Part shown: positions 1 to 45,422 of the stretch, one piece after another
How the letters are laid out: every line of letters begins with the position of its first letter
Numbering within the stretch: the stretch's first letter is position 1
Origin: Candidatus Saganbacteria bacterium
GTDB taxonomy: Bacteria > Margulisbacteria > WOR-1 > XYC2-FULL-46-14
Length of the DNA: 45,422 bases
Assembly (NCBI GenBank): GCA_013202975.1
Contig: JABMQY010000011.1
Span: 1 to 45,422, forward strand
Direction of reading: 5' to 3'
The notes under the pieces: generated by a model
Database searches by the model: none
Told to the model about the DNA's origin: nothing
What the model saw: the letters and a program-made list of their open reading frames with translations, nothing else
Position numbers and translations under genes: made by a program

Positions 1-225
1 CATGATTTTTGAAACTACTACCATTGATATTCCGTCAGGGAGGCGCAGAGAGGCATTATTAATAATTTCTTTCATCAGGGGGTCTGATTGGGAGTTAACA
101 ATCATTTCGGGATTTGGGGTGACGATTAGGCTTGGTTTGCCGGATTCAATTAATTGATCCACTTTTTTGATAGATTCGTGCAGCGTAATATTGTCTACTT
201 TAATTCCTGCAAATTCCAAAATCAT
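1..225 (-). CDS. TagA/WecG/CpsF-family glycosyltransferase, N-terminal part (truncated by window edge)
   Basis: The first 75 codons of a gene running off the left edge. The translation contains VTPNPEMIVNSQSDP and then a stretch ending LRLPDGISMVVVSK. This is the N-terminal signature of the WecG/TagA/CpsF family, which transfers N-acetylmannosaminyl or similar sugars onto undecaprenyl-linked intermediates of cell-wall or surface polymers at the inner face of the membrane. The ATG shares its A with the TGA stop of csaB (TGATG), so translation is probably coupled to csaB. A sugar transferase next to a polysaccharide pyruvyl transferase fits synthesis of a secondary cell-wall polymer. The acceptor and donor cannot be told from this fragment. 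Confidence 0.75.
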   Translation of the reverse strand, partial: MILEFAGIKVDNITLHESIKKVDQLIESGKPSLIVTPNPEMIVNSQSDPLMKEIINNASLRLPDGISMVVVSKIM

Positions 226-1280
226 CACCTAAGTAGTGAACCGACCAGAATGAAATTATCTATGCTTTTATCATATATTTCTTTCTTTATTAAGCTCAGG
301 CTTTTTACAACCCCGGTCCTGTTCTTCTGCAGTTCGTCAATTTTTGAAACGGCATCTTTAACAGAAAAATCATTCATAGATATAACCGGCAAGCATGCTT
401 CTTTCATAAAATTATCAACCTTGGGATCATATGAGATCCCCAGGGCCGGAACAAGATTTGAAACAGCGAACATTAAAGAATGAAGCCTCATTCCGATCAT
501 TAAATCAAGCCGGCTGATTAACCAGAGCATTTGTCTTGGGTCATAGGCCTGACCCATCATTTTTACCTTATTTTTCATAAGACGGATAACCTGATTGCAG
601 GCAATTATATCCTCCGGCCATTGAAACGGGATAAAGATGACTTGAGCATTATATTTTTCCAGAATAATATCTGCAGTCTTTGCGATCCGGGGCTGCAATT
701 GATTCCAGGCAGCGCAGTTTCTGACTGAGATGCCGATTAGAGGGCGTTTATGGGGATCAAATTCTTTTTCCTCTTTTTCTTTTGGATAAAGAATAAAAGT
801 AGGATCGGCTGTGCATACCAGCCTGGTTTTACAAAGATTTAATGAATTAAGATAATTAAAAGACGCCTTATCGCGCACGGTTATCAAAGAGCAGCCGTTA
901 AGGGCCAATCTGAGTAAAAATTTGTTGAATCCTGATTTTATCGGGCCGATTCCCTGCGCAAAGATAAATGTCTTTTTGCCCAAGAATTTTGCCAAAAATA
1001 TTAAACTTAAATAATACCACAGGCTCTTTGAGCTGGTTTTATCTTGCAGCAATCCCCCTCCGCCCGAGATAAACCCTTTTGATGTCAAAAGCGGCCAGAA
1101 TATTCTATTTCTTGGGATGGCATTAGCGTTTAGTGTCTTTTTGGTTTGTTCTGGGTTGTTTGAAAGAAAAACAAGTTTTATTTTGGGGTCAATCTTTTCA
1201 AACCCGGTTATAAGTGATTCAAGGATTGCCTCGTCCCCGGTGTTGTTGAAGCCATAGTATCCGGAAATTACTAATTTCAT
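225..1280 (-). CDS. csaB: Polysaccharide pyruvyl transferase CsaB
   Basis: A 351-residue protein of the polysaccharide pyruvyl transferase family. Visible hallmarks are the N-terminal GYYGFNNTGDEAIL (residues 7-20), the glycine-rich GGGGLLQD (73-80), FAQGIGP (107-113) and the C-terminal GMRLHSLMFA (263-272). CsaB proteins add ketal pyruvate from phosphoenolpyruvate to secondary cell-wall polysaccharides, which then bind S-layer-homology domains. Its start overlaps the stop of the upstream membrane-protein gene by four bases (ATGA) and its stop overlaps the next glycosyltransferase by one base. It therefore belongs to the comF-secA-prfB operon. An S-layer anchoring role is inferred from the family, since no SLH protein is encoded in the window. 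Confidence 0.88.
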   Translation of the reverse strand: MKLVISGYYGFNNTGDEAILESLITGFEKIDPKIKLVFLSNNPEQTKKTLNANAIPRNRIFWPLLTSKGFISGGGGLLQDKTSSKSLWYYLSLIFLAKFLGKKTFIFAQGIGPIKSGFNKFLLRLALNGCSLITVRDKASFNYLNSLNLCKTRLVCTADPTFILYPKEKEEKEFDPHKRPLIGISVRNCAAWNQLQPRIAKTADIILEKYNAQVIFIPFQWPEDIIACNQVIRLMKNKVKMMGQAYDPRQMLWLISRLDLMIGMRLHSLMFAVSNLVPALGISYDPKVDNFMKEACLPVISMNDFSVKDAVSKIDELQKNRTGVVKSLSLIKKEIYDKSIDNFILVGSLLR

Positions 1281-3172
1281 GACCTGTCCCTACGGCCCCA
1301 ATTTATTGCAAAACCCAAAATAAAACCAATTATTGTCCCAATGACCAGGCCATTAATCGACCGAATAATTGATACCATCAAAGGAGTATGCGTATGGCAG
1401 AAACTATTAATAAATGTTACAGGAGCCAGGGCTCCTATTGCAAGCATCAGCCACAGCCATTTTCTCTCTCCCCGGATAAACAGAACAGCCGATAAAAACA
1501 ATGCCGGATATCCGATCATGAATTCTTTGAAACGGGGACGGACAATTAGAAGGTTTTCCAGAATACTCCGTAATACCTTTTCTCCTTTTAACACAGGGAT
1601 AATAAAATTACCGCTGCGAGCTAGTAGAATAAAACCGATTCCTAATCCAACCGCCGTCAAAAGAATGTAGATGACCGGAATATTAGTTTTAAGGAAAGAT
1701 GTGATTTTATCCTTTGTCTTTTTATAATCAAGCTCTTGATCGTCACCTTTTATTAGAAAATAAGAAGCTACTATTAGTATTGGCAAAACAAGTGCAAATT
1801 TTATGCCTCGAAAGCTAAAGGCCCCAAGAATAAATCTGCTGTCGCACAGGATACCGACTATTATTAGAACCCCGATTAGGGCTTCAGCAAAAACATTGAC
1901 GACTATCACCGCAGCATTTATATAGATATTTTTAAATGAGGCTGCTTTTTTAAAGCTGTTGATAATAGCAATTGCCGGAAAAATGATTGCTGCGGCCAGG
2001 GCTATTAACTGCTGTAAAATTAAATCCGGTGAATTGTAGAAATATAGGGCAAAGAAAGAAAAGAACAGGATTGTTAAAATAGAGATTAAGTTTAATTTAA
2101 AAAAGGCATTCAATAATAAGATTAATCCAACGGCCGTCCCTAAGCCTAAAATTATTATGGGTTGTTTTGTAAGATTGAATTCTTGGGGGGAGGATGCCTT
2201 GCCAATTCTAAAGCCGGCTTTTTTAATTCCACTTCTAATGGAGGAAAAATATTCAATATCAAAACTTTGAGTTTTAAGATATGGTCTTATATAGAGCATT
2301 CTGATTCCTCGCTCTTTTGCTGCCCGTATAAATCGATCAATTGCAACTTTGGGATCGGTCTTTTTTAATTCATCCTGGGAGATGCCATGTACTCTTATTG
2401 TGTGGTTTCCCATCGATTTTTTTAACTCTGTATTGCCGAATTGTTTTATGATTTCAACGTAACCATAATTTATACCGTTATTTTTTAGGGCTTCTGCGAG
2501 CACAGGGATCTTGTTTGGGTGTCCTAGAATTTCTTCTCCCTCAAAAACGATTGTGTCGAGCCCCTTTAGTAGCGCAATCTTTTTTTCGATGTTATATTTT
2601 TGTTCATTGGCCAGACGGGGAATTATCCTGAAACCAGCAACTTGGCTCAATACTCTCTCGGAAAAGCCGATCCCTAAATTTCTTATTTCACTAACATTTT
2701 CATCTATTTCAATAATACTTCTTCCCAAAAACTTTATTTTTTTGTTAGAGAATGAGGCTTCCAGGTGGTTTAATACCCTTTTGCGAACTGCAGGATCCTT
2801 GATCAGGAAATAGGTTTTATCTTTTGCTATTAATCCCCGATCGGCATAACTTTTTAAGAAAGGACTGAGCCCTCTATTGCTTAAAATTCCGGCTCCGGAA
2901 GCAAAATAGAGCTCCCCATCTGCGGATGCTTGTGCCGGGGTTTGTTCCAAAAGTGCGATTGAGGTAATGCCTTGTTTTTTAATGTCTTTAAGTATTTTAG
3001 ATAAAGGGCTCTTTGATAATGCGGCTATCTTTTCAAGGTCAGCATAGTCAGATACCAGCTCAACTGTCTTGTTCTCCTGTTCAATTTGATAGCGCAGAAA
3101 GCCAAGTAAGGCTCCTTGAAGGACTGCGATGGTTAGTATAAGAGTTAGAATTGCTTTTAATGTTTTAGACAT
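1277..3172 (-). CDS. DUF5693-type multi-pass membrane protein
   Basis: A 631-residue protein with one N-terminal membrane helix (about residues 5-25), a large hydrophilic region to about residue 335, and then about eight hydrophobic helices to the C-terminus. The soluble part reads like a TIM-barrel-like domain of the DUF5693 family, which commonly sits next to csaB in bacteria that decorate secondary cell-wall polymers. Family assignment is from memory of the layout. No catalytic residues are recognised. The start ATG lies eight bases inside the prfB reading frame, and the stop overlaps the csaB start (ATGA), so it is translationally coupled on both sides. It may take part in assembly or export of the pyruvylated polymer. 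Confidence 0.7.
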   Translation of the reverse strand: MSKTLKAILTLILTIAVLQGALLGFLRYQIEQENKTVELVSDYADLEKIAALSKSPLSKILKDIKKQGITSIALLEQTPAQASADGELYFASGAGILSNRGLSPFLKSYADRGLIAKDKTYFLIKDPAVRKRVLNHLEASFSNKKIKFLGRSIIEIDENVSEIRNLGIGFSERVLSQVAGFRIIPRLANEQKYNIEKKIALLKGLDTIVFEGEEILGHPNKIPVLAEALKNNGINYGYVEIIKQFGNTELKKSMGNHTIRVHGISQDELKKTDPKVAIDRFIRAAKERGIRMLYIRPYLKTQSFDIEYFSSIRSGIKKAGFRIGKASSPQEFNLTKQPIIILGLGTAVGLILLLNAFFKLNLISILTILFFSFFALYFYNSPDLILQQLIALAAAIIFPAIAIINSFKKAASFKNIYINAAVIVVNVFAEALIGVLIIVGILCDSRFILGAFSFRGIKFALVLPILIVASYFLIKGDDQELDYKKTKDKITSFLKTNIPVIYILLTAVGLGIGFILLARSGNFIIPVLKGEKVLRSILENLLIVRPRFKEFMIGYPALFLSAVLFIRGERKWLWLMLAIGALAPVTFINSFCHTHTPLMVSIIRSINGLVIGTIIGFILGFAINWGRRDRS

Positions 3173-4238
3173 TCTTTTTTAGCATTGCCTCAATAAATAA
3201 ATCAATATCCCCGTCAATTACTTTTTGAACGTTTCCTATTTCGCAGTTTGTGCGGTGGTCTTTTACCATTGTATAGGGAGCAAAGACGTATGAGCGGATC
3301 TGGTTCCCCCACTCTATCTTCTTTCTTTCTCCACGGATCTCATCGATTTTATCTTTGTGCTGTGAAACCATTAATTCGTATAGTTTTGCTTTAAGGATTT
3401 TCATGGCATATTCTTTATTCTGATGCTGAGAACGCTCAGCCTGGCTTTGTGTTACGATTCCTGTCGGTATATGAGTAATACGTATTGCAGAACTTACCTT
3501 ATTAACATTTTGTCCCCCTGGTCCGGAGGCCCGATAGGTATCAATCCTTAAATCAGCAGGGTCAATGTCAACCTTTATATCTTCTGTTATCTCCGGAATA
3601 ACCTCCAGCGCGGCAAAAGAGGTATGCCTTTTTCCATCAGAATTAAAGGGAGACATTCGAACCAACCGGTGAACACCATTTTCATTTCTCAAATATCCGT
3701 AAGCATATAATCCGGAAATTATTAGAGTAACACTTTTTATTCCGGCCTCTTCTCCATAGGATACGTCCGCAATTTCAACGGAATATTCTTTACTCTCTGC
3801 CCAACGGGTAAACATTCGAAGTAAAATTTGTGCCCAATCTTGCGCATCGGTACCGCCGGCTCCGGCCTGGATAGATATAATTGCATTATTGCTGTCATAA
3901 GGACCAGAAAGTAAGGCCTTTAATTCTTGTTTCCCTGCTCTTTGCGCAAGTTCGTCGTATTCTTTTTGAAGCGAAGTAAAATCACTTTCATTGGCCATCT
4001 CAACAAGCGTTGCTAAATCCTCTGTTTCACTACGCAGTCCTTCCCACTCATTTACCTCTTTTTTGAGGTTCTTCATCTGCTGCATAACCTTTTTTGCATT
4101 ATTAGAATCCTGCCAAAAATCAGGGGCAGAGCTTTGCTTAAGAAGCAGGGCTGCGCGGCTGCGCTTATCTTCGATCTTTTGAAATTCTCCAAGTTTTATA
4201 ATTTTAGCTTTTAATTCTTTTATTTGTTCATGCAGCAT
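3165..4238 (-). CDS. prfB: Peptide chain release factor 2
   Basis: A 357-residue class-I release factor. It carries the stop-codon recognition tripeptide SPF (residues 196-198) that defines RF2 (UAA/UGA) and the GGQ motif (241-243, in [11 protein letters not shown]) that triggers peptidyl-tRNA hydrolysis. The reading frame is continuous from ATG. I find no in-frame UGA or CUUUGAC slippery site in the N-terminal 40 codons, so the autoregulatory programmed frameshift common in prfB is absent. The gene starts 19 bases inside secA, an arrangement typical of the secA-prfB pair. A GGAAAG about 11 bases upstream of the ATG, inside secA, could act as the ribosome-binding site. Confidence 0.96.
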
Positions 4239-6727
4239 TTCTTATATTTCTTTCCGCTTCCGCACGGACAGGGATCATTGCGTCCTGCTTTTTCTGCTAT
4301 TCTAACCGGAGCTGCTTTTGATGCACCCTCTTTTGGGGCCCCATAGAAAACTTTCCTCTTTTTTGGAAGCAGATCTTCATCCTCCCGGGCAATTTTAACC
4401 TTCAGGATCAGGCTGACTATCTCCTGGCGGACATTACTCATCATTTCCTGAAACATGCGGTAGCCTTCCATCTTGTATTCTACCAGGGGATCCTTTCCTC
4501 CATATCCCCGCAAACCGATCCCCTCTTTTAGCAGATCCATATTATCAAGCTGTTCAATCCACTTTTGGTCTATTACTCTAAGCATAACAATTCGTTCCAA
4601 TTCCCTCATTGCTTCTGATCCAATTTCTTCTTCGCGCATTTTATAGGCATTATTAAAGGTTTCAACTAATGAATCTTTGACTGCCTTTTTGTCCTGGTTT
4701 TCCCTGATCGTTTCTAACCCTTGTATCGGAATAATTTCATGGATGGCTTTTATCAGGCCGTCGTAGTCCCACTGGTCCGGGTGAGTTTTTTCCCGCAGGA
4801 AAAAATTTACCTGTTCAGCTATTGCCATCCCCATCATTTCTTCGATTTTTGACTTAAGATCTTTGCCCTCCAGTATTCTTCTGCGGAGAGAGTAAATTGT
4901 ATCTCTCTGTTTGTTCATTACATCATCAAACTCAAGAATTTGTTTTCTGATACCAAAATGGTACTGCTCAACTTTTCCTTGTGCATTTGCGATCGAGCGG
5001 GTAATAAGCGAATGTTCGATCGGGGTATTCTCTTCAATCCCCAATCGTTCCATGACGTTTGCAATGCGGTCTGATCCAAAAAGACGCATTAAATCGTCCC
5101 CCAAAGAGACATAAAAACGGGAAGAGCCGGGATCCCCCTGTCTTCCTGATCGGCCCCGTAATTGGTTATCAATCCGTCTTGATTCATGGCGTTCGGTTCC
5201 AATTACATGAAGCCCGTCCAAATCAACAACCCCCTCTCCCAGCACAATATCTGTTCCGCGTCCGGCCATGTTAGTTGAAATTGTGACCTTTCCTTTTTGT
5301 CCGGCCTGGGCAATAATCTCTGCCTCTTTTTCATGATGTTTTGCATTTAAGATCCGATGGGGAATGCCCCGCCGTGTCAGAATGTCTGCTATCAGCTCAG
5401 AATTTTCAATTGAAACTGTTCCAACCAGGGTTGGCTGCCCTTTTTTGTTAAGCCGGGCGATTTCGTCAGCAACCGCATTAAATTTTTCTTTTTTGGTTTT
5501 ATAAATAATGTCGGAGAGATACTTGCGGATCATAGGCTTATGAGTGGGAATAACCATAACGTCTAATCCATAAATTTTCCAGAATTCGGCCTCTTCTGTT
5601 TTTGCTGTTCCGGTCATACCTGCTAATTTGTTGTAAAGACGAAAGTAATTCTGAAAAGTAATAGTAGCCAGAGTTTGCGATTCTTCTCTGATGCGGACAT
5701 TTTCTTTTGCTTCAATTGCCTGGTGCAATCCGTCGCTGTAACGGCGGCCAACCATCAGCCTTCCTGTAAACTCGTCCACAATAAGGATCTCTCCGTCTTT
5801 TATAACATAATCAACATCATGCTTAAAAAGATGAAGCGCTTTTAGCGACTGCAGAATTTGGTGCGCGATACTCATATTTACAACATCGAAAAGATAATCT
5901 ACTTTCAAAAGATTTTCGGTCTTTTTTGTTCCCTCTTCGGTCAGGATTGCATTTTTGGTTTTTTCATCTACGGTAAAATCTGTTGTCTTTTGTAATTTTC
6001 TTGCAACACCCATTGCCCGATAGTATGTGTCAACCTTATCCTCAATCATGCCGGAAATGATCAGGGGGGTTCGTGCTTCGTCAATTAAGATAGAATCAAC
6101 TTCGTCTATTATGCCGTAATTTAATTCCCGCTGCACGCACTCCTCAAGAGAAAATGCCATATTGTCCCTAAGGTAATCAAATCCAAATTCATTATTTGTC
6201 CCGTATGTTACGTCAGCCGCATAGGCGACTCTTCTTTCGGCCGGATTCATGTGGTGCTGGATAAAACCGACCTCCAGACCCAGGAATTGATAGATCGGAC
6301 CCATCCATTCTGCGTCGCGTTTTGCCAGATAGTCATTTACTGTAACAACATGGCAGCCTTTTCCCGTTAGTGTATTAAGGTAAATAGGAAGTGTTGCTGC
6401 CAGGGTCTTTCCCTCTCCGGTTTTCATCTCCGAGATTTTTCCCTGGTGCAGTACTATGCCCCCCAGAATTTGTACGTCAAAATGTCTTAGTCCGATTGTG
6501 CGGACAGAGGCCTCTCTGACCAGGGCAAAAGCTTCGGGAAGGATATCGTCTAGTGTTTTTCCATTTTTTAGTTGTTCTCTAAAACTTTGTGTCTTTGCGC
6601 GAAGGTCAAAATCGGACAGCTTTTTTATTTCTTCTTCTAATTGGTTGATTTGAAGAAGTAAGGGGGTAAATTTTTTGAGCTTTTTTTCGTCGCTATCCCC
6701 AAAAAATCCAAAGAGCCACTTAAGCAT
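4220..6727 (-). CDS. secA: Preprotein translocase ATPase SecA
   Basis: An 835-residue SecA, the ATP-driven motor that pushes secretory proteins through SecYEG. Walker A is MKTGEGKT (residues 101-108). Walker B and adjacent sequence are [16 protein letters not shown] (about 208-223). The second motor domain contains [13 protein letters not shown] and [10 protein letters not shown]. The protein ends in the zinc-binding SEC-C motif [17 protein letters not shown], used for SecB or ribosome contact. AGGAG eight bases before the ATG fixes the start. The length is typical of SecA proteins without large insertions. It lies between hpf (34 bases upstream) and prfB (overlapping). No secM-like leader was seen. 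Confidence 0.97.
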
Positions 6728-6761
6728 TATTTAATCTCCTAATGGGCAAAGAGGGGTCTTT

Positions 6762-7451
6762 TTAAAAAGAGGGTTCAATTAATCCAAAATCCCCCGAGTT
6801 TATTTTATATAAAATATTCAGTTGGTTGGTCTCGGAGTTGAAAAAAGGAAGTAATTTTCTTTTGCCTTTTTTGAATTTGGCAGCAGCATCATCTGCCGAA
6901 AGCTCTGATGCGGTTGATCCGTCAACAAATTTTCTTCCATAGAGGACGGTTGCTTCTCCGTCTTCTGCATTTCTAAAAACAATAAATTCAAGGCCTAATA
7001 ATTTTAACTCCGCTTTTGCTTCTTCTCTGGTCATAGTTTTGATTTCAAAGTTCGGCCTTTTTACGATTTTGGGCCCTTCCTGCTCTTCCTCCTCATCAAC
7101 ATTGTATTCTCTGGATAATTTTTTGAACTTTTTTCCCTGACGGCGTTTTTCCTGGATATGTTTTTCCTTATGTTTCTTTAATTGGCTCTTTAATTCTTCA
7201 CTGACCAGATCTATTGCAGCATACATATCCTGTCCTGCTTCCGATGCGCGGATAACTTTTTTACCTCCAACCCAAAGGCTTACTTCTGCAACATGGCTTC
7301 TTATTGCAGCTTTAATACTTCTGGCATCTAAAATAACTTCTGCCTTGATGATATTATTAAAAAATTCATCAAGTTTGGCTATCTTTTTACCTGCGTATTC
7401 CTTTAATGGCGGGGTCAGGTTTATTCCGTGTCCTTGAATGTTTATGATCAT
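6762..7451 (-). CDS. hpf: Long-form ribosome hibernation promoting factor, with a C-terminal insertion
   Basis: A 229-residue protein. Residues 1-100 form the S30AE/HPF domain that binds the 30S decoding region. A charged linker (about 95-135) follows. From about residue 140, RPNFEIKTMTREEA and EFIVFRNAEDGEATVLYGRK match the C-terminal dimerisation domain that forms 100S ribosome dimers. After VLYGRK there is an unusual segment of about 28 residues, and then FFNSETNQLNILYK and GDFGLIEP. The final beta-hairpin thus appears interrupted or partly duplicated. GAGGAGG is placed well for the ATG. The gene is 77 bases downstream of comF and a 49-base inverted-repeat element lies just ahead of the ribosome-binding site. 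Confidence 0.9.
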   Translation of the reverse strand: MIINIQGHGINLTPPLKEYAGKKIAKLDEFFNNIIKAEVILDARSIKAAIRSHVAEVSLWVGGKKVIRASEAGQDMYAAIDLVSEELKSQLKKHKEKHIQEKRRQGKKFKKLSREYNVDEEEEQEGPKIVKRPNFEIKTMTREEAKAELKLLGLEFIVFRNAEDGEATVLYGRKFVDGSTASELSADDAAAKFKKGKRKLLPFFNSETNQLNILYKINSGDFGLIEPSF

Positions 7452-7466
7452 AGTTTCCTCCTCTTT

Positions 7467-7515
7467 GGTATAGACATGCCCCTCCTGCGGCGGGCAGGCA
7501 TGGCATGTCTATACC
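7467..7515. repeat. Inverted repeat of the GTATAG-CATGCC family, upstream of hpf
   Basis: A perfect 14-base inverted repeat: GGTATAGACATGCC at 7467-7480 and its complement GGCATGTCTATACC at 7502-7515, around a G+C-rich centre with a smaller CCTGC/GCAGG stem. The outer TATAG..CATGCC resembles palindromes at 15581, 31581 and 42294. On the minus strand it ends 15 bases before the hpf ATG, so it would fold in the comF-hpf intergenic mRNA. Confidence 0.8.
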
Positions 7516-7528
7516 AATTCTACCAAAT

Positions 7529-8152
7529 TCAGAGTGTTCTTGAAAGTGTCAAAATATGTACTGACTTAGCCCCGGCCGCTTTTAGGGCTTTGGTGCATTC
7601 TGCTGTGGTGGCGCCGGTTGTATAGATGTCATCCAACAAAAGAATGTTTTTATCCTGAATCAGCTTTTTTCCTCGCACAACAAACGCACCCCGAAGGTTA
7701 AACAGGCGTTGTTGTTTTGGAAGATCAAATTGGGGCTTGGTATCCCTTTTTCTAAACAACAATCCTGAAACAGTCGGGATATGGCAATGTTCGGTGATTT
7801 TTAAGGCCAGGAGTTCTGTCTGGTTAAAGCCCCGCTCTGACAGTCTTTTTGTGTGGAGAGGAACCGGAATTATCATATCCAGATGATTTTTCCATAGGTG
7901 ACGATTAAGGTACTCGACTAATAACATACCTAAAGGACCGGCAAGTTTTTTTCTTTTTTTGAATTTGAAGCGTTTGATTGCCTTTTTTAGCACGCCGTCA
8001 TATTCCCCCACTGCATGGAAAAATATTGACGGGGTCAAATAGGTTACCTGGGGGAGGCATTTTCTACAGAAAACTTCATAGCCGATAGTACCGCAAACTT
8101 CGCATTTTGGAGGGAAGAAAATGTTTAATAATTGCCCGGCTAAAGCTGCCAT
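7529..8152 (-). CDS. comF: ComF-family phosphoribosyltransferase-like protein
   Basis: A 207-residue ComF/ComFC protein. Four cysteines (C17, C20, C29, C32; CEVC and FCRKC) form the N-terminal zinc finger. The C-terminal half is a type-I phosphoribosyltransferase fold, with the PRPP-loop-like ILLLDDIYTTGATT near residues 170-185. Relatives are needed for uptake of single-stranded DNA during natural transformation, though the biochemical step is not settled. It heads the operon leading to hpf and secA. The ATG is only eight bases from an extended -10 box and has no Shine-Dalgarno sequence, so the mRNA is probably leaderless. It is divergent from the AlbA-domain gene at 8233. Confidence 0.9.
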   Translation of the reverse strand: MAALAGQLLNIFFPPKCEVCGTIGYEVFCRKCLPQVTYLTPSIFFHAVGEYDGVLKKAIKRFKFKKRKKLAGPLGMLLVEYLNRHLWKNHLDMIIPVPLHTKRLSERGFNQTELLALKITEHCHIPTVSGLLFRKRDTKPQFDLPKQQRLFNLRGAFVVRGKKLIQDKNILLLDDIYTTGATTAECTKALKAAGAKSVHILTLSRTL

Positions 8153-8160
8153 TTGGGAGC

Positions 8161-8169
8161 ATTATAGCA
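8161..8169 (-). promoter_or_regulatory. Extended -10 promoter of the comF-hpf-secA operon
   Basis: On the minus strand TGCTATAAT is a perfect extended -10 element, eight bases before the comF ATG. No good -35 hexamer is present at 17 bases. Transcription would begin at or within one or two bases of the start codon. Confidence 0.65.
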
Positions 8170-8194
8170 CAAGAAAAAGCCAAAGGCACGGGAC

Positions 8195-8223
8195 TTGCTT
8201 TTGAGGTAGGCATGTGGTATCTT
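8195..8223 (+). promoter_or_regulatory. Sigma-70-type promoter of the AlbA-domain gene
   Basis: TTGCTT (8195-8200), a 17-base spacer and TATCTT (8218-8223) preceded by TG at 8215-8216 give an extended -10 promoter. It is divergent from the comF promoter. The ATG at 8233 lies nine bases downstream with no Shine-Dalgarno sequence. Confidence 0.55.
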
Positions 8224-8232
8224 ATCATCACC

Positions 8233-8850
8233 ATGACATGGCAAGACATAATTGATCTCCTTGGTCAGGGCGAAGGACAGTCTTTAGAATTCGAAAAACA
8301 AATCCCCTCCCCCGAAGACATTGCTCGGGATATGGTTGCATTTGCAAATGCCGACGGAGGGAAAATTGTTTATGGGATTGATGACAAGAATGGCCATCTC
8401 CTGGGTGTTTCTGTGGGTGATGATTATAAAAATGTCATTAAAACAATTGCAGAAGATCGTTGTCATCCCAAGGTCACCTTTGATGTTGAGCTTAATGTTC
8501 ATTCCGGCAAGAAAATCGTAATCATCACCGTACAGGAGGGGGACGAAAAACCCTATAAGTCGGATGATATTGCTTTTATTAGAGATGCGGCTGCTTCTCG
8601 TCCGGCCAAAGAAGAAGAAGAAAAGCAGATTACTAATCCCTGGAGCGGTTATGGGTTAAATAAGCGCCAGCTTCGGGCAATGCAGATGATTACTGAGCAT
8701 GGCAAAATAGTCAACAGAGAATATAGAGAAGCCTTTAATATTTCACACAAAACTGCTCATATTGAATTAACAATGCTTTCTGATAAAAAGTTGGTTTTAA
8801 CTCAAGGCTCCGGTCGCTCCACCTGCTATGTCTTTCCTTCGCAAGAATAA
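8233..8850 (+). CDS. AlbA_2 (Schlafen-type) domain protein with C-terminal winged helix
   Basis: A 205-residue protein. Residues 10-60 (GEGQSLEFEK, DMVAFANADGGKIVYGIDD) are the signature of the AlbA_2 domain found in bacterial predicted transcription regulators and Schlafen-like proteins. The C-terminal 65 residues (LNKRQLRAMQMITEHGKIVN, then an S/T-rich helix and KKLVLTQGSGRST) look like a winged-helix DNA-binding domain. A transcription-regulatory role is inferred. I chose the ATG at 8233 because a promoter ends nine bases before it and the family alignment begins there. Longer frames upstream would run through the promoter and the divergent comF start. Its target is unknown. Confidence 0.75.
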   Translation: MTWQDIIDLLGQGEGQSLEFEKQIPSPEDIARDMVAFANADGGKIVYGIDDKNGHLLGVSVGDDYKNVIKTIAEDRCHPKVTFDVELNVHSGKKIVIITVQEGDEKPYKSDDIAFIRDAAASRPAKEEEEKQITNPWSGYGLNKRQLRAMQMITEHGKIVNREYREAFNISHKTAHIELTMLSDKKLVLTQGSGRSTCYVFPSQE

Positions 8851-8860
8851 CTACTTTACC

Positions 8861-8890
8861 TGAAATTTTCCCCTTATTTTGACGATACAT
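8861..8890 (+). promoter_or_regulatory. Sigma-28-like promoter (site A)
   Basis: TGAAATTTT begins at 8861 and CGATACAT at 8883, with exactly 20 bases between TG and CG. The flanking ACC before TG and the ATATAGG after the -10 are shared with site B at 19221. It drives the radical SAM-like gene at 8907, which also has a Shine-Dalgarno AGGGAG. Confidence 0.7.
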
Positions 8891-8906
8891 ATATAGGGAG
8901 CAAAAT

Positions 8907-10130
8907 ATGTCAATATTGCCGGTAAAATCAATTGCTCAAGCAAGAGTGCAGCATGCGTTAGGCGTAATGCAGAGAATGGCCATAATGTTCAAAGCCCTCA
9001 ATCAAGGGCTTAACGGAAATGGTTTAGAAGTTCGTTCTTTTATAGACAGTCAGCTTCCTTTGGTTCTCACACTAATGGCAAATGAATCTACAGCTGATAA
9101 CGTTGTTTTACTTAGTAGAATGATAGATCTGGCAGATCAAATGCCCCAGGGTGATGTTTTAAAGGTAGATAAAAGCGATCCAAAAAACTGGATCAACTGG
9201 TTTGATTTAAGCAAAGTAAAAACAGAGACAGAGGAAGATGTCTCTTTGGCAAGAGGCTGCAACGAACCTTGTCATCATTGTTGCAAGAATGTTGGTAAAT
9301 ATGGAACGGATGTAGATCCCCTTCCCTACGCAATTGAAAAGATTTTGCGGGAAGGAATTAATCCCTTTATTGCCATCAATGGAAATGATCTTCTGCACTG
9401 GCATGATCCGTTTTTTAATATTTCGGTTGACAGTTTATTTAACTACTTTATAGATGAGTTTGTGGGGAATCATCGCTTTATTCTTACGCGTGGATGGAGC
9501 GAGCATGATCGACATACTCAATTAGCTGCAGAAAAGATAGCAGAGATGTCTTTTAATGGGGTTTTTCTGCTCTCATTTCACCTGGCATTATCTAGCCCTA
9601 ATACTCTTATGGCAATGTATAAAAATATCGAAGGGGATCATGCTATCCCGGATAAAATCAAAGAAGCTTATGGTAAGCGCAATGCCAACGTTATCCAGAC
9701 ACTTGGCCGGGCACTTGGAAAGATTAGGCTGCTCTATAATGAACATGAATCAATGGCATATTTAAAAGATGCTACAATTTCTGCTTTTCAGGCTACCATG
9801 GATAATCTTGATGGGCCGGCAGAATATGATTTTAATATTCCGCTTGAGTTTGGAGCATATAGATTCTTCCTGCACAAATCAAAAATTTCGTCCAGAGGAA
9901 ATGGAAGTCCATTTTTTAGGAAGTTAGAAGCAGCTCGGCAGGGAGAGCTTTTAAAAATCGATCTTGAGCAGGGCAACCCTTCTGTCGGATATCCTCAGAT
10001 TTCAATTGGTAGGAATGGTAGAAATAAAAGTGCAAAGGTTTCTGTTTCAAGTGTTGATGATTCTAGTGTCATTGTATATCCAACAGAGAATAATGAACCG
10101 TCGAGGATGAATGAGCTATATCCTTTATGA
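8907..10130 (+). CDS. Radical SAM-like protein of unknown function
   Basis: A 407-residue protein whose middle carries RGCNEPCHHCC (C118, C122, C125, plus C126). This is a C-x3-C-x2-C arrangement typical of radical SAM enzymes that bind a 4Fe-4S cluster. Downstream NGNDLLHWHDPFF occupies the position where many radical SAM proteins have a conserved strand. The first 110 residues are helical and lack a recognised domain. The last 60 residues are polar and S/N-rich. I do not recognise the subfamily or a substrate. AGGGAG seven bases upstream supports the start. The stop overlaps the next gene by four bases (ATGA), so the two form an operon under the sigma-28-like promoter at 8861. Confidence 0.6.
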   Translation: MSILPVKSIAQARVQHALGVMQRMAIMFKALNQGLNGNGLEVRSFIDSQLPLVLTLMANESTADNVVLLSRMIDLADQMPQGDVLKVDKSDPKNWINWFDLSKVKTETEEDVSLARGCNEPCHHCCKNVGKYGTDVDPLPYAIEKILREGINPFIAINGNDLLHWHDPFFNISVDSLFNYFIDEFVGNHRFILTRGWSEHDRHTQLAAEKIAEMSFNGVFLLSFHLALSSPNTLMAMYKNIEGDHAIPDKIKEAYGKRNANVIQTLGRALGKIRLLYNEHESMAYLKDATISAFQATMDNLDGPAEYDFNIPLEFGAYRFFLHKSKISSRGNGSPFFRKLEAARQGELLKIDLEQGNPSVGYPQISIGRNGRNKSAKVSVSSVDDSSVIVYPTENNEPSRMNELYPL

Positions 10131-10765
10131 AGTTTTTTAAAATAATATCATTTGATGTTTTGGAAGCGCTGAGAGAAGTGAAGCTCCCAAGGATTAGTGA
10201 TATATTGAATAAAATCAAAAGAGATGAGAGGAGTTTTGTCGATGATATAAGGCGTATTGGAATACCTGTTGCAACGCCACTTATCCCCATAAAAATTGAT
10301 CAAATAAAAGAATTTATTGAGCCGGCCTCTGACTGGCAAAAATTAAACATGGATGGATTTTTTGAAAGCAAAAAAGAGGGTTTTGGATTTATTAGTTTAA
10401 AAATGAATAGCTACAGATGGGATGGGGTAAAAAAATCAACCGATAAGAAAATAAGAGCCATTGAAAAAAAGGTATTAGAGTTGATTGGTTTCCGTGAAAC
10501 ATTTGATGTGCATCGACTGGGTGGCGGTACTAATTATGCAGGAAGTGTAACTCAGTCAGATTTAGATATATTGATAGGTCAATCAGATTTTAAGCAGTTT
10601 ATCCTCAAAGTAATGACCGATAAAAGGAATCATTCCATAACATATAGAAAGGAGTTTTTTGCTGAAAATGCTGAATCAAGAACAAGAAAAATAGTAATAG
10701 CTAGTGTTAAAAGTGCATTAGCACAACATTTAAAAGAATTATTAGATCAAGAATGTCTCCACTAA
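10127..10765 (+). CDS. Unknown protein, IGIP-AT family member 1
   Basis: A 212-residue protein without a recognised domain, translationally coupled to the radical SAM-like gene (ATGA overlap). Residues about 43-52 read IRRIGIPVATPLIP, and later GFGFISLKMN. The same two landmarks occur in the protein encoded at 12459-13007 (LREIGIPIATVLID, AKFFSLKIN), together with an aligned R-I-(S/P)-D about 20 residues before the first. I infer that the two are distant paralogues. This copy has an extra C-terminal segment (HRLGGGTNYAGSVTQSDLDI), not obvious in the other. The overall composition suggests a soluble cytoplasmic protein. Confidence 0.6.
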   Translation: MKFFKIISFDVLEALREVKLPRISDILNKIKRDERSFVDDIRRIGIPVATPLIPIKIDQIKEFIEPASDWQKLNMDGFFESKKEGFGFISLKMNSYRWDGVKKSTDKKIRAIEKKVLELIGFRETFDVHRLGGGTNYAGSVTQSDLDILIGQSDFKQFILKVMTDKRNHSITYRKEFFAENAESRTRKIVIASVKSALAQHLKELLDQECLH

Positions 10766-10766
10766 A

Positions 10767-12410
10767 TTAAAACAATATCTTCCCAGTCATCTCTTTTGGA
10801 ATATCTAAATCAAGAAGTTTTAGCGCAGTTGTTCCGATATCGGGAATTATTCCCGTTTTTGACGGTTTAATATCTTTTCCCAATATCCAGCAAGGAACTG
10901 GATTGGTCGAATGTTGAGTACTGACTTTATCTTTTATTTGCATCTGATCAGCATTTCCATGATCTGCAGTTACAATCATCACCCCACCCTGTTCCATCAC
11001 TGCTTTATAAATTTTTTCAACGCAGATTGATAGTGCCTCTATTGCCTTTTCTGCAGCTTCTAGATTTCCGGTGTGTCCAACCATGTCTCCGTTTTGAAAG
11101 TTGTGGACTACTAGGTCATATTTTTTTGATTTAATCGCTTTTAATGATTCTTCTGTTTCAACATACGCGGTCATCTCCGGAACCCAATCATAGTTTTTGC
11201 CATCGTTGGTTCTTTCTTTTAAAGTAGGATCTTTTGCCAGGATTCGATCTTCACCAGGAAATGGGTCCCCGCGTCTTCCAGAAAACCAGCCGGTTACATG
11301 AACAAATTTCTCTGGTCCGGCCAGGCGCAGTTGTTTCTTTCCGGCCCTTGAAACAATCTCTCCAACCGTATCAGCCAAAACTTTTTCCGGATAGGCTGCA
11401 TGAGCGTTCATCCCTACATAATATTCGGTCATTGCAACAAATTTTATGTCTTTAATCTTATCTCTTATTGCTTTTAGCTGATTAAACATATCATCAGTTA
11501 TTGGAGGCTGTCCTGGTTTGTAATTGTAGAACTTTTTGTCTTCCTCAACAAAACAGGCGGTTAATTCAATTGCACGGTCTTGTCTAAAATTCCAAAAAAT
11601 TATTGAGTCCTTTGCGCCCATCCCGGAATAATCGCCAAGAATTGTCGGTTGGATGAATTCGTCCGATTCGATGACCTCTTTTTCTTTTCCTTTAACAACA
11701 ACTTTGGATTTCTGTTTATAAGCAAACTTAACCGCTGTTTCAATGTCAGGTTGTTTTCTGACTCCCTCTCCATTTACAATTGCTTTAAAAGCCTTTATAA
11801 CCAATTGCCAGTTGACATCTCTATCCATGGCATAGGCTCGTCCCATGACAGTTCCAATCTTGACCTTATCGGTTATTCCCATTTCATCGATCTTTTTTAA
11901 GAGTTGGGGAAAATACTCGTTACCAGCTGCATGGGGATTAGTATCTCGTCCATCAGTAAAAACATGGATAACTATTTTGGGAAGATTATTTCTTTTTGCA
12001 AGTTCGAGTAATCCAAAAAGATGGGTGATGTTTCCATGAACGCAACCTCCGCCGCCCTGCAGCAAACCCATAAGATGTAGAGTGGAATTATTCTTCTTGC
12101 AGTTCTCAACAGCTTTTAAAAGCTCTTTGTTATTATAAAAACTTTCATCATCAATTGCTTTATTAACACGAAGGAGTGATTGGTAAACGACTCGGCCGGC
12201 ACCCATATTTAAGTGATTAACTTCAGAGTTTCCCATTGTTCCAGGGGGAAGGCCTACTGCTTCTCCAGAACACTCTAGTTTTGCATAAGGATGTTTTTCA
12301 AAGAGCTCTTTAAAGAATGGGGCCTTGCCTTGTGCAATTGCAGCCTGGATTGCGTCAGTTTTTTGGTCTTTTCCCAGGCCAAATCCGTCTAAAATACAAA
12401 GATATAACAT
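10767..12410 (-). CDS. gpmI: 2,3-bisphosphoglycerate-independent phosphoglycerate mutase
   Basis: A 547-residue alkaline-phosphatase-superfamily enzyme interconverting 3- and 2-phosphoglycerate in glycolysis. The N-terminal LCILDGFGLG holds a metal-binding Asp. GNSEVNHLNMGAGR contains the catalytic Ser (residue 62). HVFTDGRDTNPHAA and VTADHGNADQM supply further metal and substrate ligands. It is convergent with the unknown gene ending at 10765, with one base between the stop codons. The start ATG is seven bases from a TATTAT extended -10 element and has no Shine-Dalgarno sequence, which points to leaderless translation. Two members of the unknown IGIP-AT family flank it. Confidence 0.95.
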   Translation of the reverse strand: MLYLCILDGFGLGKDQKTDAIQAAIAQGKAPFFKELFEKHPYAKLECSGEAVGLPPGTMGNSEVNHLNMGAGRVVYQSLLRVNKAIDDESFYNNKELLKAVENCKKNNSTLHLMGLLQGGGGCVHGNITHLFGLLELAKRNNLPKIVIHVFTDGRDTNPHAAGNEYFPQLLKKIDEMGITDKVKIGTVMGRAYAMDRDVNWQLVIKAFKAIVNGEGVRKQPDIETAVKFAYKQKSKVVVKGKEKEVIESDEFIQPTILGDYSGMGAKDSIIFWNFRQDRAIELTACFVEEDKKFYNYKPGQPPITDDMFNQLKAIRDKIKDIKFVAMTEYYVGMNAHAAYPEKVLADTVGEIVSRAGKKQLRLAGPEKFVHVTGWFSGRRGDPFPGEDRILAKDPTLKERTNDGKNYDWVPEMTAYVETEESLKAIKSKKYDLVVHNFQNGDMVGHTGNLEAAEKAIEALSICVEKIYKAVMEQGGVMIVTADHGNADQMQIKDKVSTQHSTNPVPCWILGKDIKPSKTGIIPDIGTTALKLLDLDIPKEMTGKILF

Positions 12411-12417
12411 TAGAAGT

Positions 12418-12447
12418 ATAATAGCACGTTGGGGGAATAGAAATCAA
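12418..12447 (-). promoter_or_regulatory. Promoter of gpmI
   Basis: On the minus strand TTGATT, an 18-base spacer and TATTAT preceded by TGC (extended -10). The -10 ends seven bases before the gpmI ATG, so little or no 5' leader is expected. Confidence 0.55.
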
Positions 12448-12458
12448 AAGAAGGATGG

Positions 12459-13007
12459 TCAAGCTTCAATTGTTTTTCTAGATATTGTTAGCTCAATGAT
12501 GAGCTGGTTGTTTTCATTGAAGACATTACGATCAGTTTTAACAGAGTTTTTTAGGTCTCCTAGTAATACTTCAAGCAATTGGTCTGCAATTAAATCATTC
12601 AGGACATGTTTGGGTAGGTTGGCATAGTTTTGATGCACATTTATTTTTAATGAAAAGAATTTCGCTCCACTTACGGGGGTAGAAAAATCAGCACTTTCTA
12701 TGCTAAATTCAGTTGTTCTGAATATAGGAAGTTTTATTCCTATTACTCCTGCTAGATTTTCTGAGAAATAAAGAAGAATTTGAGTAAAATCCCTGGGATC
12801 GACTTCCCCATACGGTAAGAAATTTTTAAGTAATTCTTCTACATTCCCTCTCTTAATTGCTCTATCAATCAAGACAGTTGCAATAGGTATTCCGATCTCT
12901 CTTAATCTGTCTGGGGAGGAGGTGTTTTGTTTTAAGGTGTTTTTTATTGCATCCTGATAATCAGGAATTCTATCTACTTTAAATGATATTAGTTTTTGTT
13001 TTAGCAT
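12459..13007 (-). CDS. Unknown protein, IGIP-AT family member 2
   Basis: A 182-residue soluble protein with no recognised domain. LREIGIPIATVLID (about residues 36-49) and AKFFSLKIN are shared in position with the protein encoded at 10127-10765, so they are probably distant paralogues. The rest has alternating strands and helices (for example ENLAGVIGIKLPIFR) and no membrane segment. It has its own sigma-28-like promoter (site G) and a Shine-Dalgarno AGGAG eight bases before the ATG. Its stop lies 48 bases before gpmI on the same strand, but gpmI has its own promoter in that gap. Confidence 0.6.
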   Translation of the reverse strand: MLKQKLISFKVDRIPDYQDAIKNTLKQNTSSPDRLREIGIPIATVLIDRAIKRGNVEELLKNFLPYGEVDPRDFTQILLYFSENLAGVIGIKLPIFRTTEFSIESADFSTPVSGAKFFSLKINVHQNYANLPKHVLNDLIADQLLEVLLGDLKNSVKTDRNVFNENNQLIIELTISRKTIEA

Positions 13008-13023
13008 GGGGTTTCTCCTGTAT

Positions 13024-13053
13024 TTATTTCGATAGCTTTACTGGGAAATTTCA
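13024..13053 (-). promoter_or_regulatory. Sigma-28-like promoter (site G)
   Basis: On the minus strand ACCTGAAATTTC, then CGAAATAAATACAGG, with 20 bases between TG (13053-13052) and CG (13031-13030). It lies 16 bases upstream of the ATG of the 12459-13007 gene, with AGGAG between. Confidence 0.65.
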
Positions 13054-13160
13054 GGTTGTTTTGTCAATTGTCACACTAAATGTCACAGTAGTGTCGTGCA
13101 AGGGTGTGATCAGTGACTCTTTGCAACATGTGATGTTCCTTATTGTCCCTTATTTTTATG

Positions 13161-13188
13161 AAAAAAGACCCCACATTAAAATGTGGGG
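13161..13188 (-). terminator. Intrinsic terminator of the metallophosphoesterase gene
   Basis: Perfect 8-base stem CCCCACAT/ATGTGGGG (13169-13176 with 13181-13188), four-base loop, followed on the minus strand by a T-rich run (complement of AAAAAAGA). It lies 30 bases past the stop codon of the gene at 13218. Confidence 0.85.
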
Positions 13189-13217
13189 AATATTATAAAT
13201 GTGAATAATGCTTAGCC

Positions 13218-13931
13218 TTATCCCAATATGATTTTCTTAACTGATTTAGTATTAGTATCAATCACATATCCGCGTAAGATTCCATATTGCCACAAAGAAG
13301 AAACATTACAGCAAAACGTATTCCCGATTCTATTTTGACCAAAGGATTCGTGTATATGTCCAAAAACGTGAAAAAGAGGCTGTTTTTCTTTGACCAGATT
13401 ATAAATTGAGCTTGAACCAACATGAATACCCCTCAATACTTTATCCTGAACTTTTAAAGGTGGCGCATGGGTCACAATAATTGATTTGTTATTCACTTTC
13501 TTTTCAATGCTCTTCAATCTTTGGCCAAGCTCTTTTTCTGGCAATTCATTATTTGTATTCCAGGGAGTCGGAAGAACATATTGAAAGCCAACTATTTTTA
13601 AATCTCCCAGGGGATGAGATGTCATATTTAAATTCATGATATTGTGTTTTTTTAATATCTTATCCCAATCCTCATCAGAAATATGATCATCATTCCCAAT
13701 CAGCATAAATACAGGAATCTTAGTATTCCCCAATAATTTGCAGATCTTATCAACGCCTTTTCTTTGTTCTAATTTGATCTCAGAAAAAGTATGTGAAGAA
13801 GTAAAATTCTTTGGTGCAGTATCCCCGGCAATAATCAAAGCATCAATCTGTTCCTTTTTTATTATTTCATCTATTAGAATGCGGACTATTTCCGTATTAC
13901 CATGAATATCGCTAGTAGTAAAAATTCTCAT
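13218..13931 (-). CDS. Calcineurin-like metallophosphoesterase
   Basis: A 237-residue protein with the metallophosphoesterase motif series: SDIHGN (D8, H10), AGDTAP, IGNDDH, VTHAPPL and FGHIHES. These supply the two-metal centre that hydrolyses phosphate mono- or diesters. The substrate is unknown. I place the start at the ATG at 13931. A GTG five codons further upstream lies inside a terminator-like hairpin and is an unlikely start. A consensus sigma-70 promoter sits at 13976-14005, and between it and the ATG there is only that hairpin. There is no Shine-Dalgarno sequence. The gene is monocistronic, with a clear terminator behind it. Confidence 0.85.
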   Translation of the reverse strand: MRIFTTSDIHGNTEIVRILIDEIIKKEQIDALIIAGDTAPKNFTSSHTFSEIKLEQRKGVDKICKLLGNTKIPVFMLIGNDDHISDEDWDKILKKHNIMNLNMTSHPLGDLKIVGFQYVLPTPWNTNNELPEKELGQRLKSIEKKVNNKSIIVTHAPPLKVQDKVLRGIHVGSSSIYNLVKEKQPLFHVFGHIHESFGQNRIGNTFCCNVSSLWQYGILRGYVIDTNTKSVKKIILG

Positions 13932-13934
13932 AAT

Positions 13935-13968
13935 AAAAAAAGACACAGGCTTTGTACCCCGTGTCTTT
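13935..13968 (-). promoter_or_regulatory. Terminator-like hairpin directly before the phosphoesterase start codon
   Basis: On the minus strand AAAGACAC pairs with GTGTCTTT (13961-13968 with 13939-13946), and the apical part allows a few more G-C pairs. A run of seven T follows, then the ATG at 13931. The structure begins close to the predicted transcription start. It is therefore either a transcription attenuator or a 5' stem that controls initiation or stability. Confidence 0.6.
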
Positions 13969-13975
13969 CAACTTA

Positions 13976-14005
13976 ATTATATAATGATAAAGATTATGTT
14001 GTCAA
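13976..14005 (-). promoter_or_regulatory. Consensus sigma-70 promoter of the phosphoesterase gene
   Basis: On the minus strand a perfect TTGACA, an 18-base spacer and a perfect TATAAT. The transcript would start near 13969, at the foot of the hairpin at 13935-13968. Confidence 0.8.
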
Positions 14006-14015
14006 GTTTGCGTCA

Positions 14016-14039
14016 ACCCAGCACCAGGCGGTGCTGGGT
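14016..14039. repeat. Intergenic palindrome
   Basis: Perfect 10-base inverted repeat ACCCAGCACC/GGTGCTGGGT with the four-base loop AGGC, between the divergent phosphoesterase and tpiA promoters. No T-tract follows on either strand, so it is not a typical terminator. Confidence 0.75.
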
Positions 14040-14066
14040 CAAGGGATGCGTCAAGTCTTTTACTGG

Positions 14067-14095
14067 TTTCACGCAGAGAAAATATTTGCTATAAT
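14067..14095 (+). promoter_or_regulatory. Promoter of tpiA
   Basis: TTTCAC (14067-14072), a 17-base spacer and TATAAT (14090-14095) preceded by TGC, an extended -10. The tpiA ATG is 38 bases downstream with an AGGAG ribosome-binding site. Confidence 0.7.
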
Positions 14096-14133
14096 ATAAG
14101 TTCCGAAGTAAAAAACAATAAGGAGTTAACTAA

Positions 14134-14871
14134 ATGCGTAAACCACTAATGGCCGGGAACTGGAAAATGAATAAAACTGTTGAAGAGTCTGTTGCTATAC
14201 TCAAGGAGCTCGCCTCGCTAACAAAAGACGTCGCTGATCGCGATATCCTGATCTGCCCCACCTACCCCGCCTTAAAATCAGCCGCTGATGCAGTGGCTGG
14301 TACAAATGTAATGATCGGAGCACAAAATCTATTTTGGGAAGAGAAAGGGGCTTTTACTGCAGAGGTTTCTGGTCCGATGCTGATTGCTGCTGGTTGTAAA
14401 TATGTAATCATCGGACATTCTGAAAGAAGACAATACTTTGGAGAGACCGACGAAACAGTTAATAAGAGATTAAAAGCTGCTTTGAAAGCGGGCTTACTTC
14501 CAATCGTTTGCGTCGGAGAAACTCTTGAGCAGCGAGAAAAGAACGAGACTATGAAGGTTGTTGAAGCACAGGTTAAAAATGGCTTAAAGGAACTGGAAAC
14601 TGGTAACTGGAAACTGGTAACGATTGCGTATGAACCGGTATGGGCCATCGGGACTGGAAAAACAGCAAGTCCGGAGCAAGCAGAAGAAGTTCATTCCTTC
14701 ATTCGCGGATTACTTCCAGCAGAAGTTAAAGAGACCGTTCGAATTCTTTATGGTGGTTCTATGAAGCCAGCAAACGTTAAAGAGTTGATGGCTAAAGAAA
14801 ATATTGATGGTGGATTAGTTGGTGGCGCCTCACTTAAGGCGCCAGACTTTGCGGCAATAGTAAAACATTAA
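14134..14871 (+). CDS. tpiA: Triosephosphate isomerase
   Basis: A 245-residue TIM-barrel enzyme converting dihydroxyacetone phosphate to glyceraldehyde 3-phosphate. Catalytic residues visible: N9 and K11 (GNWKMN), H95 (GHSERR) and E167 (AYEPVWAIGTG). The phosphate-binding YGGS and GGLVGGASL occur near the C-terminus. Residues 156-163 (TGNWKLVT) are encoded by a perfect 14-base tandem duplication, which sits in the surface loop before the catalytic glutamate strand. The ribosome-binding site AAGGAG is nine bases before the ATG. It is convergent with the unknown gene at 14886. Confidence 0.97.
   Translation: MRKPLMAGNWKMNKTVEESVAILKELASLTKDVADRDILICPTYPALKSAADAVAGTNVMIGAQNLFWEEKGAFTAEVSGPMLIAAGCKYVIIGHSERRQYFGETDETVNKRLKAALKAGLLPIVCVGETLEQREKNETMKVVEAQVKNGLKELETGNWKLVTIAYEPVWAIGTGKTASPEQAEEVHSFIRGLLPAEVKETVRILYGGSMKPANVKELMAKENIDGGLVGGASLKAPDFAAIVKH
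14593..14620 (+). repeat. Tandem 14-base duplication inside tpiA
   Basis: CTGGAAACTGGTAA occurs twice head to tail (14593-14606 and 14607-14620), preceded by a further partial copy. It is itself built from an approximate 7-base unit (CTGGAAA/CTGGTAA). It is translated in frame as part of tpiA. Confidence 0.9.
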
Positions 14872-14885
14872 GCAATTTTTCTATA

Positions 14886-15491
14886 TTATCTTTCCCTAGC
14901 CAACTCTATCACCGGCGCAGAGAAAAAATGCGAAAAAGCTTTTGTTGCCACTGGATCATCTCCATCGTTTATATAAGGGTTATCCGCTGATGACCAGATT
15001 TTAAATAATTTAGATTGGGGATGAAGAGTTGTGATAAAAACTATTTTTTTACCTGCCTCTATCAGTTTTCCGACCTCTTTCCAGAATGACATTGAATCAT
15101 TTCTTTTTACTAAATTATGATTTCTTGGAAAAAAACTGTGTATCTCATCAAAAATATATATATCTCTATCCGGTATTCTATCTAGACTGATATCAATTAC
15201 AAATTTATGATGGTTATTGTGGTGATAAAAACTCAATCCGTAAGACGCCAAATAACTTTTCCACTCTTTACTTATAAATAGACGGGATTTACCTATTTGT
15301 GTATTCAACTTAAAATCTTCAATATAATCTGGTCCATTTTTAAATCTTCCTGAAAGAATAACAACAGAATGCGATTCCAGTTGTTGTGTTAGCGTTGCTA
15401 CCGCATTACCCCTCTCTGGCCTGTGTGGAGAATATCTTATTTTAGCTAACGCAGGGCAATAGGGAAACCAGGTAGATTGTTTTATTTTCAT
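14886..15491 (-). CDS. Unknown protein with P-loop NTPase-like features
   Basis: A 201-residue protein I do not recognise. SVVILSGRFKNG (about 42-53) sits where a Walker A would be, but lacks the GKS/T. DIYIFDEIHSFF (about 110-121) reads as a Walker B with DEIH. KKIVFITTLHP (148-158) looks like the following strand and sensor. The order resembles thymidine kinase or a helicase half-domain with a lost P-loop, so it may be a degenerate NTPase. It ends 14 bases from the convergent tpiA. A sigma-28-like promoter (site J) ends about four bases before the ATG and there is no Shine-Dalgarno sequence. Confidence 0.5.
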   Translation of the reverse strand: MKIKQSTWFPYCPALAKIRYSPHRPERGNAVATLTQQLESHSVVILSGRFKNGPDYIEDFKLNTQIGKSRLFISKEWKSYLASYGLSFYHHNNHHKFVIDISLDRIPDRDIYIFDEIHSFFPRNHNLVKRNDSMSFWKEVGKLIEAGKKIVFITTLHPQSKLFKIWSSADNPYINDGDDPVATKAFSHFFSAPVIELARER

Positions 15492-15495
15492 GCAT

Positions 15496-15525
15496 TAATA
15501 TCGATCGTCAGATTCTAAAATTTCA
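15496..15525 (-). promoter_or_regulatory. Sigma-28-like promoter (site J)
   Basis: On the minus strand TGAAATTTT begins at 15525 and CGATATTA at 15503, with 20 bases between TG and CG. The ATG of the 14886-15491 gene is only four bases beyond the -10 box. Confidence 0.6.
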
Positions 15526-15580
15526 CTCTTTTTTAGACGAGAGCATTATGATAAACTAAGAAAGTAAAGTTTTAGAAAGA

Positions 15581-15598
15581 GCCACGCCATGGCGTGGC
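15581..15598. repeat. Palindrome of the CATGCC family in the fba leader
   Basis: Perfect 18-base palindrome GCCACGCCATGGCGTGGC followed by TATAC. It is about 11 bases before the fba ribosome-binding site. It is related to the elements at 7467, 31581 and 42294. Confidence 0.85.
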
Positions 15599-15622
15599 TA
15601 TACAAAAAAAGGAGGATTCAAA

Positions 15623-16597
15623 ATGGCAGATGCGTTATACAAGAAACTCGGACTCGTAAACACAAGGGAGATGTTCAAGAAGGCAGTTGATGGAGGATAC
15701 GCTATTCCAGCATACAACTTCAATAATATGGAACAGCTGCAGGCAATTATGGGGGCTTGTGCTGAGAGCAATTCTCCAGTAATTATCCAGGTATCATCCG
15801 GCGCCAGAAAATATGCTAACCAAACCCTTCTACGCTATATGGCAGAAGGTGCGGTTCAAATGGTAAGAAAGGATTTAAAAAGCAATATTCCAATCTGTCT
15901 TCACCTAGATCATGGAGATACATTTGAGCTTTGTAAGTCATGTATCGACTCCGGTTTCTCATCAGTAATGATCGACGGCTCACACCACCCTTATGAAAAA
16001 AATGTCGAATTAACCAAGCAGGTGGTTGAATACGCTCATAAATATGATGTAACTGTTGAGGGGGAGCTTGGGGTGCTTGCCGGAATTGAGGATAAAGTTT
16101 CAGCCGCAGAATCAACCTATACAAAACCGGAAGAGGTTCAGGATTTTGTTGAGAAAACCGGCGTAGACAGCCTGGCAATCTCGATTGGAACTTCGCATGG
16201 TGCATATAAATTCAAACCAGGAGCAAACGTCCCTCCTCTTCGATTTGATATTTTAAAAGAGATTGAGAAAAAACTACCTGGATTTCCAATTGTATTGCAT
16301 GGTTCTTCTTCTATTCCTAAAGAGTATGTTGAAATGGTAAATAAATACGGCGGCAAGATGAAGGATGCAATTGGAGTTTCGGAAGACCAACTTCGTGAAG
16401 CTGCGAAGTCTGCTGTTTGCAAGATTAATATTGATTCTGACGGCAGATTGGTTGTTACTGGTGTTATTAGAAAGGTCTTTGCGGAAAAACCGGCTGAGTT
16501 TGACCCAAGAAAATATCTCGGTCCTGCCCGCGAGGAGCTGAAAAAGCTTTTAATTCACAAGAACCAGAATGTCTTGGGTTCTGCGGGGAAGGCATAA
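15623..16597 (+). CDS. fba: Class II fructose-bisphosphate aldolase
   Basis: A 324-residue class II aldolase that splits fructose 1,6-bisphosphate into the two triose phosphates. HLDHGD (residues 94-99) and MIDGSHHPYEKNV (about 116-128) carry the metal-binding and catalytic residues. VEGELGVLAG and VLHGSSSIP supply the remaining zinc ligands and the phosphate site. An AGGAGG ribosome-binding site precedes the ATG. The leader contains an 18-base palindrome. The next gene, a PPi-type phosphofructokinase, begins three bases after the stop, so the two steps flanking fructose 1,6-bisphosphate are co-expressed. The promoter is not clear: TATGAT at 15547-15552 is possible but lacks a good -35. Confidence 0.96.
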   Translation: MADALYKKLGLVNTREMFKKAVDGGYAIPAYNFNNMEQLQAIMGACAESNSPVIIQVSSGARKYANQTLLRYMAEGAVQMVRKDLKSNIPICLHLDHGDTFELCKSCIDSGFSSVMIDGSHHPYEKNVELTKQVVEYAHKYDVTVEGELGVLAGIEDKVSAAESTYTKPEEVQDFVEKTGVDSLAISIGTSHGAYKFKPGANVPPLRFDILKEIEKKLPGFPIVLHGSSSIPKEYVEMVNKYGGKMKDAIGVSEDQLREAAKSAVCKINIDSDGRLVVTGVIRKVFAEKPAEFDPRKYLGPAREELKKLLIHKNQNVLGSAGKA

Positions 16598-16600
16598 ATC

Positions 16601-17794
16601 ATGAAAGTAAAGTTTCAAGATAAAGAGATAAATATTAAGAAAATTGGGATCTTAACTGGCGGCGGGGATTGTGCGGGTCATAATGCCGTAATCTATGGTT
16701 TGCTAAAAAGAATAAATCAGGCCAATCAAAATTTGCCTGGCGGCGAAAAGATGGAGCTTATCGGCTTAAAAGAAGGTTGGAAGGCTCTCACCAAAGATAA
16801 GGATAATTCAGTTGAACTAAAAACCGAAGATTTAAAGGATAGCTTTAAGGTTTGCGGTACAATTATCAAATCTTCCCGTACTAACCTATTTTCTAATGCT
16901 AATCTTGAGAAGAAAGCTCCGGAAAAAGCCATGGAGAACCTGAAAAGAATGAAGATTGACTGTTTAATCGTTCTTGGCGGGGATGATACACTTGGCGCTG
17001 CCGGTAGAATGGGAAAACAGTTCACCTTCCCGATGCTTGGAGCCCCCAAAACAATGGATAACGATGTTTTTGGGACCGAGTGCACCTATGGGTTTGAATC
17101 TGCTGTAGTTGAATCTGTCCATTTTATTGAAAATATTATGACCACTGCACGCTCTCATAACCGCTGTTTTGTTATTGAGCTTATGGGGCGTCACGCCGGC
17201 TGGGTTGCATTACATGCCGGAATTGCCGGCGGAGCTGACATTGTCCTTCTTCCGGAAGAGACCGTTGATGTAAAAAAGGTAATTAAGCAGGTAGAAAAAG
17301 CGATGGCCTATCAGAAATATTGTGTAGTTGTTGTTTCAGAGGGTGCCCGTCTGTTTGATAAGCGCTATCCAAAAGAGGTCAGCGACAGCAATGAAGAGCT
17401 GTTGGATAAAGTATTGTCAGATAAGAAGTATGCGCTGGTCAAAGCACGGCATTTGCTTCCCAAAAAGCTGGATTCGTTTGGCAACGAACAGCTTGGGGGC
17501 ATGGGCGAATATGTTTTTGCTTTGCTTGAGAAAAATACCGAGAATATTGAATTTCGTCTGCAAAACTGCGGACACGCTATTCGCGGCGGCGTAGCACATA
17601 TTGCTGACAGGCTGCTTGGTCTCCGGTTTGGTGACGCCCTTTTCCAATTTATTAAAGAAGGAAAGTTTGGCGTTTATCCCGGGATTGAAGCAGATAATAT
17701 AGTCGCTAATAATCTGGTAGATGTTAAGGGCGGCAAATTTATTCCGCAAGATAATCAGCTCTTTGCCATGCGCAACGCGGTTGATTTTTATTGA
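16601..17794 (+). CDS. pfp: Phosphofructokinase of the pyrophosphate-dependent type
   Basis: A 397-residue phosphofructokinase-family protein. The two residues that separate PPi-using from ATP-using enzymes are both of the PPi type. GGDD (126-129) replaces GGDG, and PKTMDND (149-155) has Lys where ATP enzymes have Gly. It should therefore interconvert fructose 6-phosphate and fructose 1,6-bisphosphate reversibly with pyrophosphate. Other landmarks are GILTGGGDCAGHN (16-28) and ELMGRHAGW. Cotranscription with fba is evident from the three-base gap. The stop abuts, base to base, the stop of the convergent radical SAM gene. An ATP-type paralogue lies at 24300-25280. Cofactor use is predicted and not demonstrated. 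Confidence 0.9.
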   Translation: MKVKFQDKEINIKKIGILTGGGDCAGHNAVIYGLLKRINQANQNLPGGEKMELIGLKEGWKALTKDKDNSVELKTEDLKDSFKVCGTIIKSSRTNLFSNANLEKKAPEKAMENLKRMKIDCLIVLGGDDTLGAAGRMGKQFTFPMLGAPKTMDNDVFGTECTYGFESAVVESVHFIENIMTTARSHNRCFVIELMGRHAGWVALHAGIAGGADIVLLPEETVDVKKVIKQVEKAMAYQKYCVVVVSEGARLFDKRYPKEVSDSNEELLDKVLSDKKYALVKARHLLPKKLDSFGNEQLGGMGEYVFALLEKNTENIEFRLQNCGHAIRGGVAHIADRLLGLRFGDALFQFIKEGKFGVYPGIEADNIVANNLVDVKGGKFIPQDNQLFAMRNAVDFY

Positions 17795-19159
17795 TCAAAT
17801 CCCGTAAGCCATATGTTGGCAAAATTCCTTAAATGAACGCTTAACCCCTAACTCTCTTCGAGCAAGGTCATAAAGCATTAAAATGTTTTCGGCTTTATTC
17901 CCTGGCATATTTATTATCTCAATCCGGTTTTCTCTTATAAAATTATATATGGGAGTTAAAAGCAGCCTCTTTGCGTTTTCAAAACCAATTTCCCTCCCTA
18001 ATTTAATATAAGTGTGTTTAATCAATCCAAAAATTACTTGAATATTCTCTTTCATGTGGGAAGCAATACTCTCCGGAGGAGTGTGCCACGCATGGTATTC
18101 TAATCTTCCGCTCCTAATGAAAAAATTAACAACCGATAAGGGGAAATCATATCCGGTTAGAACTTTATTGACATATTCAAGGGCAAATCGTATTACTAAC
18201 TCTTCTGCCTCTTTTCCAAAAGCCTCTAAAACTGCTTTTTTGCTAACATCAAGCACCCAATTTGTGTTTTTGTCTAAATCGGTTAACGCTGAAACTACAT
18301 CATCAAGCCCGTAATCTTTTCGGCTAAAACCCCTGGCAAAGATCTCGGTAAGACTCTCTTGCCTGAGATCTCCAAGAATGCTTAATGGGTGCGGATTTTG
18401 CATAAAAGCAGCATGGACATTATTAATTACCAACCCTTGAGTATTAATAAATACCCCTATGTCTGAGAGTCTTTGGTTATGGTCAAAAAGATCCTGGACT
18501 CTCAAGAAAATAGTATCTTCATCCGGAAGATTTTGGGCTTTATTTTGCGCCTGCACAGTATTTGCATGTACCAGTCCTGCTCTGTCCATCCGGTCAAATA
18601 TATCAAGGTCAATTCCAAGATCAATTGCAATCTTTCTTGCCAGAAAACTGTTTCTGCGGATAGAATCCTTTGGGAAACGCATATTTATCTCCAGCCCAAA
18701 TCCAAATACTTGTGCAGCCGTATAGGTAAGATTAAAAAGATCTTTTATATTTATCCCCTCTTTTGATAAAGATTTTGCATGGTAGTGGTCAATCGATAAA
18801 ACAAATGTTGTATTTGCTGGAAACTCAGAGAAATATGATCTAATCCCAGTCTTTTCTCTTGGAAAAAGAGCTCCACTGGTATTGATCAGGCACTGCCCCA
18901 CTCTCTTAGCAGAATAATGCAGAAGATCCATGAATTCTTGGGTATTTCCCATATAAAGAAAGGGTTCTCCAAGAGAGTAATAGAGCTGTGGCAAACCTGT
19001 GAGTTGATCAACTGCCTGTCTGGCAATATCAGGATCCATGTCTCTAGGTTGCACTTGCTTTGGATTAAAACAATGCTTACAAGATAGATTGCATCTTGAA
19101 GTAACCAAAAGGGTGGCTTTTTGTCTTCCTAATCCATTTAATATTCCTGCAGCATTCAT
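17795..19159 (-). CDS. Radical SAM protein of unknown specificity
   Basis: A 454-residue protein. Residues 17-33 (LLVTSRCNLSCKHCFNP) contain the canonical C-x3-C-x2-C (C23, C27, C30) that binds a 4Fe-4S cluster. YYSLGEPFLY corresponds to the SAM-binding GGEP-like strand, and INTSGALFP follows. The C-terminal 150 residues are helical without a recognised auxiliary-cluster motif, so a SPASM domain is not supported. The substrate is unknown. A sigma-28-like promoter (site H) ends about four bases before the ATG, with no Shine-Dalgarno sequence. It is divergent from the methyltransferase-like gene at 19258, which has the same promoter type, so the two could act on a common product. Confidence 0.75.
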   Translation of the reverse strand: MNAAGILNGLGRQKATLLVTSRCNLSCKHCFNPKQVQPRDMDPDIARQAVDQLTGLPQLYYSLGEPFLYMGNTQEFMDLLHYSAKRVGQCLINTSGALFPREKTGIRSYFSEFPANTTFVLSIDHYHAKSLSKEGINIKDLFNLTYTAAQVFGFGLEINMRFPKDSIRRNSFLARKIAIDLGIDLDIFDRMDRAGLVHANTVQAQNKAQNLPDEDTIFLRVQDLFDHNQRLSDIGVFINTQGLVINNVHAAFMQNPHPLSILGDLRQESLTEIFARGFSRKDYGLDDVVSALTDLDKNTNWVLDVSKKAVLEAFGKEAEELVIRFALEYVNKVLTGYDFPLSVVNFFIRSGRLEYHAWHTPPESIASHMKENIQVIFGLIKHTYIKLGREIGFENAKRLLLTPIYNFIRENRIEIINMPGNKAENILMLYDLARRELGVKRSFKEFCQHMAYGI

Positions 19160-19163
19160 AGGT

Positions 19164-19193
19164 ATATTTCTTATAGATAATCAAAAAATTTCA
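19164..19193 (-). promoter_or_regulatory. Sigma-28-like promoter (site H)
   Basis: On the minus strand ACCTGAAATTTT, then AGAAATATACC, with 20 bases between the TG (19193-19192) and the first base of the -10 box. The box starts AG rather than CG. It lies immediately before the ATG of the radical SAM gene. Confidence 0.6.
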
Positions 19194-19220
19194 GGTGATT
19201 TTGGTTAAATTAATTTTACC

Positions 19221-19250
19221 TGCAATTTTTGATCTAATTTAACGATATAT
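19221..19250 (+). promoter_or_regulatory. Sigma-28-like promoter (site B)
   Basis: ACCTGCAATTTT, then CGATATATATATAGG, with 20 bases between TG (19221) and CG (19243). It is nearly identical in layout to site A. The ATG of the 19258 gene overlaps the end of this conserved block. Confidence 0.7.
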
Positions 19251-19257
19251 ATATAGG

Positions 19258-20358
19258 ATGAAAATAGCAAGTAAAGCACCTATGTTTCATAAATTAGTAT
19301 TGCAAAGAGAGCAAGCAGGCCATCTATTGCCGATTCCTATGCAAACATCAATTGTTAGAGCTCCAAACCTAGATATCGAAGCTGCAGAGAGATATGCATT
19401 AATGCATGACGAAAAACCACGCATCGGGAGATATGAAGTTGATCGAGGACTACTTGAGTCATCAATGTTTTCCTCCTTTAGCCGTTTTGGTTCTATTGCT
19501 TCACATATTAGCTGGCGATTAGAGCGAGATAAAACTCCATTAAAGATTCTCACAATTGGTCCTGGACAGGGATTTATGGAGCGTGAAATAAAGGATCTCT
19601 TTGGCGAGAGAATTACAATTGATACCTTTTCGCTAACCTATGGTTTTGATCCTGCGAATCTCTCGTCAGTTCGTTATAGATATCAGGGGAATATTGAATA
19701 TAATAAACTGCCTCAGGGATATGATATTGTCCTCTCTATTTGCGGAACCCATGTTGCCTCTGACCAGATGTTTGTTATGCAGCAGATCTTTAACTCTCTA
19801 AATATGAATGGGGAAGCTTATTTTATTGTTGATCAACCGCATTTGCCGCCTGGGATGGAACGTGATGGGCCGGGAGATAATCATTATCGATTTAGAAAAC
19901 TAGCAAATGGAGGAATAGATTATCCATGCTACATTTGGGAATTGAAAGATCGCGGCCTTTTTTTAGCTCTACGAACTACACTAAATATTTCTGACATTGG
20001 GGTGGCAGTTTATCTTGAAAGAGGAACAGGTGATGATATTGAGATAAGAAGTTTAATTGATGAAGTTATTGAAAAGCCTCACCCGGAACGTTCTTCTTTA
20101 AAATTTCAAATAACACGGGGTGGAAAATGGTTTTCAGATTTCTATGCTCACAAAGCGGCAATAAAGAGCTTTATTAATAGCTGGCTTAAAGAGAAGGGGT
20201 ATACTCTAGAATCCCGAACTGATGAGGTACTTGAACATCTATTTGAATGTGCTAAGGACGAGTGTATGTACAGCCTTAAGCCAATTGAAAACAAGTTTGA
20301 GGACCTGCTACTGCTTCACAACCTTGAGGGCATAATTGAGAGTGTTATTGATTGGTAA
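19258..20358 (+). CDS. Class I SAM-dependent methyltransferase-like protein
   Basis: A 366-residue protein. LKILTIGPGQGFMERE (95-110) resembles methyltransferase motif I with its glycine-rich SAM loop. LPQGYDIVLSICGTH and NMNGEAYFIVD read like the motif IV and post-motif strands. The 90-residue N-terminal region and the 150-residue C-terminal helical region are not recognised. The substrate is unknown. The ATG is about seven bases from a sigma-28-like -10 box (site B), with no separate Shine-Dalgarno sequence. It is divergent from the radical SAM gene and its promoter pairs with site H within a 98-base intergenic region, which suggests co-regulation. Confidence 0.65.
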   Translation: MKIASKAPMFHKLVLQREQAGHLLPIPMQTSIVRAPNLDIEAAERYALMHDEKPRIGRYEVDRGLLESSMFSSFSRFGSIASHISWRLERDKTPLKILTIGPGQGFMEREIKDLFGERITIDTFSLTYGFDPANLSSVRYRYQGNIEYNKLPQGYDIVLSICGTHVASDQMFVMQQIFNSLNMNGEAYFIVDQPHLPPGMERDGPGDNHYRFRKLANGGIDYPCYIWELKDRGLFLALRTTLNISDIGVAVYLERGTGDDIEIRSLIDEVIEKPHPERSSLKFQITRGGKWFSDFYAHKAAIKSFINSWLKEKGYTLESRTDEVLEHLFECAKDECMYSLKPIENKFEDLLLLHNLEGIIESVIDW

Positions 20359-20464
20359 GGAAAAAAATCCTGTTAGATATGGTGTAAATCCCCTTCCCTA
20401 GGTAATAACCAGCTATGGCCATTCCAATTAGCCCAAGATAGCCGGCTTTATCGTATACTTCATG
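20345..20464 (-). other. In-frame 39-codon extension after the stop of the EF-hand/HEAT gene
   Basis: Reading the minus strand in the frame of the 20465-23050 gene past its TAA gives 39 sense codons before the next stop. They include AGYLGLIGMAIAGYYLGKGI, a clear membrane-helix sequence followed by polar residues. It could be a lost or readthrough C-terminal membrane anchor, or a remnant. No start codon with a ribosome-binding site is evident for it. It overlaps the 3' end of the convergent methyltransferase-like gene by 14 bases. Confidence 0.45.
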
Positions 20465-23050
20465 TTACTTTTTTGAATAAACTAGTGCTACATCTTTTAG
20501 AGAAACTGATGCATAATGATCACCCTGCCAGACTTCTGCACGCAATACTTCAGGAACTTTACGGCACGGAAGAAAAACAGTTTTTTGTCCGCTATGCCTA
20601 AAAGCCACAGTAGATTTACTGCCATTTTTTAATGATATCTTTCCAAAGGCAGTTTTATGATTGGTATTTGCGCCATACACATAGCCATAGGAAACAAAAA
20701 TGCCAATAAGTTTAGTCTGTTTGGAAATATTTTTGGGTTGTTTTATTTCTATTTCTAGAGGATCATGAAGTGCCGAACCGTCTCCTCCATAATCTTTTGA
20801 TTGCGCCACATCACGCCAAGAAGGAGAATTATCTATAACCACTATTGTCTTAAAATCGCTTAAAGAATATTTTGTTCTTATGATAAAGTGACATAGTTTA
20901 TTCCTGGTTGCAGCCTCATAATCATAAGTCAGGAGGTTATTCCAAATCCATCTTTTTGTTTTGGGAGAAAAGGACTTCATTGACCCCTCTAATTCCGATA
21001 AAGCATCTAGCTTGATCAATGCCTTCACAATTTCTTCTTTGATGCTCCTCTTAAATTCTCTTTTTAACCTTGCAATAAGATGAGGAACTGCCCTTTTATC
21101 CCCGTTTTTCCTCAAATATTCTGCCGCAGCAAATCGGACTTGATGGAACCTGTGATTTAATAATTTAGACTTATCACTGGATATCATTAATATTGTTCCT
21201 GCAGCTGCGCTTGGGGAATAATCATATTTGGGTTTTGTTTTCCATTTCCAATTAGATGCTACAATTGCTTCAAGGGCGCGGATTATTTTGGGGTGCCTTA
21301 CTTTCAATCCCTTTAAAATATCTAAGCTATCATAAATACTGTTTCCATCCCTAAGTATCTTTAATACATACTTAGAATCCCCAAGCCTTAGCATGGAATT
21401 CATTATGCTTGCCTTTTCATTCTTATACTTTTCTACCTTATAAGCATTATAAAGAGCAGGAATGGCTGGGATGGCAAGAGGTCTTCCAATCCTAGCCAAG
21501 GAGTTAGCGGCAGCTACCCTGGTTTCGCTCCACTTATCTTTTAATGCTTTATTCAGAAGTGAAACGACAAGGGGACTTTTATTTTTACCCAATATTTCAA
21601 CTGTTCTATATGACATAAGACCATTTTTAAGGTTTTCTTCCAGTGCAGAAATAGCTGAGGGAGATGCTATCGCTGCCAGTATATTTGCTGCTTTAGTTCT
21701 AATAGGGTGTTCATAAAGATATCCTTTCCCCCTTGAAAGTAATAATGATAACAAAGGTACTTCTGCCGGCCCAATTTTAGCCGCTTTTTCCAATTGGTTT
21801 TCAGATAAGCAGACAAGTAATTTTAATTTATTAATATTTTTGCGATCACTAAAAACTTTCTTTTTAAGTAAAATCTTAGCCATTGATCCCAAATTACCAA
21901 TTACCGGATCTTTTTTGATGGATTCCATTAAGGCAGAGCCGAATGACTCTTCTGTTTGCCCTGCTAAATATGAATACTCTTTTTTATTTGTTAGAGCATA
22001 GGATAAAATGATTTTATTCTCATCATCGCTAGAGGTTTTTTGTTGATCTAAACCTTTTGCTGCCCACGAACTAATATAAATTCTTTTATCATTTAAAAGA
22101 TATTTCAAAACTTTGACAAAGTTTTTTTTGCCAATATCTACTTCAAGTAAATAGAATGTGTATGCCCCATAAACTCCATTGCTTCCTTTTTCTTTTTTAT
22201 TTGATCCATGCTGCAACATATTATTGAAGATAGTGAGTATTTTTTTCTCTTCATTTTCAGTCTTATACGTCTTATAAGCCAGTGCCGTTATAATAGCGGC
22301 AATTTTATGATTACAATTATTCGCAATTATTGGAATGTTAGAAATAACCGAAAAATATTTTTTACCAAATATACCCCTAAAAAGTAATAATAATTTACCC
22401 CTAGAGCTCCCTCTTGATTTTATGAATTTCCTTGCGAGAATGTTTTTTAATAAATCAATAGAACTACTCAGTTTTGATCTATTTATCAATTGTCCAACAA
22501 TTGGAAGAAGAGGATGTATTCCTTTATGGTTTTCTGAGCACCTAGACAAAAAATTCACAAAATAGCGAACAATTTCTTTGTTTTTCTTGTTGATACCTAT
22601 TAGAAAGACGTTAACGAGAAACATAGCCAATAAACCTTTTGATGGTTTTAAATATCCGGTTACTTTATCGAGAAAGCTCTTTATATTCTTAAATTCCTTA
22701 CCTGACAGATTATTCAATTCTGAATTCAGAAAAGCTTCTGAAGCCATTAACTGCGATTTTTTGTAATGGTAAATCCAGGCTTCCCTCTCATCAATCTTTT
22801 TGTCTTTATTTATATCTGCCGAATGCCACTTATTGGCATCTCCATATCCTTCTTGTGTTCCGGGAGGCAGCTTGTCCAACCAGCTCTTCTTTTTTGCTTC
22901 AATCACACCATTTCTATTTCTGTCATTAAATCCTAAGTGCTTATAGAGCCTTTGTTTTGAGCTGAAAAAATCAAGCCCTAATTTTTCGCGCTTACTACAT
23001 CCTTTCGCCCCCGAACTGCCGCCAAATAGTAATTCTGTCAAAGTGCTCAT
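20465..23050 (-). CDS. EF-hand plus HEAT-repeat protein of unknown function
   Basis: An 861-residue protein. Near the N-terminus are two calcium-loop-like segments, DRNRNGVIEAKK and DINKDKKIDERE, spaced like a pair of EF-hands. From about residue 450 to 690 there are HEAT-like repeats (SPSAISALEENLKNG, RVAAANSLARIGRPLAIPAI, DKRAVPHLIARLKRE). The last 120 residues are strand-rich. I see no signal peptide. I take the ATG at 23050, because GGAGGG lies eight bases upstream, and not the GTG three codons earlier that overlaps this ribosome-binding site. Function is unknown. The EF-hand start and promoter type are shared with the 39148-40488 gene. Confidence 0.7.
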   Translation of the reverse strand: MSTLTELLFGGSSGAKGCSKREKLGLDFFSSKQRLYKHLGFNDRNRNGVIEAKKKSWLDKLPPGTQEGYGDANKWHSADINKDKKIDEREAWIYHYKKSQLMASEAFLNSELNNLSGKEFKNIKSFLDKVTGYLKPSKGLLAMFLVNVFLIGINKKNKEIVRYFVNFLSRCSENHKGIHPLLPIVGQLINRSKLSSSIDLLKNILARKFIKSRGSSRGKLLLLFRGIFGKKYFSVISNIPIIANNCNHKIAAIITALAYKTYKTENEEKKILTIFNNMLQHGSNKKEKGSNGVYGAYTFYLLEVDIGKKNFVKVLKYLLNDKRIYISSWAAKGLDQQKTSSDDENKIILSYALTNKKEYSYLAGQTEESFGSALMESIKKDPVIGNLGSMAKILLKKKVFSDRKNINKLKLLVCLSENQLEKAAKIGPAEVPLLSLLLSRGKGYLYEHPIRTKAANILAAIASPSAISALEENLKNGLMSYRTVEILGKNKSPLVVSLLNKALKDKWSETRVAAANSLARIGRPLAIPAIPALYNAYKVEKYKNEKASIMNSMLRLGDSKYVLKILRDGNSIYDSLDILKGLKVRHPKIIRALEAIVASNWKWKTKPKYDYSPSAAAGTILMISSDKSKLLNHRFHQVRFAAAEYLRKNGDKRAVPHLIARLKREFKRSIKEEIVKALIKLDALSELEGSMKSFSPKTKRWIWNNLLTYDYEAATRNKLCHFIIRTKYSLSDFKTIVVIDNSPSWRDVAQSKDYGGDGSALHDPLEIEIKQPKNISKQTKLIGIFVSYGYVYGANTNHKTAFGKISLKNGSKSTVAFRHSGQKTVFLPCRKVPEVLRAEVWQGDHYASVSLKDVALVYSKK

Positions 23051-23076
23051 ATCAATCACCCTCCTTTTTCTTATTT

Positions 23077-23106
23077 AATTGTCGCACAGTAATGGATTAT
23101 GTTTCA
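23077..23106 (-). promoter_or_regulatory. Weak sigma-28-like promoter (site I)
   Basis: On the minus strand TGAAACATA, then CGACAATTAAAT, with 20 bases between TG and CG. The -35 part matches only TGAAA. It lies upstream of the EF-hand/HEAT gene. Confidence 0.4.
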
Positions 23107-23166
23107 TTTGTACTTTTAGCTAAAATTTGGTCTTTTAGAATTCAGCATAAATATCAGGAATAATTG

Positions 23167-23179
23167 TGTTAACTTAACA
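23167..23179. promoter_or_regulatory. Possible operator palindrome
   Basis: TGTTAACTTAACA is a perfect 13-base palindrome, midway between the divergent EF-hand/HEAT and LacI-type genes. LacI-family operators are palindromes of similar size, but no second copy was found to support it. Confidence 0.25.
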
Positions 23180-23230
23180 ATAATAGCCCAAAAGTAAATA
23201 AAATTTAACCTGAAAAGATATAAAATTAGG

Positions 23231-23260
23231 TGAAATTTTAGGTAAATACGTGCGATAATA
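23231..23260 (+). promoter_or_regulatory. Sigma-28-like promoter (site E) of the LacI-type gene
   Basis: GGTGAAATTTTA, then CGATAATAATGAGG, with 20 bases between TG (23231) and CG (23253). The start codon at 23279 follows with the ribosome-binding site GGGAGGA. Confidence 0.65.
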
Positions 23261-23278
23261 ATGAGGGAGGACTTACTT

Positions 23279-24307
23279 ATGTCAAAAAGACGAAAAAAGG
23301 TGAATATAAAAGACGTTGCCAGGGCCCTAAATATTTCTTATGCTACCGTATCGCAGGCCCTAAACCATCCGCGCGAGGTAAATAGAAAAACAGTGCAATC
23401 AGTTATTGAAAAATGCAGGGAACTGGAATATCACAAGAACATCCCGAGAAAAAAGAGAAAGGGGGTGATCGGAGTCATTGCTCAGGACATTTATAATCTT
23501 GTTTTGGGTGAATATTATACCCACGTTTTGGTCGGTGTTTTAGAAGAGGTGCAAAAGCTTAATATAAGACTTGAGGTTGAGTTCCTTTCCGAAGGAAACT
23601 CGCCTTTAATGATCTCAAAGAATTCAGTTGACGGCGTCCTGCTCTTTGGCAAGATAAAAAAAGAGCTGGTCCAGCATTTAAGACAAAATGAGATCCCAAT
23701 GATTTTGGTCGGCCACCCTATTCCCCATATTGAGCTGCATACTGTAATGCCGGATGGCCGGGCCGGAATGTACTCTTTGACAAAACACCTATTGGATCTG
23801 GGTCACAGGAAGATTGCTCTGGTTTATTCCTCTCCATTGCGTGATTATATTACGGCAGATCGAATCGCCGGCTACCGCTGCGCCCTGACTGAATATCGAA
23901 TAAAATTAACCGATAAGTATCTGATTGAAGCAAACTGGTGTCATCCGGAATCATCTTATGAAGCTACTTGTAGTTTTTTAAAGCTAAATAAAGCTAATCG
24001 TCCGACAGCAATTATTTATATGAATGACACAATGGCATATCGGGCTTATTCTGCATTTACCGAAAGAAAAATAAGGATACCACAAGATATTTCTATTGCC
24101 GGATTTGATGATTTGGTCATTCCCAATTATATTGAACCGTTCAAACCGACGTTAACAACCGTGAAGGTTGATCAGGGGCTTTTGGGTAAAACCGCAGTTG
24201 ATTTGCTTTTAAATCTAACAGAAAAACCTTCAAAGATTTCTTTACGCTACACTTTGCCGGTAGAGCTAAAGATAAAAGGATCAACCGGACCGGTAAATGC
24301 TAAATAG
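23279..24307 (+). CDS. LacI-family transcriptional regulator
   Basis: A 342-residue regulator. Residues 8-50 (VNIKDVARALNISYATVSQA, then VNRKTVQSVIEKC) are the LacI helix-turn-helix and hinge-proximal helix. The rest is a periplasmic-binding-protein-like effector domain (GVIGVIAQDIYN, VDGVLLFGKI, ITADRIAGYRCAL, RPTAIIYMND, ISIAGFDD). The start is set by GGGAGGA seven bases before the ATG. An upstream in-frame ATG at 23261 overlaps the ribosome-binding site region. Its 3' end overlaps the convergent ATP-type phosphofructokinase gene by eight bases. A role in sugar-phosphate or carbon regulation is inferred from the neighbours. The effector is unknown. Confidence 0.85.
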   Translation: MSKRRKKVNIKDVARALNISYATVSQALNHPREVNRKTVQSVIEKCRELEYHKNIPRKKRKGVIGVIAQDIYNLVLGEYYTHVLVGVLEEVQKLNIRLEVEFLSEGNSPLMISKNSVDGVLLFGKIKKELVQHLRQNEIPMILVGHPIPHIELHTVMPDGRAGMYSLTKHLLDLGHRKIALVYSSPLRDYITADRIAGYRCALTEYRIKLTDKYLIEANWCHPESSYEATCSFLKLNKANRPTAIIYMNDTMAYRAYSAFTERKIRIPQDISIAGFDDLVIPNYIEPFKPTLTTVKVDQGLLGKTAVDLLLNLTEKPSKISLRYTLPVELKIKGSTGPVNAK

Positions 24308-25280
24308 AGAGCATCTCGGCTAATCTTAAATGATCAAGATCGGCCCTTTTCTTTTTCTTTAAAACTTCTTTAAAGGGGACAGCACAAATGTATTCAGACC
24401 GGGCAGCCATCATTACGCTTCCGCGGTGTGCAATAATGCTTTCAACCGCTTTGGCCCCCATTTTACAGGCGAGTTCTCTGGAAATTGCAGTTGGGGACCC
24501 GCCTCTTTGAATATGACCTAAGACACTGACCCGAACTTTGATCCTTTTTAATTTCTTTTGGAGTTTCTTCCCAAATTCTGCTCCGGATATTGCTCCCTCG
24601 GCAACAACAATAATAAAACTTGTTTTGCCCCTTTCTCTTCCCTCATTAATTTTATCGGCAATCTTGTTTATATTAAATTTAGCTTCAGGTATTATTATTT
24701 CCTCGGCGCCGCAAACTAAGCCGACTTCCAGAGCAAGGATCCCATGTTTTCTTCCCATAACTTCGATAACAAAAACCCGCTCGTGCGAAGCGGCTGTGTC
24801 TCTTATTTTATCAACTGCATCGAGGGCAGTATTAACTGCTGTATCAAATCCAATTGTATAGTCGGTACAGCTAATGTCGTTATCAATGCTGGCCGGAATA
24901 TGGACCATATGAAAATCGGTCTCTTTTGCCACAATATTGGCTGCAGCCAGGGATCCGTCCCCTCCAATTACAACCACCCCGTCGATGCCGTATTCATCTA
25001 AGTTTTTGTAAGCTACAGCCCTTAATTTTGGATCCCTAAATTCCGGACAGCGGTGGGTATGAAGGATCGTCCCGCCCCTATTGATTATTCCGCCGACCGA
25101 TTTTATATCCATTGGATTAATCTGTCCGGTTATCAAACCATGCCAGCCCTTGTGGATTCCATAGACTCGTAAGTTATGGAAAATTGCGGTTCTAACCACT
25201 GCGCGAATAGCGGTGTTCATTCCCGGCGCATCTCCTCCTGGTGTTAATACTCCGATTGCGTCTATTTTGTTTTTGCCCAT
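24300..25280 (-). CDS. pfkA: ATP-type 6-phosphofructokinase
   Basis: A 326-residue phosphofructokinase. GVLTPGGDAPGMN (10-22) is the nucleotide-binding start. GGDGS (106-110) has the Gly typical of ATP-dependent enzymes. PASIDND (129-135) holds the catalytic Asp, with Ala at the position that is Gly in ATP enzymes and Lys in PPi enzymes. VIEVMGRKHG and LGHIQRGGSPTA complete the active site. With the PPi-type enzyme at 16601 this gives the cell two phosphofructokinases. AAGGAG ten bases before the ATG sets the start. It is convergent with the LacI-type regulator (eight-base overlap). An extended -10 lies 37 bases upstream. Confidence 0.9.
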   Translation of the reverse strand: MGKNKIDAIGVLTPGGDAPGMNTAIRAVVRTAIFHNLRVYGIHKGWHGLITGQINPMDIKSVGGIINRGGTILHTHRCPEFRDPKLRAVAYKNLDEYGIDGVVVIGGDGSLAAANIVAKETDFHMVHIPASIDNDISCTDYTIGFDTAVNTALDAVDKIRDTAASHERVFVIEVMGRKHGILALEVGLVCGAEEIIIPEAKFNINKIADKINEGRERGKTSFIIVVAEGAISGAEFGKKLQKKLKRIKVRVSVLGHIQRGGSPTAISRELACKMGAKAVESIIAHRGSVMMAARSEYICAVPFKEVLKKKKRADLDHLRLAEMLSI

Positions 25281-25305
25281 TTGTGTATTCTCCTTATGTA
25301 TAATG

Positions 25306-25325
25306 TAATGTTGACATTATACCAG
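25306..25325 (-). promoter_or_regulatory. Extended -10 promoter and overlapping palindrome of pfkA
   Basis: On the minus strand TGGTATAAT is an extended -10 (25325-25317) with a poor -35. Directly overlapping its downstream side is the palindrome TAATGT-TG-ACATTA (25306-25319), a possible repressor site. A LacI-type regulator is encoded next door, but binding is speculative. Confidence 0.4.
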
Positions 25326-25351
25326 AAATTCCACAGAAATTAAAAATAGTG

Positions 25352-25383
25352 TGAAATTTTTAGTATAAACTGCACGATAAATA
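25352..25383 (+). promoter_or_regulatory. Sigma-28-like promoter (site C), first of a tandem pair
   Basis: AGTGTGAAATTTTT, then GCACGATAAATATATAG, with 21 bases between TG (25352) and CG (25375). It is 125 bases upstream of the phosphohexomutase gene. Confidence 0.6.
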
Positions 25384-25437
25384 TATAGAGGACTCGATAG
25401 AAGCCTAAGTCTCTTTTTTTTGTGGCTTTAAATAGTG

Positions 25438-25467
25438 TGAAATTTTTAAAAAAGCTGCACGAAAAAA
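25438..25467 (+). promoter_or_regulatory. Sigma-28-like promoter (site D), second of a tandem pair
   Basis: The same left half as site C (AATAGTGTGAAATTTTT) and the same CTGCACGA before the -10, with 20 bases between TG (25438) and CG (25460). The -10 itself (CGAAAAAAAT) is weaker. The duplication of about 20 bases suggests recent copying of the promoter. Confidence 0.5.
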
Positions 25468-25508
25468 ATGTGTAAAGAAACCAGCCCAAATAAAGGGGAA
25501 AATGAAAA

Positions 25509-27893
25509 ATGGCATTAGCAACAGGAGCATTGATACCGGCACCAGTTAGGGCACAAACGCAAAGAGGTGGACACTCAACATATGGGACATTACCTTTAAA
25601 CAGATCCCTAACTATCGGACAAGCATTATTAGCGGCAAGAAGAGGGATTACCGGATATTTAAGAGGAGAACTTGACGCGGAAAACCTATCGCCAGCATCT
25701 TATCAGGCATCCTTACCAGCAATCGATACGCTTGAACAATGGTTAACTGATGAAAATATCCATAGGTTAGTTCCCTCTGCTAGAGACGGAATTATTAATA
25801 CAATTATTGGTGAAGAATGGGAGATATTAGTAGATGCCTTCTTTACTGAAAAGATGTTTGGAACAGCCGGTGTTCGAGGAGTTGCTCACCGAAATGGCGA
25901 TGATGTTCTTCGAGCCTTTGAAGAAGGATTAGAAATACCACGTCTTCGTGGCCCAAACTGGATTAACGAATTGACTGTTGCAAGAGTTGCTCAAGGTATT
26001 ATTGATCGAATGAAAGCAAAAGGCGAAACGAGAATTTTAATTGGCTGCGATCCAAGAGTCAAGAATATGCAGCTTGCCGAAATGCTAGCTCGTGTTGCCA
26101 TTGGAAATGGTATGCAGGTATTTTTAGCCGATAAAGAATCCCCCTTCCCTCTTCTAATGCATGCAATTACTCAACAAAAGGTTCGATTTGCAGGTGAACT
26201 ACCTCAAGATTTTAGTTTTACTACACATGATGGAGAGACTATATCAGATCAAAAAACACTAAATATTGAAGGCTCTGTTGGAATGTATATTTCCGCTTCG
26301 CATAACGGAAGAAAAGATAATGGTTTTAAATACTTTCAGGGAGATAGTTCACAAGCCGGACCAGATGAAAGAAGGAAAACCGTAGCAAGGATTAACACCC
26401 TTGGTTGGGGCGATATTAAGACTGTTGAAAGTCTTGATGAAGCAAACCCGGGACAATTAATTTTTGTTGGTGGAGATATGGCTGTGGAAGGTAAAAATTG
26501 TCATGGAGCACCATTGCTTAACATTGAAGACCAACATCGCGGTGGAATGCTTGATCATGTTATTAATATTGAATTATTGAGAGATATGGCTCCAAGATTA
26601 GTTCAAGGATATTCAGCCTTTAATGGAGCAGGTGGTCAACTATATACAAATGTTACTCAAAATATTGGAGTTCCTAGTTCAGGTTTTCTATCAGTTGATT
26701 CATTATTCACTCCTGATGGAAGATTTATGCCGTTTGAAGACAAGATGCCAGATCCAGGAGATACTTTTGGTGCAGGAATTTTCTTCCAAGAATTCATGAA
26801 ACAATACGGACAACAAGGACTCCAATCTATAAATGCTGGAATGTTTGCACATGACCCAGATGCAGATCGAAAATCACTAATGCTTCCTCTATTTGGCACA
26901 AACAAAGAAGCTTTTCGAGGAGCTGATTGGGTTTTAATAAAAGCTAATCTACTTTGGTCTGTATTAAGTTATTACAGGTTTTCACAAATGCAAGAATTAA
27001 ATGGAGGAAACATCCCGAATCGTAAAAAACGATATGTTATGCTCTCACATGCAACCACTGATATGGTTGCCCTTGTTGCAAAATACTTTGGTATTAAGGT
27101 ATTAGGATTAATGGAACATGAACAAACTGGACTGAAAATGAATGTTCCTGAAGCGGATAGCCGATTCACCGTTGGAATGAACTATGCTGCAGCGGCTTGG
27201 AGAGTATTTTCAGGACAACAAGGATTACATAACGACTGGACTGCTGAAGAGAGCAATGGACTTGGAATATTTGGTAGTGCTCCATTGCAAGGACAAAGAC
27301 TAGGAAATAAGGGATGGATTCTTGATAAAGATGGATTTTTGGCAAGCTTGCTAACACTAGAATTATTTGCATATTTAAATGATAGAGGAATACATTTCCT
27401 TGATTACGTTGCAGAAATGTCCAGAAATATCGGAACATATATTGGTTCATCAATGACCCCTCTTCCAGAAAAACCATGGACCGGGCCGACCGGAACAGAG
27501 ATGAAACAGCTTCTTCTTAGCTGGGCAGCTGATGCTGATCAAAGATTCAAAGCAGGAGAAACTGTAAAGATTGGAGATAGAACAGTTACCGGAGTTACTG
27601 CTTTTAGAACAGGTAAATACCCAATTGGAACTATGATTGATCCTCCAGATCAGGGTGTAAAATTTACTTTTGCCGACAAATCATGGTCCAATGTAAGACC
27701 ATCTGGAACTGCTAACCAGTTAAGAGGATATGAAGACTTAAGAAATCCAGAAGTTGCTAAAGCGACTACTAATGAAGAAGCAATCAGATTAATTGCTGAA
27801 ACGGAGAGAAGAGCTGTTGAGCTAAACACCGCAAAACTTATTCAGGTACAAGAAGAACAAGGTATTGCAGCAGATAGAATAATTAGACCGTAA
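25509..27893 (+). CDS. Phosphohexomutase-superfamily protein (phosphoglucomutase/phosphomannomutase-like)
   Basis: A 794-residue member of the alpha-D-phosphohexomutase superfamily. All four active-site elements are present: the substrate-entry FGTAGVRG (117-124), the phosphoserine loop SASHNG (262-267, catalytic S264, with Gly replacing the usual Pro), the metal loop DPDADR (449-454), the sugar-binding EESNG (580-584) and the phosphate-binding RPSGT (730-734). It is much longer than the usual 450-580 residues, with about 110 extra N-terminal residues and large insertions. It should move phosphate between C1 and C6 of a hexose; which sugar is unclear. AAAGGGG precedes the ATG. It heads an operon with the HIT gene and pgi behind two tandem sigma-28-like promoters. 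Confidence 0.82.
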   Translation: MALATGALIPAPVRAQTQRGGHSTYGTLPLNRSLTIGQALLAARRGITGYLRGELDAENLSPASYQASLPAIDTLEQWLTDENIHRLVPSARDGIINTIIGEEWEILVDAFFTEKMFGTAGVRGVAHRNGDDVLRAFEEGLEIPRLRGPNWINELTVARVAQGIIDRMKAKGETRILIGCDPRVKNMQLAEMLARVAIGNGMQVFLADKESPFPLLMHAITQQKVRFAGELPQDFSFTTHDGETISDQKTLNIEGSVGMYISASHNGRKDNGFKYFQGDSSQAGPDERRKTVARINTLGWGDIKTVESLDEANPGQLIFVGGDMAVEGKNCHGAPLLNIEDQHRGGMLDHVINIELLRDMAPRLVQGYSAFNGAGGQLYTNVTQNIGVPSSGFLSVDSLFTPDGRFMPFEDKMPDPGDTFGAGIFFQEFMKQYGQQGLQSINAGMFAHDPDADRKSLMLPLFGTNKEAFRGADWVLIKANLLWSVLSYYRFSQMQELNGGNIPNRKKRYVMLSHATTDMVALVAKYFGIKVLGLMEHEQTGLKMNVPEADSRFTVGMNYAAAAWRVFSGQQGLHNDWTAEESNGLGIFGSAPLQGQRLGNKGWILDKDGFLASLLTLELFAYLNDRGIHFLDYVAEMSRNIGTYIGSSMTPLPEKPWTGPTGTEMKQLLLSWAADADQRFKAGETVKIGDRTVTGVTAFRTGKYPIGTMIDPPDQGVKFTFADKSWSNVRPSGTANQLRGYEDLRNPEVAKATTNEEAIRLIAETERRAVELNTAKLIQVQEEQGIAADRIIRP

Positions 27894-27917
27894 TTGGTTT
27901 TATGGAGAAGAGATACA

Positions 27918-28736
27918 ATGCCAGTATTTAACAAAATTGCAAGAAGAGGATTAGGTCACCTGCGGAGCATTCCGGTTGGCGCTGCACGAGCTTTTCAAAC
28001 CCGCTCCGGATTTGACCGTCCAAGCGCACTAAAGCGTCATACTGCAAATATTTTACAGGTAGCTGATCTTGTTTTGGTCCCATTATTCCCACAGGGGGTT
28101 AAGATCGAATCCGTTCGCGCCGGATTGCTTGGCTGCCTTCATTGTGATTCCAGATCCGAATCATATCGGCGCGTTTTAGAAGAGACAAAACACTTTCGCG
28201 TTGTTGCAGACCGTCATCCGGTTGGTCGGGGTCATATCGCGGTTATTTCAAAATCACATGTCCCCTGCCTTGGCAGCCGCCAGCTTCCCAAAGAGGCTCT
28301 TGTTGAATTTAAACAATTGTATGAAAAGATTGAGAGGTTTTTGGTAAAAGAATATGGGACAGCAGCTATTTATGAACATGGTATAACCGGACAAACAGTA
28401 TCCCACGCCCATGTTCACTTCTTACCCTTTGCCGGAAGCATTGACCAGATAGTTGATCCATCGACAATTATCGGAGAAATCAACACGGTGCAGGATTTAA
28501 AAAAGGTAATGAGTGACCGTGGTCGTTATCTTTTTATAAAATTGAACCACCGGCTTTATCTTGTTAATCCCAAAGTCGGACGTCCCGGTTTTTTTCGCGA
28601 TAATTTTTCTTATGCAAAGGGAAATCCAGAACGGGCCAGCTGGAGAAAAATGAGACAAGATATGGTGTTGATGAATACAGTGGTAGAGCGAGAAATAAGA
28701 ACGTTAGAAAGAAAATGGATAGTGTATAATAAATAA
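27918..28736 (+). CDS. HIT-family nucleotide hydrolase/transferase
   Basis: A 272-residue protein. SHAHVHFLPF carries the H-x-H-x-H histidine triad (163-167) and EHGITGQTVSH precedes it. CLHCDS (73-78) may help bind zinc, as in other HIT proteins. PVGRGHIAVISKSHV is the conserved core strand. HIT proteins hydrolyse or transfer nucleoside phosphates. Position between a phosphohexomutase and pgi suggests a sugar-nucleotide or diadenosine-polyphosphate role, but the substrate is not shown. I chose the ATG at 27918, since GGAGAAGAG lies just before it and the upstream eight codons lack a ribosome-binding site. The gap to the previous stop is 24 bases. Confidence 0.8.
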   Translation: MPVFNKIARRGLGHLRSIPVGAARAFQTRSGFDRPSALKRHTANILQVADLVLVPLFPQGVKIESVRAGLLGCLHCDSRSESYRRVLEETKHFRVVADRHPVGRGHIAVISKSHVPCLGSRQLPKEALVEFKQLYEKIERFLVKEYGTAAIYEHGITGQTVSHAHVHFLPFAGSIDQIVDPSTIIGEINTVQDLKKVMSDRGRYLFIKLNHRLYLVNPKVGRPGFFRDNFSYAKGNPERASWRKMRQDMVLMNTVVEREIRTLERKWIVYNK

Positions 28737-28754
28737 AAAAGGGGGAGATATATT

Positions 28755-33065
<4,311 letters not shown>

Positions 33066-33066
<1 letters not shown>

Positions 33067-34007
33067 TACATGTTTTTCATAACTGTTGAGATTACCTTTT
33101 CTTCAGCTTCAAGCAGCGGCATATTAAGGGTTACCCCAGCGGCCTGAATATGTCCTCCGCCCCCCAAATCATTGGCAATTTTTGAGACATTGGTCCTTCC
33201 CTTTGAACGCAGATTTACCTTTATGGTGTTTTCTTTTTCTTCCCGCAAAAACACCGTTACATCCGTGTCTTTTATAGCCCTCAGATAATCAATAATGCAG
33301 ATTAAATCATCATGGGTTGCACCTGTTTTTTTGATAATTTCGTGAGAGAGTGACGACCAGACCAATTTTCCTCTTTTTTCAATTTTATCCAGCGCATAAG
33401 AGAGAACCTTCATTCCGGCAATGGTCTTGGTATCATATACAGCGGAAGCAATCTGTGATGGAATTGCCCCGCGCAGAACTAAATCACAGGCCACCTCAAA
33501 GGTGCTGGGCAGAGTATTGGCATAACGAAAATTTCCGGTATCAGTGATAATGGAGACATACAGGGCTTTAGCAATTTCCTGATTGATCTCAACGTTTAGT
33601 TCTTTGGCAAGTTTATATATCTGTTCCGCCACCGATGATAGCAGCTCAACACAATTTATATCTCCAAAATTAGTGTTATCCGCATGATGATCAATATTTA
33701 TGATGTGTTTTGCTGTTACTTTAATATTTCCTGTTCGAGACAGGTCAGAGGCATCTACTGTAAAGAATAAATCATACTCTTTTCGTTTAGGTGAAGTTCT
33801 GATTTTATCTGCACCGGAAAGAAAAAGAAAACTGGGAGGAACCTTATCCTGACAACACATGTCTGATTTTTTTCCCAGTTTTTCCAGGATCAGATGAAGG
33901 GCTATCATAGACCCGAGGGTGTCGCCGTCAGGATCAATATGTCCGGCAATCAGGATAGTGCGGGCATTTTTAATCAATAGCTTTATAGATTCGTAAATAC
34001 GTCTCAT
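33066..34007 (-). CDS. nrnA: DHH-family bifunctional oligoribonuclease/pAp phosphatase
   Basis: A 313-residue DHH/DHHA1 protein of the NrnA type, which degrades short oligoribonucleotides and 3'-phosphoadenosine 5'-phosphate. Metal-binding motifs are ILIAGHIDPDGDTLGS (16-31), FTVDASD and the DHH itself in NIDHHADNTNFG. The DHHA1 substrate motif GGGGHIQAAGV lies near residue 280. The start overlaps the rbfA stop (ATGA) and the stop overlaps truB (TAATG). The rbfA-nrnA-truB order is common in bacteria. Confidence 0.93.
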
Positions 34008-34387
34008 TTTGACTTATTTTTTTTGGAAATCCTTTTACTTTCGGCTGCTTCTTTTTCTAACTTTGACATAATAGCAAATACCCGGCCGCCTCTCTCAATA
34101 GACTTGTCCTGGACAAAATTGAGCGACGGAGTATAACGCAGCTCAAGGGATCTGCTCAGCTCTCCCTGAATATAGCCTTTTGCGCTCAGAAGCCCCTGCA
34201 TTGATTCCCTTTTGTTGAGATCGGTTCCATAAATACTGACGAATACCTTTGCAGTTTTTAAGTCAGGTGAGAGATTTACATCGGTTACAGAGGCAAATCC
34301 AATCCGGGGATCAGAAACCTTTTCCCTAAGGATTCTGCAGATTTCTTCTTTAATCAGCTCGCCTAATCGTTTGCTGCGGTTGTTCAT
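34004..34387 (-). CDS. rbfA: Ribosome-binding factor A
   Basis: A 127-residue KH-like protein required for late 30S maturation and 16S rRNA 5' processing. RLGELIKEEICRIL, VSDPRIGFASVTDVNLSPDL and YTPSLNFVQDKSIERG are typical of the family. A basic tail (RISKKNKSK) ends it. It overlaps infB upstream and nrnA downstream by four bases each (ATGA), so the block is tightly coupled. Confidence 0.95.
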   Translation of the reverse strand: MNNRSKRLGELIKEEICRILREKVSDPRIGFASVTDVNLSPDLKTAKVFVSIYGTDLNKRESMQGLLSAKGYIQGELSRSLELRYTPSLNFVQDKSIERGGRVFAIMSKLEKEAAESKRISKKNKSK

Positions 34388-36498
34388 ATGCGGATTTTTT
34401 CTCTCATTTCAAATACTTCCAGTTTGTCCCCAACCTTGAAATTGCTATAACCCTGAACTGCTACGCCGCACTCATATCCTTCCTGAACCTCTTTTACATC
34501 ATCTTTAAACCTTTTAAGGAATTCTATTTTGCCTTCAAAGATCTGCTCATTTTCGCGGATAACCCTAAGCCCGGCTCCCCGCTTGAAAATACCAAAAGTA
34601 ATAAAACATCCTGCAATTACTCCGATTTTTGAATATTTAAAGGTATCGCGGACATCTCCGCGGCCGATTACAACCTCTTCATATTCAATTGACAGCATTC
34701 CCTCCATTGCCTTTTTGATGTCTTCGATAACCTTGTAAATAATATTGTATGTGCGGATAGAGACAGATTCATTTCTGGACATTTCACGTGCCCGGACACT
34801 GACATTTGTGTGAAAGCCGATTACGATTGCGTTGGATGCTTCTGCCAGCAGGATATCGCTTTCAGAGACGCCGCCAACCTGTGCATGAATGATATTAATC
34901 TTATTGCCGCCGACCTCTATATCTCTCAAGGATTGCGCCAGTGCTTCAAGCGATCCTTTTACATCAGCTTTCAAAATAATATTAAGATCCTTTTTTTCAC
35001 CCTCTTTAACATGCTGACTGAATCCTTCCAGCGTCTGCGCACCCCTGTGCGCAATTTTTGTTTCTTCTAATCTGGTGCCGGCAAGACGACGGGCTTCTTT
35101 TTCGTTTTTAACAACTTCCATTAATTCTCCCGGCTGGGGTACATCAGAAGCTCCTAAAAGTTCTACTGCCATAGAAGGCGGGGCATGTTTAATGCGTTTT
35201 CCTGCCTCGGTGTTTAAGGCTTTAACTTTGCCAAAGACCGAACCAATAACAAAAGGATCCCCAATTTTTAGGGTCCCGTTTTTTATCAATATGGTTGCAA
35301 CCGGCCCCCTGCCTTTATCCAGCTTTGATTCAATAACAACCCCGCTGGCAGAAACGTCAGGATTAGCTTTTAGTTCTTGTACTTCTGCAACCAGGAGGAT
35401 CATTTCTAACAATTCATCCATTCCCTTTTTCTGCAGCGCAGAAATTGGGACTGTAATTGTTTCCCCTCCCCAATCCTCAGGAATCAGTTTGTGTTCAGCC
35501 AGCTGCTGCTTTACCTTGTCAGGATTTGAATCTGCCTTATCAATTTTATTGATTGCAACAATAATGGGTACCCCGGCTGCTTTTGCGTGGTCAATTGCTT
35601 CTATCGTCTGCGGCATAACTCCGTCATCGGCCGCAACCACTAAGACTGCAATATCAGTTACCCTGGCCCCGCGGGCACGCAGAGCGGTAAAGGCCTCATG
35701 TCCGGGGGTATCAAGAAATGTAATTTTTTTATCTTTTATTTTAACCTGGTAAGCTCCAATATGCTGGGTAATTCCTCCGGCTTCGCCTTCTGCAACCTTA
35801 GTTTGGCGGATGGCATCCAGAAGTTTGGTTTTTCCATGATCAACGTGTCCCATAATTGTTACTACCGGAGGCCTGGTTACTAATTTGTGTTTATCAGAAA
35901 GCACAACTTCGTGCTTTTTTTCAACTTTTCGGATTATTTCGGCCTTTGCGCCAAATTGTTCTGCAATTTGAACTGCAGCTTCTGATGCGAGGGATTGGTT
36001 AATATTAACCATGAACCCTTTTTTCATGAGTTCCTTAATTACTTCTGTAGTCTTGATTTGCAGGAGATCAGCTAAATTTTTTACAACAATACTGTCTCCC
36101 TCTATCTTTATTATTTTTATTTCAGGTTCAGGCGCAGGTTTGGGTTCTGTCTCCTTGGATGGTTCAGGTTCTTTTTTGGGCTCTATATTAGGCTCTATTT
36201 TAGGTTCTATTTTTGTTTCTATTTTTGTTTCTGGTGCAGGTGCAGTTTTTGGTTTTTCCAATAATTCTTTTACTATTTTGACAGATTCTAAATCAACTGA
36301 GCTGGCCTTAGTTTTTACCTCTATCCCCAGGTCTTTCAGAATAACAATCAGTTCTTCAACGGTTTGACCGGTCTCTTTTGCCAATATACTTATTTTTATT
36401 TTCTTGATTTTTGGGGAGGGAGATTTTTTTGTTGTCTTTTTAACCGCTTTTTTAACTGTTTTTTTAACTGTTTTTTTCTTTGGTTTTTTTATTGGCAT
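34384..36498 (-). CDS. infB: Translation initiation factor IF-2
   Basis: A 704-residue IF-2 that brings fMet-tRNA to the 30S subunit. The N-terminal 125 residues are Lys/Ala/Pro/Glu-rich and repetitive (KTVKKTVKKAVKK, then repeated KIEPK-type units). An IF2-N domain follows (SILAKETGQTVEELI). The GTPase core begins PVVTIMGHVDHGKT (G1), with DTPGHEAF (G3) and AINKIDKAD (G4). The C-terminal domains that bind the initiator tRNA follow to the end. Its ATG shares a base with the nusA stop (TAATG). There is no ylxR gene between nusA and infB, unlike many Gram-positive bacteria. Confidence 0.96.
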   Translation of the reverse strand: MPIKKPKKKTVKKTVKKAVKKTTKKSPSPKIKKIKISILAKETGQTVEELIVILKDLGIEVKTKASSVDLESVKIVKELLEKPKTAPAPETKIETKIEPKIEPNIEPKKEPEPSKETEPKPAPEPEIKIIKIEGDSIVVKNLADLLQIKTTEVIKELMKKGFMVNINQSLASEAAVQIAEQFGAKAEIIRKVEKKHEVVLSDKHKLVTRPPVVTIMGHVDHGKTKLLDAIRQTKVAEGEAGGITQHIGAYQVKIKDKKITFLDTPGHEAFTALRARGARVTDIAVLVVAADDGVMPQTIEAIDHAKAAGVPIIVAINKIDKADSNPDKVKQQLAEHKLIPEDWGGETITVPISALQKKGMDELLEMILLVAEVQELKANPDVSASGVVIESKLDKGRGPVATILIKNGTLKIGDPFVIGSVFGKVKALNTEAGKRIKHAPPSMAVELLGASDVPQPGELMEVVKNEKEARRLAGTRLEETKIAHRGAQTLEGFSQHVKEGEKKDLNIILKADVKGSLEALAQSLRDIEVGGNKINIIHAQVGGVSESDILLAEASNAIVIGFHTNVSVRAREMSRNESVSIRTYNIIYKVIEDIKKAMEGMLSIEYEEVVIGRGDVRDTFKYSKIGVIAGCFITFGIFKRGAGLRVIRENEQIFEGKIEFLKRFKDDVKEVQEGYECGVAVQGYSNFKVGDKLEVFEMREKIRI

Positions 36499-37526
36499 TA
36501 TTTATCCTTTTTTTCTTCTTTCTTTTCTTCTTTCTTTTCTTCTTTTATATTTTTAGCTATTGATTCGCTTTCCGGAGCTGATTCTTTTTTCTTGAGAACT
36601 TCAGTAGAGGCAATGTCAATTCTATATCCGGTAAGTTTTGATGCCAGCCGGACATTTTGGCCCTCTTTGCCGATTGCAAGCGAAAGTTCATTTGGCGGTA
36701 AAATTACCCGTGCAGTTTTGGCTTCTTCATTTATTTCTACTTTGCTTGGTTTGGCAGGAGACAAGGCAGAAGCGATAAACTTGTCGATTTTATCCGACCA
36801 TTCTATGATATCAATTCGCTCTCCTCCCAGTTCCCTGGTGATATTTTGGATACGGGCTCCCATCTGTCCGACACATGTACCAATAACCCCTACGTTAGAA
36901 TCATGAGATATAATTCCGATTTTGGTGCGCCGGCCCGGTTCACGGGAAATTTCTTTAATTTCTAATATCCCATCCTGTAATTCGGGAACTTCCATCTCAA
37001 AAAGTTTTTTTATGAAATCAGCGTGACTCCTGGAGACGACAACAATCGGACCTTTGGATGACTTTTTAACATCCAAAATTAATAATCGGATCCGGTCATT
37101 GGGGCCATAATTTTCTCCGGGTATACATTCACTGATGCTAAGATAGGTTTCCAGCCTGCCCAGGTTGATCAGGTATCCGTGGGTCTCTTTGCGCTGTACT
37201 GTTCCATTCATAAGCTGGCCGATTTTTTCATGGTATTCATTGAAAAGACCTTCTTTTTCTGCTTCTCTGATGCGTTGAAGAATAACCTGTTTTGCTGTCT
37301 GGGCGGCCAATCGTCCAAAGTCTTTTGGTGTGATGTCTTTTCCTTCATCAAAAACCTGTGCTTCCCCATTATCATTCATTTTGACTTCGAGGTTTTCTTT
37401 GTCGGGAAAGCGTTTCCGGCCGGCAGACATCAGTGCTTCTTGCAGAGCCAGCATAATATCTTCTTCTTTAATCCCTCGCTCTTCCTGAATTTGCTTCAGC
37501 ATTGCCTTAAATCTTGGTATCTTCAT
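36498..37526 (-). CDS. nusA: Transcription termination/antitermination factor NusA
   Basis: A 342-residue NusA. The N-terminal polymerase-binding domain (MKIPRFKAMLKQIQEERGI) is followed by the S1 domain (about 100-170: MNGTVQRKETHGYLINLGR) and two KH domains (EPGRRTKIGIIS, VGQMGARIQNIT, AIGKEGQNVRLASKLTG). The protein ends in a charged KKEEK tail made of short DNA repeats. I start it at 37526, where family similarity begins and GGGAGGGG lies about 11 bases upstream. A frame continues upstream to 37625, but that stretch holds the promoter and leader hairpins. There is no rimP upstream; the operon starts here. Leader structures suggest autoregulation. Confidence 0.95.
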   Translation of the reverse strand: MKIPRFKAMLKQIQEERGIKEEDIMLALQEALMSAGRKRFPDKENLEVKMNDNGEAQVFDEGKDITPKDFGRLAAQTAKQVILQRIREAEKEGLFNEYHEKIGQLMNGTVQRKETHGYLINLGRLETYLSISECIPGENYGPNDRIRLLILDVKKSSKGPIVVVSRSHADFIKKLFEMEVPELQDGILEIKEISREPGRRTKIGIISHDSNVGVIGTCVGQMGARIQNITRELGGERIDIIEWSDKIDKFIASALSPAKPSKVEINEEAKTARVILPPNELSLAIGKEGQNVRLASKLTGYRIDIASTEVLKKKESAPESESIAKNIKEEKKEEKKEEKKDK

Positions 37527-37539
37527 TGTATATTTGGCT

Positions 37540-37578
37540 CCCCTCCCACTAAAAACAAAAGTGGGGTTTTCCCACTTT
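37540..37578 (-). promoter_or_regulatory. Leader with mutually exclusive hairpins before nusA
   Basis: On the minus strand AAAGTGGG (37578-37571) pairs with CCCACTTT (37565-37558), followed by TTTTGTTTTT: an intrinsic terminator. The same CCCACT can pair instead with a downstream AGTGGG (37550-37545), which abuts the GGAGGGG ribosome-binding site. The two hairpins cannot coexist, so the leader can terminate or hide the ribosome-binding site. The ATG is at 37526. Confidence 0.6.
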
Positions 37579-37610
37579 ATTTTGCAATCTATTAAATACC
37601 TACCTTTTAT

Positions 37611-37639
37611 ATTATAACGCTGCACGGGGGAATATGCAA
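37611..37639 (-). promoter_or_regulatory. Sigma-70 promoter of the nusA-infB-rbfA-nrnA-truB-ligA operon
   Basis: On the minus strand TTGCAT, a 17-base spacer and a perfect TATAAT. The predicted start of transcription near 37604 leaves a leader of about 80 bases before the nusA ATG. Confidence 0.75.
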
Positions 37640-37675
37640 GCCCACCGGGGGAACTTCAACCATCATGGGATTTAT

Positions 37676-37703
37676 TTTGATGTTGGATTTTGAAGTTTGA
37701 TGT
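37676..37703 (+). repeat. Degenerate short tandem repeat (TTTGATGTT-type units)
   Basis: TTTTGATG, TTGGATTTTGAAG and TTTGATGTT follow each other between nusA and the oxidase gene. It is the same style of tract as in tpiA, truB and 43714-43762. It runs into the -10 box of the downstream gene. Confidence 0.55.
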
Positions 37704-37709
37704 TATTAT
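37701..37709 (+). promoter_or_regulatory. Extended -10 promoter of the FAD-linked oxidase gene
   Basis: TGTTATTAT is an extended -10 six bases before the ATG at 37716. There is no convincing -35 and no Shine-Dalgarno sequence. Confidence 0.5.
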
Positions 37710-37715
37710 ATAGAT

Positions 37716-39113
37716 ATGCTCAAAAAAACAGACCCAGATATCATCAAATCGTACCTGGAAGACAGTTCCAACCTTCAGGGCGGCCATGCCGAGGGGGTTT
37801 ATGTCCCCGAGAACGAAAAAGAGATCATAGAAGCGGTTAAGGAAAGTAGTAGTAAAAAGCAGCCTTTGACGGTTTCTGGTGCCGGGACGGGGACTACGGG
37901 GGGACGGATTCCCTTTGGCGGCTGGGTATTATCAACTGAAAAGTTAAATCGGATAGTTAATATTGATAAAACAAATAAGACTGCCCTGATTGAGCCTGGA
38001 GTGACACTTGAGGAGCTGGATGCTGCTGTTTCTAAAGTGGGACTGCTGTATGCGCCGGATCCTACTGAAAAGAGCGCTTTTTTGGGGGGTACTGTTTCTA
38101 CAAATGCTTCTGGAGCACGAAGTTTAAGGTTTGGCTCAACCCGGGATCATATTAATAAGCTAAGAGTAGTGTTGAGCTCCGGTGAAGTTTTCGGTATTTC
38201 TCGGGGACAGAAGCCCCATTTTCCAATTCCCAGTTACCATTTCCCTGCTATCAAAAATTCAGCTGGCTACTATTCTAAACCGGGCATGGATTTAATCGAT
38301 TTATTCATTGGTTCCGAAGGAACACTTGGTGTTGTGTCGGAAATTGAGGTGAGATTGATGGATAAATTAGGTGAAACATTTGATTGTATTGCATTTCTCG
38401 ATTCAGAAGAGGCTGCTGTTTTATTTACAGAAGAATTGAGAGAAAAAAAAGATGTACTTACACTTGAATACTTTGATCAAAACTCGCTAGAAATGCTTAG
38501 AAAGACTTATCCTCATATTCCCTCAGGAAATAAAACAGCTATTTATTTTGAGCAGATTATAAGAGATGATAAATATCTTGATTTTTGGGAGGAATTCTTC
38601 AATAAGCACAAAGTGTCGATGGACTCTGCTTGGCTGGGTATGAACGACAAGCAGAAAAAAGAGCTGCATGATTTCCGTCATGCAATTCCAGAGACCATCA
38701 ATGAACTTTATAAGCATGAACATCAGCAAAAGGTTTCTCTTGATATTGCAGTGCCTGATAAAAATTTCAGATCTATGTTAAATTTTTACAACTTACAACT
38801 CACAACTAACAATCTACAACTTTTCCACATAAAATTTGGTCATATTGGACAGAGTCATCTGCATGTTAATATGCTGCCGAAATCTGATGAACAACGCAAA
38901 TTGGCTCAAGACTTGGCGATGAAATTTGTTAAGAAGGCGGTTTCACTTGGGGGAACTGTATCTGCAGAGCACGGAATCGGTAAAATCAAGCACACTTATT
39001 TGAAAGAGATGTTTGGACAAGCTGCAATTGATGAGATGATTGGGATTAAAAAGAGATTTGATCCGAGGATGATTCTAAATCTGGGAAATATCTTTGATAT
39101 AGTACATACTTAG
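37716..39113 (+). CDS. FAD-linked oxidase (glycolate/D-lactate dehydrogenase GlcD-like)
   Basis: A 465-residue VAO/PCMH-type flavoprotein. The FAD-binding half contains PLTVSGAGTGTTGGRIPFGG, LIEPGVTLEELD, GGTVSTNASGARSLRFGSTRDH and FIGSEGTLGVVSEIEV. The C-terminal half has the FAD-oxidase fold, with FGHIGQSHLHVNMLP and the substrate/metal motif VSAEHGIGKIKHTYL. Relatives oxidise D-lactate, glycolate or 2-hydroxyglutarate. The substrate here is not resolved. Residues about 357-369 (NLQLTTNNLQL) are encoded by short repeats of ACAACTT type. The ATG is six bases from an extended -10, with no Shine-Dalgarno sequence, so it is probably leaderless. It is divergent from the nusA operon. Confidence 0.85.
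   Translation: MLKKTDPDIIKSYLEDSSNLQGGHAEGVYVPENEKEIIEAVKESSSKKQPLTVSGAGTGTTGGRIPFGGWVLSTEKLNRIVNIDKTNKTALIEPGVTLEELDAAVSKVGLLYAPDPTEKSAFLGGTVSTNASGARSLRFGSTRDHINKLRVVLSSGEVFGISRGQKPHFPIPSYHFPAIKNSAGYYSKPGMDLIDLFIGSEGTLGVVSEIEVRLMDKLGETFDCIAFLDSEEAAVLFTEELREKKDVLTLEYFDQNSLEMLRKTYPHIPSGNKTAIYFEQIIRDDKYLDFWEEFFNKHKVSMDSAWLGMNDKQKKELHDFRHAIPETINELYKHEHQQKVSLDIAVPDKNFRSMLNFYNLQLTTNNLQLFHIKFGHIGQSHLHVNMLPKSDEQRKLAQDLAMKFVKKAVSLGGTVSAEHGIGKIKHTYLKEMFGQAAIDEMIGIKKRFDPRMILNLGNIFDIVHT
38786..38822 (+). repeat. Short tandem-repeat tract inside the FAD-linked oxidase gene
   Basis: Units of the type TACAACT/CACAACTAA are repeated about five times with small changes and read in frame as NLQLTTNNLQL between two conserved segments. 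Confidence 0.75.
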
Positions 39114-39135
39114 TATACACCTAGTATATACTAAG
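39109..39135. repeat. A+T-rich inverted repeat at the end of the oxidase gene
   Basis: CTTAGTATA (39109-39117) and its complement TATACTAAG (39127-39135), with further TAGTATAC units nearby. The stop codon of the oxidase gene lies inside the left arm. It may act as a weak bidirectional terminator between the convergent genes, but there is no G+C-rich stem. Confidence 0.5.
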
Positions 39136-39147
39136 TATACATTTTAT

Positions 39148-40488
39148 CTATGGATGAGGAACCCCAGCCGTTCTAAAAATAGCCCTGCTCTCCTGTAGTG
39201 TGAAACCAGCTGCTTGTATATTTTTGTATGTTGATTCTATAATGCTTTCTATCCAGGTTGTGTTTCGTTTGTCCATTTTGGAGACAGAGACAAGTGCTTT
39301 AATATAAATAGGTTTAATTTCAGCTTTTGAAGATCCTTTTATCCCCATTTGAAATGCAATCTTTCTCAAAACATTTGCCCTATGATAGTGATCAGAAATA
39401 GATTCGGCCATTTTTATTGATTCTTTTTGCTGTCCAGCTTCCAAAAGCATTGTGAGGGCTGCCGATAAAAAAGCATCCTTTTCATAAGAATATTTAATTG
39501 AGCTAAAAAGAGCGGTAAATTTTACTATGTCAGTATTGCTTGAGACAATCCTTCCAAGGGCTTCAAATGTAAATTTTCGCGTCTGGTCTCGCAATATTTT
39601 TTGAGCTAATTTTAGGGCTGGTTTATATTTTCCTAGTTTGGCCAGGGTTTGGGCTGTGTCTTGAGCCTTGATATCCCTTGTTACGCTACGTCTGTCAGGA
39701 TAAGAGATGACAATTTTAAAGGCCCCTTTTGCTAATTTATCTACTTCCCTTTTATAGAATGTATCCTGACTTATTGGAACAAGGATTTTATTTATTACAA
39801 AAAGCTTGTGCCCTTCTAATTTAAGACTTTTGATGCTTTTTAGTGCGTCGTTATAAAATCCAGCTTGTTGCATCCGTATTATTATATCTGTCATTGTCAC
39901 AGAGACATTAATATCATCAGGGCCTGCTTTCTTTGCTATCTCAAAACAACGTCTAAGGGCTTGCCTTCTCTTATTTTTGTTCAATTTAGTATCGTCTCTA
40001 TCCATTTTTTCATAGATATTTTTTAAAAAGGGTTTTTGTCTTTCAAATGATTTTTGGGAAGATGCATATTTAAACATTTGATCAAACTGACCATCTGATC
40101 CCATATAAATTGCAATTGCACTGAGGGTTTCTACGGATGGTTTGTTTTTAATTGCCTCATCATAAAAACCGAGTGAAGCCAGCAAGGCTTTTCCCGCAAA
40201 GACCTTGCCCCCTTTGATTTTCTTGCGTGCCAATAGACGAAGAGTATCTTTGTCTTTTTCTGTTAGAGGGTGTTTTATTCTTTCTAGCTTTAGGCCATGT
40301 CTAATATGAAGCGCGTGTCTGGTTTCTAATGCAGTAATAAGACCATCCCCATCAAGATCGTGTTCTGCTTTATAGCCTGAGTCTCTACTTTTTGGGTCTT
40401 TTGCAACAACGCCATCGCAATTCGCATCATTCATCCGAAAGATGTTGAACAGATCCCGATTAATTTTATTTTTACATCCTATAAACAT
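39148..40488 (-). CDS. EF-hand protein with TPR-like helical repeats
   Basis: A 446-residue protein. Residues 15-55 hold two calcium-loop-like segments, NDANCDGVVAKD and DLDGDGLITALE, in an arrangement like that at the N-terminus of the 20465-23050 protein. The rest is a series of helical pairs of TPR or PPR-like type (GFYDEAIKNK, GFYNDALKSIKSL, GKYKPALKLAQKIL, GQQKESIKMAESI), a scaffold often used for protein binding. No signal peptide or membrane helix is evident. The gene has a sigma-28-like promoter (site F) about 11 bases upstream of the ATG. The groEL terminator insulates it from upstream transcription. Function is unknown. Confidence 0.65.
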   Translation of the reverse strand: MFIGCKNKINRDLFNIFRMNDANCDGVVAKDPKSRDSGYKAEHDLDGDGLITALETRHALHIRHGLKLERIKHPLTEKDKDTLRLLARKKIKGGKVFAGKALLASLGFYDEAIKNKPSVETLSAIAIYMGSDGQFDQMFKYASSQKSFERQKPFLKNIYEKMDRDDTKLNKNKRRQALRRCFEIAKKAGPDDINVSVTMTDIIIRMQQAGFYNDALKSIKSLKLEGHKLFVINKILVPISQDTFYKREVDKLAKGAFKIVISYPDRRSVTRDIKAQDTAQTLAKLGKYKPALKLAQKILRDQTRKFTFEALGRIVSSNTDIVKFTALFSSIKYSYEKDAFLSAALTMLLEAGQQKESIKMAESISDHYHRANVLRKIAFQMGIKGSSKAEIKPIYIKALVSVSKMDKRNTTWIESIIESTYKNIQAAGFTLQESRAIFRTAGVPHP

Positions 40489-40499
40489 AGCTTATACAT

Positions 40500-40529
40500 A
40501 TATATCGTTTAATTTTAGCGTAAATTTCA
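40500..40529 (-). promoter_or_regulatory. Sigma-28-like promoter (site F)
   Basis: On the minus strand AGTGAAATTTAC, then CGATATATATGTA, with 20 bases between TG (40529-40528) and CG (40507-40506). It is placed just behind the groEL terminator and ahead of the EF-hand/TPR-like gene. Confidence 0.65.
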
Positions 40530-40542
40530 CTATATTTTACCA

Positions 40543-40578
40543 TAAAAAAGAAAGCCCTGTACCTTGCGGTACAGGGCT
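40543..40578 (-). terminator. Intrinsic terminator of groES-groEL
   Basis: Perfect 11-base stem AGCCCTGTACC/GGTACAGGGCT with a four-base loop, followed on the minus strand by TTCTTTTTTA. It lies 26 bases past the groEL stop codon. Confidence 0.92.
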
Positions 40579-40604
40579 CGATCAACGATTCTTGGAGCGT
40601 AGGA

Positions 40605-42263
40605 CTACATCATTCCCGGCATTCCACCCATACCGCCCATTCCGCCGCCGCCGCCCGGCATTGCAGGCATCGCCTTATCTGGTTCAGGCTTTTCTGCAAT
40701 CAATACTTCTGTGGTTAATAACATAGAAGCAATTGAAGCAGCATTCTGAAGCGCTGAACGGGTAACTTTTAGCGGATCGACAATTCCGGCTTTAAACATA
40801 TCAGTATATTCAAAAGATTGGGCATTGAATCCAAAGCCATCTTTTTCTTTCTTAATACGTTCAGCCACAACTGCGCCTTCAAATCCGGCATTGTTTGCAA
40901 TCTGTTTAAGAGGCTCTTCAAGAGATTTCTTAACAATTGCAATACCAACAGCTTCGTCTCCGGTAATTGTTTTGGCCAGCTTATCTAATTCAGGAAGAAT
41001 GTGGATAAAGGCAGAACCTCCACCAGCAATAATTCCCTCTTCTACCGCTGCACGAGTTGCAGAGAGAGCATCTTCAATACGATGTTTCTTCTCTTTTAAC
41101 TCGGTCTCTGTAGCTGCGCCGGCTTTAATAACCGCAACACCGCCAGAAAGTTTGGCCAGCCGCTCTTGTAATTTCTCCTTGTCATAAGAAGAATCGGAGT
41201 CGTCCAACTCTCTTTTAATCTGTGCAACACGGTCTTTAATCGCGCTCTCTGTTCCGGCGCCCTCAATAATAGTAGTATTTTCTTTTTTTACTACTACCTT
41301 CTTAGCTTTACCAAACCAGTTGTCCTGAATGTTTTCTAGGTTTAAACCCTTATCTTCGGCAACAATTTCTCCGCCGCATAGAATTGCTATGTCTTCTAAC
41401 ATGGCTTTTCTTCTGTCTCCAAATCCAGGTGCTTTTACCGCAACAACATTTAGAGTTCCGCGAAGTTTGTTAACAACCAAAGTTGCCAGTGCTTCTCCCT
41501 CTATATCGTCCGCAATAATAAGCAATGGTTTGCTCTGTTGGACAGTCTTTTCCAGTGCAGGAAGAAGATCTTTGATAGCTGTAATCTTCTTGTCGGTGAT
41601 TAAAAGGAAGCAATCTTCAAGTACGCATTCCATTCTTTCACGGTCTGTGACCATGTATGGAGAGGCATAACCTTTGTCAAACTGCATCCCTTCTACAACG
41701 TCCAAAGAAGTTTCAATTCCCTTAGACTCTTCAACAGTGATTACTCCGTCTTTTCCAACCTTTTCCATGGCATTAGCAATAAGCTCTCCGATTTCAGGGT
41801 CGTTATTTGCGGAAATTGCTGCAACCTGAGCAATAGCCTCTTTGTCTTCTACCGGTCGGGCAGTTTTCTTAAGTGCAGAAACGGTAGCTTCTACTGCGCG
41901 GCTTATACCACGCTTTAGCGCCATTGGATTTACTCCGGAGACAACTGCCTTTAACCCCTCTTTGAAAATGATCTGTCCAAGAAGAGTTGCGGTAGTAGTA
42001 CCATCGCCCGCAATATCATTGGTCTTGGAAGCAACCTCTTTTAAAAGCTGTGCTCCCATATTCTCAAAAGGATCCTCAAGATCGATCTCTTTTGCAATGG
42101 TTACGCCGTCGTTAGTAATTGTCGGCGATCCCCATTTCTTTTCGATTACTACGTTACGTCCGCGAGGACCCATAGTAATCTTTACTGCTTCAGCGACCTT
42201 TCTGACGCCCTTTTCAACCGCGCGCCAGGCTTCGTCGCCAAATCTTAGTTCCTTAGATGCCAT
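40605..42263 (-). CDS. groEL: Chaperonin GroEL
   Basis: A 552-residue 60-kDa chaperonin. The ATP-binding [20 protein letters not shown] and [10 protein letters not shown] are at the N-terminus. [15 protein letters not shown] and the GGM-rich tail ([13 protein letters not shown]) are at the C-terminus. It forms the folding chamber capped by GroES. The start is the ATG at 42263 (MASKELRFG), with AAGGAGG about ten bases upstream. An in-frame ATG 12 codons earlier has no ribosome-binding site. It is transcribed from the CIRCE-controlled promoter ahead of groES, with a 66-base intergenic region holding a CATGCC-family palindrome, and ends at a strong terminator. Confidence 0.98.
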
Positions 42264-42293
42264 TATAAAAAATCCTCCTTTTTTCTTCTGTAT

Positions 42294-42313
42294 AGCCATG
42301 CCATGGCATGGCT
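42294..42313. repeat. CATGCC-family palindrome between groES and groEL
   Basis: Perfect 20-base palindrome AGCCATGCCATGGCATGGCT, with TAT before and CTCC after. It ends about 30 bases upstream of the groEL ATG, just before the ribosome-binding site. Confidence 0.9.
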
Positions 42314-42329
42314 CTCCATTCTTGACGCC

Positions 42330-42620
42330 CTACTTGATTGCTAGAATGTCTCGCTCTTGCAGAATGATGAAATCATCATTTTCTATTTTTACTTCGGTCC
42401 CGCCGTACTTGGAATAAAGCACCTTATCGCCTACTTTAACTTCCAATGGAATTCTTTGCCCATTATCCAGGATTCTGCCTGATCCTATTGCAATGATTGT
42501 TCCCTCTTGTGGTTTTTCTTTTGCGGAATCGGGTAATACTATTCCGGATCTAGTTTTTTCCTCTGCCGGGGCTGGTTTTACTAAAACTCGGTCGCCTAAC
42601 GGTTTCAAATTCTTCGCCAT
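42330..42620 (-). CDS. groES: Co-chaperonin GroES
   Basis: A 96-residue GroES, the heptameric lid of Gro[15 protein letters not shown], the mobile loop ([18 protein letters not shown]) and [17 protein letters not shown] are diagnostic. The start at 42620 is set by AGGAGGTGAAG upstream. A frame reaching 42653 would run into the CIRCE operator. It is the first gene of groES-groEL. Confidence 0.97.
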
Positions 42621-42646
42621 GTTAATCTTCACCTCCTGGTTGATTG

Positions 42647-42673
42647 TTAGCACTCATGTTGCTCGAGTGCTAA
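42647..42673. promoter_or_regulatory. CIRCE operator (HrcA-binding site)
   Basis: TTAGCACTC, nine bases, GAGTGCTAA: a perfect match to the CIRCE inverted repeat. It directly follows the -10 box of the groES promoter. It implies heat-shock control by an HrcA repressor encoded elsewhere. Confidence 0.97.
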
Positions 42674-42702
42674 TTGTAACATGTTTTTCAAATTGTTGTC
42701 AA
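42673..42702 (-). promoter_or_regulatory. Promoter of groES-groEL
   Basis: On the minus strand a perfect TTGACA, an 18-base spacer and TACAAT, which abuts the CIRCE element. It starts nine bases after the mdh stop codon. Confidence 0.85.
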
Positions 42703-42710
42703 CAGATAAA

Positions 42711-43628
42711 CTAAAGGAGATCGAAATTCTTTTTGACAATACTTGCAGACTTATACAATGCAGCTTTTTCATCAGCAGTTAACTCGATTTCAACAATCTC
42801 CTCTACCCCATTCTTCCCAAGTTTGCATGGAACCCCGACATAAACTTTATTCAATCCAAATTGTCCGGTTAAATAGCAGGAGCACGGGATGGTCTCTTTT
42901 TTATCTTTTAAAATCTGCTCAACCATGTAGGCAGCGCCGCTTGAGGGAGCATAAAAAGCCGATCCGGTCTTTAAATGTTTAACTATTTCTGCCCCGCCCT
43001 TTTGTGCCCGTTCAACAATGGCATCAATTCTATCTTTTGGTAGAACTTCAGAAATCGGCTTTCCTTTTACTGTAGTTTGACTGACTATTGCAACCATTGA
43101 ATCGCCATGTCCGCCAAGAATCATCGTTTTAACTTCTGAGGGCTTACAGCCTGTTTCCATCATTATAAAGGTAGATAAACGGGCCGAATCGAGCATTCCG
43201 GCCATTCCGACAACTCGTTTTGGGTCAAACCCGGTCACCTTCAAAGCCAATTGAGCCATTATATCTAATGGATTAGTTACAAGAACCACAATTGAGTTTG
43301 GGGCATACTTTTTGATATTTTCACAAACGGAGGTGATGATTGCAGCATTCTTTTTTAAGAGATCTTCTCTGGTCATTCCAGGCTTTCTGGCAAGTCCTGC
43401 TGTTACAACTACAATATCGGAATCCTTAATTTCCGAGAAATCATTTGACCCGGTTATTTTTGAATTAAATCCTTCAACTGGAGCCGACTGATAGATATCT
43501 AGTGCTTTTCCCTGGGGGATCCCTTCTATTATATCGACAAGAACAACATCTCCTAGATTTTTTTCTGCCAGTCGCTGGGCACAGGTTGCTCCTACATTTC
43601 CGGCACCGATTACAGATAGTTTTGTCAT
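42711..43628 (-). CDS. mdh: Malate dehydrogenase (lactate dehydrogenase-like type)
   Basis: A 305-residue NAD-dependent dehydrogenase. GAGNVGATCAQRL is the Rossmann loop. LARKPGMTRED places R81 and R87 at the substrate-specificity loop, with Arg as in malate-specific enzymes. GMAGMLDSAR and GGHGDSM supply the catalytic Asp147, Arg150 and His174. It interconverts malate and oxaloacetate. The ATG is seven bases from the -10 box of a good sigma-70 promoter with no Shine-Dalgarno sequence, so the mRNA is probably leaderless. It precedes groES on the same strand, but groES has its own promoter. Confidence 0.95.
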   Translation of the reverse strand: MTKLSVIGAGNVGATCAQRLAEKNLGDVVLVDIIEGIPQGKALDIYQSAPVEGFNSKITGSNDFSEIKDSDIVVVTAGLARKPGMTREDLLKKNAAIITSVCENIKKYAPNSIVVLVTNPLDIMAQLALKVTGFDPKRVVGMAGMLDSARLSTFIMMETGCKPSEVKTMILGGHGDSMVAIVSQTTVKGKPISEVLPKDRIDAIVERAQKGGAEIVKHLKTGSAFYAPSSGAAYMVEQILKDKKETIPCSCYLTGQFGLNKVYVGVPCKLGKNGVEEIVEIELTADEKAALYKSASIVKKNFDLL

Positions 43629-43635
43629 AATAATA

Positions 43636-43665
43636 AGTATAGATTAAGGTGAAGGTTAGTGTCAA
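43636..43665 (-). promoter_or_regulatory. Sigma-70 promoter of mdh
   Basis: On the minus strand a perfect TTGACA, an 18-base spacer and TATACT. Seven bases separate the -10 from the mdh ATG. Confidence 0.75.
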
Positions 43666-43680
43666 ATTGGTTGAGAACAA

Positions 43681-43713
43681 AAAGCCCCTTGGAACCAATT
43701 TCCAAGAGGCTTT
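43681..43713 (-). terminator. Intrinsic terminator, probably bidirectional
   Basis: Thirteen-pair stem with one mismatch: AAAGCC and CTTGGAA pair with TTCCAAG and GGCTTT. A T-rich run (TTTTTG) follows on the minus strand and CTTTCTTTCTT on the plus strand. It ends the transcript of the gene at 43764. Confidence 0.85.
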
Positions 43714-43762
43714 CTTTCTTACTACTTACTACTTTCTTCTTTCTATCCCCTATCCCCTATAA
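43714..43762. repeat. Short tandem-repeat tract
   Basis: Units of CTTACTA, CTTTCTT and CCCCTAT types repeat two or three times each, between the terminator and the stop codon of the downstream-strand gene. It is similar in style to the tracts in tpiA, truB and the oxidase gene. Confidence 0.65.
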
Positions 43763-43763
43763 C

Positions 43764-45422
43764 CTAACTTACCTCAATATCCCCTATCTTCACAGTCTGG
43801 GTATCATTTGGGTCGTGCATGTGGCGGACTAGAACCATTCCTGGCGATGTCCCCTTTTGTGCCCCTTCAATCGCTAACTTGATGCTCCTTGAACCTCTAA
43901 ATGGAACTGCCATCATCTGGACTTTTTCTCCTCCGACCGCTCGTTGTCCATGGATTGCTCGTCCGGTGTAATCTAGCAGAATATCATCGGTCTGATGGAT
44001 ACTTACAGTAGACGGAACAACTATAAAGGCTTGATATTCGAGAGGATCTTTCCCTTGATCTAAATTAATCTCGAGCGAAGTACGCTGACCTACACTAAGC
44101 TTGTTTTCTCCGGCAGAGACAGTAACAAAAGGCCTTGGCGCCGGTCCTTCAGACTTTTCCTGAAGATTGATCTCTTTTTCACCTTCTACCAGTACTGCTG
44201 CGAATTTTGGGGCGCGAACGCTTTGACCCTGGTCTGATTTATCAATGTTGACCGGGGCGTCTGCTGGTAGTTTTTTCTCGTCCATATTTTGACCATCAAT
44301 CTTAACTATCTGTCCTGCATCTGGACGTCCTGATTTTGCCTTCTCTTCACCCATCATTACTAAAAGTTCTAAGAAACGGATCATTGATTGTGGATTGTGA
44401 TAAACCCCGCCTAAAAGTGCCGGTCCTGCAATCATTGCCGGCTCTTTGGTCCGAACTGCCCAAGTTGCAATAGAGGCAAAGAGATCGTAAAACTTAGCGC
44501 GCTGCCCCTCGCCTGCTAGCCAGGCGGCTTTTGCTAATTCTATAAGATGTGGAACCTCTCCAACCCTGGAATAGGCATTTAATTGCCGATCTTTCCCTGA
44601 TTTCTTATAAAGATTAGCAAGATTAGCTTTTCCTGCAACTAATTCAACAACAGAAGAGTCGGTAGCGATTTTGTGCTCTACTCCATCTGCAACCGGTATA
44701 GCTATCATCCCCTTATTGTCATTATTCGGATCGTAGCCTGCCATCTTAATTATGTCAGCTCCCTGCCCAACTAATGTTGTATTAATTCTTTTAACAATAC
44801 CTTTTGCTAATTCCAATGTTTTGGCAAGTCTTTGAGTGCCGATCTTGGTGTTGTCTAACGCGCTAACAACACTTTGCAAATTTCGAGCGGCCCAGGCGCT
44901 CCATAATGGATTTGGATCATCCATCCCAGGGTATGGAACCAGCAGTCCGGTAGTTTCATCAAGGAAGCGATCGGCAATATCTTGTACCAGAATACGGACC
45001 CTGTTTACCAGATGATCGGTTTCGCTCTCTGAATCGATAATGCCAAGCTCAATTGCTTTTAAGAGCTGGGCTTTTACCGCGGCATCTGCAGTAACTGCTT
45101 CGGCATGCGGAAACCATGATTCGGCAGTGGTTATCATATTTCTCAAAATTCCCTTAAGCATCTGTCCGACATTTCTAAAGACAACTGCCTTTTCTCCCGG
45201 ATTAACTGATACTGGAGTCTCTCCGTCAGAGATAACCAGGCGCGAGGTTGTTGCTTTTTGGTTTGAAACATTGCCGATTGTGAGCTGGCGCGAATCGATT
45301 ACCTTTTGATCTGCTCCAATAATTTCCATTAGAAGTTTATCATCTGGTCGGCCGCTGATTAAGGTTACCGGTACCTCTTCTCGTTCTCCGGACAACTTTT
45401 TAATTACTGGAGCCATCAGACC
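43764..45422 (-). CDS. C-terminal part of a large protein, possibly alpha-2-macroglobulin-like
   Basis: At least 552 codons, open to the right edge, so the true start may lie outside. The region from about residue 90 (MLKGILRNMITTAESWFPHA) to 200 (TGLLVPYPGMDDPNPLWSAW) recalls the helical thioester-type domain of bacterial alpha-2-macroglobulins. The C-terminal 150 residues are strand-rich (FVTVSAGENKLSVGQRTSLE, then a receptor-binding-like domain). The thioester CxEQ motif is not visible, so if this is the family it is a non-thioester form. No membrane helix is seen here. A terminator follows the stop. I rate this assignment as tentative; 'large protein of unknown function' is the safe reading. 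Confidence 0.45.
   Translation of the reverse strand, partial: GLMAPVIKKLSGEREEVPVTLISGRPDDKLLMEIIGADQKVIDSRQLTIGNVSNQKATTSRLVISDGETPVSVNPGEKAVVFRNVGQMLKGILRNMITTAESWFPHAEAVTADAAVKAQLLKAIELGIIDSESETDHLVNRVRILVQDIADRFLDETTGLLVPYPGMDDPNPLWSAWAARNLQSVVSALDNTKIGTQRLAKTLELAKGIVKRINTTLVGQGADIIKMAGYDPNNDNKGMIAIPVADGVEHKIATDSSVVELVAGKANLANLYKKSGKDRQLNAYSRVGEVPHLIELAKAAWLAGEGQRAKFYDLFASIATWAVRTKEPAMIAGPALLGGVYHNPQSMIRFLELLVMMGEEKAKSGRPDAGQIVKIDGQNMDEKKLPADAPVNIDKSDQGQSVRAPKFAAVLVEGEKEINLQEKSEGPAPRPFVTVSAGENKLSVGQRTSLEINLDQGKDPLEYQAFIVVPSTVSIHQTDDILLDYTGRAIHGQRAVGGEKVQMMAVPFRGSRSIKLAIEGAQKGTSPGMVLVRHMHDPNDTQTVKIGDIEVS

Follow-up and report, generated by a model that had tools for sequence, protein, structure and literature searches.

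A sigma-28-like promoter class ahead of lineage-specific genes in flagellin-less Saganbacteria and its probable reader

Sigma-28 homologues can have non-motility roles, as in the case of WhiG in Streptomyces and sigma-28 of Chlamydia. The promoters of FliA (sigma-28) follow the consensus TAAAGTTT-n11-GCCGATAA (PMC2859248). The flagellar apparatus itself may also serve other ends: in Campylobacter it exports the non-flagellar Cia/Fed proteins (PMC12445086), and the basal bodies of the non-motile symbiont Buchnera have been proposed to be a secretion system (PMC6814793).

We analyzed a stretch of 45,422 nucleotides from a Candidatus Saganbacteria (WOR-1) genome (GCA_013202975.1, contig JABMQY010000011.1), hereafter the window, in which ten sites had been described by an original prediction as a further promoter class laid out like sigma-28 promoters. 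The computations covered how the promoters are built and where they lie, along with conservation and co-occurrence. The sites resemble FliA promoters in the element lengths, the N11 between octamers and the core CGATA, but their -35 begins with TG and reads TGAAATTT, no GC precedes CGATA, an AAAWT block and a TATATA after the -10 are added, and the approximately 300 targets are not flagellar or chemotaxis genes. As with WhiG and Chlamydia sigma-28, a sigma-28 homologue would be working without a swimming flagellum; here, however, the genomes retain a basal body and an export gate, and the regulon would be much larger and lineage-specific. In contrast to Campylobacter and Buchnera, export is putative and deduced from sequence, with unrelated scale and sequences. 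A literature search on Saganbacteria with flagella, sigma factors or secretion returned nothing relevant. We propose, with a probability of roughly 0.7, that the sites belong to a single class of alternative-sigma promoters, for which a divergent FliA/WhiG sigma encoded in the flagellar cluster is the most likely reader.

Promoters of the window

All ten predicted sequences are present at their positions in the window. With a 46-bp matrix derived from 64 matches in the source genome, eight of the ten reach 33-41 bits (8861+, 13053-, 15525-, 19193-, 19221+, 23231+, 25438+ and 40529-), and precisely these eight are the window sites of at least 14 bits. P1 (8852..8895, + strand, 38.3 bits) combines an UP-like block with the -35 TGAAATTT at 8861, the -10 CGATA and a predicted +1 at 8895. 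It precedes two genes of the same strand, 8907-10130 (407 aa), with its start codon at offset 46 and a GGGAG SD-like sequence, and 10127-10765, which carries a shared N-terminal module (KIISFD...GIPVATPLI; HMM match, E 8.6e-17). A member of this module family (12459-13007, 182 aa, - strand) follows P2 (13019..13062, -; T of the -35 at 13053, predicted +1 13019, 40.8 bits), again at offset 46 and with the SD sequence GGAG. P3 (15491..15534, -; T at 15525, 33.2 bits) and P4 (19159..19202, -; T at 19193, 33.6 bits) are predicted to be leaderless: their +1 positions, 15491 and 19159, are the A of the ATG of a 201-aa gene (14886-15491, -) and of a radical SAM protein gene (17795-19159, -), respectively, with a start offset of exactly 34 in both. 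The motif also occurs at the ortholog of the radical SAM gene in a relative, G073. The divergent partner of P4, P5 (19212..19255, +; T at 19221, predicted +1 19255, 39.2 bits), serves the gene 19258-20358 (366 aa, +) at offset 37.

Behind P6 (23222..23265, +; T at 23231, predicted +1 23265, 36.4 bits) lies a LacI-family regulator on the same strand, identified by LacI Pfam matches, whose true start is probably the ATG at 23279 after GGGAGGA rather than 23261. P7b (25429..25472, +; T at 25438, -10 CGAAA, predicted +1 25472, 39.3 bits) precedes, at offset 71, a phosphohexomutase gene (25509-27893, +; PGM_PMM_I) followed by HIT-like and pgi-like ORFs. A very similar copy, P7a (25352+; 25343..25387), lies 86 bp upstream and scores only 6.4 bits in the fixed-spacing matrix because its CGATA sits one base further away (spacer N15); we consider it the same element with an extra spacer base. 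P8 (40495..40538, -; T at 40529, predicted +1 40495, 40.9 bits) lies ahead of the gene 39148-40488 (446 aa, -) at offset 41. The tenth sequence, 23106- (23072..23115, -), reads TGAAACAT...CGACA ahead of a HEAT-repeat protein (20465-23059) and, at 0.5 bits, was rejected as a site.

Architecture and distribution of the motif

The distance from the T of TGAAATTT to the first base of CGATA is 22 nt, leaving N14 between the two elements; the distance of 20 given in the original prediction had been counted to the 'nn' before CGATA. Among exact pairs with spacers of 8 to 20, 85 have spacer 14, with 0 or 1 at each other length, so that in octamer terms the layout is GAAATTTT-N11-nnCGATAn with a rigid 11-bp spacing. 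The first position of the -35 octamer is G in 99-100% of sites. The -10 core, which is followed by T/A, shows frequencies of C.83, G.99, A.99, T.86 and A.96; these values are qualified by CGATA itself having been included in the seed pattern of the matrix. Directly before it, GC is absent: positions 20-21 carry 0.1-0.4 bit, with A favoured at 21. The FliA/WhiG layout claimed earlier therefore holds for geometry and for the CGATA core, but since the -35 is not FliA's and the GC conserved in GCCGATAA is missing, we regard the motif as a variant rather than a canonical FliA promoter. A pyrimidine/purine (Y/R) predicted start lies 8 nt after CGATA, and Y/R occupies -1/+1 in leadered genes as well (59/82 and 67/77 in the source genome and G073).

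An initial scan of 421 kb returned 69 sites of at least 14 bits versus 0 in shuffled sequence. Allowing one mismatch, the source genome contains 274 matches versus 7 for the reversed pattern; it has the most sites of all, an estimated 300 or so places. Enrichment of the motif extends to each of the other 30 class genomes, and compared with the rest of the phylum the exact motif is strongest in the class. Site positions were examined in stretches covering 716 kb of the source genome and 1.59 Mb of G073, which yielded 128 and 119 sites against 1 and 0 in order-3 Markov sequence; the contigs of the source genome were picked for having matches, which inflates site density there and leaves site positions unaffected. 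In the comparison of coding with intergenic DNA, set beforehand as the one that could refute the promoter claim, only 7/128 and 10/119 sites fell in core coding DNA, where 82-83% were expected (p ~1e-82 and ~1e-68).

The sites are closely tied to gene starts. At 110/128 and 102/119 sites, an ORF of 100 aa or more starts within 100 nt in the forward direction, compared with 36 and 43 in reverse. In 31 genes of the source genome and 29 of G073, the start codon lies exactly at +34 from the T of TGAAATTT, and at about a quarter of the sites it coincides with the predicted +1, without a Shine-Dalgarno sequence. Such a sequence was found in 0/38 leaderless genes versus 39/52 leadered ones. Fourteen orthologous targets are shared by the source genome and G073, with 0.8 expected (p 5e-18). 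The existence of a second promoter class just upstream of mostly lineage-specific genes was thus borne out.

The candidate sigma and competing explanations

The search for a FliA/WhiG-type sigma gene, suggested along with the original prediction, found one in 30/31 class genomes (62-79% identity). In the source genome it lies at C15:7472-8188 (also L113), inside a flagellar basal-body/export cluster, and it occupies the same flagellar neighbourhood in 26 relatives (25 Saganbacteria/WOR-1/Margulisiibacteriota records and one bin). In G063, a genome that is 79% complete, the motif is present and the ortholog was not found. FliA/WhiG is the best sigma family for the candidate, but the score of 143.4 bits is below the TIGR02479 cut-off of 189.6. 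Arg74 and Asp81 (E. coli numbering), which reportedly (Koo 2009) act in -10 recognition by FliA, are kept as R63 and D70 and are invariant in A1 (alignment to 6pmi). Arg91, on the other hand, is replaced by an equally invariant Tyr80, with PVPYR in 30/30 sequences; the argument tying Arg91 to the promoter GC reportedly goes back to Koo et al. 2009. The anti-sigma FlgM (PF04316) was detected in 0/31 class genomes, with working positive controls.

Which sigma reads the promoters, where transcription really begins and what the regulon does are inferred from these features. The promoter would consist of an UP-like AAAWT block at about -42, the -35 TGAAATTTT, a rigid N14, the -10 CGATATATA and a purine +1 8 nt after CGATA, giving mRNAs that are leaderless or have a short 5' leader with a Shine-Dalgarno sequence. 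The divergent sigma would have kept its -10 specificity through Arg74 and Asp81 and, with Arg91 changed to Tyr, would no longer read the GC upstream of CGATA, while the -35 would have drifted from TAAAGTTT to TGAAATTT.

The same promoter class might instead be read by a second FliA-like sigma of ~200 aa, which adjoins flhA in many class genomes. Its best family is also FliA/WhiG (74 bits), Arg91 appears to be absent from it too, and with 69/74 phylum genomes (59-70% identity within the class) it is nearly as widespread. We nevertheless consider it an unlikely reader: it was not found in the source genome, which is 91% complete and has the most sites, its recognition helix LSESQVSRI resembles that of ordinary FliA whereas the -35 is unusual, and it is phylum-wide whereas the exact motif is strongest in the class. 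The primary sigma RpoD, expected in every genome, might read the sites as atypical promoters, and extension of its usual ones could give rise to a second class, but this is very improbable; the -10 is CGATATA instead of TATAAT, the spacer has a single rigid length, and RpoD of the source genome is a normal family member.

An ECF sigma (C24) appears slightly less probable still. One is encoded in the source genome, 17 further class genomes have a clear match with 45% identity or more, and the -35 TGAAAT with CGATA resembles an ECF-type promoter; SigW-type promoters, TGAAAC-N16-CGTA, share TGAAA at the -35 and the same spacing but have CGTA in place of CGATA. This reader was rejected because the gene is missing from many motif-rich class genomes, at least nine in all (G047-G049, G054, G055, G057, G069, G070 and G072), including G048 with 148 matches and the 100% complete G070. 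Least probable of all is a motif that is no promoter but acts as an operator for a transcription factor or belongs to a mobile cassette. Lineage-specific genes are often mobile, and at 37 bits the motif is long; however, it is asymmetric and directional, and a start codon or Y/R initiator stands at one exact distance from it. Conserved sequence is almost confined to -43..+6, with hardly any information outside, and the mobile cassette was rejected because conservation stops at the RNA polymerase footprint.

Target genes and the retained flagellar apparatus

Apart from the divergent sigma, our preferred reader, class genomes have retained a flagellar export gate together with basal body and rod. 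FlhA occurs in 30/31 of them, and Pfam identified FlhA, FlhB, FliP, FliQ, FliR, FliI, FliF, FliE, FlgH and FlgI in the source genome. No flagellin was found in class genomes, the controls being positive; flagellins do occur in eight cousin genomes of the phylum, which tells against search failure. In flagellated cousins, canonical TAAAG..-ACCGA(T/A)A promoters of the same geometry lie upstream of some flagellins, for example CTAAAGTTT-N11-ACCGAAAA in L284. The flagellar cluster of the source genome contains no sites of the new class, and around the cluster in 26 relatives 437 kb held 8 matches of 8-31 bits, with a start codon at offset 34 in 0 of them.

The targets are mainly lineage-specific, fast-evolving and mostly soluble proteins, as the regulon of ~300 sites would be as a whole; the originally proposed link with hexose-phosphate metabolism is too narrow and fits only a few of them. 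Like those of flagellar type III substrates, their N-termini are acid-poor and S/T/N/Q/P-rich without a Sec signal, and the export gate is encoded in the same genomes. D+E make up.046 of residues 2-26 in targets versus.109 in the comparison set (p 7e-14; the result was repeated in both genomes with starts that had been verified). The difference is a statistical trend across the set and makes no call per protein. The shared N-terminal module appears to be combined with binding domains of various kinds (FGE/C-type-lectin-like, LRR, HEAT); the predicted fold of a module protein had a mean pLDDT of 58, too poor for structure search. Four features go beyond the original prediction: the starts without a leader, the AAAWT block resembling an UP element, the flagellar apparatus lacking flagellin, and the N-terminal signature of the targets.

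There are hints that a flagellar control system has been rewired for another job in flagellin-less Saganbacteria. More tentatively, the flagellar hierarchy may have become a secretion programme, in which a basal body without flagellin and probably without a motor was retained along with its type III gate, and in which a sigma-28 of altered specificity drives lineage-specific genes by the hundreds, many of them for substrates with an N-terminal export signal or the shared module. For an uncultured class, the motif provides a readable regulatory code, with ~300 co-regulated start sites and base-level +1 predictions from sequence alone. It would also be an example from nature of a flagellar sigma whose specificity has changed, with the loss of the promoter GC coinciding with that of an arginine, and it groups fast-evolving proteins that otherwise have no annotation into one programme, which may be the cargo that a flagellum-derived exporter handles in cells without flagellin.

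Promoter architecture and placement

Ten sigma-28-like promoter sites had been proposed in the window, and all ten sequences are present where the original prediction placed them. Scored with a 46-bp matrix derived from 64 matches in the first 421 kb of the genome, eight reached 33-41 bits, while 23106- (sites are named by position and strand of the first T of the -35 element) scored 0.5 bits and was dropped. The tenth, 25352+, is a spacer-plus-one copy lying next to 25438+; the two copies, which closely resemble each other and are offset by 86 bp, precede the phosphohexomutase operon (window 25352-25472).

Across the whole genome (2.2 Mb, 139 contigs, about 91% complete), 274 matches to TGAAATTT-N14-CGATA were found with one mismatch allowed, versus 7 for the reversed pattern, and at a threshold of at least 14 bits the matrix returned 69 sites in the 421 kb versus 0 in shuffled sequence. 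The matrix was then run on 716 kb of the same genome (contigs picked for having matches, which inflates site density and leaves positions unaffected) and, as an independent test, on 1.59 Mb of G073, a genome of the same family, giving 128 and 119 sites, respectively, versus 1 and 0 in order-3 Markov sequence. With ORFs called mechanically, only 7 and 10 of these sites fell in core coding DNA, which spans 82-83% of the sequence, so that the feared indiscriminate matching of coding DNA was not seen. The expected concentration upstream of start codons was confirmed, with 113 and 102 sites at most 100 nt upstream of a same-strand ORF start; restricting the ORFs to those of 100 aa or more gave 110 and 102, and only 36 and 43 once the sites were reversed.

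The spacer between the -35 and -10 elements is rigid. The logo comprises a UP-element-like AAAWT block at -42, TGAAATTTT, a weak A-tract, CGATATATA, a pyrimidine at -1 and a purine at +1, and columns beyond this stretch hold about 0.03 bit each. The start codon lies exactly on the predicted +1 in 31 genes of the genome and 29 of G073. Shine-Dalgarno sequences precede none of the 38 genes of the studied genome whose start lies at offset 35 or less (the predicted +1 being offset 34), versus 39 of 52 leadered genes, and leadered genes retain the pyrimidine/purine step (59/82 in the studied genome and 67/77 in G073). This pattern is what one would expect of a promoter whose transcription start is fixed, and we predict, with a probability of about 0.97, that it represents a promoter class.

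Enrichment was seen in all 30 other Saganbacteria/WOR-1 class genomes (27-148 matches versus at most 9 for the control); in phylum genomes outside the class the motif is weaker or altered. G002 and other non-class genomes carry a related but changed motif, e.g. TGAAATTATTTT-N-TGTTCGATA, and such forms suggest that this class of promoter has drifted differently in separate lineages.

Candidate sigma factors

The genome encodes three sigma-70-family proteins: RpoD, a FliA-like factor and an ECF factor. The search for a FliA/WhiG-type gene, advised with the original prediction, located the FliA-like sigma in 30 of the 31 class genomes at 62-79% identity; full-length matches outside the class share about 40% or less. 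Its gene lies within a conserved flagellar cluster in 26 relatives (25 Saganbacteria/WOR-1/Margulisiibacteriota and one unnamed bin). Region 2 is nearly invariant and retains the residues equivalent to E. coli Arg74 and Asp81, with Tyr in place of Arg91. Arg91 reportedly reads the GC of GCCGATAA, and Arg74 and Asp81 are said to read CGATAA; it is precisely the GC assigned to Arg91 that the motif lacks. In flagellated cousins within the phylum, TAAAG..-ACCGA(T/A)A stands upstream of several flagellins (clear in stretches L284, L285, L288, L290 and L293), and the L284 promoter has an octamer geometry identical to that of the motif. The FliA-like sigma is probably the reader.

The main rival for this role, another FliA-like sigma about 200 aa long, occurs phylum-wide (G073:C3:139908-140513 and 68 other phylum genomes), and its gene adjoins flhA in many Saganbacteria genomes; however, it has no match in the motif-bearing genome studied here, at about 91% completeness. 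An ECF reader was rejected, as nine motif-rich genomes gave no ECF match.

Genes downstream of the motif

Among proteins of at least 150 aa, 27 of 105 targets have a match in G073, versus 330 of 445 non-targets (p 6e-20). Targets that do have an ortholog often share the promoter with it: 14 ortholog pairs are targets in both genomes, with 0.8 expected. FGE-sulfatase-domain proteins make up 7 of 110 targets, others being methyltransferases, two GlgA-type starch synthases, kinases, radical SAM proteins and a sigma-54 activator, and many belong to no family. In the 716 kb, 19 proteins have a common N-terminal module of roughly 60 residues (M..KLISFD...LR..G.PhA.PLI), among them those encoded in the window at 10127-10765 and 12459-13007; 15 of the 19 have the motif directly upstream, and their C-termini vary (FGE-sulfatase, LRR, HEAT or unannotated). 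A protein similar to this family is encoded beside rpoD (stretch L031, minus strand).

Targets are soluble more often than conserved non-targets. In the first 25 residues of soluble targets acidic residues are scarce and S/T/N/Q/P abundant, with normal acid content further along, and this trend holds separately for leaderless and Shine-Dalgarno-supported starts, and in both genomes. This kind of N-terminal composition is typical of type III export signals.

Flagellar apparatus and a putative export role

FlhA is present in 30 of the 31 class genomes; neither flagellin nor FlgM was detectable in the class, with controls that were positive. By Pfam, the genome under study encodes FlhA, FlhB (in two pieces), FliP, FliQ, FliR, FliM/N, FliF, FliE, FliI, rod proteins, FlgH and FlgI. 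Its flhB (stretch L280, 2724-3849) consists of two overlapping ORFs versus one 368-aa ORF in G073, a frameshift either real or from assembly. The 171-aa FliG (stretch L051, 4289-4804) matches the Pfam N and middle domain models and none for the C-terminal torque domain, which suggests a basal body unable to rotate. Beside the flagellar cluster, L051 3-1784 encodes a long NTAVG..AL repeat protein whose terminal region, by visual reading, resembles a peptidase S74/tail-fibre-type chaperone.

In Campylobacter, Cia and Fed proteins leave the cell through the flagellum (PMC12445086), and protein secretion has been proposed as a role of the basal bodies in Buchnera (PMC6814793). With these precedents, the retained export apparatus without flagellin and the target N-termini lead to the working idea that sigma factor and exporter were reused. 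Since some targets are enzymes and regulators, which are unlikely to be exported, the regulon would be mixed at best. An export programme is a tentative reading, under which the flagellar sigma factor and exporter would have been kept and then put to new use.

Follow-up and report, generated by a model that had tools for sequence, protein, structure and literature searches.

The leader of the nusA operon in this genome carries an intrinsic terminator hairpin that is real and conserved across the phylum. Our preferred reading, to which we give a probability of about 0.75, is that this leader terminator would serve as a NusA feedback attenuator of the nusA operon. The window, by which we mean the whole 45,422-nucleotide stretch of Candidatus Saganbacteria DNA analysed here, holds the leader and its genes on the minus strand, with the nusA ATG at 37526, and all leader features were read on that strand; a plus-strand fold of the region was set aside as irrelevant, since nusA lies on the minus strand. 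Downstream of the leader the gene order reads nusA-infB-rbfA-DHH (nrnA-like)-truB-ligA, in agreement with the nusA-infB-ligA operon proposed in an earlier note on this DNA.

Table 1. Features of the nusA leader and its operon, in the direction of transcription
Feature	Position	Strand	Basis
-35-like hexamer TTGCAT, nusA promoter	37634..37639	-	sequence
-10 hexamer TATAAT	37611..37616	-	sequence; 17 nt after TTGCAT
5' arm of terminator hairpin, AAAGUGGG	37571..37578	-	folding; AAGUGGG conserved in relatives
Hairpin loop AAAAC	37566-37570	-	
3' arm of terminator hairpin, CCCACUUU	37558..37565	-	folding; pairing kept despite core changes in relatives
U-tract UUUUGUUUUU, with a break at its 5th U; overlaps the base of the stem	37551..37560	-	sequence
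Purine stretch of Shine-Dalgarno type, AGUGGGAGGGG	37540..37550	-	sequence; third segment of the earlier note
nusA, 342 aa, NusA_N + S1 + KH	36498..37526	-	
infB (IF-2)	34384..36498	-	
rbfA	34004..34387	-	
DHH/DHHA1 phosphoesterase, nrnA-like	33066..34007	-	
truB	32335..33066	-	
ligA, NAD-dependent DNA ligase	30369..32357	-	

Two arrangements of nusA in relatives were seen in passing. In one (L024), the end of nusA, directly 5' of infB, resembles an IF2_N domain by eye (KYKVHELAKEMNISSSDLIAKLRELGFSVKAAN). In two others (L005 and L006, from genomes G007 and G002), the frame matching nusA runs on to 975-1033 residues with one internal TAA, which suggests that nusA and infB may there share one frame, split by a single stop.

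The TTGCAT-17-TATAAT promoter claimed in the earlier note is present before nusA and is conserved in relatives. A generic promoter scan had missed it because TTGCAT shares only 3 of its 6 positions with TTGACA. At nusA, relatives of the same order have TTGCAT, TTGCAC or near variants followed after 17-18 nt by TATAAT, two other families of the class have TTGACA as the -35, and a -35/-10 pair stands 5' of the hairpin in all 22 class leaders with a GTGGG core. From the position of the -10 hexamer, transcription of nusA is predicted to start near 37604. On the other side of the promoter lies a gene for an FAD-linked oxidase (37716-39113), divergent from nusA.

We also observed that the nusA promoter (37639-37611) contains the pattern TTGCAYAT...TGTGC ahead of TATAAT, which is common to same-order relatives at nusA. 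Elsewhere in the same genome, two other sites, TTGCACATTCTGTTGTGCGGGTATATAAT (L133, ~1029-1057) and TTGCACATCCTATTGTGCGAGTATATAAT (L134, ~906-934), stand before or near genes for unknown, probably exported proteins, and a fourth, looser match occurs at L135. The pattern is perhaps an operator overlapping the nusA promoter.

The leader RNA carries the segments AGTGGG, CCCACT and AGTGGG at 37576-37571, 37565-37560 and 37550-37545, just as had been described. The first pair had been claimed to form a terminator with a U-rich tail, and it folds as predicted: AAAGUGGG and CCCACUUU make an 8-bp stem around the 5-nt AAAAC loop, followed by UGUUUUU, and the end of the stem lies 31 nt from the nusA ATG. 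The hairpin alone has a predicted energy of -10.1 kcal/mol. With its A/U extension this becomes -12.0 kcal/mol (z = -3.6), a stability matched by none of 200 shuffles; overall, the hairpin is more stable than expected for its composition at z = -3.0 to -3.6. The fold of the complete leader does not stand out (z = -1.0).

The leader terminator looks weak. Its short stem and broken U stretch could make for poor termination. The median energy of all 50 leader stems is -10.7 kcal/mol compared to -19.8 kcal/mol for 18 gene-end hairpins from the window and the class loci, and the class leaders differ from gene-end hairpins in stem energy at p = 0.03 in what is a small and noisy sample. In the U-tract, T1-T4 do not vary among the class leaders (22 of 22) and T9-T10 are kept in 21-22 of 22, with interruptions at positions 5-8. 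In B. subtilis, terminators that depend on NusA or NusG have been described with interrupted U-tracts (PMC8060035).

We compared the nusA leaders of relatives, 60 of which belong to this phylum and have an identifiable nusA start. Of these 60, 47 have a terminator-like hairpin no more than 120 nt from the start, against an expectation of 1.37 when the same leaders are dinucleotide-shuffled. Addition of a motif search brought the number to 50; the remaining 10 have no recognisable hairpin of this type. The GUGGG/CCCAC core (GUGGG...CCC[A/G]C) is kept in 38 of the 60 leaders, and in another 12 its place is taken by different cores, such as GGGCGCA/TGCGC, AAGCGG/CCGCTT and GGAGCGG/CCGCTCT. These alternative cores (GCGG/CCGC, GAGCGG/CCGCUC and GCGC/GCGC) still pair, with U-A, A-U, C-G and G-C variants, and because some lineages have changed the core sequence, strict sequence recognition is unlikely. 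In an alignment anchored on the outermost G-C pair, from which one leader that fell out of register (L012) was left out, 5 of 7 stem positions vary on both sides with pairing kept and 94.5% of cells pair. The covariation score of the stem is 0.58, compared to 0.23 for shuffled and at most 0.12 for slid partners, in a test that is partly circular, pairing having been the criterion by which the hairpins were first identified. Two arguments are independent of this test, namely the shuffle count and how specific the motif is to its place. As to place, the motif occurs at a single site in the 2.2-Mb genome, which is the nusA leader, and of 39 distinct sites for the pattern GTGGGN3-10CCCACTTTT in 74 genomes of the phylum, 34 are nusA leaders on the sense strand.

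Several other candidates were considered and dropped. A regulon of other genes carrying the same hairpin was rejected, as the 5 sites away from nusA in the 74 genomes do not exceed the reversed control pattern (14, both strands). A leader peptide was rejected as well: the only in-frame starts are GTGs within the GUGGG segments, and by eye their frames are not kept in relatives. For the Rfam Clostridiales-2 RNA, the best match (37489-37592) is weak, at 22 bits against a cut-off of 58.6; that RNA is another hairpin-plus-AAGGAGG motif, and its likeness to the nusA leader may be coincidence. Separately, ~60 nt 5' of nusA, two members of family f16 (L063 and L067) carry a longer stem, GGCTGCTTCTCC...GGAGACAGCC, with a run of eight T after it; this is apparently another terminator in the position of the short hairpin.

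In several relatives (e.g. L004, L009, L013, L014 and L018), the nusA promoter comes after a separate, stronger terminator that belongs to the upstream gene, and the order in several of them is upstream-gene terminator, TTGACA-17-TATAAT, leader hairpin. Because the gene-end terminators, where there are any, are separate and upstream of the promoter, the hairpin is best read as a leader attenuator. Sigma-70 promoters generally start transcription 6-7 nt past the -10 hexamer. Of the 22 class leaders, 11 have a core that starts only 14-20 nt after that hexamer; the hairpin of these 11 would therefore begin near +8 to +14, and termination would yield an RNA of about 35-45 nt. With the core so near the -10, half of the class leaves little space, if any, for a sensor or for an antiterminator upstream.

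We infer that the hairpin terminates transcription in the cell and that NusA is its regulator. In the mechanism that we propose, the operon nusA-infB-rbfA-nrnA-truB-ligA would be transcribed from the promoter ~80 nt 5' of nusA, and the nascent RNA would fold the short hairpin with its imperfect U-tract within the first ~50 nt. Some RNA polymerases would stop there and release a tiny RNA, while the rest would continue into the operon. Polymerase-bound NusA would stimulate stopping, so that synthesis of nusA and the rest of the operon would fall when NusA is abundant and rise when it is scarce; neither an antiterminator nor a hairpin masking the ribosome-binding site would be required.

The earlier note had instead envisaged an autoregulatory switch in which CCCACU has two possible partners: the upstream AGUGGG, giving the terminator, and the downstream AGUGGG, giving a hairpin that masks the ribosome-binding site. 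The three segments are indeed present here, with the second AGTGGG copy (37550-37545) running into GGAGGGG (37546-37540), and a 6-bp CCCACU/AGUGGG hairpin of -7.5 kcal/mol is possible. However, this is less stable than the terminator hairpin (-10.1 kcal/mol), which also forms earlier, and the downstream AGUGGG occurs in only 1 of 46 leaders, that of this genome. Genomes with changed cores (L003 and L006) have unrelated ribosome-binding sites. Furthermore, the 3' arm pairs with downstream sequence no better in its own genome (8.91) than after downstream sequences were swapped among genomes (8.70; 41 of 300 swaps as high), such complementarity arising because a purine-rich Shine-Dalgarno sequence meets a C-rich arm. 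The comparison of leaders for covariation thus upheld the first pair, which is conserved with its pairing kept, but not the third segment, which does not co-vary. As a conserved mechanism the two-state device is refuted, and we regard it as highly improbable for this leader; AGUGGGAGGGG is part of the ribosome-binding region and no conserved alternative stem. What survives of the proposed switch is the conserved leader terminator, probably subject to NusA feedback for which there are published precedents.

The remaining alternatives concern what the terminator does and what acts on it. It might be fixed and unregulated, holding the operon at a low constant level or shielding its promoter from stray transcription; a terminator alone is no proof of regulation, and no sensor is visible. 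We think this unlikely, however, given that the element is conserved across the phylum and in the rimP-nusA operons of other phyla, that NusA feedback has been published for B. subtilis and E. coli, and that a weak promoter would be a simpler route to the same effect. Less likely still is that the main effector is another product of the operon (IF-2 or RbfA) or another termination factor (NusG or Rho). Here infB comes next after nusA in the operon, and terminators dependent on NusG, too, have interrupted U-tracts and A-U pairs at the base of the stem (PMC8060035), but direct precedent at this leader exists for NusA only. That the hairpin arose by chance, or is the 3' terminator of a neighbouring gene, we consider negligible. 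The same rule does find terminator-like hairpins 5' of 4 of the 36 open reading frames of at least 150 aa in the window; yet chance would not account for a hairpin conserved after the promoter and found in 47 leaders where 1.4 were expected, and the oxidase gene is divergent, so no gene ends here.

RimP, whose gene usually follows this leader in other bacteria, was matched in none of the 74 phylum genomes by RimP_N (PF02576), the RimP C-terminal domain (PF17384) or a 17-sequence RimP alignment. Outside the phylum, RimP_N matched 32 of 41 genomes, and the alignment also recovered a divergent RimP (G086) that RimP_N had missed, although the alignment of 17 included the G086 sequence itself. The phylum might still encode a RimP that is yet more divergent. 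A GGG/CCC hairpin, mostly GTGGG/CCCAC, stands just before rimP(-nusA) in 15 of 30 genomes from other phyla. Among the outside genomes with no RimP match, one (G085, L123) has AGTGGGCGCAAACGCCCACTTTTTGTTTTGC before nusA; in the others examined, the motif was not seen there. The leader thus persists on nusA although RimP is undetectable, which indicates that RimP is not needed and argues against it as the effector, and for NusA or the operon as such. The question of NusA versus RimP was left open in 2010. A bolder possibility, on which we would not bet at even odds, is that the GUGGG/CCCAC hairpin is a near-universal bacterial signal read by NusA itself, with RNA polymerase, independently of RimP. 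If true, a phylum in which RimP was apparently lost and the leader kept on nusA would be a natural experiment separating the two candidate effectors.

The closest known system is the rimP-leader, the most frequent attenuator in the bacterial survey of Naville & Gautheret 2010 (PMC2965389), described as a short terminator with a GGGc...gCCC stem that is found only before rimP-nusA-infB and has no antiterminator, with NusA proposed as the best candidate effector (PMC2965389). By definition it belongs to the 5' UTR of this operon and lies 4-130 nt before the first start codon. The element described here has GGG/CCC arms and a U-stretch, lies in the 5' UTR of nusA-infB at 31 nt from the ATG, shows no visible antiterminator, and is specific to the nusA operon in its genome. 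Its core is usually GUGGG/CCCAC, with GCGG, GAGCGG or GCGC in some lineages. The difference lies in the first gene, which is rimP there and nusA here. The E. coli rimP leader likewise has a GGGC...GCCC hairpin and a U-tract (AACTGGGCTTTAGGCCCTTTTTTT). The Rfam family named after the same operon leader (RF01770, rimP; cut-off 47 bits) gives no match in this genome and, among 14 control genomes, matches E. coli only; its model is narrower than the element found here.

In B. subtilis, as in our proposal, termination in the leader sets transcription into nusA. The B. subtilis leader was reportedly described by Mondal et al. in 2016 as being without an antiterminator. NusA-stimulated termination in it constitutes autoregulation (review PMC12288461). 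That leader is longer, at 180 nt (PMC2965389), precedes rimP (ylxS) and was tested experimentally. In S. agalactiae, termination was seen by RNA-seq 31 nt after the start of gbs0413-0418 (rimP-nusA-infB) (PMC4448216), a shortness as extreme as that predicted here for half of the class, although rimP is again the first gene. The nusA leader is thus an ordinary, well-conserved attenuator of a known kind, with undetectable RimP as its twist. The short leaders, with a hairpin ~8-14 nt past the predicted start, offer a minimal system in which to test how factors stimulate termination close to a promoter, and the element adds a phylum without detectable RimP to the range of one of the most widespread bacterial attenuators.
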